Virus record (IMG/VR): IMGVR_UViG_3300030106_005643 | Coordinates: 1 to 34,103 of that record | Origin: a virus | Length of the DNA stretch: 34,103 nucleotides | Strand: one strand, 5' to 3' | Shown here: positions 1 through 34,103 of the stretch, one piece after another | Position numbering within the stretch: position 1 is the stretch's first letter | Layout: each line of letters opens with the position of its first letter | Position numbers and translations under genes: made by a program | The notes under the pieces: generated by a model | The model's database searches: none | What the model was told of the DNA's origin: nothing | Seen by the model: only the letters and a program-made list of their open reading frames with translations

Positions 1-333
1 GAGGATAGAGTTAGGGTGGTAATGTTCATGGTGTATTTGGCCTTCTAAATTAAAATTTAACCAAGATTGAGTTATGTAGGGCTCAAGTTTATTATCTTTT
101 AAATCAACACCTGAAATACAAGTATAATAATCTTCAATAGCTAAGGTAAGATGTTTTTTAATATCTTTCATAGCATCCTCCTCTAAAATATAAGTATTTT
201 TAGAAGTAGAATTATATTTGTTGTTATAAACTTCACAGTTAGAAACTATGTTAAGTTCTTCTTTAGTTAAAACTCTATCTAAACGGGATCTATGAATAGA
301 GGTAGGAAAGATATCTTCAACTCTTCTTCTCAT
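1..333 (-). CDS. 2OG-Fe(II) oxygenase-like protein, TIGR02466/PF13759 type (partial, cut by left edge)
   Basis: The reading frame opens at an ATG at 333 and stays open to the window edge, giving the first 111 residues; the C-terminus lies outside. Near the edge there is a tryptophan-containing strand (QSWLNFNLEG) followed by HHEHYHPNS, with H104-x-H106-P-N-S. This is the Fe-binding strand signature of the TIGR02466 group of putative 2-oxoglutarate/Fe(II) dioxygenases. The distal His and the 2OG-binding Arg would be in the missing part. The ATG overlaps the stop of the upstream small gene as ATGA, so the two are probably translationally coupled. It is the first of eight DSBH-type oxygenase genes in the window. 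The fold family is fairly secure; substrate and activity are unknown. Confidence 0.75.
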   Translation of the reverse strand, partial: MRRRVEDIFPTSIHRSRLDRVLTKEELNIVSNCEVYNNKYNSTSKNTYILEEDAMKDIKKHLTLAIEDYYTCISGVDLKDNKLEPYITQSWLNFNLEGQIHHEHYHPNSIL

Positions 334-542
334 TTAGGCACCCTATCGCTACAAATATAGCCTACAACGCGTTGACCTTCATACAAGTGGTATGACCTTC
401 GACTAAAAAATGTTGTTCTCTTTTCGTTCATTTCTACATTCTTTTGATACCATGTATAGCAAGATTCATAAATAGTAATATTCCTAGTTTCAATTTTATT
501 ACCACCTACTAGTATCATTAAACTAATAACTAGTTCTTTCAT
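330..542 (-). CDS. Small unknown protein with hydrophobic N-terminus (70 aa)
   Basis: The ATG is at 542, and its stop overlaps the oxygenase start by 4 nt. Residues 3-13 are hydrophobic (ELVISLMILVGG), followed by a polar region with two cysteines (C28 and one near the end, YICSD). The pattern resembles the small exported cysteine-containing proteins common in marine phages, such as the one at 3711-3923, but sequence similarity between the two is weak. A signal-peptide role is an inference. Function unknown. It belongs to a tight run of small minus-strand genes. Confidence 0.55.
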   Translation of the reverse strand: MKELVISLMILVGGNKIETRNITIYESCYTWYQKNVEMNEKRTTFFSRRSYHLYEGQRVVGYICSDRVPK

Positions 543-739
543 TGTTTTAATCTATGTATAACACCTAACTTCTCTTCATTTTGAGCAATAGTATCAACAA
601 GTTTATCAGCCTCTTCAATGTGTTGTGGGTGTTCGCCAATCCCTACTGATTTAGTAAGGTATATATCTAAAGTTGCCTCAGCACTACTTATATTTGCGTG
701 ATACTTATCCTCTAATGCTTTTAATATTTTAAGTTTCAT
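539..739 (-). CDS. Small unknown protein (66 aa)
   Basis: A 66-residue acidic, probably alpha-helical protein without recognisable motif. Its stop overlaps the ATG of the downstream gene by 4 nt and its own ATG overlaps the upstream stop by 4 nt, as expected in a coupled phage operon. Composition (K/E/L/A-rich, no TM segment) suggests a soluble cytoplasmic protein. I do not recognise a family. Confidence 0.55.
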   Translation of the reverse strand: MKLKILKALEDKYHANISSAEATLDIYLTKSVGIGEHPQHIEEADKLVDTIAQNEEKLGVIHRLKQ

Positions 740-1143
740 TTCTTTTTATCCTTAAGTTGTAGTTTATATCTTATTTGGTCAATCCTATCTTTTATGCTTC
801 TTCTATCTTCTTTTGAATTAGCCGCCCTATAGTTTTTGTACTCATTTTTATACTCAATCCAATAACATTGAACTTCAGTAAAAACAATCACTTTATTTTC
901 TAAACACCACTTATATCTGCTCTTTACATGGTCGGGGTCCAAATTTGCTAAATCACAAATATATCTAAAATCTTTAGAGTCACTTAAAAACCACTCGTGA
1001 GCTTCTTTTTTATTATAAGCCTCATTCTTACCACCTAGGGTATATAAACAATCTTCAAAAGCTTGAATTACTACTGCTTGATACAACCTATGTTCAGATT
1101 TAGGAGGTGTTTTTACAATCTCTGTTGCAATATTAGTTCCCAT
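736..1143 (-). CDS. Conserved phage protein of unknown function (135 aa)
   Basis: I placed the start at the ATG at 1143 (MGTNIATEIVK). A longer reading begins at a TTG at 1173 and has a good GGAGG nine nucleotides upstream, so the extra 10 residues may be real. The protein has a helical pattern LYQAVVIQAFEDCLY, then a polar stretch and DFRYICDLANLDPDHVK, which looks like a helix-turn-helix-type segment. The C-terminus is very basic (KLQLKDKKK). It resembles small proteins found in many alphaproteobacterial and marine phages with no known role, and DNA binding is only a guess. It overlaps the upstream gene by 11 nt with the ATG start and about 40 nt with the TTG start. Confidence 0.6.
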   Translation of the reverse strand: MGTNIATEIVKTPPKSEHRLYQAVVIQAFEDCLYTLGGKNEAYNKKEAHEWFLSDSKDFRYICDLANLDPDHVKSRYKWCLENKVIVFTEVQCYWIEYKNEYKNYRAANSKEDRRSIKDRIDQIRYKLQLKDKKK

Positions 1144-1333
1144 AATCTTTAATAAGTTTGGTGAGTAGGTCAAAATAAAAAGCCTCCATCCGGGTTTGTC
1201 GGAGATCCTTACACATTTTGTAATCGTTATAGATATCGTCCATGAATTGAGTTCTTTCTAACCCATCCATTTCTGCAACATCTTGCAGGCCTGCATCATA
1301 AACTCTATCGAAAATTCCCATTTGCATAACCAT
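1133..1333 (-). CDS. Small acidic unknown protein (66 aa)
   Basis: Three ATGs lie close together at 1333, 1327 and 1321, and none has a clear Shine-Dalgarno sequence; MGIFDRVYDAGL from 1321 is equally plausible. The protein is helical and acidic. FDRVYDAGLQDVAEM is faintly like IFDKGLEKLVMIS in the next gene upstream (1375-1623), so the pair could be diverged duplicates. The evidence is too weak to assert this. No family recognised. Confidence 0.45.
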   Translation of the reverse strand: MVMQMGIFDRVYDAGLQDVAEMDGLERTQFMDDIYNDYKMCKDLRQTRMEAFYFDLLTKLIKDYGN

Positions 1334-1374
1334 GAGTTTTGGAAAGACAATGATATGGATATGTTAACCCATGG

Positions 1375-1623
1375 CTATACATTTTTGACCAAAGACAATC
1401 CTAAGTTCTTTGCAACTTTTTTTCGTCCTTGCCGCCAAGCTATGTCAGTCTTATCTAAAAACTGTAAGCTTAAGTTCCCCATGCCATAATCATTACCGCA
1501 ATAAAGCTGAAACATAATAGAAGTTATCTCGTCATAGGTTTTTTTATTAGGACTTATCATCACTAATTTTTCTAAACCTTTATCAAATATCTTATCTAAT
1601 GCTTCTTTCTTTACTGTTGCCAA
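1375..1623 (-). CDS. Unknown protein with TTG start (82 aa)
   Basis: The start is the TTG at 1623, preceded by AAGGGGATTGTT, a reasonable ribosome-binding site. The next Met is residue 22 and would remove most of the conserved-looking N-terminus. The protein is helical with a basic C-terminus (RQGRKKVAKNLGLSL). It follows a 169-nt non-coding leader with two stem-loops and three TTCGG repeats, so it probably begins its own transcription or translation unit. Family unknown. Confidence 0.5.
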   Translation of the reverse strand: MATVKKEALDKIFDKGLEKLVMISPNKKTYDEITSIMFQLYCGNDYGMGNLSLQFLDKTDIAWRQGRKKVAKNLGLSLVKNV

Positions 1624-1792
1624 AACAATCCCCTTAATTAATAATTAATAAGTTGTTCGGTTCGGTGTTCGGTAATCTAAGTAGATTGAAACCTCTACTT
1701 TTCATTAGGTTATGAGGAATACTAATCCTCAATAACAAAAGAAAAACACAATATCAAGTGTTTATTTATGTAGGAAGGACTATATGTAGGGG
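1624..1792. promoter_or_regulatory. Intergenic leader with two stem-loops and TTCGG repeats
   Basis: This gap separates two minus-strand genes. It holds a 7-bp perfect stem with an 8-nt loop (arms 1679-1685 and 1694-1700, AAGTAGA/TCTACTT). It also holds a 6-bp stem (1713-1718 and 1726-1731, TGAGGA/TCCTCA) and three TTCGG units at 1656, 1661 and 1668. Neither hairpin is followed by a proper U-run on the minus strand, so they are not convincing intrinsic terminators. They could shape the 5' leader of the 82-aa gene. No convincing promoter was found. Confidence 0.35.
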
Positions 1793-2350
1793 TTAAATCC
1801 AATCAAGTTCAGGTAAACCATTATAGTTTACATCGTAAACAAACCAACCAAAGGCCATGAGACCACCTGCTAATTTGTTTGTTCCTGGTTTTCTGAAGGG
1901 CACTCGTCTAGTAAAAATCCAAACTTTTCTAAGTTTTTTTTGGTTAAATATACACTCTCTTCTAGTTACACCTTCTAAATAAGATATCTTATTAAGGATA
2001 ACTACTTTATTTCTAGCCCTTTTCAAAGCATGAACAGTAAAAGCAGTAGATAAAATAAACGGTGGGTTTGTTATAATATTATCATAAACTTTATCGCTTT
2101 TTAAAAAGTCTTCAGGAGTATTGCCGTAACCTCTGTCAATCAAATCAGAACTATATACCTCATAGCCATTTTCAATCATAACCTTAGACATGGCACCGTC
2201 ACCGCAAGCACATTCCCAAATATTACCTTTAAATTTTTCTCTGTCTAATAATGCCTGTGTTGCTTCTTTAGGGGTAGGATAGAAATCGTCTTTTTCTCTG
2301 TCGTAGTTAACATTAAAACCTACATATCTTAATGCACTTTCTTTTTTCAT
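1793..2350 (-). CDS. SAM-dependent N6-adenine-type methyltransferase (185 aa)
   Basis: Class I methyltransferase with, in order: YPTP (residues 24-27), a SAM-binding loop ECACGDGAMS around 46-55, an acidic residue ending the next strand (SSDLID), and the catalytic NPPF at 95-98. N-P-P-F is typical of adenine or glutamine amino methylation and, in phages, of DNA adenine methylation. At 185 aa there is little room for a separate target-recognition domain. Phage proteins of this compact type are usually annotated as DNA N-6-adenine methyltransferases. The ATG overlaps the upstream stop by 1 nt. A role in masking phage DNA from host restriction is a guess. Confidence 0.75.
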   Translation of the reverse strand: MKKESALRYVGFNVNYDREKDDFYPTPKEATQALLDREKFKGNIWECACGDGAMSKVMIENGYEVYSSDLIDRGYGNTPEDFLKSDKVYDNIITNPPFILSTAFTVHALKRARNKVVILNKISYLEGVTRRECIFNQKKLRKVWIFTRRVPFRKPGTNKLAGGLMAFGWFVYDVNYNGLPELDWI

Positions 2351-2538
2351 TAAGATACTTTTTTAAATATTGAGCCGTTTCTTTTAATGGTTATGCCTTT
2401 TACCTGTCTTTTCCAAGGTTCAAGTTCTCTTTTACAAATTAAAGCTAACTCATGAGCCAAAGTCGTTAAGTGATTATTAGTTGCACCATTAACTTCTACA
2501 GTTATAGTTTGTTTATTTTTTAATTTTTCCTTAATCAT
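2350..2538 (-). CDS. Small basic unknown protein (62 aa)
   Basis: A lysine-rich protein with a central helix (LTTLAHELALICKRELEPW) and a basic C-terminus (ITIKRNGSIFKKVS). It is coupled by overlaps on both sides, with the methyltransferase downstream and the ribbon-helix-helix-like protein upstream. No family recognised; a nucleic-acid-binding role would fit the charge but is unproven. Confidence 0.5.
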   Translation of the reverse strand: MIKEKLKNKQTITVEVNGATNNHLTTLAHELALICKRELEPWKRQVKGITIKRNGSIFKKVS

Positions 2539-2756
2539 AATTTACCGTTTTTTAATTGTTTATCACCTTGAGATAGTAATTCAGCTTTCAGTTTATCAAT
2601 TGGCTTACCTGTCTTTTTAGATATTATTTTAAGTTCACTGTCAGCTAACTTAGCAATCATAGCCCCAGGTTTTCTAAAACCCTTCTTACCCATGGCCACT
2701 ATAATTTTATAAGTTTCAATATCAACAGCTACGCTTTTCCATTTGTTTGTATCCAT
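2535..2756 (-). CDS. Ribbon-helix-helix-like small protein (73 aa)
   Basis: The N-terminal layout is short strand (KSVAVDIET), helix (YKIIVAMGKK), loop (GFRKPGAM), then helix (IAKLADSELKII). This matches an Arc/MetJ-type ribbon-helix-helix DNA-binding fold, and similar small proteins are frequent in marine phages. The basic tail has no motif. Its ATG lies 28 nt inside the upstream gene and its stop overlaps the next gene by 4 nt. A transcription-regulator role is an inference from the predicted fold only. Confidence 0.5.
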   Translation of the reverse strand: MDTNKWKSVAVDIETYKIIVAMGKKGFRKPGAMIAKLADSELKIISKKTGKPIDKLKAELLSQGDKQLKNGKL

Positions 2757-2926
2757 ATCTTATACTCCTTTTTAGTTTTACATTTGCTTTGACAAACTTG
2801 GAGGTGTTCGTCTGCATAGTATTCTGCTATAGTTCGCTCACCTCTAAACCTATCAACTTGTCTATTGATGGCGGCAATTCTTCTCTCTCGCCAATCTCTA
2901 TTTTTTACAGTTTTCTCTACTGACAT
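2729..2926 (-). CDS. Small basic unknown protein (65 aa)
   Basis: An arginine/lysine-rich protein (RDWRERRIAAINRQVDRFRGER) with a helical middle and two cysteines (VCQSKC). The start ATG at 2926 has AAGGAAGG upstream, a good ribosome-binding site. It overlaps the lipoprotein gene by 29 nt in a different frame and the downstream gene by 28 nt. Unknown family. Confidence 0.5.
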   Translation of the reverse strand: MSVEKTVKNRDWRERRIAAINRQVDRFRGERTIAEYYADEHLQVCQSKCKTKKEYKIWIQTNGKA

Positions 2927-3056
2927 TGTTACCTTCCTTCTCTACAAACCAAACATAAGACCATTCTGTATGTTCAGGCGTGCATTTTTTTCCTAACTTT
3001 ACTGTATAACCACAGCTAGTTAAAAATAAAAATATTATTATTATTAATATTCTCAT
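2898..3056 (-). CDS. Small lipoprotein (52 aa)
   Basis: This short ORF starts at the ATG at 3056, which overlaps the upstream stop as ATGA, and ends with TAG at 2898. The N-terminus MRILIIIIFLFLTSCG is a textbook lipoprotein signal: one basic residue, a hydrophobic stretch and the lipobox L-T-S-C, with C15 as the predicted lipidation site. The mature part is about 38 residues, with two further cysteines (KKCTPE and the C-terminal NCKK). Small phage lipoproteins include Rz1-type outer spanins and superinfection-exclusion proteins. It is not proline-rich and has no adjacent lysis gene, so I do not assign either role. Confidence 0.65.
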   Translation of the reverse strand: MRILIIIIFLFLTSCGYTVKLGKKCTPEHTEWSYVWFVEKEGNNVSRENCKK

Positions 3057-3340
3057 CTATTATCTCCCATTGTTTTATCTAAATCTTGTTCGTAGCTTTT
3101 ACACTCTATTTCGTCCTGAACTAAATCTTGTGCCAACCATTCATTAACAGGAAAAACTGGAGCAGAATAAATATCTACTTTTGTGCTTGCTAATTTAGAC
3201 CTTTGAATTTTGAAATGCTCATCATCTTGTTGTGTCATGCTCCCGTCAATAGCGTGTGTTTGTGTTTTACTTAACACATCGTCCATATCAGTTATCCATT
3301 TCTTAAATAAATGTGAACTTGATTTTAATCTTACATCCAT
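3053..3340 (-). CDS. Unknown acidic protein (95 aa)
   Basis: A soluble protein without recognisable motif. The N-terminal half is polar and helical (SSSHLFKKWITDMDDVLSK) and the C-terminal half acidic (VQDEIECKSYEQDLDKTMGD). The ATG at 3340 overlaps the upstream stop by 10 nt, and the stop is coupled to the lipoprotein gene. Function unknown. Confidence 0.5.
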   Translation of the reverse strand: MDVRLKSSSHLFKKWITDMDDVLSKTQTHAIDGSMTQQDDEHFKIQRSKLASTKVDIYSAPVFPVNEWLAQDLVQDEIECKSYEQDLDKTMGDNR

Positions 3341-3639
3341 GCGTTAGTCCATGACTTAAATTTTTCTTGTAAGTAATCAAACATAGCGTAAAAACCTGTC
3401 TCTGCTTTGAGTTTTTTGGCGAACACAGCTTTATCTATCTCATTTCCATTATGATAAAGCTTTAACTCCCCTTTGTCTTTTTCATAAGTAATTAAGATTG
3501 CCTCTGTTTCTTCACCAATAGTTTGAACAATATCATTCGGGTGTTTTTTAAAATCAACCTCTCTAATATTTGTCGCTGCGTCAGATAAGTTTTCTAATGT
3601 CATTTGGACATTGCTTGGCTTTTTATCATCTGTATTCAT
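3331..3639 (-). CDS. Unknown protein, first gene of the left minus-strand operon (102 aa)
   Basis: An in-frame upstream extension to 3729 exists, but it would run through the divergent promoter region and into the plus-strand gene. I chose the ATG at 3639 (MNTDDKKPSNVQ). A promoter-like -35/-10 pair ends 6 nt before this ATG (3646-3673). The protein is soluble, with alternating strand-like segments (TEAILITYEKDKGELKLYHNG) and a helical C-terminus (FYAMFDYLQEKFKSW). I do not recognise it. As the operon-leading gene it may be made early. Confidence 0.55.
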   Translation of the reverse strand: MNTDDKKPSNVQMTLENLSDAATNIREVDFKKHPNDIVQTIGEETEAILITYEKDKGELKLYHNGNEIDKAVFAKKLKAETGFYAMFDYLQEKFKSWTNAWM

Positions 3640-3645
3640 GTTATA

Positions 3646-3673
3646 ATTGTATATTGTTTTACCCTTATAACAA
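3646..3673 (-). promoter_or_regulatory. Sigma-70-like promoter, near-leaderless, for 3331-3639
   Basis: On the minus strand TTGTTA (3673-3668), a 16-nt spacer and TACAAT (3651-3646), followed by only 6 nt before the ATG at 3639. Transcription would begin about at the start codon. The sequence is AT-rich, so chance matches are possible. The same -10-to-ATG spacing recurs elsewhere in the window. Confidence 0.4.
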
Positions 3674-3710
3674 AATCGATAATAAATACAACAAATTAAT
3701 GGGATAAAAA

Positions 3711-3923
3711 ATGAAATATATATTAACAATTTATGTGTGTTCTTTTCTTGATTTTACCTGCTCTCCAGGAGTTCAATATCCCGTAGTTTTTGATAATTGG
3801 CATAAATGCGTAATTAAAGCGTTTGACGAATCAAAAGATTTGATAATTACAGTGCCCCAAGATGTAGTAGAAAAACATCGATTAGCCACAAAATATACCT
3901 GTGAACCACTAATAGGGACATAG
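3711..3923 (+). CDS. Small cysteine-containing protein, probably exported (70 aa)
   Basis: It starts at the ATG at 3711, with GGGATAAAAA upstream as a weak ribosome-binding site. The N-terminus (MKYILTIYVCSFLDFTC) is short and hydrophobic, and the body carries C33 and C65, giving four cysteines in total. Small proteins beginning MKYIL..(C)S...C with a following W/Y/F-rich stretch are common in uncultured marine phages, and their role is unknown. It is the first of four consecutive plus-strand genes, divergent from the 3331-3639 gene. Confidence 0.6.
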   Translation: MKYILTIYVCSFLDFTCSPGVQYPVVFDNWHKCVIKAFDESKDLIITVPQDVVEKHRLATKYTCEPLIGT

Positions 3924-3925
3924 GG

Positions 3926-3955
3926 TTGTATTTATACCATATATTGATATATAAT
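3926..3955 (+). promoter_or_regulatory. Sigma-70-like promoter, leaderless, for 3961-4221
   Basis: TTGTAT (3926-3931), an 18-nt spacer and a consensus TATAAT (3950-3955). Only CTCTT separates the -10 box from the ATG at 3961, so the expected transcription start is at or next to the A of the start codon. No Shine-Dalgarno sequence is present. This supports a leaderless transcript for the 3961-4557 gene group. Confidence 0.55.
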
Positions 3956-3960
3956 CTCTT

Positions 3961-4221
3961 ATGAGCAGTTATCGAATACAGATAAGATCTGAAGGTAAGT
4001 ATTTTAATGGGATAGTAACTGCTAATGATGATGTTTCGGCTTTACGACAGTTTGAAACTAAACTGAACAATGGTGAAATCGAGGCAAAAGATGAAGACTT
4101 TTATAATAAGGGAAGAGTTTTCATTACATATGAGGAGCTAAAAAATGGCACTACAGGAGTTAGTATCGGAGAAACTTCAACTAGAGTCCAAATGGGCGAG
4201 TCAGGCGTTACAACAAGGTAG
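3961..4221 (+). CDS. Unknown protein (86 aa)
   Basis: The ATG at 3961 sits directly after a TATAAT box. The N-terminal 65 residues look like a small alpha/beta protein (YRIQIRSEGKYFNGIVTANDD, then a helix with LRQFETKLNNGE). The last ~25 residues (GTTGVSIGETSTRVQMG) overlap the next gene by 77 nt in another frame and look less protein-like. The tail may therefore be constrained by the overlapping gene. Function unknown. Confidence 0.55.
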   Translation: MSSYRIQIRSEGKYFNGIVTANDDVSALRQFETKLNNGEIEAKDEDFYNKGRVFITYEELKNGTTGVSIGETSTRVQMGESGVTTR

Positions 4222-4330
4222 AGTTACGACTGATATGAAGTGGATCGATATTAAAATTAAAGACCTTAAAAAAAGAATCAATGAACAAAGTGTTCTTGAT
4301 GCATCAGAGGGTCTTTTCAAAAACAGCTAG
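4145..4330 (+). CDS. Small helical protein (61 aa)
   Basis: A strongly helical, charged protein (MALQELVSEKLQLESKWASQ, then MKWIDIKIKDLKKRINEQS) with coiled-coil character. The ATG at 4145 lies inside the preceding gene, giving a 77-nt overlap in another frame. The upstream sequence includes GAGGAGCTAAAAA (around 4131-4143), a convincing ribosome-binding site. I believe it is real because composition and heptad-like spacing are good, but the family is unknown. Confidence 0.6.
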   Translation: MALQELVSEKLQLESKWASQALQQGRVTTDMKWIDIKIKDLKKRINEQSVLDASEGLFKNS

Positions 4331-4380
4331 TAAAAAGAGCTAGCAACCTATCAAAAATTGATTTATAACGCAGGGTATCT

Positions 4381-4557
4381 ATGGCTCAAAATAAAGGAGA
4401 CTCTTATGCTGATATTCCTAACTATATTAGGCACTATGTTGAATCAACCGAACGAGGCCACATTATTAAAATACTCACTGAAACAGGGCTTAAAACATTC
4501 AACTGTAAATGGACAGATTATAAAAGAACAAAACCTATTACCAAAAAGAAAACCTAA
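4381..4557 (+). CDS. Small unknown protein (58 aa), read in preference to an overlapping frame
   Basis: The frame from ATG 4381 to TAA 4557 gives a charged, well-composed protein (MAQNKGDSYADIPNYIRHYV, then IIKILTETGLKTFNCKW and a basic tail KRTKPITKKKT) with third positions mostly A or T. A competing frame runs to 4561; from its ATG at 4406 it has a better Shine-Dalgarno sequence (AAAGGAGACTCTT) and a hydrophobic start (MLIFLTILGTML). Both could be translated. I favour the 4381 frame on composition. The 3' end overlaps the convergent minus-strand gene by 4 nt. Confidence 0.45.
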   Translation: MAQNKGDSYADIPNYIRHYVESTERGHIIKILTETGLKTFNCKWTDYKRTKPITKKKT

Positions 4558-4805
4558 ATAATTCCTAGTTCTCTTAGTTCTTGCGGTGGCCGTTGTACGG
4601 TGCACATTGGACAGTCAACTCTAATCTTTTCTGATTCGCTTGTGTCTTTCCAAACCCAGACCTCTCTTAAATCTTTACATCTTAAACATTGGTGTTCAGG
4701 TTTAGGTATATATTTTTCTTTTTCCATTTCTTCCTTAGCTTCTCTAAATATTTTTAACATAGCTCGATAAGCTCCTCCACATCTATATTCTTCTTTATCG
4801 TTCAT
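4554..4805 (-). CDS. Zinc-ribbon-like small protein (83 aa)
   Basis: Two CxxC pairs about 25 residues apart (CLRC near residue 40 and CPMC near 65) would bind one zinc ion in a zinc-ribbon fold. The N-terminal half is helical and charged (YRAMLKIFREAKEEMEKEK). The ATG at 4805 overlaps the stop of the methyltransferase by 4 nt, so the two are cotranscribed. DNA binding or partner binding with the methyltransferase is possible but speculative. The gene is convergent with the plus-strand group. Confidence 0.6.
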   Translation of the reverse strand: MNDKEEYRCGGAYRAMLKIFREAKEEMEKEKYIPKPEHQCLRCKDLREVWVWKDTSESEKIRVDCPMCTVQRPPQELRELGII

Positions 4806-5500
4806 TGCAATCTTTCTTTCGCAATATTAAAATATTTTTCGTCTAATTCAATACCAATAAACTCTCTATTTAAGTTTTTAGCTGCGACTCCAGTAGAACC
4901 AACTCCCATAGTAAAATCTAAAACAGTATCGTTTTCGTCTGTATAAGTTTTTATTAAGTATTCTAATAAAGCTACTGGTTTTTGTGTTGGGTGTAGTTTT
5001 TCTTTATCAGAATTAAACTCAATTAAATTCAATGGATAACGATAACCATTATTATCTGTAATTATTATTTCTTTAGAATTCGGATTATAAGTTTGTGCAG
5101 TTTTACCTTGTTTTATTTTATATGGTTTTCCTTTAGTAAATTGAGGATAATATTTTGCTTGTTTATTATAAAAACAAGATATTATTTCTGTATTTCTTAA
5201 AGGTTGTTTTTTTGCGTTTAAATATCCAGTTGAATATTTTTTTTTCCAAATCCAATCGTATTTAAAGTTTTTAATATTGCTCATTCTTAAAGCACTACTA
5301 AATGGCTCACTACCAAACAAAGCTATACAACCATTATCTTTAATAATTCTTTTTAACTCTTTCCACATTGACTCAAATGGAATTACACTATCCCACTTGC
5401 ATTGTGTTGTTCCATAAGGAGGGTCTGTCAGTATTAAGTCAACACTATTATTAGCTAATGTAGGTAATACTTTTAAACAATCATCGTTTATGAGTTTCAT
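4802..5500 (-). CDS. DNA methyltransferase, beta-class amino-MTase (N6-adenine or N4-cytosine), 232 aa
   Basis: The order is catalytic motif first: TDPPYG (D26-P-P-Y-G30), then the linker region, HPTQKP (170-175), and the SAM-binding motif DFTMGVGSTGVAA (about 195-207) followed by GIELDEKYF. Catalytic motif before SAM motif with HPTQKP defines the beta group of amino-methyltransferases. The usual D-P-F-x-G-S-G-T is here D-F-T-M-G-V-G-S-T, a mild variant. Length is typical for a solitary phage enzyme, and no restriction endonuclease gene is adjacent. Target sequence cannot be read from this. It likely methylates phage DNA against host restriction (inference). Confidence 0.9.
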   Translation of the reverse strand: MKLINDDCLKVLPTLANNSVDLILTDPPYGTTQCKWDSVIPFESMWKELKRIIKDNGCIALFGSEPFSSALRMSNIKNFKYDWIWKKKYSTGYLNAKKQPLRNTEIISCFYNKQAKYYPQFTKGKPYKIKQGKTAQTYNPNSKEIIITDNNGYRYPLNLIEFNSDKEKLHPTQKPVALLEYLIKTYTDENDTVLDFTMGVGSTGVAAKNLNREFIGIELDEKYFNIAKERLQ

Positions 5501-5564
5501 TATCGTTTTCCATATCTAGAATCAGTCTATCAAAAAATCGTAAAAAATGCAAAAAGTGTTTTAG

Positions 5565-5606
5565 TGTCGCGGCTAGAATTGAACCCCTGAAATTTCATCG
5601 CTCTAC
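5565..5606 (-). other. tRNA 3'-end-like fragment (possible attachment-site remnant)
   Basis: On the minus strand GTAGAGC (5606-5600) resembles the 3' half of a tRNA D-arm. It is followed at a shortened distance by GGTTCAATTC and CTAGCCGCGACA, which resemble a T-loop with its 3' stem and an acceptor strand. The T-stem does not pair in the phage sequence (AGGGG against CTAGC), and the anticodon arm and 5' half are missing, so this is no functional tRNA. Phages that integrate into tRNA genes carry such 3' ends as attP. No integrase is nearby, which argues against this. Confidence 0.25.
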
Positions 5607-5651
5607 TTTTCAATAAAAATATTTTTTTTCTAAAAAACGAAAAATGCAATT

Positions 5652-5660
5652 TGGTATAAT
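5652..5660 (+). promoter_or_regulatory. Extended -10 promoter for 5745-6356
   Basis: TGGTATAAT fits the extended -10 consensus TGnTATAAT, which can work without a good -35 box; none is visible. Transcription would start near 5667, so the RNA would begin with the AT hairpin at 5666-5694 and have a leader of about 78 nt to the ATG at 5745. The same nine-base element occurs on the minus strand at 27980-27988. Confidence 0.55.
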
Positions 5661-5665
5661 GTCAT

Positions 5666-5694
5666 AATTATAAATTTTTTTTAAATTTATAATT
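5666..5694. repeat. 12-bp perfect AT inverted repeat with T5 loop
   Basis: AATTATAAATTT (5666-5677) and AAATTTATAATT (5683-5694) are perfect inverse copies around five T residues. If transcription starts near 5667, the plus-strand mRNA would begin with this hairpin. It has no G or C, so it is a poor intrinsic terminator. A 5' stabilising hairpin or a protein-binding palindrome are alternatives. Confidence 0.6.
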
Positions 5695-5744
5695 TAGCTT
5701 TTTCAAATTGTGAATAAGGGTAAGTTCCTAACCAAAGGATAAAC

Positions 5745-6356
5745 ATGGTAACAAGAAATGTAAACTCTTTCATAAATGAACTTGATAGCAAGATGGCTAC
5801 CATAGATAAAATTATGACAGAGAAGAAAAAGTATGCAGAGTGTAATAACACTTTGCCAAAAGAACTGCCAAACATAACTAAAGAGGAAGCAATTAAAGCT
5901 TATAAACTTTTAGTTAGAAAGTTTGGTAGAAAGCAAACAAGGCATCCTTGGAAAGACAAATGGATGAATAGAAAAATGTCTGTTCAAAGATTTGAGGACA
6001 ATCCAAGAAAATGTTGGGTTTGTTTAAGTGGTAATCCAAACGGATTACATAGAGGTTGGAGAAGGTTAATCCATGATGTATCACATATGGTACATAGATG
6101 GTTAAGACCCAAAGCACCTCACCACTGCTACCAACAAGCTGACCTAGAACTAGAAATGATTAAATTTGTTTTAGAAAAAGGTTGGTTAAATGGTGTGTTA
6201 AAAACTAAGGTTGTAATTCTCTCAAAAGAAGAGAAACGACAAGTTAAGTTATCACACTATCAAAAACTTATAATTAAGTGGCAAAGAAAACAAAAGTTAG
6301 CCACAACCTTTATAAGAAAATATAATAAACGGGTTAAATACCTAAATAGTAAATAG
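5745..6356 (+). CDS. Unknown protein with HDVSHMVH motif, metallopeptidase-like pattern (203 aa)
   Basis: The ATG at 5745 follows AAAGGATAAAC, a good ribosome-binding site. The centre has a CWVC pair (about residue 90), then WRRLIHDVSHMVHRWLRP and, 20 residues later, a helix with DLELEMIKFVLEKGW. The HxxSHxxH helix followed by an acidic helix recalls small phage proteins with an HExxH-like layout, but the catalytic Glu of a zincin is replaced by Asp (H-D-V-S-H). Zinc binding is plausible; protease activity is not established. The C-terminus is very basic. It is a single plus-strand gene between minus-strand blocks with its own promoter, so it may be timed separately. Confidence 0.6.
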   Translation: MVTRNVNSFINELDSKMATIDKIMTEKKKYAECNNTLPKELPNITKEEAIKAYKLLVRKFGRKQTRHPWKDKWMNRKMSVQRFEDNPRKCWVCLSGNPNGLHRGWRRLIHDVSHMVHRWLRPKAPHHCYQQADLELEMIKFVLEKGWLNGVLKTKVVILSKEEKRQVKLSHYQKLIIKWQRKQKLATTFIRKYNKRVKYLNSK

Positions 6357-6370
6357 AACTTATACCTTAT

Positions 6371-6826
6371 TCACTTTTGAAAAAGTAACTTACAAGCCCC
6401 AACAGCAACTAATTTCTCCTCATCGCACTTTTCTCCATAATGCCATAATGAAGATTTAAACAATATTAATTTATTTTTTTCAGGTTTTACTTTTCCGTAA
6501 TCTCTAAAAACAGTGTGTCCGCTATCCAATGTATTTAAATAAAGTATAAAAGAATAGTCTTCGGTTCTCTCATGATTATGAGTTTCTTGATAGCCTTCTT
6601 TTTCATAGCTGAGCACATGTATATGAAAAATGTCAAAAGGTTTAGGTAATATATTTTCAAATATTTTTTTAAAATGTCTACTGCCACTATAGTGTAAAAT
6701 GTTTTCGCTCTGAAAACCATTTACCGTGCATAATCCCGAGACACCTTTTTCATTATCTTTAAATTGCTTACAAACTTTAATTAATTCATTAGTCAAGTCT
6801 TCTTGAATAAAGGTTGTATAAATCAT
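6371..6826 (-). CDS. Cupin/2OG-oxygenase-like DSBH protein (151 aa)
   Basis: Residues 78-98 hold GYQETHNHERTEDYSFILYL with H83-x-H85 and E89, matching the metal-binding first cupin/DSBH motif. The second motif lies at about 114-131 (KPEKNKLILFKSSLWHYGE), with H129 as third ligand. Putative 2OG-Fe(II) oxygenases with HxH have the same layout. A positively charged residue near the C-terminus for 2OG binding is not obvious (K147 or K151 at best), so a non-2OG cupin is possible. The ATG overlaps the DNA polymerase stop by 4 nt, making it the last gene of the replication operon. Confidence 0.65.
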   Translation of the reverse strand: MIYTTFIQEDLTNELIKVCKQFKDNEKGVSGLCTVNGFQSENILHYSGSRHFKKIFENILPKPFDIFHIHVLSYEKEGYQETHNHERTEDYSFILYLNTLDSGHTVFRDYGKVKPEKNKLILFKSSLWHYGEKCDEEKLVAVGACKLLFQK

Positions 6827-8694
6827 TGTTCTTTAGCTTGGCCCCAACTCTTTCCTAAAGCCACATCAACTTTAAAAGGCACTTTAAGATTTTCTATACA
6901 GTTTTCCATTTTGTTTTTAATTAATTTAATGTCTTTATCTTCCCCAATACTAAAACAAAGTTCATCATGTATTTGTAATAAAGGCATATGACCTGCTTTG
7001 TAACAGTCTATCATTGCTTGTTTAGCTTGGTCTGCAGCTGAACCTTGAATTAATCTATTTAAGGCTTTGTAAGTAAAAGCTCTTCTTATGTTATTGCCAT
7101 AGTTTGCTTTAGCTTCATTATAGTTCATAGCTTGGTTCATACCAAAAGTAGCAGGCTCCCATTTATCAAACCTACATTTTCTACCTCTTATTGTTCTAAT
7201 AAAACCAAATTTACTTGCGGATTGAGTTACAGCACCAGCTAATTTTTTTACAAAAGGTACTCTTGAATTATATTTATTTAAAAGTATTTCTGCTTTATCT
7301 TTTGAGATACCTAGTTCTTTAGAAAGTTTTGCTTTACCCATACCATAAAATAATCCTAAATTAATTGTCTTAGCTTGTGTTCTTGATATGTCAGCCATAT
7401 CAGCTACAATTTGATGAAAGTCCGCAGACTCATCTTCATAAGCTTGAATAAATTCATCTGAGCCGTCTAACTTTTCTCCAATAGACGCAGAGTAGTGTGC
7501 CACTAATCTTGGCTCTTGTTGAGAGTAATCAAAAGAACCCCATTGTCTTCCATCCTCAGGTAAGAATAAACTTCTAATTTTGTTTCCAAATTCTTTATTT
7601 CTCGCAGGTATTTGCTGAAGGTTTGGATTAGAATAAGATAGTCTTCCTGAAACTGTACCTCCTTGGTCAGACCTAAGTTGATTTATTTCAGCGTGTATCC
7701 TACCTTTATGAACATATCTTTGTATCGAATCAATAAAGGTCGAGTGAAACTTATTTATTTCTCTTGCTTCTCTTACTAATGATGCAATTGGGTGCTCACA
7801 ATTTTGAAGCCAATTAGTTGTAAATGAAGGCTCATTAGATTTTGCGGTTCTAGGATATTCAACACCTAATCTATCAAACACTTGTGCAACGCTTCTGGCG
7901 GCCCATATATCAACATCAATAGTAGTTTCTTTTTTTATTTTTTGTAATACCTCTTTTTCTTTTGTTCTAAATTCTTTTTTCAATATTGAAGCCTTAGCCT
8001 CATCTACTCTAATACCTCGCTGTCTCATTTTAATTAATATTGGGAGAAGTTCCATTTCCATTTCCCAAACATCATTAATAGATTGTTTTTGTATTTCACC
8101 TTTAAATCTTTGCCATAACTTTAATGTGAGTGCCGCGTCCTGTTCAGCGTAGAAGCCAACATAGCCCGCAGGCATTTTCCATAAATCTTGTTTAGGGTCT
8201 ATACCCCACTCTTTAGCTTTTTCATTTAAAAATGTTTCATTTTTTATTTCACCTAAATAATCTTTTGCACAAGCGTTTAAAGAAAAACTATATCTGTTTT
8301 CATCAATTAATGCGGCAGTGGTCATAGTATCTACAATTTTACCATTAACCTCAAATCCATTTGATAAAAGCCAACCAACATCATACGAAGCGTTGTGAAA
8401 AATTTTTGTACTTGGTCTTTTTAATAAATCAACCATATAAGCAGTTGTTATTGCTAAGTCCATGTTGCCACCCGCATCATGTTGTATGGGAAAATACCAC
8501 TGCTGACCGAGTGCGGCCACAGCAAATCCTACAATACCGCCATCAAAAGTTGCCCAACCGGAACCTTTAGTTTTTAAATTAACATCCTTAGTTTCTAAAT
8601 CTATTGCTACCTCATCTGCCGCTCTTAAATCAGGATACTCTGACGGAGCTACCCAATCTGTATCATTATAAATAAAATTTAATTGATGACTCAT
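6823..8694 (-). CDS. polA: DNA polymerase I, family A, with 3'-5' exonuclease domain (623 aa)
   Basis: Replicative phage polymerase. The N-terminal DnaQ-like proofreading domain has all three motifs: D32-L-E34 (ExoI), N101-ASY-D105 (ExoII) and Y182-AEQ-D186 (ExoIII). Polymerase motifs follow: motif A DYSQQEPRL (389-397), motif B RTQAKTINLGLFYG (438-451) with K442 and Y450, and motif C QIHDEL (574-579) with D577. There is no 5'-3' exonuclease domain, as usual for phage polymerases. The residue equivalent to E. coli Phe762 is Leu446. Marine virus surveys have linked Leu762 polymerases with slower or temperate replication. It lies between two oxygenase genes with 4-nt overlaps. Confidence 0.97.
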   Translation of the reverse strand: MSHQLNFIYNDTDWVAPSEYPDLRAADEVAIDLETKDVNLKTKGSGWATFDGGIVGFAVAALGQQWYFPIQHDAGGNMDLAITTAYMVDLLKRPSTKIFHNASYDVGWLLSNGFEVNGKIVDTMTTAALIDENRYSFSLNACAKDYLGEIKNETFLNEKAKEWGIDPKQDLWKMPAGYVGFYAEQDAALTLKLWQRFKGEIQKQSINDVWEMEMELLPILIKMRQRGIRVDEAKASILKKEFRTKEKEVLQKIKKETTIDVDIWAARSVAQVFDRLGVEYPRTAKSNEPSFTTNWLQNCEHPIASLVREAREINKFHSTFIDSIQRYVHKGRIHAEINQLRSDQGGTVSGRLSYSNPNLQQIPARNKEFGNKIRSLFLPEDGRQWGSFDYSQQEPRLVAHYSASIGEKLDGSDEFIQAYEDESADFHQIVADMADISRTQAKTINLGLFYGMGKAKLSKELGISKDKAEILLNKYNSRVPFVKKLAGAVTQSASKFGFIRTIRGRKCRFDKWEPATFGMNQAMNYNEAKANYGNNIRRAFTYKALNRLIQGSAADQAKQAMIDCYKAGHMPLLQIHDELCFSIGEDKDIKLIKNKMENCIENLKVPFKVDVALGKSWGQAKEQ

Positions 8695-9320
8695 TCTTTA
8701 AGTTTACCTTTAGTAAACACATTGCCCGAAACTGTTATTCTAAAACCATCAGAGGTATAAAAAGGGTTAACAGAATGCATTTGTTGACTGGGAAAGATAA
8801 ACATCTTACCCTCATAAGATTTACCTACACCAATATTTAAAGCGTCAACCTTAGTGCCATTAAAATAAATAAAATTAAAGTTGCCATTAGACGGATTTTT
8901 TGCCATTGCGGCCGCTGGTAAAGCATATTCTTTTTCTAAATCAAAAGGGATTTGTACAAAAATTACAAATGATAATATTCCAAAATGACTATGTGGAGGA
9001 TTATACTCTCCTTTTTTCATCCAATTACACCATAATTCATCTAAATAAACAAAATTAGATTGATTGTCTTGCGGTAGTCTTTCAATAAAATCAAAATAAA
9101 TCTTCTTACAAAATTCAGAATTTTGAATTAAATTACCTATGTATTCATGTATTTCAGGAATAAATTGACTTAAATCAAATGCTTGTTCGTGAAAACCTAC
9201 TAAAAACTTATTGTGTGGTATGACTTTATGATTAACAAATTTTTTTATTCTATCAAACACTTCTTGTGGAAGAGTATGTTGTTCAGCTATTTCTATACCG
9301 TTAGTTCCGTGTATTATCAT
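8691..9320 (-). CDS. 2OG-Fe(II) oxygenase-like protein, TIGR02466 type (209 aa)
   Basis: The family signature is clear: LWCNWMKKGEYNPPHSH (residues 96-112) with H110-x-H112, an insertion typical of phage members, then MFIFPSQQMHSVNPF with distal H182, and R194 (GFRITVSGN) as probable 2-oxoglutarate-binding residue. The nearest relative in the window is the 24367-24951 gene (YNPPH-x-H, IFP, H, R all shared). It is embedded between DUF3310 and DNA polymerase genes with 4-nt overlaps, so it is expressed with the replication machinery. Its substrate is unknown. Confidence 0.85.
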   Translation of the reverse strand: MIIHGTNGIEIAEQHTLPQEVFDRIKKFVNHKVIPHNKFLVGFHEQAFDLSQFIPEIHEYIGNLIQNSEFCKKIYFDFIERLPQDNQSNFVYLDELWCNWMKKGEYNPPHSHFGILSFVIFVQIPFDLEKEYALPAAAMAKNPSNGNFNFIYFNGTKVDALNIGVGKSYEGKMFIFPSQQMHSVNPFYTSDGFRITVSGNVFTKGKLKE

Positions 9321-9613
9321 TTTGCACCACTATCTTGCATCCAAGCTATTTCAGCTGCTTGTGCCTCTACCTCTTCTTGGCTTAATAAAATATCTTTCTT
9401 TTTTTGTTTGTTCTTTTTATTTAAAATATCAATCTCCATCTCACAATAGTGTATTATTTTTTTTAAGTCCTCAACCCCACCCTTATCCTCATATCTTACA
9501 CTATATCTAATTACATTTGCTTGAAATGGATTAAGATTATTTTCTCTTATAAATGTCCATGGACTTATAGGATATTTTTTATAGTGAGTTCCTCCGATTT
9601 GTTTTTTAGACAT
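9317..9613 (-). CDS. DUF3310 family protein (98 aa)
   Basis: The N-terminal half carries the DUF3310 signature: GGTHYKKYPISPWTFIRENN, then FQANVIRYSVRYEDKGGVEDLKK and HYCEMEID. The family is widespread in phages, often next to replication or nucleotide-metabolism genes, and is sometimes labelled nucleotide kinase-like without firm biochemistry. The C-terminal 30 residues are charged and low in complexity (KKKNKQKKKD). Coupled by short overlaps to the oxygenase and the helicase genes. Confidence 0.85.
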   Translation of the reverse strand: MSKKQIGGTHYKKYPISPWTFIRENNLNPFQANVIRYSVRYEDKGGVEDLKKIIHYCEMEIDILNKKNKQKKKDILLSQEEVEAQAAEIAWMQDSGAK

Positions 9614-11216
9614 AGTTACTTTTATACAATTTATAATATTTACTCAAGGGAAAATGGTATTTATGGTATGTGCCTAACAAATGTAGAGTGTTAACTGTCC
9701 TTGTAACTCCTGTATACCAAACTCTTAATTCTTTTACTCTGTCTATTAAATTTTTTCTTTCGAAATGAGATGGAAAATTACATTTAGCAGATAAGACAAC
9801 ATTATCAGCTTCGCCACCTTTTACTTGGTGTATCGTATCAATAATTATTCTAGCTTTCGAATCAAGGTCAATTTCGTTGTTTAGAAGCTTTCTAAAATAG
9901 GCTTTTTCTCTGTCTTTAAATTTTCTTTGAAAAGCGTCCAGCCATGTATTTTTTTCTTCAGTCATACCACATTGTAAGTGTAATTGTTCAAAAGTAAAAA
10001 CTTGGTTTGGGTGTGCAAAGCTCCACTTTTTGCTGTCCGCTGATCGGTAGCCATGGTCTATGTTTAAAAGATAAGTGTAAAGATTACATGCGTCTTCTCT
10101 TGTTATAGCACCACCATTTGTAATATTATTCCAATCACAAATAGCTTTCCATTGATTAATATCAAATGACTTGTTTCCCCGCATATCTTGAAAATATAAA
10201 CCTAATCTTCTTGCTTCATCTTGTAATTCTTTTTTAACATCATTTATTCTAGCTAATACCATCCATGAACCTTGTATTTCCCAAGGAATTTTTTTTAAGC
10301 TACTACACTTACTTATTTCACCGTCTTTACCATTAGAGGTAAACTCCTTTTTTACTCTGTATCCCTCCATACCATTTAAAATACATCGAGAAAAGAAATG
10401 AACTTTTTTATTTAGCCTTCTTGATTGCTGTAAAATTTTTACTTTACCAGGAAAGCTTTGGAAAAAACTTACATCAGCACCGTTCCACTCGTAGATAGCC
10501 TGGTCATCATCACCCGCTAAATAAACTTTTTGTGAATTCATTGCTAGTTTAACAACCATGTCCCACTGCAAAGGTGTTAAATCTTGAGCTTCGTCTACCA
10601 TTAATACTTTGAAAGATAGCGGTAATCCATTATCAATATATTTTTGAACCATATCAGTAAAATCTAATCTATCATTTTTAAATTCACCTGGATTAGCCTC
10701 GTATGTTTTATACTGTTCGTATCCTGCTATTATCGATTTAAACTGTTGTAATCTAACTTTCTTTCGTGGTTCTTTTTTATATAAATCAATAGGGTTCATT
10801 TTCATGTTCCTTGCTCTATCATAAATTTGTAAGGACCAATTATTATAAACTTTTTGGTCGTCCCATGTTGGTTTATAATTTAATTTAACCGTGCCGTATT
10901 GTGTATGAAACTGCAACATGTCTATTTTAGGATCTAATACGGGTATGTCTGCAAATTGTTGTCTAGCTAAACTATGTAAAGTTCTAAAATATTTAAAGTC
11001 CTCCTCATCATATCCTTTGAATTGTTTTCTTACTCTTTCTCTACACTCTTCTACAGCTTTATTTGTAAATGAAATGTAGCAAATATCATCAGGAGATAAA
11101 CCTCTTTTTAAAAATCTTTTAACTCTCTCTAAAAGTCTATGTGTTTTACCTGTTCCTGGTGGACCAAAAAATTTAATCGTTTTCCCACGGAGCTTTTGCT
11201 TTAGTAAATTTGACAT
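9606..11216 (-). CDS. UvrD/Rep-like superfamily 1 DNA helicase (536 aa)
   Basis: All main SF1A motifs are present: Walker A GPPGTGKT close to the N-terminus, ISFTNKAVEECRERV (Ia), VDEAQDLTPLQW (II), AGDDDQAIYEWNGA (III), QQSRR (IV), TIHQVKGGEADNVVL (V) and YTGVTRTVNTL (VI). An ATP-dependent 3'-5' helicase for replication or recombination is expected. I chose the ATG at 11216 (MSNLLKQ); an in-frame GTG at 11300 has a G-rich upstream region but would overlap the primase by 128 nt. Even the ATG start overlaps the primase by 44 nt. No DnaB-type replicative helicase was seen, so this and the SNF2 protein may fill that role. Confidence 0.93.
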   Translation of the reverse strand: MSNLLKQKLRGKTIKFFGPPGTGKTHRLLERVKRFLKRGLSPDDICYISFTNKAVEECRERVRKQFKGYDEEDFKYFRTLHSLARQQFADIPVLDPKIDMLQFHTQYGTVKLNYKPTWDDQKVYNNWSLQIYDRARNMKMNPIDLYKKEPRKKVRLQQFKSIIAGYEQYKTYEANPGEFKNDRLDFTDMVQKYIDNGLPLSFKVLMVDEAQDLTPLQWDMVVKLAMNSQKVYLAGDDDQAIYEWNGADVSFFQSFPGKVKILQQSRRLNKKVHFFSRCILNGMEGYRVKKEFTSNGKDGEISKCSSLKKIPWEIQGSWMVLARINDVKKELQDEARRLGLYFQDMRGNKSFDINQWKAICDWNNITNGGAITREDACNLYTYLLNIDHGYRSADSKKWSFAHPNQVFTFEQLHLQCGMTEEKNTWLDAFQRKFKDREKAYFRKLLNNEIDLDSKARIIIDTIHQVKGGEADNVVLSAKCNFPSHFERKNLIDRVKELRVWYTGVTRTVNTLHLLGTYHKYHFPLSKYYKLYKSNYV

Positions 11217-12744
11217 TTTTGTTTTTGTGCTCGGTTTGTTTTGGTAAAGTTGCAACCCAGTGTCTCGCTTGTATACCTTGGAATTTAGCTTTTTTATCAC
11301 AACCCGCCCCCTGTAAGAATACTGTACACTCTTTTTCAGACCAATTGTAGCCTTGTTTTTTCATAAATTGTCTAAAAGTCTCAAGTTTAAATCGTATCTG
11401 ATTACCATCTTGAAAAATATTGTCATGTTCGATTTGGTCAAACTCTGTAATAGTATCTGTATCTTCAAAAAATTTAATTATTCTAGTATTAAAAACTTCT
11501 TTTCTTTCCTCTTCACCATCAAAACCTTCCATATCTTGTTTGTTAGATATTAATTCTTCTAACCAATCTCTGTAAGGGTCAGGGTCTCTTCTACTTGCGC
11601 GTAACGGTCTCCACACGATATCATAATTTAGTAATCTCTCACCTAATAATTGCTGTTGATATAATTGTTTAGTATCGAGTTTTACTAATTTACCTTGTAT
11701 TGGTAATAACCAATAAGGTTCAGGATAAGAATTAACTTTAATTAACTTTCCAACCTCAGGTATAGCCTCGTTTAAACCAATACCATATTTTCTTTTTGCA
11801 CATTGAGTAGAGCCATTACAAAACATACGAGCAACTGAAGTTCCACATTTATAAGAATAATCTTTTTTATCTACTTGTTCGATAACTTTTGCTATCTCTT
11901 TAGGCGTTAGAGGTGGTACACATATTTTTTTATTTAAATCTCTTATCTCTGCCTCCCAATAATCTTTATCCTCATTAATTTTTTTACATAAAATACCAAC
12001 ATTAAACATTGCATCATTACGGCCTTCGCCTTCTTTAATTTGGTTTCTAATAAATTTATTTACACAATTTGGCCACTGTTTGTTTTCGTTGTCCGTTGCT
12101 GTTTTAAGTTTGCTAAATTGTTCTTTAGTAATTACAAATTGTTTGACATAATCTATATATTTATCAAATGGCAAGCTTTGTGCATTATCATCCATTGCAC
12201 ATCTTGTAGAGAACTTAGCATTGTAATAAGGTAGATTAACAAACTGTCCTTTTTGTTTGTCGTCCCACTTCTCAGGAGTTAAGTCTACAGTGTCTTGTGC
12301 AGGAAAAATATCTGTCTTTGCATCGTTAACACCTAAATCAGAAGCTATCGCAATCATTTTTTTTCTCATATCTGCTGCAGGCACAGCTTCAGATAAATGT
12401 AAAATTAAATGTAAACCATTTGATTTTGACCTGTAAGGCACAAATGGATATTTTCTTTCTCTAATTATTTGAATAAATTTTTTGTGATCTATGTTATATC
12501 TATCAACATCAATAACACCCCAACTACATGTTGAGTCGTCTCTAATCGGCACACTACCAAAACTATCTTTACCCTCTAAGTGGTCTAACCAATTAACATC
12601 TGTCATTGGGTTTGGGTTTATCCAGCTTCGCCACTCTTCTTTACCATCAGATCTTTTTGACCCTAGGCGTTTTGATTGCCCGTGATAAGTGTCAGAGCCT
12701 TGGAACAGTTTTTTAAACTGCTCCAAGGAATTCTTAAAGTCCAT
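11173..12744 (-). CDS. Primase of the archaeo-eukaryotic (AEP) type with PriCT-like region (523 aa)
   Basis: The catalytic D-x-D is at GVIDVDRYN (D79, D81), followed by YPFVPYRSKSNGLHLIL (99-115) with the S-x-x-G-x-H signature of AEP primase-polymerases, and a third acidic residue at DIFPAQ (D145). A PriCT-1-like helical segment follows (GEGRNDAMFNVGILCKKIN, PPLTPKEIAKVIEQ). Then C300, C309 and C315 precede KRKYGIG, a cysteine cluster common in phage AEP primases. The C-terminal ~200 residues have no helicase motif and are unassigned. It lies between an SSB-like gene and a helicase gene, consistent with a replication initiation unit. Confidence 0.85.
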   Translation of the reverse strand: MDFKNSLEQFKKLFQGSDTYHGQSKRLGSKRSDGKEEWRSWINPNPMTDVNWLDHLEGKDSFGSVPIRDDSTCSWGVIDVDRYNIDHKKFIQIIRERKYPFVPYRSKSNGLHLILHLSEAVPAADMRKKMIAIASDLGVNDAKTDIFPAQDTVDLTPEKWDDKQKGQFVNLPYYNAKFSTRCAMDDNAQSLPFDKYIDYVKQFVITKEQFSKLKTATDNENKQWPNCVNKFIRNQIKEGEGRNDAMFNVGILCKKINEDKDYWEAEIRDLNKKICVPPLTPKEIAKVIEQVDKKDYSYKCGTSVARMFCNGSTQCAKRKYGIGLNEAIPEVGKLIKVNSYPEPYWLLPIQGKLVKLDTKQLYQQQLLGERLLNYDIVWRPLRASRRDPDPYRDWLEELISNKQDMEGFDGEEERKEVFNTRIIKFFEDTDTITEFDQIEHDNIFQDGNQIRFKLETFRQFMKKQGYNWSEKECTVFLQGAGCDKKAKFQGIQARHWVATLPKQTEHKNKNVKFTKAKAPWEND

Positions 12745-12746
12745 AA

Positions 12747-13523
12747 TTAAAACGGTGTTTTAACTGACTCTTCTTCTTGTCCGTGTTTAACTTTTACAGA
12801 ACCACTCATTAGTGATTGTCTAAATTTAAAAGCTCTATTTACTAGGCTTTCATCATTTACCAACCCTTCAGAAGTTATCTCCCAACCATACCAAGAGCCT
12901 AACTGATTTTTTTCTAAAACAGTTTTAAGTCTATATTGTTGTGTAAACGGAGCAGGTCTAAAGAAACCTTTACCGTCTTTTTTTGGAGCCTGCATTAAGT
13001 TCATCATCGAGTTCCACTTTTTAGATTTTTTTCTTTGAGTAGATTTCATAGTTATTAAAGCCTCAGTTGCTAAAGCTTCTTCAACTACTACGACAAAGTG
13101 TGAGGCAGTTTCTTCAATATAGTTACCCGATTGAAGTCTATCTTTACCGTCATCAGACCTTGAAGTCTTAGACATGATATCACTATCAGCAGGATAAATA
13201 TTTCGAGGTGCATTACTACCTTCTTGTCCTCTGTCTGCCCACTCAATATATTCAAATTTGTAGTAAGCAGGTATTACCAAAATACCTTTATTTCCATCGT
13301 AAAGCTTATCTGTTACGGTGTTATAAATCATACCTGGTTTTGCAGCTTCAATATATTTAGAATCACCTGCAGTCACTTGTGGTGACAGTTGACCTAAAAT
13401 TTTTAGAAATGGAAGCTGTAATGATTTGCTATCAATGTTATCGAAACCTTGATCTGCAAATTTTTCTATGTCGATCGTTGCTACAGCGTTATTTTTTTTC
13501 GCTGTTATATCTTTATTTGACAT
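12747..13523 (-). CDS. Single-stranded DNA-binding protein-like (258 aa)
   Basis: A soluble protein rich in beta-strand pattern (GILVIPAYYKFEYIEWAD, HFVVVVEEAL) directly upstream of the primase gene, a usual place for a phage ssDNA-binding protein. The C-terminus GQEEESVKTPF ends in an acidic patch plus P-F, similar in style to the acidic-PF tails of bacterial SSB, which contact replication partners. Proteins of this kind in pelagiphages are often annotated as SSB. I see no classical OB-fold motif, so the assignment is an inference. GGAG lies upstream of the ATG at 13523. Confidence 0.6.
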   Translation of the reverse strand: MSNKDITAKKNNAVATIDIEKFADQGFDNIDSKSLQLPFLKILGQLSPQVTAGDSKYIEAAKPGMIYNTVTDKLYDGNKGILVIPAYYKFEYIEWADRGQEGSNAPRNIYPADSDIMSKTSRSDDGKDRLQSGNYIEETASHFVVVVEEALATEALITMKSTQRKKSKKWNSMMNLMQAPKKDGKGFFRPAPFTQQYRLKTVLEKNQLGSWYGWEITSEGLVNDESLVNRAFKFRQSLMSGSVKVKHGQEEESVKTPF

Positions 13524-13525
13524 TT

Positions 13526-14068
13526 TTACTCCTTCGTTTTTAGTTTTGCTTTATTAGCAATATAGATACCAAATAAATCAAACGGGAGTTCCTTTCCTTT
13601 TTCAACTTGCTCTCTAGCAAAAGCTTTAAGTGTCATTGGTTCTACCTTTTGCTTTTGCAAATATTTAAAACCATATTGTTCACAAACTTTAACTAACTCT
13701 GCAACTTGATTGTCTTGTCCTCTATTAAAAGTAGTAGTGACTGTATTTTTAATTAAATCTCCAAAACCTTTTTCTCTAAGCCAAGAAAAAGCTTCGTTAG
13801 TTCTACTCTCAGGTATTCTAGCTGAATAGAAAGGTTTAACCTCAACTTGTGTACCATCAGCAAGTTTAATTGCATTCACTCCTGCTTCTTGCATTAGCTC
13901 AGGTATCTTTCGTTCCTGATAGTCTCTATACTTAGCTTTCTTTGTGGAAAGAGCCTCCTCGGCTAGTTCTATCTCTTTTTCAAGTTTTTTCATTTCATTG
14001 CAAGCGTCAGATATAGATTTAGTGCTCGCAGTATCAACTTCTAAATTTGAAAATTTTTCGATATCCAT
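13526..14068 (-). CDS. Coiled-coil phage protein of the replication module (180 aa)
   Basis: Residues about 20-60 form a long charged helix with heptad character (ACNEMKKLEKEIELAEEAL), then a beta hairpin (GVNAIKLADGTQVEVKPF) and EAFSWLREKGFGDLIKNTV. Small proteins with this coiled-coil plus 'AFxWLRExGxGDLIK' layout are frequent in phage replication and recombination modules, without known activity. It is the first gene of the minus-strand replication operon and has a promoter-like sequence just upstream. Confidence 0.65.
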   Translation of the reverse strand: MDIEKFSNLEVDTASTKSISDACNEMKKLEKEIELAEEALSTKKAKYRDYQERKIPELMQEAGVNAIKLADGTQVEVKPFYSARIPESRTNEAFSWLREKGFGDLIKNTVTTTFNRGQDNQVAELVKVCEQYGFKYLQKQKVEPMTLKAFAREQVEKGKELPFDLFGIYIANKAKLKTKE

Positions 14069-14078
14069 ATCCTATTCG

Positions 14079-14106
14079 CTTATAGATTATTCACTTGCAA
14101 AGTCAA
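14079..14106 (-). promoter_or_regulatory. Sigma-70-like promoter for the replication operon
   Basis: On the minus strand TTGACT (14106-14101), a 16-nt spacer and TATAAG (14084-14079), each one mismatch from consensus. The -10 box ends 10 nt before the ATG at 14068, leaving a leader of only a few nucleotides. It would drive the whole 14068-6371 replication block. On the opposite strand TTGCAA (14095-14100) and TATAAA (14116-14121) could form an overlapping divergent promoter for the SNF2 gene, with a short 15-nt spacer. Confidence 0.5.
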
Positions 14107-14133
14107 ATACAAAAATATAAAACAGTGTTGGAT

Positions 14134-15567
14134 ATGGCAGGTTGGAAATACCCGTATAAAACAAAACCTTATGAACATCAGCGTAAGGCTCTTAAAGAGT
14201 CAGCTGAAAGAACAACCTATGCTCTTTTCATGGAAATGGGTACTGGAAAAACGAAGACTACAATAGACAACATAGCTTACCTATATTTAAAAAAACGCAT
14301 AGATTCCGCCCTTATTGTTGCACCAAAATCAGTGTATACAGTGTGGAAGAACGAGATTAATACGCATTTACCAGATCAAATAGAACGAATCGCGTACGCT
14401 TGGAAAGTAGATAAACCAAAACAATTACAACCTTTCATTACAAAAAAAGGTTTATTAAAATTTTTTCTAATTAATGTAGAGGCATTATCCACAAAGAAAG
14501 GTTTAGAGATATGTAATAAATATTTATTGAATCAACCAAACAATATTATGGTTATAGATGAGTCTACAACAATAAAAAATCCTAAAGCTAAAAGAACTAA
14601 AAACATATTAGCTTTGCGTTGGAGAGCCAAAATGCGTAGGATTTTAACAGGTTCTCCCGTAACTAAGTCTCCATTAGATTTATACTCTCAATGTGCTTTT
14701 TTAGATCCTGCACTTTTAGGTTTTAAAAGTTATTACGCTTTTAGAAATAGATACTGCACTTTTGATGAAGTTTATATCGCAAGAGGAGAGGCAATCATGG
14801 TTCCTGATGGTTACACAAATTTAGACGAGTTAGAACAAAAATTAAAAAATTTTTCAATTAGGTTAACAAAAGATGAGTGCTTGGATATTCCTGAAAAAAT
14901 TTATCAAAAAAGAGAAGTTATGATTTCAGGTGACCAAAAAAGAATTTACGATAGGTTAAGAATTGAAGCCTTAGCTAAATTTGAAAATGAAACAATATCT
15001 GTCCACAATCAATTAACAGAATTATTAAGATTACATCAAGTTGCTAACGGTTATTGTAAAAGTGATGATGGGGAAATACTACAATTTAACAATGAAAAAT
15101 TAAAAGCTTTGTTAGAAATATTAGAAGAGACAGACCAAAAAGTAATTATATGGGCAACTTATGTGCATAACATTAACGAGATTATAGGTAGTTTAAATGA
15201 TAAATATGGTTCAGAAACAGTTGTATCTATATACGGAGAAACTTCACAATCAGATAGGATGTTGGCCGTTGACCGTTTTCAAAATGATGATAAATGCAGA
15301 TTTTTTGTTGGTAATCCAACGACAGGTGGTTATGGTTTAACTTTAACTGCCGCAAAGTATGTTATTTATTACTCCAATAATTACAACCTAGAAGTTCGTA
15401 AACAATCAGAAGATAGAGCACATAGAATAGGACAAACTAAAAATGTTGTTTATATAGATATTATGGCTAAGGACACGATTGATGAAAAAATTGTTAAGGC
15501 CTTAAAAAGAAAAAATCAATTATCTGCTAAGACTTTAGGGGATAAAGCAAAAGATTGGTTACTTTAG
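14134..15567 (+). CDS. SNF2-family DNA helicase/translocase (477 aa)
   Basis: The SWI2/SNF2 signature is complete: Q-motif-like YEHQRKAL, Walker A MEMGTGKTKT, Ia LIVAPKSVYTVW, the DEST form of Walker B (VIDESTTIKNP), III ILTGSPVTKSP, then the C-terminal RecA-like domain with KVIIWATYVHNI, YGETSQSDR, GYGLTLTAAKYVIYYS and QSEDRAHRIGQTKNV. ATP-driven double-stranded DNA translocation is expected. I used the ATG at 14134; a TTG at 14095 extends it by 13 residues but would lie within the divergent promoter region. It is the only plus-strand gene in the replication region and converges by 4 nt on the nuclease gene. Confidence 0.95.
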   Translation: MAGWKYPYKTKPYEHQRKALKESAERTTYALFMEMGTGKTKTTIDNIAYLYLKKRIDSALIVAPKSVYTVWKNEINTHLPDQIERIAYAWKVDKPKQLQPFITKKGLLKFFLINVEALSTKKGLEICNKYLLNQPNNIMVIDESTTIKNPKAKRTKNILALRWRAKMRRILTGSPVTKSPLDLYSQCAFLDPALLGFKSYYAFRNRYCTFDEVYIARGEAIMVPDGYTNLDELEQKLKNFSIRLTKDECLDIPEKIYQKREVMISGDQKRIYDRLRIEALAKFENETISVHNQLTELLRLHQVANGYCKSDDGEILQFNNEKLKALLEILEETDQKVIIWATYVHNINEIIGSLNDKYGSETVVSIYGETSQSDRMLAVDRFQNDDKCRFFVGNPTTGGYGLTLTAAKYVIYYSNNYNLEVRKQSEDRAHRIGQTKNVVYIDIMAKDTIDEKIVKALKRKNQLSAKTLGDKAKDWLL

Positions 15568-16238
15568 CCCTTTTTCATTGTTTTATTGTATATTTCAAGT
15601 CTTTCTAGGAATTTATCGCTATATTCGCTTAATACAGGCTCAGAGAGCTTGAATTCTTGATATTGTAGGTCACGGGTCGCAATAGCTATTATACCCTGCT
15701 CAATGGGCCCGTAATGCGTTTTATGGGCCAAATAATAGGCACCTAACTGACATTTGTAGTCTTCTACCCACTCTTCTCTTTTTGGCTTATTAGATTGTTT
15801 AAAATCAACTATGGAGGGCTTACCATATGCCATAGCTACTAAATCAGTTGTTCCTGCATAATCTTGATTATAGGCTAAAGATACCTCATTACCCCATACT
15901 TCATCTATCCTAAGAGAATCCTTTATAACTTCAGCCATTTTTCTTGGCTTGATACCATCTTCAGTTTCATTAAAATATTTTTGGTTATTATAATAATATT
16001 CTAATACTTTGTGCATTTCAGTCCCTACACTTGAAGCATTATTCATAACTCTATCTGCCTCTGCATGACCTACTCTTCTTCTCCAATCATCTAATTTTTT
16101 TCTATCTTTAGTTGCTGACAAAATAGTTGTAACGCTAGGCACAGGTTGTTCATTAACTAAATATTTTCTACCTGTTTCCGACTGAAACCTATTATGTTTT
16201 TTATAAGGATATTTACGATTAATTGTAATTAGTGACAT
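15564..16238 (-). CDS. PD-(D/E)XK nuclease, RecB/Cas4-like exonuclease (224 aa)
   Basis: Motifs read in order: conserved N-terminal PSVTTILSATKDRKKLDDW, VGTEMHKVLEYY with the H76 helix, acidic E118 (WGNEVSL), D132 in AGTTDLVAM, and D145-F-K147 in IVDFKQSN, then Q164 in YKCQLGAYYLA. E...D...DxK...Q is the RecB-family PD-(D/E)XK active site. Phage members trim DNA in recombination or host DNA breakdown. It sits between SNF2 helicase and virion genes. The ATG at 16238 has no Shine-Dalgarno sequence. Confidence 0.88.
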   Translation of the reverse strand: MSLITINRKYPYKKHNRFQSETGRKYLVNEQPVPSVTTILSATKDRKKLDDWRRRVGHAEADRVMNNASSVGTEMHKVLEYYYNNQKYFNETEDGIKPRKMAEVIKDSLRIDEVWGNEVSLAYNQDYAGTTDLVAMAYGKPSIVDFKQSNKPKREEWVEDYKCQLGAYYLAHKTHYGPIEQGIIAIATRDLQYQEFKLSEPVLSEYSDKFLERLEIYNKTMKKG

Positions 16239-16242
16239 TACA

Positions 16243-16443
16243 CTAATTAGCTAATAAATTTACTAAAGTCAAAATAATTGCGCCCATGCCACCAACTAAT
16301 GCAATAAAAAACCAATTTATTTTTTGTCTAACATCATCAAGTCCCTTGTGCATGTGGTCTTGTGTTTTTTTCAAGCCAGAGATGTGGCCATACAAAGATA
16401 TAAGATGTTCACTGGTTGTTTTAGGAGCTTTACCGTTAGCCAC
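16243..16443 (-). CDS. Small membrane protein, coiled coil plus C-terminal TM (holin-/XhlA-like), 66 aa
   Basis: Residues 10-42 are polar and helical (LISLYGHISGLKKTQDHMHK) and residues 44-64 form one TM helix (WFFIALVGGMGAIILTLVNLL), leaving only two residues after it. This topology matches XhlA/haemolysin-like and some type III holin-associated phage proteins. No endolysin is found beside it, so a lysis role is unproven. The start is a GTG at 16443, 8 nt inside the upstream gene. It is the last gene of the ejection-protein operon. Confidence 0.6.
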   Translation of the reverse strand: MANGKAPKTTSEHLISLYGHISGLKKTQDHMHKGLDDVRQKINWFFIALVGGMGAIILTLVNLLAN

Positions 16444-18970
16444 GATTTCTCTCAGCTATTGCTGCCCCCAAAGCGTCTTGTGGAAATAGAGATGCAAACA
16501 TAGAAGAAGAAACAGGTTGAGTAGGCTGAGTTGGTTGATTAGCACCTTGAAAGTTCCCTCTTAATTCAAAAGGCTCTATCTGTGGGGCTCTTACATCTCT
16601 TTGTTGACCAATTAATTGTTGAGTAGTACCTGTAACTGCAGGTGTTACATCAACTCTACCACTGCCCACTTTTACTCCTGGTTTTTGTGATTTAAACCCT
16701 TCTCTAATAGCTTGTAAAAGATCACTAGTTACATCTCCTAATTCTTTTTGAATTACTTTTGCACCTTTTTGTTGTTTAAATAATTCAACACCTCTATCAA
16801 AAGCATTTCTTACAGCTAACAAATAGTTAATACCACCTATTTTTAAAGCTCCTGCACCAACTATACCTCGACCCGCTTGTTGTATTGCTCTTGATAGAAC
16901 GCTGCCTGTGTTTGATAAATTTGCTAAGTCTCTTGGTTGTAATGTTTTTCTAATGGTGTTGATTAAATTTTTTAACTCTCTTTGTTCTCTACCTGTAAAC
17001 AATTCATCCATAAATTTTTTATTACCTCTAAATACATCGTCAAATTCTCTTACTAAAATTTCAGGATTAAATTTATTATTTCTAATTGAGTTTGTTAAAA
17101 TTCTATCAAAGACACCCGTTCTTAAACTAACAAAATCTCTGTTATCTAAAGATTTTGCAATATCTTTTACACCAATAATTTTTTTTAATCTTTTAATAAC
17201 TCTTAGAGGAGTTTGACCTACACCTATTTTCTTTGCTCCTATTGCATAATTAATTACCTCAAAAGGTGTTATATCAGGATCATTTATAATTTTATGTAAG
17301 ACCTCTCCAGCTTTATCTGAAATGGTTTTACCGCCTCTTGTTATGGGATTAATACCAAATAATCTTTCTCTTTCAACAATGGCATTTCTAGCCTTTGCTA
17401 TATTTTTAACATTTCCACCAGCAAATAAAGCATTGTCGATAGCATCATTATAGAATTTATCAAAACTTTTTTTAATATTTATTAATGCTCTAAAATCAGG
17501 TCCGCCTTCTTTCCTTGCCGCATTTATCAAATCATTAATATACTGTCTTCTTTTCTCAAAAGAATCAAACACAGGGACTTCTCTCGCAGCTTTTGTTTTA
17601 CCAGCTTGTATAGTCGCAATTTTTGCATCTGTTAATCTTTTAGGTGTTTTCTTAATAACTTGATTTACAAGATCATCAATACTATTTAGAGCGGCAACTG
17701 TGCCTTTCATAATATTTGGATCTAAACTACCAACAGAATCAAGCACTGATTTTCTAGCGCTTTCTGATAATAATTTTATATTAGAACCTCCGCCTGTAAA
17801 TATTGCTCTTTTGTCAATCGTATTATAAAGAGTGTCAATTTTATCTTCTGCTTTCTTAAAATTATTTCTTACAGCGTCTAAAATTCTAGCACCTGCACCT
17901 TCTAAATCGTTAACTCCAACTTGTCCTTTATTAAATCTTTCTAATAAACTTTCTACACTATCTCTAATTTGTATATTTTGTTTTTGAAAAAATTCTATTG
18001 CTTGCTTTTGTGCTTTCGGTCCAAAAGTGCCTTTTGTGGCTTCATATAAATTTGCAAGATTAACTTTGTCTTTAGGTAAACCTGTTTGAGATGCTGCTAA
18101 ATCTATACCAAACTCTGCTTCTTGTTTTACTTTATTTATATCGTCCCCAACGCCTCTTCCAAATCTTTCAAAGAATTTTTTTATGTATTCATCAGACACT
18201 TGAGTTTCATCAATACCTGCTTCTTTTAATGCTTCTTTTCCCTCTATACTTAATATAGGTTTACCATCAGCTCCAACTGTCATGTATTTTTTATTTTTTG
18301 ATAACCTCTTAAGTATTTTGCCTGTTGCTGAGGCTACAGGAAATATAGCTCCTTCGAAAACTGCAGGAGCAACAAGTGATACAGCTAATTTTGGAACATC
18401 AACAGCTTGTTCAGCACCTAAACCTTTTGCGGCTAAGTCCTGTGCTATAGAAGTTGCACCACTAGCAGCAACTTGACCAACAACTCTTTTAAAATAACTA
18501 TTAGCAAACCTTCTCGCTATAGCGCTATATCCAGGTATATATTGTAATATTTGTGCAGTTGTCTGTAATACATCTTGTAAAGAGGCACCTGGTTTATTTA
18601 AATAATAATTTTTACCATCAGGCATGTTTACAATAACATTCCCAAATTTATCCTCTCTAATGGCCGAGCCAGGCACAGCAGCTTGTATAATTTGAGCTTG
18701 TGATCTTTGATTAGGAGTTAGTAATAAACCTCCTGCTACTTTTAAATTTTTTCCTAATGAACCCGCATCAGCAGCTCCTATTTCGGGCATCGCTGCGTAC
18801 TCTGTTCTTTTTGTGCCTGTAAATATATCGGATACAGTATCAAATATATTATCTTTGTCAGGTGCTTCACTTTCCTCTAATGCGGTTTCTTGTTCAATTG
18901 TACCTGCCTCACCTTCAGGTCTAATTTTTTCTAAATCTAATAATTGTTTAATTAAATCTTTATCACTCAT
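16436..18970 (-). CDS. Large virion protein, probable DNA-ejection/internal protein (844 aa)
   Basis: A long, mainly helical protein. The N-terminal region (about 85-145) has NMPDGKNYYLNKPGASLQDV, a pattern seen in phage ejection-type structural proteins. It is followed by a Gly/Ala/Val-rich amphipathic segment (about 165-215: VGQVAASGATSIAQD, SLVAPAVFEGAIF) that could insert in membranes. The middle is a long charged helical region, and the end is Q/P-rich with SSSMFASLFPQDALGAAIAE, a C-terminal tail common in such phage proteins. Position next to GNAT-like and Gln-rich virion proteins fits the T7 gp14-gp16 ejectosome slot. No lysozyme or transglycosylase motif was recognised. The assignment is by context. 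Confidence 0.6.
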   Translation of the reverse strand: MSDKDLIKQLLDLEKIRPEGEAGTIEQETALEESEAPDKDNIFDTVSDIFTGTKRTEYAAMPEIGAADAGSLGKNLKVAGGLLLTPNQRSQAQIIQAAVPGSAIREDKFGNVIVNMPDGKNYYLNKPGASLQDVLQTTAQILQYIPGYSAIARRFANSYFKRVVGQVAASGATSIAQDLAAKGLGAEQAVDVPKLAVSLVAPAVFEGAIFPVASATGKILKRLSKNKKYMTVGADGKPILSIEGKEALKEAGIDETQVSDEYIKKFFERFGRGVGDDINKVKQEAEFGIDLAASQTGLPKDKVNLANLYEATKGTFGPKAQKQAIEFFQKQNIQIRDSVESLLERFNKGQVGVNDLEGAGARILDAVRNNFKKAEDKIDTLYNTIDKRAIFTGGGSNIKLLSESARKSVLDSVGSLDPNIMKGTVAALNSIDDLVNQVIKKTPKRLTDAKIATIQAGKTKAAREVPVFDSFEKRRQYINDLINAARKEGGPDFRALINIKKSFDKFYNDAIDNALFAGGNVKNIAKARNAIVERERLFGINPITRGGKTISDKAGEVLHKIINDPDITPFEVINYAIGAKKIGVGQTPLRVIKRLKKIIGVKDIAKSLDNRDFVSLRTGVFDRILTNSIRNNKFNPEILVREFDDVFRGNKKFMDELFTGREQRELKNLINTIRKTLQPRDLANLSNTGSVLSRAIQQAGRGIVGAGALKIGGINYLLAVRNAFDRGVELFKQQKGAKVIQKELGDVTSDLLQAIREGFKSQKPGVKVGSGRVDVTPAVTGTTQQLIGQQRDVRAPQIEPFELRGNFQGANQPTQPTQPVSSSMFASLFPQDALGAAIAERNRG

Positions 18971-20115
18971 TAGTTTAACACTTGAACAAAAGTGTCTCCT
19001 CTTATCTCAAATACATCACCAATTTTAGCGTCCTCAAACTTCTCTCGTATTTTATCTATATTCTTTTCACTAGCGGTAATTCTTTGTCTTTGAAAACCTT
19101 TATCTGTAGATTTAAAACCCTTCGTTAGTCCTTTTAGTCTTTCTTCTACTTCAGGAGTTATGAAACTTGTTTCTGCTAATTTTGCCTCTTTTTGATATAA
19201 AGTTAAACCATTTTTGTCAGGTTTATTTGGATTACCCGTTTCGGCCACATGGTCTCTATATAACTTAGCTTTTTCTATAGCTTTGTTGTTTGCCTTTTTG
19301 TAAAGATCAACAATTAATAGTAAAGATTCTCTAGGTGTATCTAATCCCACATTCAAGCTTTGTATGAAAGCTAATTCTTTCTCAGATAAAGCACCTTTTA
19401 ATTGACCTAAGTCTGCTAATACTTTTTGACCTGCAAATCTTTGTAAGACATCTGCGGCTGCTAAATCAGTAATACCTGTTTGAAATCCTAAACCCTCAGC
19501 AAAATTTTCGATAGATTTTGTAAGATTTCCAAACTGACCTAGTGTTAAATCAGGGTTGTTAGCTAATGCATCTAAAATTTTAAATGTATTAGATTTTTCT
19601 GCAGCTGTTACACCTGCTTGTAAAACATTACCATATTGTTTTGCATCCTCACCTGCTCTTGCAGTTAAAAATGGATCTGCGAACAATGCTCTTTTAGTTA
19701 AATCTTTTATTTCTCCTGTAGATAAATTTCTTTGAAAAGTACCTTTTGGATTTAAATTAGCACCTTGAGCGTTTGCTGCTGCAATTTCTTCTTTTGTCAT
19801 TATTTTAAATTGATCTTCGGGTCGCATAGATTGCTCAATGGCAGCGATTGTTTTTTTAGTTTCAGGTATTGTTGCAACACCTTTTCCTAAAGCTCTTGCT
19901 ACTGCTGAAAACTCAGACTCACCAGGTCTTCTTTGACCACTCAAAAAAGCTGCTGTGAAAGGCGCTAAAGTTATGTTTCTTCTTTCAGCTTCAGATAACC
20001 CACCTTGATTAAATTTTTGTATAGACGCTAATCCACCTTCGTTAAAACTATTTAATTTTTTTAACCTCTCAAGATATTTTTTTCTAAAAAGAGGTCTCAT
20101 TAAAACTTCATTCAT
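18970..20115 (-). CDS. Virion protein with FNEGG motif, probable internal/ejection protein (381 aa)
   Basis: The N-terminus is basic and helical, followed at residues 24-40 by FNEGGLASIQKFNQGGL. A closely matching 17-residue element occurs in the 387-aa protein of the same operon. The rest is helical and Ala/Lys/Glu-rich without membrane segments. Coupled to the 844-aa gene (TAATG) and to the 287-aa gene by 1 nt. Role in the ejection apparatus is inferred from location and size. Confidence 0.6.
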   Translation of the reverse strand: MNEVLMRPLFRKKYLERLKKLNSFNEGGLASIQKFNQGGLSEAERRNITLAPFTAAFLSGQRRPGESEFSAVARALGKGVATIPETKKTIAAIEQSMRPEDQFKIMTKEEIAAANAQGANLNPKGTFQRNLSTGEIKDLTKRALFADPFLTARAGEDAKQYGNVLQAGVTAAEKSNTFKILDALANNPDLTLGQFGNLTKSIENFAEGLGFQTGITDLAAADVLQRFAGQKVLADLGQLKGALSEKELAFIQSLNVGLDTPRESLLLIVDLYKKANNKAIEKAKLYRDHVAETGNPNKPDKNGLTLYQKEAKLAETSFITPEVEERLKGLTKGFKSTDKGFQRQRITASEKNIDKIREKFEDAKIGDVFEIRGDTFVQVLN

Positions 20116-20978
20116 TAACGCCTCCCTTGTGCCCCTTGAAATGCCTGAAATGCAGCAAGACCTGTTCCTATAGATTGTGATAATGGACTTGATACAGGTT
20201 GGGTAGCTGCAGTTACAGTGCTTTGAGATTTTGGTCCAGCAGCATAAATATTAGATAAAAATTCTGCTCTTTGGAAAGGTTCAAAAGCTTGTTGCAATTG
20301 TGATTGTCTTGAAGCATCTAAAGCTTGTTGAGCAAGTTGTCTTTGTAACCCACCAGCACCTAATAATTGATTAATATCACTTTGAGCCATTTGTTGTTGT
20401 TGAGCACCAACATTTGCTAATTGTGCTCCTATATCACCTAAAGTTCTTTGTTGTTGTTGTGCTGCACCTAAAGCTGTATCAAAACCTCTTGCTTGTGCTT
20501 GACCAACTTGACCTAATCTTGCTCTTTCTAATTCTGCTTGTGCAACTCCTTCTCTTCCACCACCAAAAGCTCCCGAACTTATAGCTTGTGCCGCTAATCT
20601 GTTTTGAGCTTGTGCAGCTTGTCTATTTATTTCATCAATAACAAAAGATTGATAAGGATTAAAAAATTGATTTATGTTTGGTGTTTGTGCCGCTAAAAGC
20701 TGTCCTATGCCTGAAGTTACTGTTGGCTGACCGACACCTGTTGTGCCTGCTTGAGTTAATGCTTGTTGTTCTAAAGCTCCAAAAGGTGCAACTTGTATGT
20801 CAGGTATATTTACAGGTTTATCAGCAATACCCCTTGCCAAATCCATTAATTCTATTTTTCTTTCTTCGATACCTGGTGCCTCTCTTAATACAGATTGAGT
20901 AAACTGATTACCTCCTGATGAAGGAGCAGGTGAAGACGATCTTCCACCACCAAATACACTTGATACTATTGATCCCAT
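20115..20978 (-). CDS. Gln/Ala-rich virion protein, tail or ejection component (287 aa)
   Basis: It starts with a Gly/Ser-rich low-complexity leader (VSSVFGGGRSSSPAPSSGG). The centre has NPYQSFVIDEINRQ and SGAFGGGREGVAQAELERAR, signatures of a conserved phage structural protein found in cyanophages and pelagiphages. The C-terminal half is a Q/A-rich helix (AAQQQQRTLGDIGAQ). Such proteins are usually virion proteins of the ejection group. The encoding DNA is correspondingly rich in gct/tgt/ttg repeats. Confidence 0.65.
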   Translation of the reverse strand: MGSIVSSVFGGGRSSSPAPSSGGNQFTQSVLREAPGIEERKIELMDLARGIADKPVNIPDIQVAPFGALEQQALTQAGTTGVGQPTVTSGIGQLLAAQTPNINQFFNPYQSFVIDEINRQAAQAQNRLAAQAISSGAFGGGREGVAQAELERARLGQVGQAQARGFDTALGAAQQQQRTLGDIGAQLANVGAQQQQMAQSDINQLLGAGGLQRQLAQQALDASRQSQLQQAFEPFQRAEFLSNIYAAGPKSQSTVTAATQPVSSPLSQSIGTGLAAFQAFQGAQGRR

Positions 20979-21433
20979 TATACTTCTTTCTCCATTTGAA
21001 TATGTCTAGCTTTCCAACCCCATTTTTTTGAAACTCTTGACCAACCTGGTCTGACCCAAAAACTTAATTTTTTACATCCATTAAGTTTAGCAAACTTAGT
21101 GACAGTATTCACTAGCTTGTCCTCCCAAAGGTGTCTCTTTCTACCTGTACAAATAATAGCCTCTAATTGAGAGTAATTAGGAAGAGCAGCTATTCTAGTT
21201 ACAAAAAGACCAAATACCTGATTCAGTTCTTCTTCGTCACTTCCAAATACTAAAAACATTTGTGCCTCGTCTTTTTTTAGTAGATCTTTAATATCTCTAC
21301 TCTCTGCAAAACCTCCAGAATATTTTAGAGCTTCAGCTATCATGAAATCACATAAAGGCCAAAACTTCTCAATATACTTTGGCTCTACTGATAAAACAGA
21401 AATGTCAGGTTTAATTGGCTTTGGCTTTTGCAT
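20978..21433 (-). CDS. GNAT-like protein resembling T7 gp13 internal virion protein (151 aa)
   Basis: The layout fits a GNAT acetyltransferase fold: helix (FWPLCDFMIAEALKYSGG), strand (AQMFLVFGSD), strand pair (QVFGLFVTRIAALPN), SQLEAIICTGRKRHLWED in place of the acetyl-CoA loop, helix (NTVTKFAKLNGCKKLSFW) and RPGWSRVSKKWGWKA. T7 gp13 and its relatives have this degenerate GNAT fold and assist virion assembly. The usual Q/RxxGxG/A acetyl-CoA loop is weak (CTGRKRH), so catalysis is doubtful. The ATG overlaps the 387-aa gene by 23 nt. Confidence 0.65.
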   Translation of the reverse strand: MQKPKPIKPDISVLSVEPKYIEKFWPLCDFMIAEALKYSGGFAESRDIKDLLKKDEAQMFLVFGSDEEELNQVFGLFVTRIAALPNYSQLEAIICTGRKRHLWEDKLVNTVTKFAKLNGCKKLSFWVRPGWSRVSKKWGWKARHIQMEKEV

Positions 21434-22574
21434 CTCTACTTCCTTTTAATAAATCAAAGACTCTCTTATATCGTCTTTGTTGTTCATAGAAGTATTGTGC
21501 ACCTTTTGCTCTCATATCTTTCATACTATTGGGGTTACCGCCCGCTATGATACCAGCACCTAATACTCCATCTGCTCTTGTTACAAACTCTCCGTCTGCT
21601 AATTGAGCTAACATTGTATCCTCGTCTTTATCTCCCGTACCTGACCCGTCTTCAACATAACCTTTTGCTCTTACATAATTATTCATGTCGTTTTCGTCAT
21701 GAGTTACTTTACTTGGTAAATAATTTATACCACCTTCGTTAAATTTTTTTATATCAGCTAAACCACCTTCATTAAATCTATTATAAGCTAATTCATAAGG
21801 ACCCATTGTAAAATCAGGATCTCTATCTGCTTCAGGTATAAATGGTTGTTCAAATGTTTTTTCTTCACCAGATTGAGGATCTATATATTTAAACCCACCT
21901 CTTCTTTTTTGTAATTCTGCTACAGCTAGATTGTAAGTTGGAGTATAAACATCAACAGGTTTTGGATCAAAAGCACCTGAGCCTAATGCCGTCAAAGCAA
22001 CGGCAGAAGCTACTTTACCTGGACTGAATTCCATAACAGGTGTTTTACCATCAGGCATAGTTACAACTCTCTGTATGCCCGTTTCCTTGTCTGTCATAAC
22101 TTTTGGTCTTCTAAATAATTTATCAAAAATACTTCTTACGCCCCCTGTGTCTTGAGTCGTGTTAACAACATTTGCCGTGTTTGCTCCTTTAGCAATTGCT
22201 GAAGTTTGTGCAGCAGTTTGCGGTACAAAAAATGAATTACTTAAAGCAGCTTGGTCTACACTTGGTAAAGCTGAAGTCACTGCCGTATTAGTTATTTGTG
22301 GTGTAAATTTAGGTATCCCTAAACTTGGAAATGTTTGACCTAAAGATTGGATAGGACCTAATTGTGTAAATGAGGGTAAAAAATTTGCAGATTGCACATT
22401 ACCAAAACCTGCAGCGCTTACTCCTGGCACCAACTTACCACCTTGATATCCTAGAAAGGCTCCTGTGCCTGTTGCTAGTAATCTTTGTAATGGTGAACCG
22501 CCCGCATCTTTTGAAGCACGATATCCTTTGTAACCTCCATAAGCAGCAAGAGCGTAGGGTAAAAATTGTAACAT
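21411..22574 (-). CDS. Virion protein with FNEGG motif and C-terminal 'DGEFV' domain (387 aa)
   Basis: The N-terminus (residues 1-60) is Gly/Ala-rich and hydrophobic, with small-residue spacing (AAYGGYKGYRA, GAFLGYQGGK) suggestive of membrane insertion. Residues 267-283 carry FNEGGLADIKKFNEGGI. The C-terminus has DTMLAQLADGEFVTRADGV followed by KGAQYFYEQQRRYKRVF, a domain common at the end of phage ejection and structural proteins. First gene of the ejection operon. Upstream AAGGAATACATAATAT offers a distant ribosome-binding site and a 12-bp palindrome lies just beyond. Confidence 0.65.
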   Translation of the reverse strand: MLQFLPYALAAYGGYKGYRASKDAGGSPLQRLLATGTGAFLGYQGGKLVPGVSAAGFGNVQSANFLPSFTQLGPIQSLGQTFPSLGIPKFTPQITNTAVTSALPSVDQAALSNSFFVPQTAAQTSAIAKGANTANVVNTTQDTGGVRSIFDKLFRRPKVMTDKETGIQRVVTMPDGKTPVMEFSPGKVASAVALTALGSGAFDPKPVDVYTPTYNLAVAELQKRRGGFKYIDPQSGEEKTFEQPFIPEADRDPDFTMGPYELAYNRFNEGGLADIKKFNEGGINYLPSKVTHDENDMNNYVRAKGYVEDGSGTGDKDEDTMLAQLADGEFVTRADGVLGAGIIAGGNPNSMKDMRAKGAQYFYEQQRRYKRVFDLLKGSRDAKAKAN

Positions 22575-22592
22575 ATATTATGTATTCCTTAA

Positions 22593-22604
22593 AATTAGCT
22601 AATT
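22593..22604. repeat. 12-bp palindrome AATTAGCTAATT between operons
   Basis: A perfect palindrome in the 46-nt gap between the glycosyltransferase block and the ejection genes. It is flanked by TTCCT (22585-22589) and AGGAA (22605-22609), so a bulged hairpin is possible. There is no U-run after it on the minus strand. Could be an operator or a weak mRNA 3'-end structure. Confidence 0.35.
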
Positions 22605-22620
22605 AGGAAATATTACCATT

Positions 22621-23448
22621 TTACTCAGTCTTTATCAACTCATCGGCAAAACACCCTCTATACTGGTGTTCGCCTACATGTGTAATTCGGTCAGTTATAA
22701 GAGCATAACACTTTTCTCCAAGTGCTTTCCATCTTTTACAAAAGGCAAAGTCTTCTCCTAAAAAGTTTTTTGTTTCAGGGTCAAACATAGTATCAAAAAA
22801 GTTGTAAAAATGAGGTCTATTTATATACTCTCCATTAATAACAGTCTTTTGAACAATCTCCATTTCAGGATAAGCTTTAATCATTTTTTCAATAACTTCT
22901 CTTTTGATTAACATACATCCTGTAGGAGAGTGGGTTACTTCTATAACACCATCTTTAACTCTTATATCTCTTTCGTTAGAAACTTTCATTGGATATGTAT
23001 GTAAGGCTTTGAATTTTAAATCTTTAACATTTTTAATATCACCTTTATTTAATCTATCCCAAGCTTTATCCCACATAAGTTGTTTAAGTGGATATGGGAC
23101 AGAGATTACTCCTTTATCTGCAGCTATCATTTTCATAATAGATTGATTTTGAAACTCTATATCTGAATCAATAAATAATAAGTGTGTATGATTACTCTCC
23201 ATAAAACTTGATACACAAAGATTACGACCCTGTGTTACTAAACTTGATTTCATGACTTGAAAAGAAGCCACAATATCATTTTTCATACAGAACTTTTGAA
23301 AGTCTAAACATGCTTGAAAGTAATGTATAGAGACTTCACTATGCACAGGTGTTGCTACAAAGATAGAAAATTTTTTAGGTTTTAGTTCTTGTGTTTTAAC
23401 TTTATCAGTTTTATCATTAAACCAAATTGGTTTACTTGGGTCTTGCAT
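22621..23448 (-). CDS. GT-A-fold glycosyltransferase (275 aa)
   Basis: The N-terminal Rossmann-like start is FSIFVATPVHSEVSI, followed by QGRNLCVSSFMES and the metal/sugar-nucleotide-binding DxD at LLFIDSDIEF (D94-S-D96). Later conserved-looking stretches are THSPTGCMLIKREVIEKM and NFLGEDFAFCKRW, with E-D as the usual catalytic-region acidic pair. This layout fits inverting or retaining GT-A enzymes of the Anp1/GT2-like kind. No membrane segment. The start overlaps the GT-B gene by 17 nt. Acceptor unknown: virion protein, modified DNA base or host surface are all possible. Confidence 0.8.
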   Translation of the reverse strand: MQDPSKPIWFNDKTDKVKTQELKPKKFSIFVATPVHSEVSIHYFQACLDFQKFCMKNDIVASFQVMKSSLVTQGRNLCVSSFMESNHTHLLFIDSDIEFQNQSIMKMIAADKGVISVPYPLKQLMWDKAWDRLNKGDIKNVKDLKFKALHTYPMKVSNERDIRVKDGVIEVTHSPTGCMLIKREVIEKMIKAYPEMEIVQKTVINGEYINRPHFYNFFDTMFDPETKNFLGEDFAFCKRWKALGEKCYALITDRITHVGEHQYRGCFADELIKTE

Positions 23449-24367
23449 ATGTCAGTGCTCCTTGTAAAAAAGTAGTCCATTGTTTTCCTATTATCTTCCA
23501 ATTGTAAAAATGGTTATAAAAATTTTGTTGAAATTTTAAATGATTTTGTAGTCCTACAGTATTGATTTGTTGTGGCAACTCATCAATCACACCTGCAAAC
23601 TGTTTTGCTAAATTATTCCAATTATTATCCATGGGCACATAAATAGGAAACTCTGAACAAGTTTCATAAAGCGCTCCGTTGTCCGTTGTTGTTACATACA
23701 AACCACACGCTAAAGCTTCTAGAGCCGATATACAAAAGGACTCCTCCCAAATGTTAGGATAAACAAATGCATCGTAAGTATGTAAGTTATCTAATATATA
23801 ATCATTACTTTTGTAACCAACATAATTTACATTAGGTAATTGTTTAGCTTGATTATATAAAGCTTCGTATTGTTTATCGTTCTGTTTCTCAAAATCAGAT
23901 CCATAAATTTTGGTGCTACTATATACATCTAAGGTTATGTTAGAGCTTTTAATTAATTGCATGGCACCTAAAAGAATAGATAAACCTCTCCAAGGTGTAG
24001 GGTGATAAATTAATCTAATTTTATCTTTCTTTATCATTGGATCTCTTTTTTTAATATCACCTATACCGTTTTTTATAACTGTACATTTATCACAAGGTAA
24101 ATCAAATTTTTTTCTAAATTGTTCGTAATTCCAATGACTGTTAAAAACATAATAGTCATATTTAGCAATCTCTTCTTTCTTTGAAAAAAATTCTTGTAGT
24201 TGAGGTTGGTCAGGAGCCATTTTTTGCCAAAGAATATTTATCTTTGTATTTGATAAAGGTACTCTCCCAGGCACAGATAGACAAATTTGAAACTTTTCTA
24301 ATAAGTCTACAGGCACATTTTTTTGTAAAAATTGATATTGTAATTCTGTTCCGCCTAATGGTTCCAT
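23432..24367 (-). CDS. GT-B-fold glycosyltransferase, GT4-like (311 aa)
   Basis: It begins with EPLGGTELQ, where the GGTE loop is typical of the GT4 N-terminal domain. It continues with YVFNSHWNYEQFRKKF, CTVIKNGIG, IRLIYHPTPWRGLSILLGA (nucleotide-sugar site start) and the E-x7-E signature EESFCISALEALACGLYVTT. The N-terminal domain is shorter than in most GT4 enzymes (total 311 aa), so the fold may be trimmed. It overlaps both neighbours (oxygenase upstream by 1 nt, GT-A downstream), so all three are probably made together. Confidence 0.85.
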   Translation of the reverse strand: MEPLGGTELQYQFLQKNVPVDLLEKFQICLSVPGRVPLSNTKINILWQKMAPDQPQLQEFFSKKEEIAKYDYYVFNSHWNYEQFRKKFDLPCDKCTVIKNGIGDIKKRDPMIKKDKIRLIYHPTPWRGLSILLGAMQLIKSSNITLDVYSSTKIYGSDFEKQNDKQYEALYNQAKQLPNVNYVGYKSNDYILDNLHTYDAFVYPNIWEESFCISALEALACGLYVTTTDNGALYETCSEFPIYVPMDNNWNNLAKQFAGVIDELPQQINTVGLQNHLKFQQNFYNHFYNWKIIGKQWTTFLQGALTYARPK

Positions 24368-24951
24368 TATTTTTCTTTTTTAAAGTTTGCTGCTATTGAT
24401 ACCCTTTCTACACTTGATTTAAAAGGAGAAACTACATGTCTGAGGTGTGCGGGAAATATAAAAAAATCACCTGCGACAGGCATAAAATATTTGTCAGTGA
24501 TTAAACCTTTGCCGTGTTCACCATATATAAACATAATTGATCCTGGTCCACCTTCATAACCATTTACACCTTTACTTTGTTTAGCCTCTTCATGAATTTC
24601 TTGAGGCACTGATAGATATAAAACAGAAGAGTAATCGCAACTAACATGTATATGAGGTGGATTGTAGTCACCTGCTTTCATGTAATTAACCCAAGCCTTA
24701 TCACAAACTAATCTGTTAGGTTTCTTACCATACCAAGTTTCGTGTGCTTTAATAAATCCTCCAAAATATTTTTCTATTATTTGTGTATATGCAGGAGTAT
24801 CAATATGATATTCAGTTTTAAAATGGCCTACTAATTTATGTTCAAAATTTTTCTTTTCATCTTTAATACAAAGCTCAGATAAAGATTTTAAATCTTCTTC
24901 GTTAACTTTTGTATGATAAAGAAGAGGACCCCAAAAATAAACTTTGCCCAT
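24367..24951 (-). CDS. 2OG-Fe(II) oxygenase-like protein, TIGR02466 type (194 aa)
   Basis: Signature residues: AWVNYMKAGDYNPPHIH (H100-x-H102), an insertion, DFFIFPAHLRHVVSPF (distal H172) and ERVSIAANF (R183 for 2-oxoglutarate). It shares the YNPPHxH, IFP and terminal R pattern with the 8691-9320 protein, so the two are paralogues in different modules. It starts at TAATG after the 59-aa gene and its stop touches the GT-B start, placing it in one operon with two glycosyltransferases. Hydroxylation followed by glycosylation is an attractive but untested link. Confidence 0.85.
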   Translation of the reverse strand: MGKVYFWGPLLYHTKVNEEDLKSLSELCIKDEKKNFEHKLVGHFKTEYHIDTPAYTQIIEKYFGGFIKAHETWYGKKPNRLVCDKAWVNYMKAGDYNPPHIHVSCDYSSVLYLSVPQEIHEEAKQSKGVNGYEGGPGSIMFIYGEHGKGLITDKYFMPVAGDFFIFPAHLRHVVSPFKSSVERVSIAANFKKEK

Positions 24952-25130
24952 TAGTTTTTATTAGTTTTGCTAAATATTGGTAAGTCAGGAACTTGAACTT
25001 CTATGTCAGTGGCTAAATCTTCTTTAGGATGTTCTGCGAGAAATGCTTTTTCACTTTCGTATCTTTCACCAGTTTTTATACTTCTGTAGATAGTTTTTGT
25101 TTCACACTTAACTTTTTGATAAACAGTCAT
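24951..25130 (-). CDS. Small unknown protein (59 aa)
   Basis: ATG at 25130, stop TAA at 24951 joined to the next ATG as TAATG. The protein is charged and soluble (VYQKVKCETKTIYRSIKTGE, then EKAFLAEHPKEDLATD). No motif recognised. It bridges the structural genes upstream and the oxygenase/glycosyltransferase genes downstream, so all belong to one transcription unit. Confidence 0.6.
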   Translation of the reverse strand: MTVYQKVKCETKTIYRSIKTGERYESEKAFLAEHPKEDLATDIEVQVPDLPIFSKTNKN

Positions 25131-25149
25131 ATTAATTTATTACAATAAT

Positions 25150-25284
25150 TTAACGCCCCTGTCCACGACTCTTCTTACGATAAGGAACTCTTTTACTATA
25201 ACTTTTTGCGTGCCTACCAGGACGCTTTTTTGGAGTTCGCTTAATATAATTACTAACACCAAATAAAGGTTTTCGTTTACCCAT
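25150..25284 (-). CDS. Very basic small protein (44 aa)
   Basis: ATG at 25284, inside the end of the upstream gene, stop at 25150. About 18 of 44 residues are Lys or Arg (NYIKRTPKKRPGRHAKSYSK, RVPYRKKSRGQGR), with Gly, Pro and Ser and no acidic residue. Similar tiny basic proteins recur in marine phages beside structural genes. Condensing packaged DNA or binding RNA is possible; function is unknown. Confidence 0.6.
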   Translation of the reverse strand: MGKRKPLFGVSNYIKRTPKKRPGRHAKSYSKRVPYRKKSRGQGR

Positions 25285-25627
25285 TTTCTTGAGATCTATC
25301 TATAAGAGCATAACTTATAGCTCCTTGTATTTTATTACTACCTGAGGCGGCTGTAACGGTAATTGAGTCTCCTGCTTCGAGATTTATACCCTGAGGTGTT
25401 GCATTTACTTGTGTTTTCGCTGCAACATCATCCCTAAAAAATTCATACTCAGCATTAGAATCAGAGGAGTCAACTAAATTCATATTAACTAAAATTGCAG
25501 ACGAGGCATCATTATTTGCAACATAAACACTTTTTATTATTATTGTTCCATTAGTCGGGCAAGTAAGGACTGTAGTTTTACCCGTGCTAGCTTGTTTATA
25601 TCCTTGGTTTTTATATTGTATTGTCAT
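25277..25627 (-). CDS. Small beta-rich structural protein (116 aa)
   Basis: The strand-dominated sequence (TTVLTCPTNGTIIIKSVYVAN, SAILVNMNLVD, GINLEAGDSITVTAASGSN) resembles a beta-sandwich typical of phage neck, decoration or tail-attached proteins. The C-terminus ends IQGAISYALIDRSQ, a pattern common in such proteins. It lies between the 727-aa tail protein/54-aa gene and the basic protein, with short overlaps. Structural role inferred from fold pattern and place. Confidence 0.6.
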   Translation of the reverse strand: MTIQYKNQGYKQASTGKTTVLTCPTNGTIIIKSVYVANNDASSAILVNMNLVDSSDSNAEYEFFRDDVAAKTQVNATPQGINLEAGDSITVTAASGSNKIQGAISYALIDRSQENG

Positions 25628-25791
25628 TATGATAAGAAATAGTTAAAGGCATCAGCGTCATTTTTTATATCAGTCTGGTATGAAAAGTTCAACTGCTGTT
25701 GGAGTGTTCTGACAGCTTGTAAAATTTGTCTTTGATCTTCTGCTGAGTATTGTTGTTTTGGTTCAGGTAATACAATTGTAATTCTAGCCAT
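25627..25791 (-). CDS. Small conserved structural-module protein (54 aa)
   Basis: ATG at 25791 overlapping the end of the 727-aa gene by 1 nt, stop at 25627. The sequence MARITIVLPEPKQQYSAEDQ, then QILQAVRTLQQQLNFSY and NDADAFNYFLS, is a type found next to tail genes in many uncultured marine phages. It has a strand-like start, a central helix and an aromatic end. Possibly a tail accessory or chaperone; function unknown. Confidence 0.65.
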   Translation of the reverse strand: MARITIVLPEPKQQYSAEDQRQILQAVRTLQQQLNFSYQTDIKNDADAFNYFLS

Positions 25792-27974
25792 TATCTTCTC
25801 CCGTCTGGTCTTACATCAAATCTAAATGTTCCATATCTCCAGCTCTCATTTAAATTTTCATTTTCTATTTGAACCGCTGCAAGTCTTGCTCTTGCTCGTG
25901 TGTCTATCTTTGTAGTAGTTGAAGATACCGTGAAAGGACCTAGAGGACTTGAGGCTTGTGTGCTACCTTGTGGAAAGGCATTTAAAAAAATTGTTACTTT
26001 TGCATTACCAGCAATTCTCTTAAAGTCAGGCATAAACCTTTTTACACTCATTATAAATTCACCGTCTCCAGGAACTCCTTGTCTTCCGTTCAAATCAAAT
26101 TCACCTGATTTAATAAACGCGGCAATAGCTGTTTCAGTTCCGTCTCCGTTTAATTGGTTTACACCTTTTTCATGTTCATAATAAATTGTAGCTCCATTAG
26201 AAACACCATTAACCACAGGAAAGGTTGGAGTATCTGAAGCGTTAAAATCAGTAGCATATGGTTGCTCGTAAACTGTTGAGCCAACCCAAGTTGTTCTATC
26301 TAATGTGCCTGTGGTCCAAACACCCTCAGCGAAATTGTAAGTAACCACTCTGTTTATTGCATTTGAATCTGCAGTAGCGTAAAACCAATTTATCTCAGAG
26401 TATAGTTCGTTTATTCCTGCATAAACTAATTGACCTGAATTATAATTTATACCAGGATTATTGCCATTAGTTGTAAACACGAAGTCCTCAACTAGACATG
26501 GTAATGATTTTACTGTTCCATCATACACATAAAATCCACCTGTTCTCCCCATCCAATACACAGCACCATTTGCAAACACACCTGCATGCTGTCCTAACAT
26601 ACCATTATTAGAACCAACTTTTAATATTGAGAAAGTAAAAGGTGGTCCTACAAACTGTATTACATAAGAGGCAGTATCAGTTAAAACAAATATATAATCC
26701 TTTCCTTTAAACGCTCCTATGATTTGAGTTCCATCATCTAGCCTGAAAGTTCCTGCAGTGTTTGTTGAAGTGGGTTCGTAAGTGCTTAAACTTTCTTGAT
26801 TAGAAAATCTGATAAACATTTTATCCTGCGTGGTAGCTGAACCAATAGTAGTCTCTGTGCCTAAATGAAATAAATGCCTATCCCTATCTGAAACTATTGT
26901 CATTACAGATTTTGTAGGCATTCCTGTTCCAACAGTGGCCCTTGTTTGCAGTTGATTTGATGCATTAGCGTCCCAAGTAAAAGTTTTCCCATTATGGACT
27001 GTTGCAACTAATATATTTCCAAAATTATCTAATGACCAATTAGCAGGATCTATTGATACTCCTGCTGCTGTAGAGGCATCACCCCAACCAATAAATTCTG
27101 TGATGTCAGTCACAGTTGCCCCGTTATTGTGCTCTGCTGCTGTCGTTCCGTTAATACCTCTAGTAATCCCACTGATCGTGTTTGTCCCTGTGGTGTTAGT
27201 TGTGTAGCTCATGTCTTCAGAACCAATTCTTAATTTACCGTTAGTTAGAGGTAGGTTTGCTGTGCTTGTTAGAACCACTGAAGATGCACCAACAAGCATA
27301 TTACCACCATTGTTAATTGTTGTTGTGGTTTGTGCTATTGTTCGACCACCAAATAAGTAAGTGCCCCAACCATAGCCATAAGTTTGATTAAGTGGACCTA
27401 CGGGTGCATAAGGATTTACATCTAAAGTTCCATCATTTGTAACGCCTGACTTAGACTCAGTGGAAGGCATCGTAATAGTGAAAGTTGTAATTGTTGGGAC
27501 GCTTTGAACTTCGAATAGTTTGTTATCGAAATCAGTCGCGGTAAAAACTGTGTTTGCACCTGTAAATGAGCCTGCGTTTGCAAAGGTAGTTATTTCGCCT
27601 ACCTCTAAATTGTGAGCAGAGGTCGTTGTAATTGTAACTGTTGCTGATCCGTTGGTCGTTGTTATGTCTGCGCCTGTAGAGAAATTATCAGTTTCTAAGG
27701 GTGTTATATCGTAAAATGCACCCTCATAATAAATAATTAACACCTTATCAGTGCCAATGGCTGCGTATCTTTTTCCGTTTGTAGCTGACCAAACATGTTG
27801 AGCCCGGGCAGCGCCTACTAATTTATTATCTACTAATGCTTGCCAACCACCTATTTTTTCAGGTTCTCCATATCTAAATCTTACATTGTCACCATCAACC
27901 CATCTTCCTTCTGCGTCTGAAGGTGTAGATTGTTTATCAAACCCTGGTGCTATAATAACTTTTGATAAAGGCAT
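25791..27974 (-). CDS. Large tail protein, P22 gp10-like stabilisation/tail-hub type (727 aa)
   Basis: The N-terminus PLSKVIIAPGFDKQSTPSDA followed by RWVDGDNVRFRYGEPEKIGG is the signature of a widespread phage structural protein related to the P22 packaged-DNA stabilisation (gp10) family. The body is beta-rich with repeated aromatic/Gly strands (GRTGGFYVYDGTVKSLP, FAEGVWTTGTLDRTTWVGS), as in a beta-propeller. Region 105-170 is Thr/Val-rich and Ig-like, perhaps an inserted domain. A consensus extended -10 box ends 5 nt before the ATG at 27974. Confidence 0.75.
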   Translation of the reverse strand: MPLSKVIIAPGFDKQSTPSDAEGRWVDGDNVRFRYGEPEKIGGWQALVDNKLVGAARAQHVWSATNGKRYAAIGTDKVLIIYYEGAFYDITPLETDNFSTGADITTTNGSATVTITTTSAHNLEVGEITTFANAGSFTGANTVFTATDFDNKLFEVQSVPTITTFTITMPSTESKSGVTNDGTLDVNPYAPVGPLNQTYGYGWGTYLFGGRTIAQTTTTINNGGNMLVGASSVVLTSTANLPLTNGKLRIGSEDMSYTTNTTGTNTISGITRGINGTTAAEHNNGATVTDITEFIGWGDASTAAGVSIDPANWSLDNFGNILVATVHNGKTFTWDANASNQLQTRATVGTGMPTKSVMTIVSDRDRHLFHLGTETTIGSATTQDKMFIRFSNQESLSTYEPTSTNTAGTFRLDDGTQIIGAFKGKDYIFVLTDTASYVIQFVGPPFTFSILKVGSNNGMLGQHAGVFANGAVYWMGRTGGFYVYDGTVKSLPCLVEDFVFTTNGNNPGINYNSGQLVYAGINELYSEINWFYATADSNAINRVVTYNFAEGVWTTGTLDRTTWVGSTVYEQPYATDFNASDTPTFPVVNGVSNGATIYYEHEKGVNQLNGDGTETAIAAFIKSGEFDLNGRQGVPGDGEFIMSVKRFMPDFKRIAGNAKVTIFLNAFPQGSTQASSPLGPFTVSSTTTKIDTRARARLAAVQIENENLNESWRYGTFRFDVRPDGRR

Positions 27975-27979
27975 AGTGG

Positions 27980-27988
27980 ATTATACCA
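27980..27988 (-). promoter_or_regulatory. Extended -10 promoter, leaderless, for the 27974 tail gene
   Basis: On the minus strand TGGTATAAT, then CCACT, then ATG at 27974. The -10 box is perfect and has the extended TG. No -35 box and no Shine-Dalgarno sequence are visible. Spacing of 5 nt between the box and ATG predicts transcription starting at the initiation codon. Confidence 0.55.
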
Positions 27989-28001
27989 TTTTTCTTAATG
28001 C

Positions 28002-28643
28002 TTATGTAGTCTTGGGTACACCAAGTAAAGGGCGACCATCATTAGATTGAGAGCCATATTGACCGTATGCATCAGCATAATGTAAAAAAACTTGTGTGCA
28101 TATATCACCAGTAAACTTTTCTCTCCAATGTTCTAAATCAACACCATTGTAAACTAACATGTCCCCTTGCTCTAAATTAATAGATATTCCTTTATTATCA
28201 CTAGTAACCGTAGCTCCTTGTTTTCCAGGTTGCCCAACATTTTTGTTTGGCTCTAAATAAATTGGCCACACATCTCCACCTAAATTTAAGGTAGTGGATA
28301 TTTGACAACTTACTCTGTCTTTATGTCTTTCGAGCACAGAGCCTTTTTTATATATTCTAGTGTAAGAATAATTCATTACTAGTTTCATTTCCGTTTCTCT
28401 TTCCATTAATGGATGTAATTTTTTAAGTAATGTTTCCATAGCGAAGTCAGAATAATGAGAATACATATTAGGCACTTGATCGTCTTTCCAAGTTCCTAAC
28501 CAGCCAACCTCAGGGCTTATGCCTTTGCTGTACATATATTTAACAGCATCACATTTTAGATTTAAGTAGTTAAATAAAAATTCTGCCATCTCATTAGAAA
28601 TAGCACCTTTAATAACTTTATATCTATTCTTTTGAAAACTCAT
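28002..28643 (-). CDS. 2OG-Fe(II) oxygenase-like protein (213 aa)
   Basis: Core motif YSYTRIYKKGSVLERHKDRV with H107-x-D109, then CQISTTLNLGGDVWPIYLEP, INLEQGDMLVYNGVDLEHW with distal H172, and QVFLHYADA. H-x-D...H is the standard Fe(II) triad. The 2OG-binding Arg is not in its usual place; the FLHYAD strand has none. The protein type is common in cyanophages and pelagiphages. It has a close but degenerate relative three genes upstream (29342-29875). Overlap with the next gene is 4 nt. Confidence 0.85.
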   Translation of the reverse strand: MSFQKNRYKVIKGAISNEMAEFLFNYLNLKCDAVKYMYSKGISPEVGWLGTWKDDQVPNMYSHYSDFAMETLLKKLHPLMERETEMKLVMNYSYTRIYKKGSVLERHKDRVSCQISTTLNLGGDVWPIYLEPNKNVGQPGKQGATVTSDNKGISINLEQGDMLVYNGVDLEHWREKFTGDICTQVFLHYADAYGQYGSQSNDGRPLLGVPKTT

Positions 28644-29146
28644 CTAATAAACCCGTTAATAGTTAATCTACTATCGTTAATATCATTACCATGATGTCCA
28701 TAAGCACTATGTTTATAGGTGCTATCAAATAAGATTAATCGATTTTGCACAAATTTAAAATCAGTGATTGTATTGTTGTCTTTGCAAAATAGTTTCGTGC
28801 CACTTTTAAGATTTGTCTCACTTATATAAATAATTAAAGAATAAATGCAAGCATCTGTATGTATAAAATCGTCTTTTTCATCGCTCTGTGTTCTTGAGTG
28901 TACATATAAATGAATTTTTTTATCCTCAATGTTAAGTTTATTTAATGTAAAATATTTAACACAAAAATATTTTAATAAAGGGTTACTATGTTCCAGTTCT
29001 AAACTTCTCTCTCCTGGCCATACTGATTTGTTAATATCGTTTTGAACTTCAGGGTGATCTGAATTTTTAAATAATTTTATTTTTTTTGCTTCATTATAAA
29101 TTACCTGAGGTAATTCAAAAAAATTGTCAATTTGTTGAGCGATCAT
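28640..29146 (-). CDS. 2OG-Fe(II) oxygenase-like protein, DUF6445-like (168 aa)
   Basis: Triad residues H96-T-D98 (DDFIHTDACIYSLIIYI), a Gly-Thr-x-Leu-Phe strand (SGTKLFCKDNN), NRLILFDSTYKHSAYG with distal H146, and R160 (DSRLTINGF) for 2-oxoglutarate. All four expected residues are present. The pattern recalls DUF6445, phage and bacterial proteins predicted to be oxygenases. It is sandwiched between two other small genes with 4-nt overlaps in the oxygenase operon. Substrate unknown. Confidence 0.75.
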   Translation of the reverse strand: MIAQQIDNFFELPQVIYNEAKKIKLFKNSDHPEVQNDINKSVWPGERSLELEHSNPLLKYFCVKYFTLNKLNIEDKKIHLYVHSRTQSDEKDDFIHTDACIYSLIIYISETNLKSGTKLFCKDNNTITDFKFVQNRLILFDSTYKHSAYGHHGNDINDSRLTINGFIR

Positions 29147-29352
29147 TTTAATTCTTGCTCATCGTCAGATTTTAAATGTTGTCTAGTGCTAGGATTGTAT
29201 TGATCTAATTCTACATACATCCTAATTAAATGATTACCCATATGTTTCATTCCATCAGCAGAAATCTTAGTGCAACCTTTAAATAAAATTCTAAGTCTTT
29301 CTCTCCATGAAAAACTTATTTCGCAATGATTTTTTTGATTTTTAATAATCAC
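29143..29352 (-). CDS. Small unknown protein within the oxygenase operon (69 aa)
   Basis: N-terminal strand and basic helix (HCEISFSWRERLRILFKG), then a helix (DGMKHMGNHLIRMYVELDQY) and a charged tail. Short proteins with 'SFxWRERxRIxFxG' starts occur in marine phages and cyanobacteria without known function. It overlaps both neighbours by short stretches, so it is translated with the oxygenases and could be an accessory partner. That is speculative. Confidence 0.55.
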   Translation of the reverse strand: MIIKNQKNHCEISFSWRERLRILFKGCTKISADGMKHMGNHLIRMYVELDQYNPSTRQHLKSDDEQELK

Positions 29353-29875
29353 CTACTACTCCATATGTTTCTTTTTTATCTTTTAGATAAAATTTGTTAG
29401 CTCCTTTAGCATCTACATAGTGTAGATTATACTCAAAGTAATAATCACCTTCAAATTCTTTTCTATAAAAATGCTCTTTATAATCATCAAATAATAAAGC
29501 GTGAGAGGGCTCTAAGTCAAATTTTTGTCCTCTTAAATATAATGGCCATGGTTTACCAACCATATCAATTAAACCAATTACAGTATATTCACAAGCAGGT
29601 GATCTTTCATGATATTCATACTCAGCACCTAAAGTATGAACTTTAAGTTCTGAATAAGAACAATATAATTGTTTACCTAAAGTTTTTTCAATACTTGATT
29701 TTTTACTAATCATTAAACTATCTGTGAGTGAGTCAGCATAAAGTCTTGTGTCTTTCGTGGAGCTTTTAGGGTCAAAAAATTTTAAATTATTTCTATGTCG
29801 AATTTTAGTATAATGAGTAAATAATTCTAACTCGTGGTTAGTTAAAAAATTAGGTATTTTTACTAAAGTCCCCAT
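29342..29875 (-). CDS. Degenerate 2OG-oxygenase-like paralogue, metal motif H-E-R (177 aa)
   Basis: Aligning by eye with the 28002 protein: YSELKVHTLGAEYEYHERS against YSYTRIYKKGSVLERHKDR, VGKPWPLYLRG against GGDVWPIYLEP, and DDYKEHFYRKEF against GVDLEHWREKF, ending YNLHYVDA against FLHYADA. The distal His (H135) is kept, but the H-x-D motif reads H89-E90-R91, so the second Fe ligand is missing from its usual position. It may be inactive, use E90, or serve as a regulatory or structural subunit. It overlaps the P4H-like gene by 13 nt. Confidence 0.7.
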   Translation of the reverse strand: MGTLVKIPNFLTNHELELFTHYTKIRHRNNLKFFDPKSSTKDTRLYADSLTDSLMISKKSSIEKTLGKQLYCSYSELKVHTLGAEYEYHERSPACEYTVIGLIDMVGKPWPLYLRGQKFDLEPSHALLFDDYKEHFYRKEFEGDYYFEYNLHYVDAKGANKFYLKDKKETYGVVGDY

Positions 29876-30426
29876 GCTACAATACTATATCTAGTACCCT
29901 CCTCAACAGGCGTTACCGTATGTGGATATAAAAAATTACTTGGCCATACAATTAATCTAGATGATTTAACATTAACAACTTTTTGTTCTTCGGTTAGTGG
30001 ATCTCTAAAACATAAATTTCCACCTTTATAATCATTATTAAGTAATAATATAAAACTCAAAGTTCTTGGGTGTTTATAATAATGGTCTGTATGAAATTTG
30101 TAAAAACCGCCTTTTTCATACTTTAAAGCTTGTATGTCCTTAATAGAGTAAATAAAAGATTCATTTGTATTGAAGTATTTCATATACTCAAGGTGTGCGT
30201 TATAAAAGATTTTATTAAGTAAATTATACCAGTGAACATTAGTTAAACTTGATGACCATCGATATAAATTAAGATTAAATGTTCTTCTAACTTCTAAATT
30301 AACTTGCTCCTCTCCAACTGTAGCTTGATTAAAATCACTTACGCTTAAAACTTTAACTAGTCTTCCTATTGTATCTATAGGTAAAACATCATCTATTGTT
30401 AGTATATATTTATCTAAACTTGTCAT
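29863..30426 (-). CDS. Prolyl-4-hydroxylase-type 2OG-Fe(II) oxygenase (187 aa)
   Basis: Complete active-site set: H112-T-D114 (GGFYKFHTDHYY), then TLSFILLLNNDYKGGNLCFRD (the classic 'YLN..Y.GG.L.F' strand), SSRLIVWPSNFLYPHTVTPV with H169, and R179 (GTRYSIVAWGL). This is the P4Hc domain, which hydroxylates prolyl or other residues using 2-oxoglutarate, O2 and Fe(II). Length is that of a stand-alone catalytic domain. Operon overlaps: 4 nt with the DUF6065-like gene and 13 nt with the degenerate paralogue. Confidence 0.9.
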   Translation of the reverse strand: MTSLDKYILTIDDVLPIDTIGRLVKVLSVSDFNQATVGEEQVNLEVRRTFNLNLYRWSSSLTNVHWYNLLNKIFYNAHLEYMKYFNTNESFIYSIKDIQALKYEKGGFYKFHTDHYYKHPRTLSFILLLNNDYKGGNLCFRDPLTEEQKVVNVKSSRLIVWPSNFLYPHTVTPVEEGTRYSIVAWGL

Positions 30427-31157
30427 TTAAAACTTTTTTTGTTCCAAAATTTATTCTTATATTTATGTAAAAATTCTAAACCGTAAGTAAAAGCATTAAT
30501 ATGCCATTGTTTTAAATCAGTGTTACCTTTTATTTTTAATTTCCAATTATCTCTTTTAAAAGGTATTATTTGAGCTATGGGAGTGCCTTTTTTAATAGTG
30601 GTTTCTAACGAAGGGTATTTATCACCATTTATTACAATAGGGAAATTAATCTCCTTATCAAAAGTATCAGTATCAACAATTCCTGTAATTACATCAAATC
30701 TATCATCCTTGTTATTAAACGGAGATGTAAATAAACAAGAATAACCTGGTGGTGTTTTGATAATCCAAGGACTTATAATTTTGTGTATTCCTAAATTTTT
30801 ATTTTTTTCTAATAAAGGTGATCCCTCTAGTTGAAAAGGTTGATGATATTCAGGTTTTGCCCCTCTCCAATTCATACTAAAAGGAGGATCAATGTTTTCT
30901 GGTATACCTTGAAAACCATCAAGTTCGCCTTTGTCATTTTTAACATTATGTCTAATATGTAAATCAACGGGATTGAAAAAAATATAACCTGCAGTCAAAG
31001 CATCTAAAAAAGGCATACAACCTTTTACAGTTCGATGAAGTGTATCGTGTCTTAATTTTTTAAACCAATCAGGAACATTTGTAGTTGCGGGTTTTGGGAG
31101 ATCATCACCAATTTTGATATATTCTTCGTGTGAGATAAACTCAATGACTTTAGCCAT
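30423..31157 (-). CDS. DUF6065-like protein (244 aa)
   Basis: Features: an N-terminal segment ending NVPDWFKKL, then MNWRGAKPEYH, SPWIIKTPPGYSCLFTSPFN, ITGIVDTDTFDKEINFPIVI and TIKKGTPIAQIIPFKRDNWK. PPG-plus-'GIVDTD' followed by a strand ending in 'IPF' is how I recognise the DUF6065-like phage family, whose role is unknown. It leads the oxygenase operon and has a promoter-like sequence 6 nt before its ATG. A cupin- or dUTPase-like beta fold is possible, but I see no catalytic signature. Confidence 0.55.
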   Translation of the reverse strand: MAKVIEFISHEEYIKIGDDLPKPATTNVPDWFKKLRHDTLHRTVKGCMPFLDALTAGYIFFNPVDLHIRHNVKNDKGELDGFQGIPENIDPPFSMNWRGAKPEYHQPFQLEGSPLLEKNKNLGIHKIISPWIIKTPPGYSCLFTSPFNNKDDRFDVITGIVDTDTFDKEINFPIVINGDKYPSLETTIKKGTPIAQIIPFKRDNWKLKIKGNTDLKQWHINAFTYGLEFLHKYKNKFWNKKSFK

Positions 31158-31163
31158 TAAAGT

Positions 31164-31192
31164 TATATATACGATATTACGGAACTCGTAAA
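31164..31192 (-). promoter_or_regulatory. Candidate promoter, near-leaderless, for the oxygenase operon
   Basis: On the minus strand TTTACG (31192-31187), a 17-nt spacer and TATATA (31169-31164), then ACTTTA and the ATG at 31157. The -35 match is only 4 of 6 and the region is AT-rich, so the call is tentative. It sits at the boundary between tail and oxygenase genes, where a separate start would be sensible. Confidence 0.35.
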
Positions 31193-31662
31193 GGACTTAT
31201 TGCGTTGAAACCTTGATCACTCAACAGTTTCCATATTGGCATAGTTTTAAAAGGATCTTCTTCCGTTCCTGAACCATAATTTACTTCCAACTCCATGTCA
31301 GGAAGATTATCTATTATATTTTGTATTTCTGCGTTTCTTGGGTGATTAGGACAATTTTTTGTAAATTGTTCAAGCTCTTGTATATAGATTGATACTAAAG
31401 CTTTTCCTTCATCTGCATTTCTAACCCAATCCATAGTGCCATCTGTTCTTCTTTGAGCCATGTTAACCCAACTTGTTATTACAGTTCTATCTTCGTTCAT
31501 GACAGGTTTTTGTTCTGTATTACAAACTCTGTACATTTCTTCTTCTGTAACATCTATAATATTGTAATCATTAGTAGAGCAGTGCATTGAGTCTCTTTCA
31601 GCATCATTTAAAGCAGCTTTGTAAACTTCTCCGCTAACTTTCTCAACAAATAAATAAGCCAT
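31177..31662 (-). CDS. Tail-fibre-adjacent protein of unknown function (161 aa)
   Basis: A soluble acidic protein with AYLFVEKVSGEVYKAALNDA at the start, EEEMYRVCN, WVNMAQRRTDGTMDW and a long helix (GKALVSIYIQELEQFTKNCP). It follows directly after the tail-fibre gene, and AGGAG lies upstream of its ATG. Its position is that of a fibre-assembly chaperone or a tail accessory protein, but no family is recognised. Confidence 0.55.
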   Translation of the reverse strand: MAYLFVEKVSGEVYKAALNDAERDSMHCSTNDYNIIDVTEEEMYRVCNTEQKPVMNEDRTVITSWVNMAQRRTDGTMDWVRNADEGKALVSIYIQELEQFTKNCPNHPRNAEIQNIIDNLPDMELEVNYGSGTEEDPFKTMPIWKLLSDQGFNAISPLRVP

Positions 31663-31664
31663 GT

Positions 31665-32891
31665 TTATGCTCCTGTATTTTCAAATATTAATATTGCACC
31701 AGGTCTTCCTGATGTTGGAGGATTATTAGAGTTTGGTCCACTAGTTCCACTCGCTTTTACATCATACATGAATTGGAAAGGAATAGATTCTTGTCCTTCA
31801 AAGTGTGCTCCAGGAGCAGTTCCAGGGTTAGTTAAATTTCCACCATTGGCTTGTCCAATCGTAGCTAAATTAGTAGCTCCTCCTGCTTGTCCGTTTTGAG
31901 CTCCTCCTGCACCTATAGTGTAGGGTTGTGAGAAAGGTTGTGATATAGGGGCTCCAAAAAAACCAAAACCTCCTCTTTGTCCTGATCTTCCTACTGCAGG
32001 TGGTTGGTTTGGACCTACAATTACTCCCCCCGCTGAACCACCTACTATATAAGCTCCAATGAAATTTGCGTTAGCGCTAGCAGTGTAAGTTCCTGAATCT
32101 GGACCTTGTTTGTTAAAAATAGGTTCAAAGTTTCCTCCGCCTGCAGTTCCAGAACTTGCTGCAGTTATTCTTCCCTGCGCATCAACAGTGATACTTGAAA
32201 GAGTGTAAGATCCTGCAGTAACAGCAGTGTCCGCCAGTTGGTCAGCACCTACAGCGTCATCTGCAATTTTTGCTGTAGTAACATTTTTGTTAGAAATTTT
32301 TGCTGTTAAAATAGCGTTGTCTGCTATTTTAGCGCTCGTTACAGCATTTGAAGAAATATTATTAGCACGAACAGCATTTGCAGCTAATTTATTTGTTGTA
32401 ATGTTAGACTGTAAAATTTTCGCTGTTGTTACAGCGTCAGAAGCTATTTGTGCAGCTGCTATTGTACCACCTAAAGTATCTAAAGATACTTCTTTTAAAT
32501 TTGTTCCGTCAGCATAAGCAGCAAATATTGCAGCTCTGTCAGGAGAAAAACCTGACCCTGAGGCTGTTTTAATTGTTAAATTAGTTGGGTTTGTTAATCC
32601 TGTGCAATCAAATATATAAAATTTTTCAATGCCGTCAGGTATTGTGCAAACTGTGCTAGCAGCAATTGAAGCTGTAGCAAATTTAATTACCATGTTTCTA
32701 GCGTTAGATAATGTAGCGTTAGACATTGCAAGAGCTAAAGTTCCACCACTAGATAGTGTTACTTCTTCAAAACCTGCAATCGCTTGTTGAACTAAATTTA
32801 AGTTTGTATTTGTTTTATCACCCCAAGTACCAGCGTTTTCGCCAGTTACCATTAATTCGAGTTTTAGATCTGTAGAAAAACTTGATGCCAT
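31665..32891 (-). CDS. Tail-fibre-like protein with ten-residue repeats and Gly-rich tip (408 aa)
   Basis: The N-terminal domain (SSFSTDLKLELMVTGENAGTWG) is typical of phage tail-fibre or baseplate-attached proteins. Residues 151-224 contain seven regular ten-residue repeats of the form [S/N]-A-V-T-T-A-K-I-A-D, likely a triple-stranded fibre shaft. The motif GSYTLSSITVDAQGRITAAS follows, a hallmark of fibre proteins. The C-terminal third is Gly/Pro/Asn-rich (GRSGQRGGFGFFGAP), as in receptor-binding tips. AGGAGATAT lies upstream of the ATG. Host-receptor binding is the expected role. Confidence 0.8.
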   Translation of the reverse strand: MASSFSTDLKLELMVTGENAGTWGDKTNTNLNLVQQAIAGFEEVTLSSGGTLALAMSNATLSNARNMVIKFATASIAASTVCTIPDGIEKFYIFDCTGLTNPTNLTIKTASGSGFSPDRAAIFAAYADGTNLKEVSLDTLGGTIAAAQIASDAVTTAKILQSNITTNKLAANAVRANNISSNAVTSAKIADNAILTAKISNKNVTTAKIADDAVGADQLADTAVTAGSYTLSSITVDAQGRITAASSGTAGGGNFEPIFNKQGPDSGTYTASANANFIGAYIVGGSAGGVIVGPNQPPAVGRSGQRGGFGFFGAPISQPFSQPYTIGAGGAQNGQAGGATNLATIGQANGGNLTNPGTAPGAHFEGQESIPFQFMYDVKASGTSGPNSNNPPTSGRPGAILIFENTGA

Positions 32892-32912
32892 ATATCTCCT
32901 ATTTTAACAAAA

Positions 32913-34019
32913 TTAAGCTGCTTTATCAACCTCAGTCCAAACATTGTTTACGCCTGGGTCGATTTCGCTCCATGCAGTTACATTAGTTGAACCGATATTT
33001 GTTGTCAACCCTATACCAGAAACAGGAGTAGATGCAGTTCCCGTGGCAATTACACTTCCGATTGAGGTAGCTAATGAACCAGCTGTAGTTACAGGATAAA
33101 TACTTGCCTGCGTAGCAGTTCCCATAGCAAAAGTTGCTAATTGACCAGTTACAGATTCAACGGTTGTCTGAATTAGAGTTATAGAACCTAAAGACATGGA
33201 AGCAGAAATTCCTGTTACATCCACAGGTATTTTTGGTTCAGGAACAACAGTTCCTAAAGAGCCTGTTAAGGCTTGCCCTGTTACGCTTTCATTTGTTGAC
33301 TGCTCTAATGTTTGTTGGCCTAGAGATAAATTCATAGCGTCTTCGCCAACAAAGACTGTTACATTACCGTCAATAGTAATTGATTCTAAACCTTGAGTTA
33401 TTGTTAAAAGATTTAATCCTGTTTGGTTTATTACATGGTCAACTTGCACTGAAACACTTCCTATAGAAGAAGTCATTGATTGACCTTGAGCTAAAGCAGA
33501 AAAAGCTCCGCCCCAAACTCTATTACCCCATGTGCCTCGACCCCAACCAACTTCAATTAAAAATTCAGGATCGATAGTAGTTGAACCTGCACTTGAAGAT
33601 AAAGAGCTACCTGTTACGCTAACATTTGCGTCACCTGCCGTGTCGTGCGCTGAACCTAAAGTAGAGCTTAAAGCTTGACCTGTTACAGCAACATCAGTTC
33701 CAATTTCTATTCCAGCTAAAGTTCCAACAGAGGCGGTTAAATTTTGTCCAGTCGGAGAATCAGTTGAACCAAAAGCAACAGTTGCACTTCCTTGAGATAA
33801 AGCTAAAGATTGACCTAAAGCGAAAACATCACCAGCAACACCCCAAGCGTTTTCGTTCCAAGTTAATCTACCCCAACCCTCATTAACTTCAGCATCCGCT
33901 ACTTCAGTACCTATTGATGTTGATAAACTTCCTGCAGATGAAACTGCAATGACAGTATCCGCTTGATCACCCCAAGCGTTTTCTCCCCATATACCTTGAC
34001 CCCAATTATTATTAGCCAT
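32913..34019 (-). CDS. Repeat-rich structural protein with WG modules (368 aa)
   Basis: Three tryptophan-glycine modules (residues 5-17, 48-60 and 157-170; NWGQGIWGENAWG, GWGRLTWNENAWG, GWGRGTWGNRVWG) are interspersed with about a dozen short Val-Thr-Gly-Gln-x-Leu-x-x-x-x-Gly-x units. Such Gly/Ser/Thr-rich proteins next to tail-fibre genes are widespread in marine phages and probably virion surface or fibre components. No signal peptide or enzyme motif. AGAGG lies upstream of the ATG, itself inside a short leader ORF. Confidence 0.7.
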   Translation of the reverse strand: MANNNWGQGIWGENAWGDQADTVIAVSSAGSLSTSIGTEVADAEVNEGWGRLTWNENAWGVAGDVFALGQSLALSQGSATVAFGSTDSPTGQNLTASVGTLAGIEIGTDVAVTGQALSSTLGSAHDTAGDANVSVTGSSLSSSAGSTTIDPEFLIEVGWGRGTWGNRVWGGAFSALAQGQSMTSSIGSVSVQVDHVINQTGLNLLTITQGLESITIDGNVTVFVGEDAMNLSLGQQTLEQSTNESVTGQALTGSLGTVVPEPKIPVDVTGISASMSLGSITLIQTTVESVTGQLATFAMGTATQASIYPVTTAGSLATSIGSVIATGTASTPVSGIGLTTNIGSTNVTAWSEIDPGVNNVWTEVDKAA

Positions 34020-34080
34020 GGGTAGCCTCTAGATTTAACGGAAGACCCGCTATGTAAAACAAATTAATAATGTTTGCCAT
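34012..34080 (-). CDS. Short leader ORF (22 aa) with strong Shine-Dalgarno
   Basis: The ATG at 34080 follows AAGGAGGA (34095-34088) at a 7-nt spacing, the strongest ribosome-binding site in the window. It encodes only 22 residues (MANIINLFYIAGLPLNLEAT plus HG), and its stop overlaps the start of the 368-aa gene. It may be a leader for translational coupling, a tiny real protein, or a remnant. Both genes start M-A-N, which could be chance. Confidence 0.4.
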   Translation of the reverse strand: MANIINLFYIAGLPLNLEATHG

Positions 34081-34103
34081 AGCAGGCTCCTCCTTTTAAT
34101 TTA

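Follow-up and report, generated by a model that had tools for sequence, protein, structure and literature searches.

Several 2-oxoglutarate (2OG) oxygenases have already been published for the HTVC023P-type lineage of pelagiphages (Wittmers et al. 2022, PMC9599517). In the available part of that paper, these phages are credited with high abundance and a wide marine distribution, eight non-orthologous 2OG AMGs are counted across the lineage, often near each other, and every 'ferrochelatase' gene is adjoined by a 2OG oxygenase gene. For cyanomyoviruses, the accessible portions of two reports give as many as five 2OG-Fe(II) genes in one genome, along with hypothetical proteins carrying a 'ferrochetalase domain' (2010 table; Sullivan et al. 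2010, PMC3037559), and nine such genes, described as scattered, in S-SZBM1 (PMC9146016). The text available from a study of the Western English Channel names phrog61 and phrog2954 as two seasonally enriched AMGs (PMC11561400). In the literature searched, no paper was recognised by its title as having tied phage 2OG oxygenases to the modification of tail fibres; a search on the DUF6065 family found nothing, and one on TIGR02466 in phages gave a single paper. One of the papers listed (PMC3368898) is said to deal with collagen-like proteins of E. coli prophages.

Eight oxygenase-like genes in a pelagiphage fragment

The window analysed here is the whole of a 34,103-nt stretch of viral DNA (IMG/VR record IMGVR_UViG_3300030106_005643). 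Its polymerase is 61.6% identical over 99% to that of HTVC023P, and the HTVC023P gene order (array, nozzle, glycosyltransferase and, further on, helicase, primase, helicase and polymerase) is matched overall. Polymerase likeness and gene order identify the window as a piece of the genome of an HTVC023P-type pelagiphage. The original prediction listed eight double-stranded beta-helix (DSBH) genes, here D1–D8 (Table 1). All eight open reading frames exist with exactly the predicted ends, all lie on the minus strand, with D1 extending past the window edge, and all eight proteins match a DSBH/2OG-type family in the PHROGs profile search. Pfam gathering scores are passed by four of the eight in the PF13640 and PF13759 searches (D2, with 27.8 bits against a PF13640 cut-off of 27, and D3, D4 and D8), whereas D6 stays below the PF13640 cut-off. 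Visual inspection of the translations gives motifs that agree with the predicted sub-types, namely H-x-H in D1–D4, H-x-D in D5, D6 and D8, and H-E-R in D7. An H-x-D iron triad with distal His is present in D5, D6 and D8, the H-x-H...H arrangement of solved PF13759 chains is found in D2–D4 (D1 is truncated), and, by eye, an Arg follows the distal His in D3, D4, D6 and D8. The fold was predicted for D5 and is assigned to the other seven from their sequence families. Seven of the genes, all but D7, probably encode Fe(II)/2OG oxygenases.

Table 1. Features of the window (positions counted from its first base; E-values follow the family names).
Feature	Position	Strand	Basis
D1: N-terminal part of PF13759/TIGR02466-like DSBH protein, HYH, edge-cut	1..333	-	phrog_81 4.9e-11
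D2: DSBH protein, HNH...H	6371..6826	-	phrog_274 2.8e-13, also phrog_81; PF13640 5e-6
D3: PF13759 DSBH protein, HSH...H...R	8691..9320	-	PF13759 3.2e-10; phrog_81 7.9e-25
Two glycosyltransferase-like genes beside D4	22621..24367	-	PF03452 (under cut-off); PF00534
D4: PF13759 DSBH protein, HIH...H...R	24367..24951	-	PF13759 7.5e-16; phrog_81 1.1e-35
Virion structural protein ('tail nozzle', our own name), downstream border of the array	25791..27974	-	phrog_3287 1.3e-77
D5: prolyl-hydroxylase-like DSBH oxygenase (predicted), HKD...H	28002..28643	-	phrog_2954 4.9e-45; AF2 model
D6: DSBH oxygenase (predicted), HTD...H...R	28640..29146	-	phrog_1644 1.6e-12; PF13640 7.2e-5, under cut-off
69-aa protein inside the array	29143..29352	-	by eye like 67-aa protein at the same place in L153
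D7: D5 paralog lacking the metal triad (HER motif, F in place of the distal H)	29342..29875	-	phrog_2954 4.7e-17
D8: PKHD/prolyl-hydroxylase-type DSBH oxygenase (predicted), HTD...H...R	29863..30426	-	PF13640 8.2e-17; phrog_61 1.8e-31
DUF6065 protein, predicted dUTPase-like fold	30423..31157	-	PF19541 1.7e-6
161-aa protein between adhesin and array	31177..31662	-	position; 132-165-aa proteins there in relatives
Probable tail fibre/adhesin, Gly-rich C-terminus, candidate substrate	31665..32891	-	position, composition, likeness to relatives

The TIGR02466 features expected in the four H-x-H proteins proved weak in D1, D3 and D4 (15.4, 29.5 and 47.6 bits, against a cut-off of 62.5), and TIGR02466 is not among the D2 matches at E ≤ 1. 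D4 has weak phmmer matches to 3bvc (E 0.007) and 2rg4 (E 0.06), two TIGR02466/PF13759 H-x-H proteins, 'uncharacterized' in the PDB, which have the HIH, the distal His and the Arg in common with D4, itself below the TIGR02466 cut-off. In the PKHD-type subfamily the HxD, the distal His and the Arg are invariant in 17 of 17 representatives; D8 matches NF003974 at 9.3e-13, under the cut-off of that family, and the Sbal_3634 and PiuC chains at E 0.03–0.09. L153, a sister contig that is otherwise syntenic, lacks D6, which found no tblastn match in the annotated phage collection.

The claim that eight such genes are exceptional stands in part. With 8 per 34 kb against 0–6 in the eight compared records of at least 50 kb, the density of the window ranks at the upper end of the lineage, but comparable sets occur in G005 (36.8 kb; 8 genes by custom profiles, 7 by PHROG searches), L198 (8 in 11.3 kb) and L003 (10 in 10.2 kb). 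Eleven polymerase-selected contigs, picked for length from 80 loci in a whole-contig scan that left out L075 (29.6 kb) and L069 (24.9 kb), both of qualifying length, carry 0, 0, 0, 1, 1, 1, 3, 3, 6, 6 and 8 DSBH genes, counting any DSBH profile match of at least 25 bits (at least 19 in the polymerase-flank count below). Subfamily labels by best profile were not used because the D1–D4 and D8 profiles drifted together in iteration. Eight genes are the top of the range of the lineage but not unique to the window. Nor are dense sets routine in all relatives: arrays are common, but three of the eleven contigs are free of DSBH genes, two of these three being fragments of 25 and 43 kb.

D2 and D3 each overlap the polymerase gene by four bases, D3 at its start. 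This arrangement would suit a role in nucleotide or DNA modification, with bases or nucleotides as the oxygenase substrates, the DUF6065 protein, of predicted dUTPase-like (nucleotide-enzyme) fold, handling a nucleotide, and D2 and D3 flanking the polymerase. Weak sub-cut-off Pfam matches of D5 (PF13532, 0.032) and D8 (PF09859, 0.041, a family described as acting on damaged DNA) point the same way, as do thymidine hypermodification genes reported for some related clades in the available text of PMC9599517. We regard such a role as quite improbable: tail-module arrays hold most of the DSBH genes found, among loci with sufficient flank, DSBH genes directly adjoin the polymerase at only 2 of 71 on its 5' side and 4 of 68 on its 3' side, and no TET/JBP family is among the Pfam matches of the eight proteins at E ≤ 1. 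The rarity of polymerase-abutting genes also rules out D2 and D3 as a conserved polymerase module; they look like rare single insertions.

The D5 family and its ferrochelatase label

The AF2 model of D5 (pLDDT 82.5) bears out the predicted DSBH fold for this protein. It is a single domain, residues 1–209 align to 2OG oxygenases, and all PDB matches listed are 2OG-oxygenase-type structures. The Pseudomonas putida prolyl-4-hydroxylase with EF-Tu (4iw3/4j25) occupies the first Foldseek rows (E 9.4e-8) at about 10% identity, with PHD2 likewise among the best. Both of these hydroxylases act on protein substrates. VIA gave Z 15.5 and an rmsd of 2.6 over 160 for 4j25, but it also ties D5 to small-molecule enzymes, with SnoN ranked first and HygX present. 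A Gln replaces the Arg usually found about 10 residues past the distal His, so 2OG binding by D5 is putative; a conserved Arg lies two positions past that His.

The iron triad is kept in 159 of 164 ORFs of the D5 family (not de-duplicated, some loci overlapping). The five exceptions comprise two truncated ORFs, the D7 sequence twice and its L153 counterpart. Since the triad is lost both in D7 and in its ortholog of the sister contig, D7 looks like a retained pseudo-enzyme, a probable pseudo-oxygenase unable to bind iron by the usual triad. The pN/pS ratios against L153 (D5 0.32, D8 0.39, D7 0.60) indicate constraint on all three genes, at pS values of 0.55–0.66, hence near saturation.

The family of D5 and D7, phrog_2954, is annotated as 'ferrochelatase' in PHROGs, and the PHROG annotation alone carries this name. 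Ferrochelatase has a two-domain alpha/beta chelatase fold. Neither D5 nor D7 matched a ferrochelatase profile in Pfam or NCBIfam at E ≤ 1 (HMMER filters drop most matches above 0.1), the D5 model has a one-domain 2OG-oxygenase fold, and a ferrochelatase identity is rejected for both, the chelatase fold of D5 on the basis of a positive fold match and not of a missing list entry. Ferritin chains, the sole PDB sequence-profile matches of the family (E 0.2–1), were judged to be chance. Because the D5 model is prolyl-hydroxylase-like, the label of phrog_2954 looks wrong; it is in use in ecology papers (PMC9599517, PMC11561400, in their available parts) and needs to be checked and corrected. The relabelling also bears on the proposal, made in print, that such genes serve auxiliary metabolism, with 2OG consumption or iron handling steering the nitrogen or energy state of the host (PMC3037559; as 'ferrochelatase' partners, PMC9599517; both in the text available to us). 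A heme oxygenase at the array end in L003 and Mosig could indeed release iron. With the 'ferrochelatase' itself looking like a DSBH oxygenase, and since burning one metabolite needs no set of up to ten divergent enzymes, we consider a metabolic role very unlikely.

Position of the array and co-variation with the adhesin

D5–D8 form an accessory array between a probable tail adhesin and the tail nozzle, and the predicted dedicated operon is supported: D8, D7, D6 and D5 with the dUTPase-fold DUF6065 protein are a translationally coupled cassette, the core of the oxygenase set, in which the DUF6065 and D8 genes overlap by four bases. The DUF6065 model (pLDDT 74.5) matches the dUTPase fold with Z 10.8 and an rmsd of 2.4 over 119 aligned; dUTPases make up all of the best 50 rows, the best Foldseek E being only 6.9e-4, and a G-I-V-D-T-D stretch was set by eye beside what we take to be the dUTPase motif. 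The 161-aa protein matched no Pfam family at a meaningful E-value; we would guess at a chaperone. The adhesin contains 25% Gly in its best 100-aa stretch and is 67% identical to its L153 counterpart; as the Pfam search gave no match, its name rests on where it lies, on its composition and on its resemblance to relatives.

In a set of 52 contigs, the content of the array varies together with the adhesin (partial rank correlation 0.42, 0 of 400 permutations), also with the Gly-rich stretches masked (0.41, 0 of 400); the value for the nozzle is −0.05 (317 of 400). The gene upstream of the adhesin co-varies with the array too (0.28, 0 of 400), and the adhesin–array co-variation may reflect just joint travel as one cassette. 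A first run with 51 contigs (adhesin 0.44, 0 of 500; nozzle 0.01, 206 of 500) accepted any long gene as adhesin, that of L243 being really a halogenase. The 52-contig run requires a Gly-rich protein and omits arrays behind other adhesin types, such as that of HTVC027P.

Runs of at least two DSBH genes number 164 (redundant, with overlapping loci), 9 of them with mixed strands. The nearest labelled gene within 2.5 kb on the 5' side is the adhesin for only 50 of the 102 arrays that have 2.5 kb of flank there, and on the 3' side the nozzle for 44 of 97. Chromosomal pairs and T4-like phages are counted in these sets, as are loci at which the adhesin is masked by DUF6065. A PF21722 Gly-rich protein adjoins the arrays of G005, L198, L003, Mosig and HTVC008M. 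The array-negative G007 and G008 still have a Gly-rich protein close to the nozzle, which rules out that such an adhesin depends on the array; the converse is ruled out by HTVC027P, whose array comes with no Gly-rich protein. In HTVC027P and HTVC008M the array and the adjacent tail genes lie on opposite strands and therefore do not form one operon. Similar arrays stand beside tail or neck genes in T4-like pelagiphages and a cyanophage, at times with tryptophan halogenases or heme oxygenase; in S-T4 the oxygenases are behind a helicase, about 3 kb from the tail genes, and in cyanophage ACG-2014f the D5 relative is solitary, beside NAD synthetase. Among the 13 cellular-collection loci listed, 3 have asparagine synthase with further oxygenases, which we read as RiPP-like, and L250 has three Tail Collar proteins with an Asp_Arg_Hydrox hydroxylase.

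The adhesin–nozzle gap might be a tolerant insertion site where oxygenase genes accumulate neutrally or selfishly, with no joint task. Gene numbers from 0 to 10, the presence or absence of D6 between sister contigs and the lost triad of D7 would fit, but the largely intact triads, the constraint on D5, D8 and D7 and the occupation of the site mostly by one fold class make this highly improbable.

Possible role and comparison with described systems

The eight genes had been taken as a multi-step modification pathway, and this part of the original prediction is not supported. Because number and composition vary, D7 is a probable pseudo-enzyme and D2 and D3 look like single insertions, parallel independent gains fit better than a fixed pathway. 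The placement of the array behind the probable adhesin hints at chemical editing of the attachment tips by the phages themselves. It is possible, and we propose it tentatively, that the targets of the array enzymes are side chains of the adhesin or of co-produced tail-tip proteins, hydroxylated presumably late, before or during assembly. D7 would partner D5 without being catalytic itself; D4, whose gene shares one base with a glycosyltransferase gene, may prepare a residue for glycosylation; and D2 and D3 beside the polymerase would be separate acquisitions. Exchange of enzymes would alter the chemistry of a putative receptor-binding tip along with its sequence.

The same enzymes could instead hydroxylate sugars, lipids or peptides on the surface of the infected cell, for example as a superinfection block, with the glycosyltransferases beside D4 acting jointly with them. 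Glycosyltransferase genes do abut D4, a DSBH pair abuts one in G003, and the D5 fold matches include the sugar- or antibiotic-tailoring 2OG enzymes HygX, AviO1 and EvdO1. The array, however, adjoins the adhesin and not the glycosyltransferase genes, and it co-varies with the adhesin; we find both the envelope target and the joint action unlikely.

Editing of the tail tip by exchangeable oxidising enzymes, if true, would be a new kind of receptor-binding diversification in phages and would account for a gene group that is common in marine viromes but so far unexplained. A more general idea, doubtful at present, is that an accessory oxidative-tailoring cassette common to unrelated marine phage families diversifies the receptor-binding tip chemically; equally doubtful is its proposed make-up of up to ten oxygenases, at times with a tryptophan halogenase, heme oxygenase or HD-like protein. 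If true, it would offer a chemical means of varying host range, alongside changes in sequence.

The closest described system is that of Wittmers et al. 2022 (PMC9599517), with the same lineage and the same kinds of genes. In the available part of that paper, ferrochelatase is a heme enzyme and the oxygenases lie nearby but not adjacent to each other, whereas here the ferrochelatase partner itself appears to be an oxygenase and the arrays are contiguous and co-vary with the adhesin. The cyanomyoviruses have much larger genomes, and the roles proposed in the accessible text are DNA repair or 2OG draw-down (PMC3037559, PMC9146016). The two families of PMC11561400 are exactly the D8 type (phrog61) and the D5 type (phrog2954); the text available takes phrog2954 as ferrochelatase, whereas the evidence here points to oxygenases in both. 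What looks new in the present locus is the anatomy of the array, set between adhesin and nozzle and tracking the adhesin.

Oxygenase-like genes of the window and related phages

ORF calling recovered the eight genes at the positions originally given, all on the minus strand (D1–D8 in the table), with D1 truncated by the window edge. All eight match a PHROGs family of the double-stranded beta-helix (DSBH) or 2OG oxygenase type, as originally predicted, and 4 of 8 pass the Pfam gathering score. The predicted motif classes (four H-x-H, three H-x-D and one altered to H-E-R) also held, but the TIGR02466 assignment of the H-x-H group is weak, with matches below the cut-off for three proteins and no listing for D2.

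Identity of the window DNA polymerase to its counterparts is 61.6% for Pelagibacter phage HTVC023P, which shares the overall gene order, and 52–53% for 023Pt_psg01 and HTVC027P. Because these three genomes measure 57.6–60.9 kb, the window amounts to slightly over half a genome. In HTVC023P the last helicase is likewise on the opposite strand from its neighbours, as is the SNF2-type helicase of the window. DSBH genes lie on both sides of the polymerase gene with 4-base overlaps; of 80 polymerase loci, L029 alone is arranged in this way too, and its polymerase is the same one.

Features of the window and of comparison contigs, with identity to the sister contig L153
Feature	Position	Strand	Family or fold	Identity to L153	Remark
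D1	1-333	minus			partial
Methyltransferase-like (DNA)	1793-2350		phrog_799
Methyltransferase-like (DNA)	4802-5500		phrog_67
DSBH–polymerase–DSBH	6371-9320
D2	6371-6826	minus
D3	8691-9320	minus
SNF2-type helicase	14095-15567	plus			longest plus-strand ORF
D4	24367-24951	minus
Nozzle	25791-27974	minus
D5	28002-28643	minus	phrog_2954	68%
D6	28640-29146	minus		absent
D7	29342-29875	minus	phrog_2954	47%
D8	29863-30426	minus		66%
DUF6065 protein	30423-31157	minus	phrog_7084; predicted dUTPase-like	63%	immediately before array
Probable adhesin	31665-32891	minus		67%
DUF6065 relative	L130:4004-4711				S-RIM44, before array
Tryptophan halogenase	L243:4766-6181		PF04820		inside array
DUF6817 protein	L003:7214-7726				inside array
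Heme oxygenase	L003:9333-9911				end of array
D5 relative and neighbours	L250:5934-11278				Candidatus Methylobacter oryzae

The presence of eight such genes had been considered exceptional. In 11 contigs picked for length (24.8–60 kb) from the 80 polymerase loci, our own profiles detected 0, 0, 0, 1, 1, 1, 3, 3, 6, 6 and 8 DSBH genes, where the low numbers may be undercounts because most of these contigs are fragments (the scans covered 40.0 of 42.8 kb of G009 and 60,000 of 60,015 bases of G003). Eight records of at least 50 kb contain 0–6 each: HTVC023P 4, HTVC027P 3, 023Pt_psg01 4, HTVC033P 3 (own profiles over 50 of 53 kb, PHROG searches over all 53 kb), G003 6, G008 0, and G014 and G015, both selected for carrying DUF6065, 6 each. 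HTVC033P was included via its D5 homolog and is outside the best 40 polymerase matches listed. PHROG searches of 18 records matched phrog_81 in 13, phrog_2954 in 10, phrog_61 in 12 and phrog_274 in 11, compared with 0 (phrog_2954) and 3 (phrog_61) of 14 control genomes. Since shorter contigs equal or exceed eight (ten DSBH genes in 10.2 kb of L003; eight consecutive ones in both L198 and G005), the window stands at the top of the range, and dense arrays are a common though accessory trait.

The oxygenase array and the probable tail adhesin

In the window, the minus-strand order is probable adhesin, a 161-aa protein, DUF6065, D8, D7, a 69-aa protein, D6, D5 and the nozzle (our name for a virion structural protein), and neighbouring genes from DUF6065 through D5 overlap by 4 to 13 bases. 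Six loci of relatives, read gene by gene, mostly share the order Gly-rich adhesin, 132–193-aa protein, array, nozzle or neck. Two contigs with no array, G007 and G008, keep the Gly-rich protein, which starts 0.9 and 1.9 kb, respectively, from the nozzle start. Among T4-like pelagiphages, HTVC008M carries five consecutive DSBH genes, which run on the other strand from its tail genes, and Mosig carries six, with heme oxygenase and bilin reductase; both arrays lie near a PF21722 Gly-rich protein and are bordered by neck genes on their other side. In cyanophage S-RIM44, two genes annotated as tryptophan halogenases (one Pfam-checked), a remote relative of DUF6065 (25% identity, without a Pfam match) and DSBH genes come before the neck genes. 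A tryptophan halogenase also occurs in L243 (PF04820, 1.4e-88), a contig binned as Maricaulis that nevertheless bears phage tail genes. The ten-gene array of L003 includes a DUF6817 protein, HD-like by eye, and ends in a heme oxygenase, which could be an iron source for the array enzymes. Exceptions to the common order are S-T4, with oxygenases downstream of a helicase and some 3 kb away from a tail gene, and ACG-2014f, where a solitary D5 relative lies beside NAD synthetase.

Pairwise similarities were compared among 52 contigs containing the array, a Gly-rich adhesin and the nozzle, near-duplicates excluded. With nozzle similarity removed, array and adhesin similarities correlate at 0.42 (0 of 400 permutations), and at 0.41 (0 of 400) when Gly-rich stretches are masked, a step after which 630 of the 1326 pairs could be used. 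For the gene upstream of the adhesin the correlation with the array is weaker (0.28, 0 of 400; 903 pairs), and array and nozzle are uncorrelated across the 52 contigs once adhesin similarity is removed (−0.05; 317 of 400). Since the array has the adhesin on one flank and the nozzle on the other, simple linkage would be expected to affect both; however, exchange of a cassette that breaks close to the nozzle would produce the same pattern. The test controls shared ancestry through the nozzle only, and contig ends cut off part of some nozzle and adhesin ORFs.

The best-supported reading, a tentative one, is that a swappable enzyme set would hydroxylate tail-tip proteins post-translationally. Modification of the envelope or its glycans is unlikely, and a general metabolic role very unlikely.

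D5, D7 and DUF6065

PHROGs assigns D5 and D7 to phrog_2954, named ferrochelatase. The AlphaFold model of D5 (pLDDT 82.5, pTM 0.83) resembles 2OG oxygenases, with P. putida prolyl-4-hydroxylase (E 9.4e-8; Z 15.5, rmsd 2.6 over 160 residues) tied with SnoN, PHD2, AviO1 and HygX, and H107, D109 and H172 are all kept in 159 of 164 family ORFs. Wittmers 2022 (PMC9599517) reported that the lineage has eight 2OG oxygenases that are not orthologous to one another, partnered by one or two ferrochelatases, and a 2024 time series (PMC11561400) treats phrog61 and phrog2954 as two distinct AMGs; by the evidence here, both families consist of oxygenases. Judged by sequence, two more names given to DSBH proteins look doubtful: DNA endonuclease V for phrog_274 and minor coat protein for phrog_1644.

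D7 is a D5 paralog without the metal triad. It is full length in both the window and the collinear L153, where the triad is also missing and the replacing residues differ. The pN/pS ratio is 0.60 for D7, 0.32 for D5 and 0.39 for D8 (pS 0.55–0.66). The simplest reading is a retained non-catalytic partner, although D7 may instead be decaying slowly. For the array as a whole, neutral accumulation of genes is very improbable, set against these ratios.

The strongest single fact against tail-tip hydroxylation is the dUTPase-like fold predicted for DUF6065, a family for which our literature search found no paper naming it. Nucleotide modification, which this fold would favour, is nonetheless quite unlikely. 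The presence of the eight genes is confirmed; their exceptional number and the multi-step modification pathway, both originally proposed, are upheld in part only.

Cellular relatives and known systems

A GTDB genome scan found 24 loci with D5 relatives, nine of which look like phage contigs because they carry adhesin or nozzle labels. Neighbours were listed for 13 loci (L244–L256; empty for L246 and L254), of which L244 and L245 are phage-like by eye. Three loci (two Mucilaginibacter, one Methylomonas) have asparagine synthase together with one or two more oxygenases; one of them adds a SET protein and another a weak HprK-like match. At L250, the Pfam-checked one of two Methylobacter loci, the D5 relative has in its vicinity three Tail Collar proteins, an Asp_Arg_Hydrox (Asp/Asn) hydroxylase, a sulfotransferase, DUF6916 and an acetyltransferase. 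A second oxygenase accompanies a kinase-like protein at two Polaromonas loci; the neighbours listed for L248 and L253 include no such genes. These few contexts fit peptide or protein substrates.

Multiple phage 2OG oxygenases are a known kind of system. What is probably new here is the anatomical and evolutionary link of the oxygenases to the adhesin, the correction of a family's name, and the retention of a probable pseudo-enzyme by two phages that are related.

What the first reader, a model, noticed from the sequence alone, without database searches (positions are those of the whole stretch)
22621..24951. Glycosyltransferase pair coupled to an oxygenase inside the virion gene block
A GT-A enzyme with DSD, a GT-B (GT4-like) enzyme with E-x7-E and a TIGR02466-type oxygenase overlap each other in one operon. 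Hydroxylation can create a hydroxyl acceptor for sugar addition (known chemistry for hydroxylysine and for hypermodified phage bases). A phage-encoded hydroxylate-then-glycosylate cassette acting on virion protein or DNA would be a notable system.
Basis: partly seen in the sequence, partly recalled or inferred. Interest (0 to 1): 0.7.

Follow-up and report, generated by a model that had tools for sequence, protein, structure and literature searches.

The report
Swappable oxygenases beside phage sugar-transferase pair
A marine phage that probably infects SAR11 bacteria carries a stable pair of sugar-transferring enzymes inside its virion gene block, next to a spot where oxygen-using enzymes come and go; the pair is real, its target is unknown, and the neighbouring oxygenase is not a fixed partner.

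Summary
Three overlapping minus-strand genes encode a PF13759 oxygenase (24951-24367), a GT4-like GT-B enzyme (24367-23432) and a GT-A enzyme with an invariant DSD (23448-22621), in a HTVC023P-type (SAR11) podovirus fragment. The "one hydroxylate-then-glycosylate cassette" reading is only partly supported. In relatives the two glycosyltransferases are a stable pair (112 GT-bearing rows of a 142-row tree, no clear loss), whereas the oxygenase slot was gained or lost at least 19 times. Half of the GT-bearing loci (63 of 124) have no oxygenase between the STAB gene and the GTs, and close homologues of the window oxygenase also sit on the tail side, once in a GT-less locus. The slot is nonetheless an oxygenase hotspot: 106 of 143 non-backbone genes there are 2OG enzymes of many families, against 0 of 132 downstream of the GTs. 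Canonical base hydroxylation has no support (thymidylate synthase 0 of 24 records). The GT-A model is nearest to STIV A197, human LH3, COLGALT1 and mimivirus R699, largely protein or hydroxylysine glycosylation machinery. Best guess: late protein glycosylation of virion or host surface, with interchangeable oxygenases tailoring the same or neighbouring proteins. The acceptor remains unproven.

The parts
24367..24951 (-). PF13759 2OG-Fe(II) oxygenase-like gene, 194 aa; single HxH tripeptide H100-I-H102; interchangeable cargo of the slot
   Evidence: slot turnover
23432..24367 (-). GT-B (GT4-like) glycosyltransferase, 311 aa, E209-x7-E217 invariant in 41 of 41; AlphaFold2 pLDDT 90
22621..23448 (-). 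GT-A glycosyltransferase (phrog_1574), 275 aa, D94-S95-D96 and E232-D233 invariant in 39 of 39; AlphaFold2 pLDDT 87
24951..25130 (-). 59-aa conserved small protein; the slot opens between it and GT-B; its family is also found in GT-less relatives
25150..25284 (-). 44-aa Lys/Arg/Pro-rich peptide (p44), inherited with the GT pair in most lineages; no PHROG match
25277..25627 (-). 116-aa conserved protein (P116) on the upstream side of the hotspot
25791..27974 (-). virion structural protein (phrog_3287; called STAB here), used for the phylogeny
21411..22574 (-). conserved gene downstream of GT-A (INT); 1 insert in 60 GTA-INT intervals, and that a second GT-A
28002..30426 (-). tail-side oxygenase run: 28002-28643, 28640-29146, 29342-29875, 29863-30426
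8691..9320 (-). second PF13759 oxygenase, beside DNA polymerase A

Best explanation
Two things lie side by side. (1) An old, vertically kept, translationally coupled GT pair, inserted in the late virion module of one lineage of HTVC023P-type phages. It most likely acts late in infection as a two-enzyme sugar-transfer unit on a protein acceptor: a virion protein, or failing that a host surface protein. (2) A gene-capture hotspot just upstream, around the 44- and 59-aa small genes and in front of GT-B, that repeatedly takes up 2OG-Fe(II) oxygenases of many families, and now and then carbamoyltransferase, methyltransferase or another glycosyltransferase. Here it holds a PF13759 enzyme. The oxygenases probably tailor the same or neighbouring proteins, but they are interchangeable and not needed by the GTs. 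Shown: gene identity, pairing, turnover, hotspot statistics, fold neighbours. Inferred: late timing, protein acceptor, virion as target, and any order of hydroxylation and glycosylation.
For: GT-B and GT-A overlap or lie within 40 bp in 69 of 105 distinct pairs, 41-250 bp apart in 32 and more than 250 bp apart in 4. P116-GTB: 92 distinct intervals, 50 with inserts, 75 of 86 insert ORFs are 2OG; GTB-GTA 4 of 4; GTA-INT 0 of 1; INT-GNAT and GNAT-EJ no inserts in 45 and 42 intervals. In GT-bearing contigs 2OG are 106 of 143 ORFs in the slots, 234 of 594 on the tail side, 0 of 132 downstream of GT-A (Fisher slot against tail side p 5e-14). Representative PF13759-type inserts score over the Pfam cut-off: 10 of 10. 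STAB tree of 142: GT state 2 changes, slot oxygenase 23, at least 19 on starred branches. GT-A model: STIV A197 Z 17.9, LH3 Z 16.8, COLGALT1 Z 15.2, mimivirus R699 Z 15.0, Mnn9 Z 14.8; then two unnamed glycosyltransferase entries at 14.3 and 13.9, the rest 13.4 and below. In cyanophage ACG-2014f the GT-A homologue lies among tail collar and surface protein genes. TS 0 of 24.
Against: No acceptor, sugar or activity is shown. Fold likeness is not function: the LH3 match is to residues 294-519, which I recall as the accessory and not the catalytic GT domain. In Cr30 and DLP6 the GT-A homologue lies in the replication module beside the sliding clamp, and Cr30 GT-B lies in a heptose/UDP-sugar cluster; both fit DNA or envelope targets as well. 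GT-less relatives share the STAB-region virion genes, so the GTs are not needed for assembly. Bacterial GT-A homologues are lone genes without informative neighbours in most of the 7 neighbourhoods I read, of 68 found. HTVC027P genes form a mosaic of expression times, so late expression of the pair is not established.
Confidence: 0.4

Rival explanations
1. A true hydroxylate-then-glycosylate system: slot oxygenases hydroxylate lysine, proline or another side chain on a phage protein and the GT pair glycosylates the new hydroxyl, as LH3 or mimivirus L230 does; unrelated oxygenases can supply the hydroxyl, and tail-side ones cover for empty slots.
For: 2OG hotspot next to the GTs; slot oxygenases in 61 of 124 GT-bearing against 1 of 31 GT-less loci; GT-A neighbours include LH3, COLGALT1, R699; other cargo is also group-transfer chemistry.
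Against: GTs persist with empty slots; GT presence changed essentially once, so the association is confounded by lineage (0 gains in the GT-less clade, length test p 0.04-0.07; independent-pair test uninformative); 2OG genes are commoner on the tail side (383 against 106 unique).
Confidence: 0.17
2. Host envelope modification: the GTs add sugars to SAR11 LPS, capsule or a lipid carrier, excluding competing phages; the oxygenase is unrelated.
For: The GT-B model is nearest to generic GT4 enzymes of small molecules and polysaccharides; Cr30 GT-B lies with heptose and UDP-sugar genes; proposed for pelagimyophage GTs in PMC7029224 (passages); a SAR11 single-cell genome has a GT-A homologue at 42% (L335).
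Against: No membrane or lipid-carrier gene was recognised beside the pair in the window; the top structural neighbours of GT-A are mostly protein GTs; late modification by a lytic phage gives limited benefit (inference).
Confidence: 0.2
3. DNA base hypermodification: the oxygenase or another enzyme makes a hydroxylated base and the GTs decorate it.
For: GT-A homologues lie in replication or recombination modules of Cr30, DLP6 and Manatee Spring phages; some HTVC023P-type clades carry TS and aGPT-PPlase (PMC9599517).
Against: TS 0 of 24 GT-bearing or window records (many are fragments); the window's oxygenases gave no Tet_JBP match (search 57 had no working control); SAR11 rarely has restriction systems (PMC7029224); the genes sit in the virion block.
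Confidence: 0.07
4. Plain auxiliary cargo: oxygenase hotspot and GTs are neighbours only because this is where the genome tolerates insertion; no shared substrate.
For: The tail side is also oxygenase-rich in contigs without a visible GT (149 of 422); oxygenase homologues move between sites; PMC9599517 already notes 2OG genes near each other without mention of GTs.
Against: Slot cargo is far more one-sided than tail-side cargo (74% against 39%), and sites just downstream of the GTs take none.
Confidence: 0.3

Closest known systems
HTVC023P-type pelagiphages (HTVC023P, HTVC027P; 80 genomes of Wittmers et al. 2022, PMC9599517)
   Same: Same GT pair in the same place in the two cultured phages, many 2OG genes; the paper already lists three glycosyltransferases and eight 2OG families
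   Different: The passages I read treat them as separate auxiliary genes; the GT pair with its oxygenase hotspot is not described there
LH3/PLOD3, COLGALT1 and mimivirus L230/R699 (hydroxylysine glycosylation)
   Same: GT-A fold at Z 15-17; chemistry of oxygenase plus GT
   Different: Not fused, 11-14% identity, LH3 match outside the domain I recall as catalytic, no collagen-like substrate shown
Mycobacteriophage capsid glycosylation (Maravista announcement, PMC11256854, start of abstract in a listing; the underlying work recalled)
   Same: Phage-encoded GT pair proposed to decorate the capsid
   Different: Different host and GTs; no oxygenase hotspot known to me
STIV A197 (PDB 2c0n)
   Same: Best structural match, viral GT-A, Z 17.9, 23% identity over 163 residues
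   Different: Archaeal virus, no GT-B partner known to me; acceptor not read here
Cyanophage and pelagimyophage 2OG and GT genes (PMC3037559, PMC7029224, passages)
   Same: Marine phages with several 2OG genes, or with GTs near tail genes
   Different: Other gene families and arrangement
5-hydroxymethylcytosine carbamoyltransferase (PMC8670742, passages)
   Same: Carbamoyltransferase appears as rare slot cargo here
   Different: There it sits with a TS homologue on modified contigs; here TS was not found

Membership tests
PF13759 / TIGR02466 oxygenase | PF13759 gathering score | tested here: met
   58.8 bits against 27
PF13759 / TIGR02466 oxygenase | TIGR02466 curated cut-off | tested here: not met
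   47.6 against 62.5 bits
PF13759 / TIGR02466 oxygenase | 2OG-dependent hydroxylation activity | not testable with these tools
   An HxH tripeptide occurs in 148 of 148 PF13759-like proteins (tripeptide search, columns not checked); the canonical HxD is recalled
GT4 (GT-B, retaining) | GT1/GT4 C-terminal domain and E-x7-E | tested here: met
   PF00534 over cut-off; E209, E217 invariant; HepE Z 26.2
GT-A superfamily | GT-A fold with DxD-type motif | tested here: met
Anp1 (PF03452) | gathering score | tested here: not met
   20.8 against 28.8 bits
LH3-type hydroxylysine glycosylation | fold likeness of the GT | tested here: met
   Z 16.8, rmsd 3.1, 177 residues, LH3 294-519
LH3-type hydroxylysine glycosylation | obligate neighbouring hydroxylase | tested here: not met
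   slot without 2OG in 63 of 124 GT-bearing loci; tail-side oxygenases could substitute
LH3-type hydroxylysine glycosylation | hydroxylysine acceptor | not testable with these tools
   needs mass spectrometry
TS-based base hypermodification | thymidylate synthase-type base enzyme | tested here: not met
   0 of 24 records, control rings in 9 of 14 genomes; several records are fragments
TET-based base hypermodification | Tet_JBP dioxygenase | tested here: inconclusive
   0 of 24 but no control rang
HTVC023P-type phage | homologous, collinear virion region | tested here: met
   a collinear contig lies in a SAR11 single-cell genome (L327)

The most novel reading that the evidence does not exclude
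A bacterial-virus counterpart of collagen-type glycosylation: interchangeable phage oxygenases hydroxylate side chains of a small Lys/Pro-rich phage protein (the co-inherited 44-aa p44 is a candidate) or a fibre protein, and the LH3/COLGALT-like GT-A plus GT-B build a glycan on the new hydroxyl, giving each phage a different surface or packaged-protein chemistry.
Probability: 0.08. Interest if true: 0.9.

Novelty: new variant of a known kind. Interest (0 to 1): 0.45.

Why it matters
[quoted passage not shown] A stable GT pair with a fast-turning oxygenase hotspot suggests surface or protein modification under diversifying selection, and it can be tested in two cultured phages that carry the pair without a slot oxygenase. 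If the new hydroxyl were the sugar acceptor it would be, to my knowledge, the first such protein glycosylation in a bacterial virus.

Tried and rejected
DNA hypermodification: TS not found in any of 24 records, several of them fragments; the Tet_JBP search had no ringing control, so it counts for little. Dedicated cassette: rejected on turnover. PDB sequence search: GT-A and GT-B without a hit at E 1 and 0.01; oxygenase with only weak matches, best 3bvc at E 0.0068. T4-type DNA GTs were not among the 50 rows shown for GT-B; that excludes nothing. Association test: 61 of 124 against 1 of 31 (Fisher 7e-7) is confounded, as the GT state changes only once or twice; the independent-pairs test was uninformative and the branch-length test borderline (0.04-0.07). 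The one GT-less locus with slot oxygenases, L310, groups with GT-bearing phages and its contig ends 2333 bases after p44.

The 2OG caller is a home-made panel of 13 iterated HMMs. Seeds S3, S4, OX3 and OX5 had no Pfam match at 0.01 and OX4 was below the cut-off; S3 plus S4 make 14 and OX4 11 of the 106 slot calls, so a strict count would be 81 of 143. Rows dropped: duplicates by identical sequence, loci with under 2500 bases after STAB, STAB rows under 350 aa, GT-B matches under 45% identity. The search for related loci keeps the best 80 loci per call, so prevalence among all phages is not measured.

p44 as substrate: 172 of 181 GT loci and 6 of 71 loci without a visible GT have it; five of those six end within 539 bases after p44 and L310 at 2333. 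The HTVC027P-like branch keeps the GTs without p44, which speaks against p44 as the general acceptor.

Literature: PMC9599517 abstract, sections 6 and 10 (part 1) and passages; PMC12753301 abstract, section 12 and passages; PMC8670742, PMC3037559, PMC7029224, PMC10504331, PMC10149686, PMC9614988 passages only; PMC11256854 start of abstract in a listing. The ten answered searches listed no paper that I recognised as describing this GT pair with its oxygenase hotspot; supplements could not be read.

Full report
What is there. The window is a 34,103-base IMG/VR virus record. On the minus strand at 24951-22621 lie three overlapping genes: an oxygenase (194 aa), a GT-B enzyme (311 aa) and a GT-A enzyme (275 aa). 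Family searches give PF13759 for the first, PF00534 for the second and phrog_1574 for the third; TIGR02466 is matched below its cut-off. DSD is invariant in 39 of 39 GT-A rows and E-x7-E in 41 of 41 GT-B rows.

Whose genome it is. The closest named phages are Pelagibacter phages HTVC023P (GT-A 61%, GT-B 54% identity) and HTVC027P (47%, 55%), with the same order of virion genes. A collinear contig with the GT pair lies in a SAR11 single-cell genome (L327). The host is therefore probably a SAR11 bacterium (inference).

The pair is stable, the oxygenase is not. In HTVC023P and HTVC027P the two GTs follow small genes directly, without an oxygenase at that place. Among 94 distinct slot sequences the backbone P116 - 44 aa - 58/59 aa - GT-B - GT-A recurs in most, with 0 to several extra genes. 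In 92 distinct P116-GTB intervals, 50 have inserts and 75 of 86 insert ORFs are 2OG enzymes; between GT-B and GT-A 4 of 4; in 60, 45 and 42 intervals further downstream one insert in all, a second GT-A. The inserts fall into many families, with carbamoyltransferase halves, a methyltransferase-looking and a GT9-like gene (below cut-off) among the rest. All 10 PF13759-type inserts checked pass the Pfam cut-off.

Phylogeny. In a tree of 142 STAB proteins the GT state needs 2 changes (one is L310, a contig that may simply end too early) and the slot oxygenase 23, at least 19 on starred branches. GT-less relatives with a homologous virion region exist: 023Pt_psg01, DSL-LC04 and CRP-901, 0 of 3 with GT-A by profile, against 2 of 2 for the HTVC phages. 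Slot oxygenases occur in 61 of 124 GT-bearing and 1 of 31 GT-less loci. Because the GT state changed so rarely this association is confounded by descent; the branch-length test is borderline.

Is the association special? Partly. In GT-bearing contigs 106 of 143 slot ORFs are 2OG, 234 of 594 on the tail side and 0 of 132 downstream of GT-A (slot against tail side Fisher p 5e-14; tail-side ORFs include ordinary tail genes, so the comparison is rough). But most oxygenases sit on the tail side (383 unique against 106), families OX, S0d, S4, S0c and OX4 occur in both places, and of 15 distinct relatives of the window oxygenase at 36% identity or more, 8 are in a GT slot, 6 on the tail side (one, L181, in a locus without GTs) and 1 elsewhere. 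So this oxygenase is movable cargo.

Structure. The GT-A model (pLDDT 87) is nearest to STIV A197 (Z 17.9), then LH3 residues 294-519 (16.8), COLGALT1 (15.2), mimivirus R699 (15.0) and yeast Mnn9 (14.8); the next rows are two unnamed glycosyltransferase entries at 14.3 and 13.9, and then 13.4 and below. Foldseek alone gives A197 and LH3 as leaders with low TM-scores near 0.45. The GT-B model (pLDDT 90) matches generic GT4 enzymes, HepE first at Z 26.2. This leans towards a protein acceptor but shows no function. Mimivirus L230 is a characterised viral hydroxylase plus GT (PMC9614988, passages).

Context elsewhere. GT-A homologues lie in the tail-fibre region of cyanophage ACG-2014f but in the replication module of Cr30 and DLP6 and near recombination genes in Manatee Spring phages. 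Context therefore does not settle the acceptor.

Against DNA: thymidylate synthase 0 of 24 records, control rings in 9 of 14; some HTVC023P-type clades do carry TS and aGPT-PPlase (PMC9599517), but none of the 24 records searched here showed TS.

An unexpected companion. A 44-aa Lys/Arg/Pro-rich peptide (25150-25284) sits just upstream and is found in 172 of 181 GT loci and in 6 of 71 others, which are mostly cut-off contigs. It is missing in the HTVC027P-like branch, which keeps the GTs. It is a candidate substrate only.

Verdict. Observation confirmed; the cassette reading partly supported. The known part is that these phages have GTs and many 2OG genes (PMC9599517). What I did not find described in my searches is the stable GT pair flanked by an oxygenase-taking hotspot, and the LH3/COLGALT-like GT-A fold.

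Noticed in passing
window 28002-28643 and 29342-29875: PHROG names these 'ferrochelatase' (phrog_2954, phrog_3531), but their profiles align with 2OG families (hhalign probability 84-95%) and phrog_3531 itself also matches a 2OG protein of the window; the name, also used in PMC9599517, looks like a misannotation.
   Followed up: partly
window 25150-25284: 44-aa Lys/Arg/Pro-rich peptide without PHROG match, inherited with the GT pair in most lineages.
   Followed up: partly
window 1-30426: About eight 2OG-type oxygenase ORFs in one 34-kb phage fragment, two of them flanking DNA polymerase A (6371-6826, 8691-9320).
   Followed up: partly
L050, L094, L105 slots: Carbamoyltransferase encoded as two adjacent genes (N- and C-terminal halves) in the same hotspot.
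   Followed up: no
window 539-739; between GT-B and GT-A of about 30 loci: A 62-66 aa protein family (phrog_1811, motif SVGIGEHPQH) is found both far away in the window and between the two GTs in relatives.
   Followed up: no
HTVC027P MN698241 3484-4179: A second GT-A copy far from the virion block.
   Followed up: no
PF13759-like proteins, e.g. window 24367-24951: All 148 examined hold an HxH tripeptide where HxD would be expected; metal ligands unclear.
   Followed up: no
window 1793-2350 and 4802-5500: An N6/N4 DNA methyltransferase (PF01555) at 4802-5500, and a methyltransferase-looking ORF at 1793-2350 without a Pfam match.
   Followed up: no

Follow-up and report, generated by a model that had tools for sequence, protein, structure and literature searches.

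A set of six overlapping genes, carried by a pelagiphage contig of the HTVC023P type, may form a tail-fibre-decoration module that hydroxylates, and perhaps further decorates, the receptor-binding fibre, a reading that we hold to be evenly poised. Among the functions considered for the region, hydroxylation of a virion protein has the best support, and the tail fibre is its likeliest target. The observations behind this are the gene order, its conservation, homology, the loss of a metal triad in one oxygenase, a fusion of ox4 and ox5, and an association with fibre type.

Layout of the cassette and its oxygenases

The window, i.e., the whole stretch of 34,103 nucleotides that was analysed, was assigned to the HTVC023P-type phages by best matches: its PolA matches HTVC023P best (61.6% identity over 99%). 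The best matches of its tail protein include HTVC027P and HTVC023P (55–57%). In the ORF list, the cassette occupies positions 28002–31157 of the minus strand, exactly as in the first-pass annotation, and its ORFs measure 213, 168, 69, 177, 187 and 244 aa in ascending coordinates. Homologues of all six are present in relatives, and the ORFs are therefore real genes. They overlap by 4 nt (ox1/ox2), 4 nt (ox2/sm), 11 nt (sm/ox4), 13 nt (ox4/ox5) and 4 nt (ox5/DUF6065).

The first cassette gene encodes a DUF6065 protein (30423..31157, minus strand like all genes below; 244 aa), which scores 28.1 bits with PF19541, above the curated cut-off of 26.6, and matches phrog_7084. It is followed by ox5 (29863..30426; 187 aa), a P4H-like 2OG-Fe(II) oxygenase (PF13640, 62.4 bits, cut-off 27), and by ox4 (29342..29875; 177 aa), which belongs to the same family as ox1 (phrog_2954, 4.7e-17). 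The small partner protein sm (29143..29352; 69 aa, GTG start) follows ox4 in most loci with a type I fibre and has neither a Pfam nor a PHROG match. The last two genes are ox2 (28640..29146; 168 aa), an accessory and mobile 2OG-Fe(II) oxygenase-like gene with a PF13640 score of 24.1 bits, below the cut-off of 27, and ox1 (28002..28643; 213 aa), a 2OG-Fe(II) oxygenase with a predicted prolyl-hydroxylase fold (phrog_2954, 4.9e-45).

The cassette was said to lie between tail-fibre genes and a large tail protein, and it does. On one side are the highly divergent gene n (31177..31662; approximately 150 aa), directly after the fibre gene, the tail fibre itself (31665..32891; phrog_31104 and tail-fibre PHROGs), whose variable Gly-rich C-terminal tip covers approximately residues 240–408, and, further upstream, a second fibre-like structural gene recognized by ORF and synteny (32913..34019). 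On the other side is the 727-aa large tail/virion protein (25791..27974; phrog_3287), which was used as comparison anchor. A second accessory cluster is present at 22621..24951, comprising a 2OG oxygenase (24367–24951), a glycosyltransferase (23432–24367) and an Anp1-like protein (22621–23448). The promoter suspected just before the first ATG was not borne out: 23 promoter-like sites were counted vs 21.4 ± 5.1 in shuffled sequences, and none is located on the minus strand directly before the ATG at 31157. As this count is within chance expectation, a separate cassette promoter was rejected. The gap between n and this ATG is 19 nt and the neighbouring genes all have the same orientation, which suggests that the cassette belongs to a longer late operon. 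Its position within the late run of fibre and tail genes is consistent with a fibre-directed module.

All four genes called oxygenase-like do belong to that family, but the iron-binding HxD...H triad is present in only three of them. These are ox5 (H112/D114/H169, plus R179), with triad residues that are 100% conserved across 52 relatives, ox1 (H107/D109/H172), and ox2 (H96/D98/H146, plus R160), with a triad that is kept in those homologues covering the region. In ox4, the positions read H89, R91 and F136. The triad was lost in 3 members of the ox4 family and is intact in 177 of the 180; among the cassette sequences, 50 of 52 retain it. Two of the three triad-less members additionally have the intact paralogue ox1. 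Judged from these three sequences, the ox4 protein of this phage is a probable pseudoenzyme. In cyanophage S-T4, ox4 and ox5 are fused into one ORF of 386 aa.

The AF2 model of ox1 (pLDDT 92) has a double-stranded beta-helix and 563 PDB matches at E ≤ 0.001. Most of those listed are PHD/P4H proteins or further 2OG oxygenases, and the EF-Tu prolyl hydroxylase (4iw3) is among the close folds. The predicted fold and the triad are like those of PHD2/EGLN and the bacterial P4H of Pseudomonas putida that acts on EF-Tu, at 10–19% identity. When the PDB was searched with a profile of the ox1/ox4 alignment, no match was obtained. The PHROG label 'ferrochelatase' (phrog_2954) attaches to both ox1 and ox4; this identity was rejected, as the ox1 model is PHD/P4H-like and the 50 PDB matches listed for it include no ferrochelatase. 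Single-sequence searches of viral contigs with ox4 and ox2 found no relatives; profile and anchor searches recovered them.

Conservation of the cassette in relatives

The six genes had been proposed to form one functional system. What recurs beside tail fibres is a core of ox5, ox4 and the small protein, usually preceded by DUF6065, with an order and junctions that are maintained across relatives approximately 50% divergent; the 13-nt overlap of ox5 and ox4 is kept in 46 of 61 loci. The proposal does not extend to all six genes: DUF6065 is missing in 8 of 28 otherwise similar cassettes, the better homologues of ox2 are found elsewhere in relatives, some of them beyond the tail protein on its downstream side, and the additional gene ox1 has the same position in few relatives. 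In a second group of marine phages, DUF6065-ox5-ox4 recurs (84 cases of the gene triad in an additional set of loci), usually facing the n-collar-fibre genes, and DUF6065 often occurs there without ox5-ox4 after it. Occupants of the slot beyond the core are mostly further oxygenases: 42 unassigned slot genes include 16 with PF13640 and 15 with PF13759, two sets that may overlap, and the remainder includes O-carbamoyltransferases, a sulfotransferase and a glycosyltransferase. The two glycosyltransferase-like genes of the downstream accessory cluster are both present in 24/24 loci examined, whatever the cassette type; this independence weighs against a fibre-decorating module.

Cassette and fibre type go together. 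Loci with fibres of the type found in this phage (type I) have same-strand ox5 and ox4 in 28/28 cases vs 5/16 for other fibres (Fisher p 6e-7, a nominal value since the loci are related). Other fibre types are paired with other oxygenase cassettes, even where the tail protein is closely similar (e.g., L037).

These data bear on an alternative in which the oxygenases serve as auxiliary enzymes of metabolism or are directed at the host, by drawing down 2-oxoglutarate, by affecting nitrogen or iron physiology or by hydroxylating a host protein, while the slot beside the fibre is an insertion-tolerant hotspot. Such roles have indeed been published. In the accessible parts of these papers, the many 2OG-Fe(II) oxygenase genes of cyanomyophages are proposed to modulate 2OG and nitrogen or to repair DNA (Sullivan et al., 2010; PMC3037559), and Wittmers et al. 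(2022; PMC9599517) present the 2OG-Fe(II) oxygenases and 'ferrochelatases' that lie together in HTVC023P-type pelagiphages as metabolic genes. Host iron genes are up during HTVC027P infection (PMC12753301), and both the EF-Tu hydroxylase among the folds near ox1 and the ox2-type genes elsewhere in relatives fit this explanation as well. However, a random hotspot would not be expected to keep gene order and a 13-nt junction over approximately 50% divergence, to combine particular cassettes with particular types of fibre, or to turn up again next to fibre genes in a second group. We consider this alternative rather unlikely.

The DUF6065 protein

The AF2 model of the DUF6065 protein (pLDDT 84) has a predicted beta-clip fold resembling dUTPase: the 50 PDB matches shown are dUTPases, and the protein aligns with dUTPase motifs 3 and 4. 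It differs from the dUTPase family in motif 2, where RSG is replaced by a PLNN-like sequence, in the position of the catalytic Asp, which is D in 26/35 sequences rather than invariant, and in having no Pfam dUTPase match. A functional dUTPase was rejected on account of the missing motif 2 and the variable Asp. No paper on DUF6065 was found in a literature search.

The resemblance raises the question whether the cassette works on nucleotides or DNA; a divergent DUF6065 protein would then bind or hydrolyse dNTPs, and the oxygenases would act on bases. The shared motifs would fit, as would the ribonucleotide reductase genes that lie close to DUF6065 in HF1, HRTV-15 and S-RIM4. This explanation is nevertheless improbable, given the altered motif 2 and catalytic position, the protein hydroxylases that match the ox1 model best, the lack of a TET/JBP family match in the Pfam search, and the position of the cassette genes within the late structural region. 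In cyanophages S-RIM4 and Sf-CH8, DUF6065 is not among the tail genes, and bacterial copies have sigma/anti-sigma-like genes nearby (these neighbourhoods were uninformative, ORF picking being unreliable in high-GC genomes), a distribution that weighs against a module dedicated to the fibre.

Covariation with the fibre tip and proposed function

Distances of ox5 and ox4 correlate with those of the C-terminal half of the fibre (r 0.57 and 0.47; 0.53 and 0.44 when controlling for the tail protein). The values are 0.36 and 0.08 for the N-terminal half, and 0.34 and 0.20 for the nearer tail protein. These values suggest that the oxygenases diverge more closely in step with the Gly-rich tip than with the base of the fibre or the tail tube, although bootstrap intervals of the tip-vs-base and tip-vs-tail differences include zero (24 loci). 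The n proteins have a mean pairwise distance of 0.815 and correlate with the tip at r 0.64; n is probably a fibre-specific assembly factor. Fibre and cassette are adjacent, and being transferred together as linked genes could give the same picture as a shared function, which weighs against the module. That fibre, n and cassette move as a recombination block, with a separate role for the oxygenases and tip covariation by linkage only, agrees with the contiguity of the genes and with the bootstrap intervals, but is very unlikely, as ox4 is mostly nearer to the tail protein than to the tip and yet correlates more weakly with the former, and as the association persists in the second group, where the orientation is inverted.

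The cassette sits beside the host-recognition fibre and tends to vary with it, and therefore probably decorates it. We infer that ox5 and an ox4/ox1-type partner probably form a two-subunit protein hydroxylase, which would act on a late virion protein with Fe(II), O2 and 2-oxoglutarate; the likeliest substrate is the adjacent fibre (31665–32891), at its variable Gly-rich tip. The hydroxyls could then be decorated by slot enzymes, i.e., the extra hydroxylases here and a sulfotransferase, glycosyltransferase or O-carbamoyltransferases in relatives, and perhaps by the two conserved downstream glycosyltransferase-like genes, altering receptor recognition. The canonical ox4 of this phage, which has lost its iron site, would be retained as a non-catalytic partner, the inserted paralogue ox1 supplying activity in its stead. 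DUF6065, often present, would be an accessory that perhaps serves for binding or as an adaptor. To our knowledge, no hydroxylated residue has been described in virions of HTVC023P-type phages.

Clustered oxygenases in HTVC023P-type phages are already known (PMC9599517), and the first-pass statement that no such system has been described needs narrowing to this extent. The clusters in the accessible part of that paper concern the same phage type and gene families, with colocation noted; they differ in that the 'ferrochelatases' are taken as true ferrochelatases, and the fibre link, fusion and triad loss were not found described in that part. The terms 'DUF' and 'hydroxyl' are absent from its main text. 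Neither there nor in the corresponding part of PMC3037559 was a tail-fibre link, DUF6065 fold or pseudoenzyme found, and a literature search on hydroxylation or decoration of phage tail fibres found no direct report. Cyanomyophages and pelagiphage HTVC008M, with five oxygenase-like genes in a row, likewise have several oxygenases of related families, but are myoviruses, and the regions viewed there contain no annotated DUF6065-ox5-ox4 triad. A precedent for a virus-encoded hydroxylase is the prolyl 4-hydroxylase of PBCV-1, where there are indications that viral proteins contain hydroxyproline (Eriksson, 1999, cited in the accessible text of PMC9301287); PBCV-1 is an algal virus, and its enzyme has no link to a phage tail fibre.

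Many marine phages carry oxygenase genes, which were previously read as host-metabolism genes. As a broader and more tentative idea, marine phages may possess a swappable cassette for post-translational modification dedicated to the receptor-binding fibre, in which a heteromeric hydroxylase that keeps pseudoenzymes among its subunits and exchangeable hydroxyl-decorating enzymes would diversify host recognition chemically. SAR11 are the most abundant bacteria of the ocean; if the proposed function is true, chemical decoration would add a second level to the variation in receptor binding of their phages, and the misleading 'ferrochelatase' annotation in phage databases should be corrected.

Layout and conservation of the cassette

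Six minus-strand ORFs fill positions 28002–31157 of the window, a 34103-base IMG/VR virus record assigned to the HTVC023P type by its DNA polymerase (61.6% identical to that of HTVC023P). In transcription order they are a DUF6065 gene (30423–31157), the oxygenase-like ox5 (29863–30426) and ox4 (29342–29875), the small partner sm (29143–29352), and the oxygenase-like ox2 (28640–29146) and ox1 (28002–28643), overlapping by 4, 4, 11, 13 and 4 nt. The cassette is flanked upstream by two fibre-like genes and n, a gene for a protein of approximately 150 aa, and downstream by a 727-aa virion protein. ORFs and annotation bear out the first-pass description of six overlapping same-strand genes between fibre genes and a large tail protein; the cassette is real and broader than described there. 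The separate promoter proposed for it is not supported, as promoter-like sites occur only at chance level.

Relatives were collected through the downstream tail protein, i.e., independently of the cassette (80 loci). Most of those reaching far enough share the order fibre-fibre-n-[DUF6065]-ox5-ox4-sm-[variable]-tail. Among 44 informative loci, those with the window's fibre type (type I) carry same-strand ox5 and ox4 in 28/28 cases and DUF6065 in 20/28. With other fibres, DUF6065 occurs in 0/16 and the core in 5/16; in three of these five (L043, L095, L099) the fibre is visible just as a short piece, and they could belong to type I. The association between type I fibre and ox5+ox4 has p = 6e-7, a value that ignores relatedness of the loci. 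Relatives with a shorter fibre have reversed or different oxygenase sets.

Folds and a lost active site

Wittmers et al. (2022; PMC9599517), in the portion available, describe eight non-orthologous 2OG-Fe(II) oxygenases in HTVC023P-type phages, often colocated with 'ferrochelatases', regard these proteins as unsuited to phylogenetic analysis and present no test of function. In the Phold study, EGLN3-like oxygenases are widespread among phages of marine bacteria. In the window, ox5 passes PF13640 (62.4 bits), ox2 scores slightly under its Pfam cut-off, and ox1 and ox4 match phrog_2954, labelled 'ferrochelatase'. This label appears wrong for the family and misleading for both proteins, since the predicted ox1 model (pLDDT 92) best matches the prolyl hydroxylases PHD and P4H in the PDB. 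Another 'ferrochelatase' family, phrog_3531, matches ox4-like as well as ox5-like proteins.

The iron-binding HxD...H triad is retained in ox1, ox2 and ox5, and in all but two of 52 ox4-position sequences, the exceptions being the window and L039. Extending the comparison to 180 family members, the window's ox1 among them, leaves three without it: L039 (K,R,C), L193 (F,K,V) and the window (H,R,F). The arrangement in L193 is that of the window minus ox2, with an intact ox1. Between L193 and the window, ox4 is 46.6% identical, against 63–68% for DUF6065, ox5 and ox1, and its codon position 2 differs least (0.28 vs 0.43 and 0.42), which together are consistent with relaxed yet continuing constraint on the ox4 protein. 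Hypothetically, ox1 could have taken over the ox4 activity; the L039 cassette has no obvious replacement paralogue, which keeps this conjectural.

The DUF6065 gene passes PF19541 narrowly (28.1 vs a cut-off of 26.6), and a literature search found no paper on this family. All 50 PDB matches listed for its predicted model (pLDDT 84) are dUTPases, with E about 2e-3 and weaker, and a weak profile match (E 2.7) spans dUTPase motifs 3–4. At motif 2, other residues stand in place of RSG, and 26/35 sequences carry the catalytic Asp. The predicted fold is dUTPase-like; by its motifs the protein is not a dUTPase.

Occurrences beyond the phage family

L107, a phage-like contig in a single-cell alphaproteobacterial assembly, has DUF6065-ox5-ox4 facing collar and fibre genes. 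Additional searches found many further contigs of this group; among the newly fetched loci, DUF6065 precedes ox5 and ox4 in 84 cases and n, directly or past one unassigned gene, in approximately 30 others. Both L106 and L107, filed under Maricaulis or an alphaproteobacterial single-cell genome, resemble phage sequence bearing the cassette. Cyanophage S-T4 encodes an ox4-ox5 fusion, HTVC008M has its oxygenase genes in a run, and in S-RIM44 an ox4-like gene lies in a run starting with two tryptophan halogenases. A larger phage contig carries three tandem DUF6065 genes (L021, 7041–9496). Bacterial DUF6065 genes (L108–L185) are mostly alphaproteobacterial and, in the loci read closely, neighbour sigma and anti-sigma-like genes, not oxygenases.

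Metabolic or host targets of the oxygenases are one rival reading; for cyanophage oxygenases, Sullivan et al. (2010; PMC3037559) proposed 2OG modulation or DNA repair. Nucleotide chemistry by the cassette is another. DUF6065 lies away from tail genes in cyanophages; in halophages it adjoins adhesin/fibre genes and also lies near ribonucleotide reductase, a proximity that hints at a nucleotide-related role. Ribonucleotide reductase genes are close to DUF6065 in L105, L188 and L186 (halophages and cyanophage S-RIM4).

A suggested link to the tail fibre

Over 24 loci, distances correlate with those of the Gly-rich-tipped fibre's C-terminal half at 0.57 for ox5 and 0.47 for ox4, with n somewhat higher (0.64). 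Correlations are lower for the fibre's N-terminal half (0.36 and 0.08) and the tail protein (0.34 and 0.20); controlling for the tail protein leaves partial correlations of 0.53 and 0.44. Since zero falls within the bootstrap intervals for these differences, it is only suggestive, at the level of sequence divergence, that the oxygenases follow the C-terminal half more closely. Pure linkage of cassette and fibre is a rival reading of such covariation.

Among the 42 unassigned proteins in the variable slot before the tail protein, PF13640 is matched by 16 and PF13759 by 15, possibly with double matches. The others include Nol-like O-carbamoyltransferases in two short-fibre-type loci (L037, 5274–6707; L092, 6154–7584), a sulfotransferase in L028 and a glycosyltransferase in L054. 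Downstream of the tail protein, two glycosyltransferase-like genes are found in 24/24 loci regardless of the cassette, in the window within a second accessory cluster (22621–24951) of a 2OG oxygenase (PF13759), a glycosyltransferase (PF00534) and an Anp1-like protein.

Four new points stand out as strongest: conservation of the DUF6065-ox5-ox4 run, the fusion of ox4 with ox5, loss of the active site, and the reassigned folds. The best explanation, which we hold at even odds, is a hydroxylation module linked to the tail fibre, the substrate being our deduction. Hydroxylation first, followed by transfer onto the hydroxyl groups, would fit the slot enzymes.
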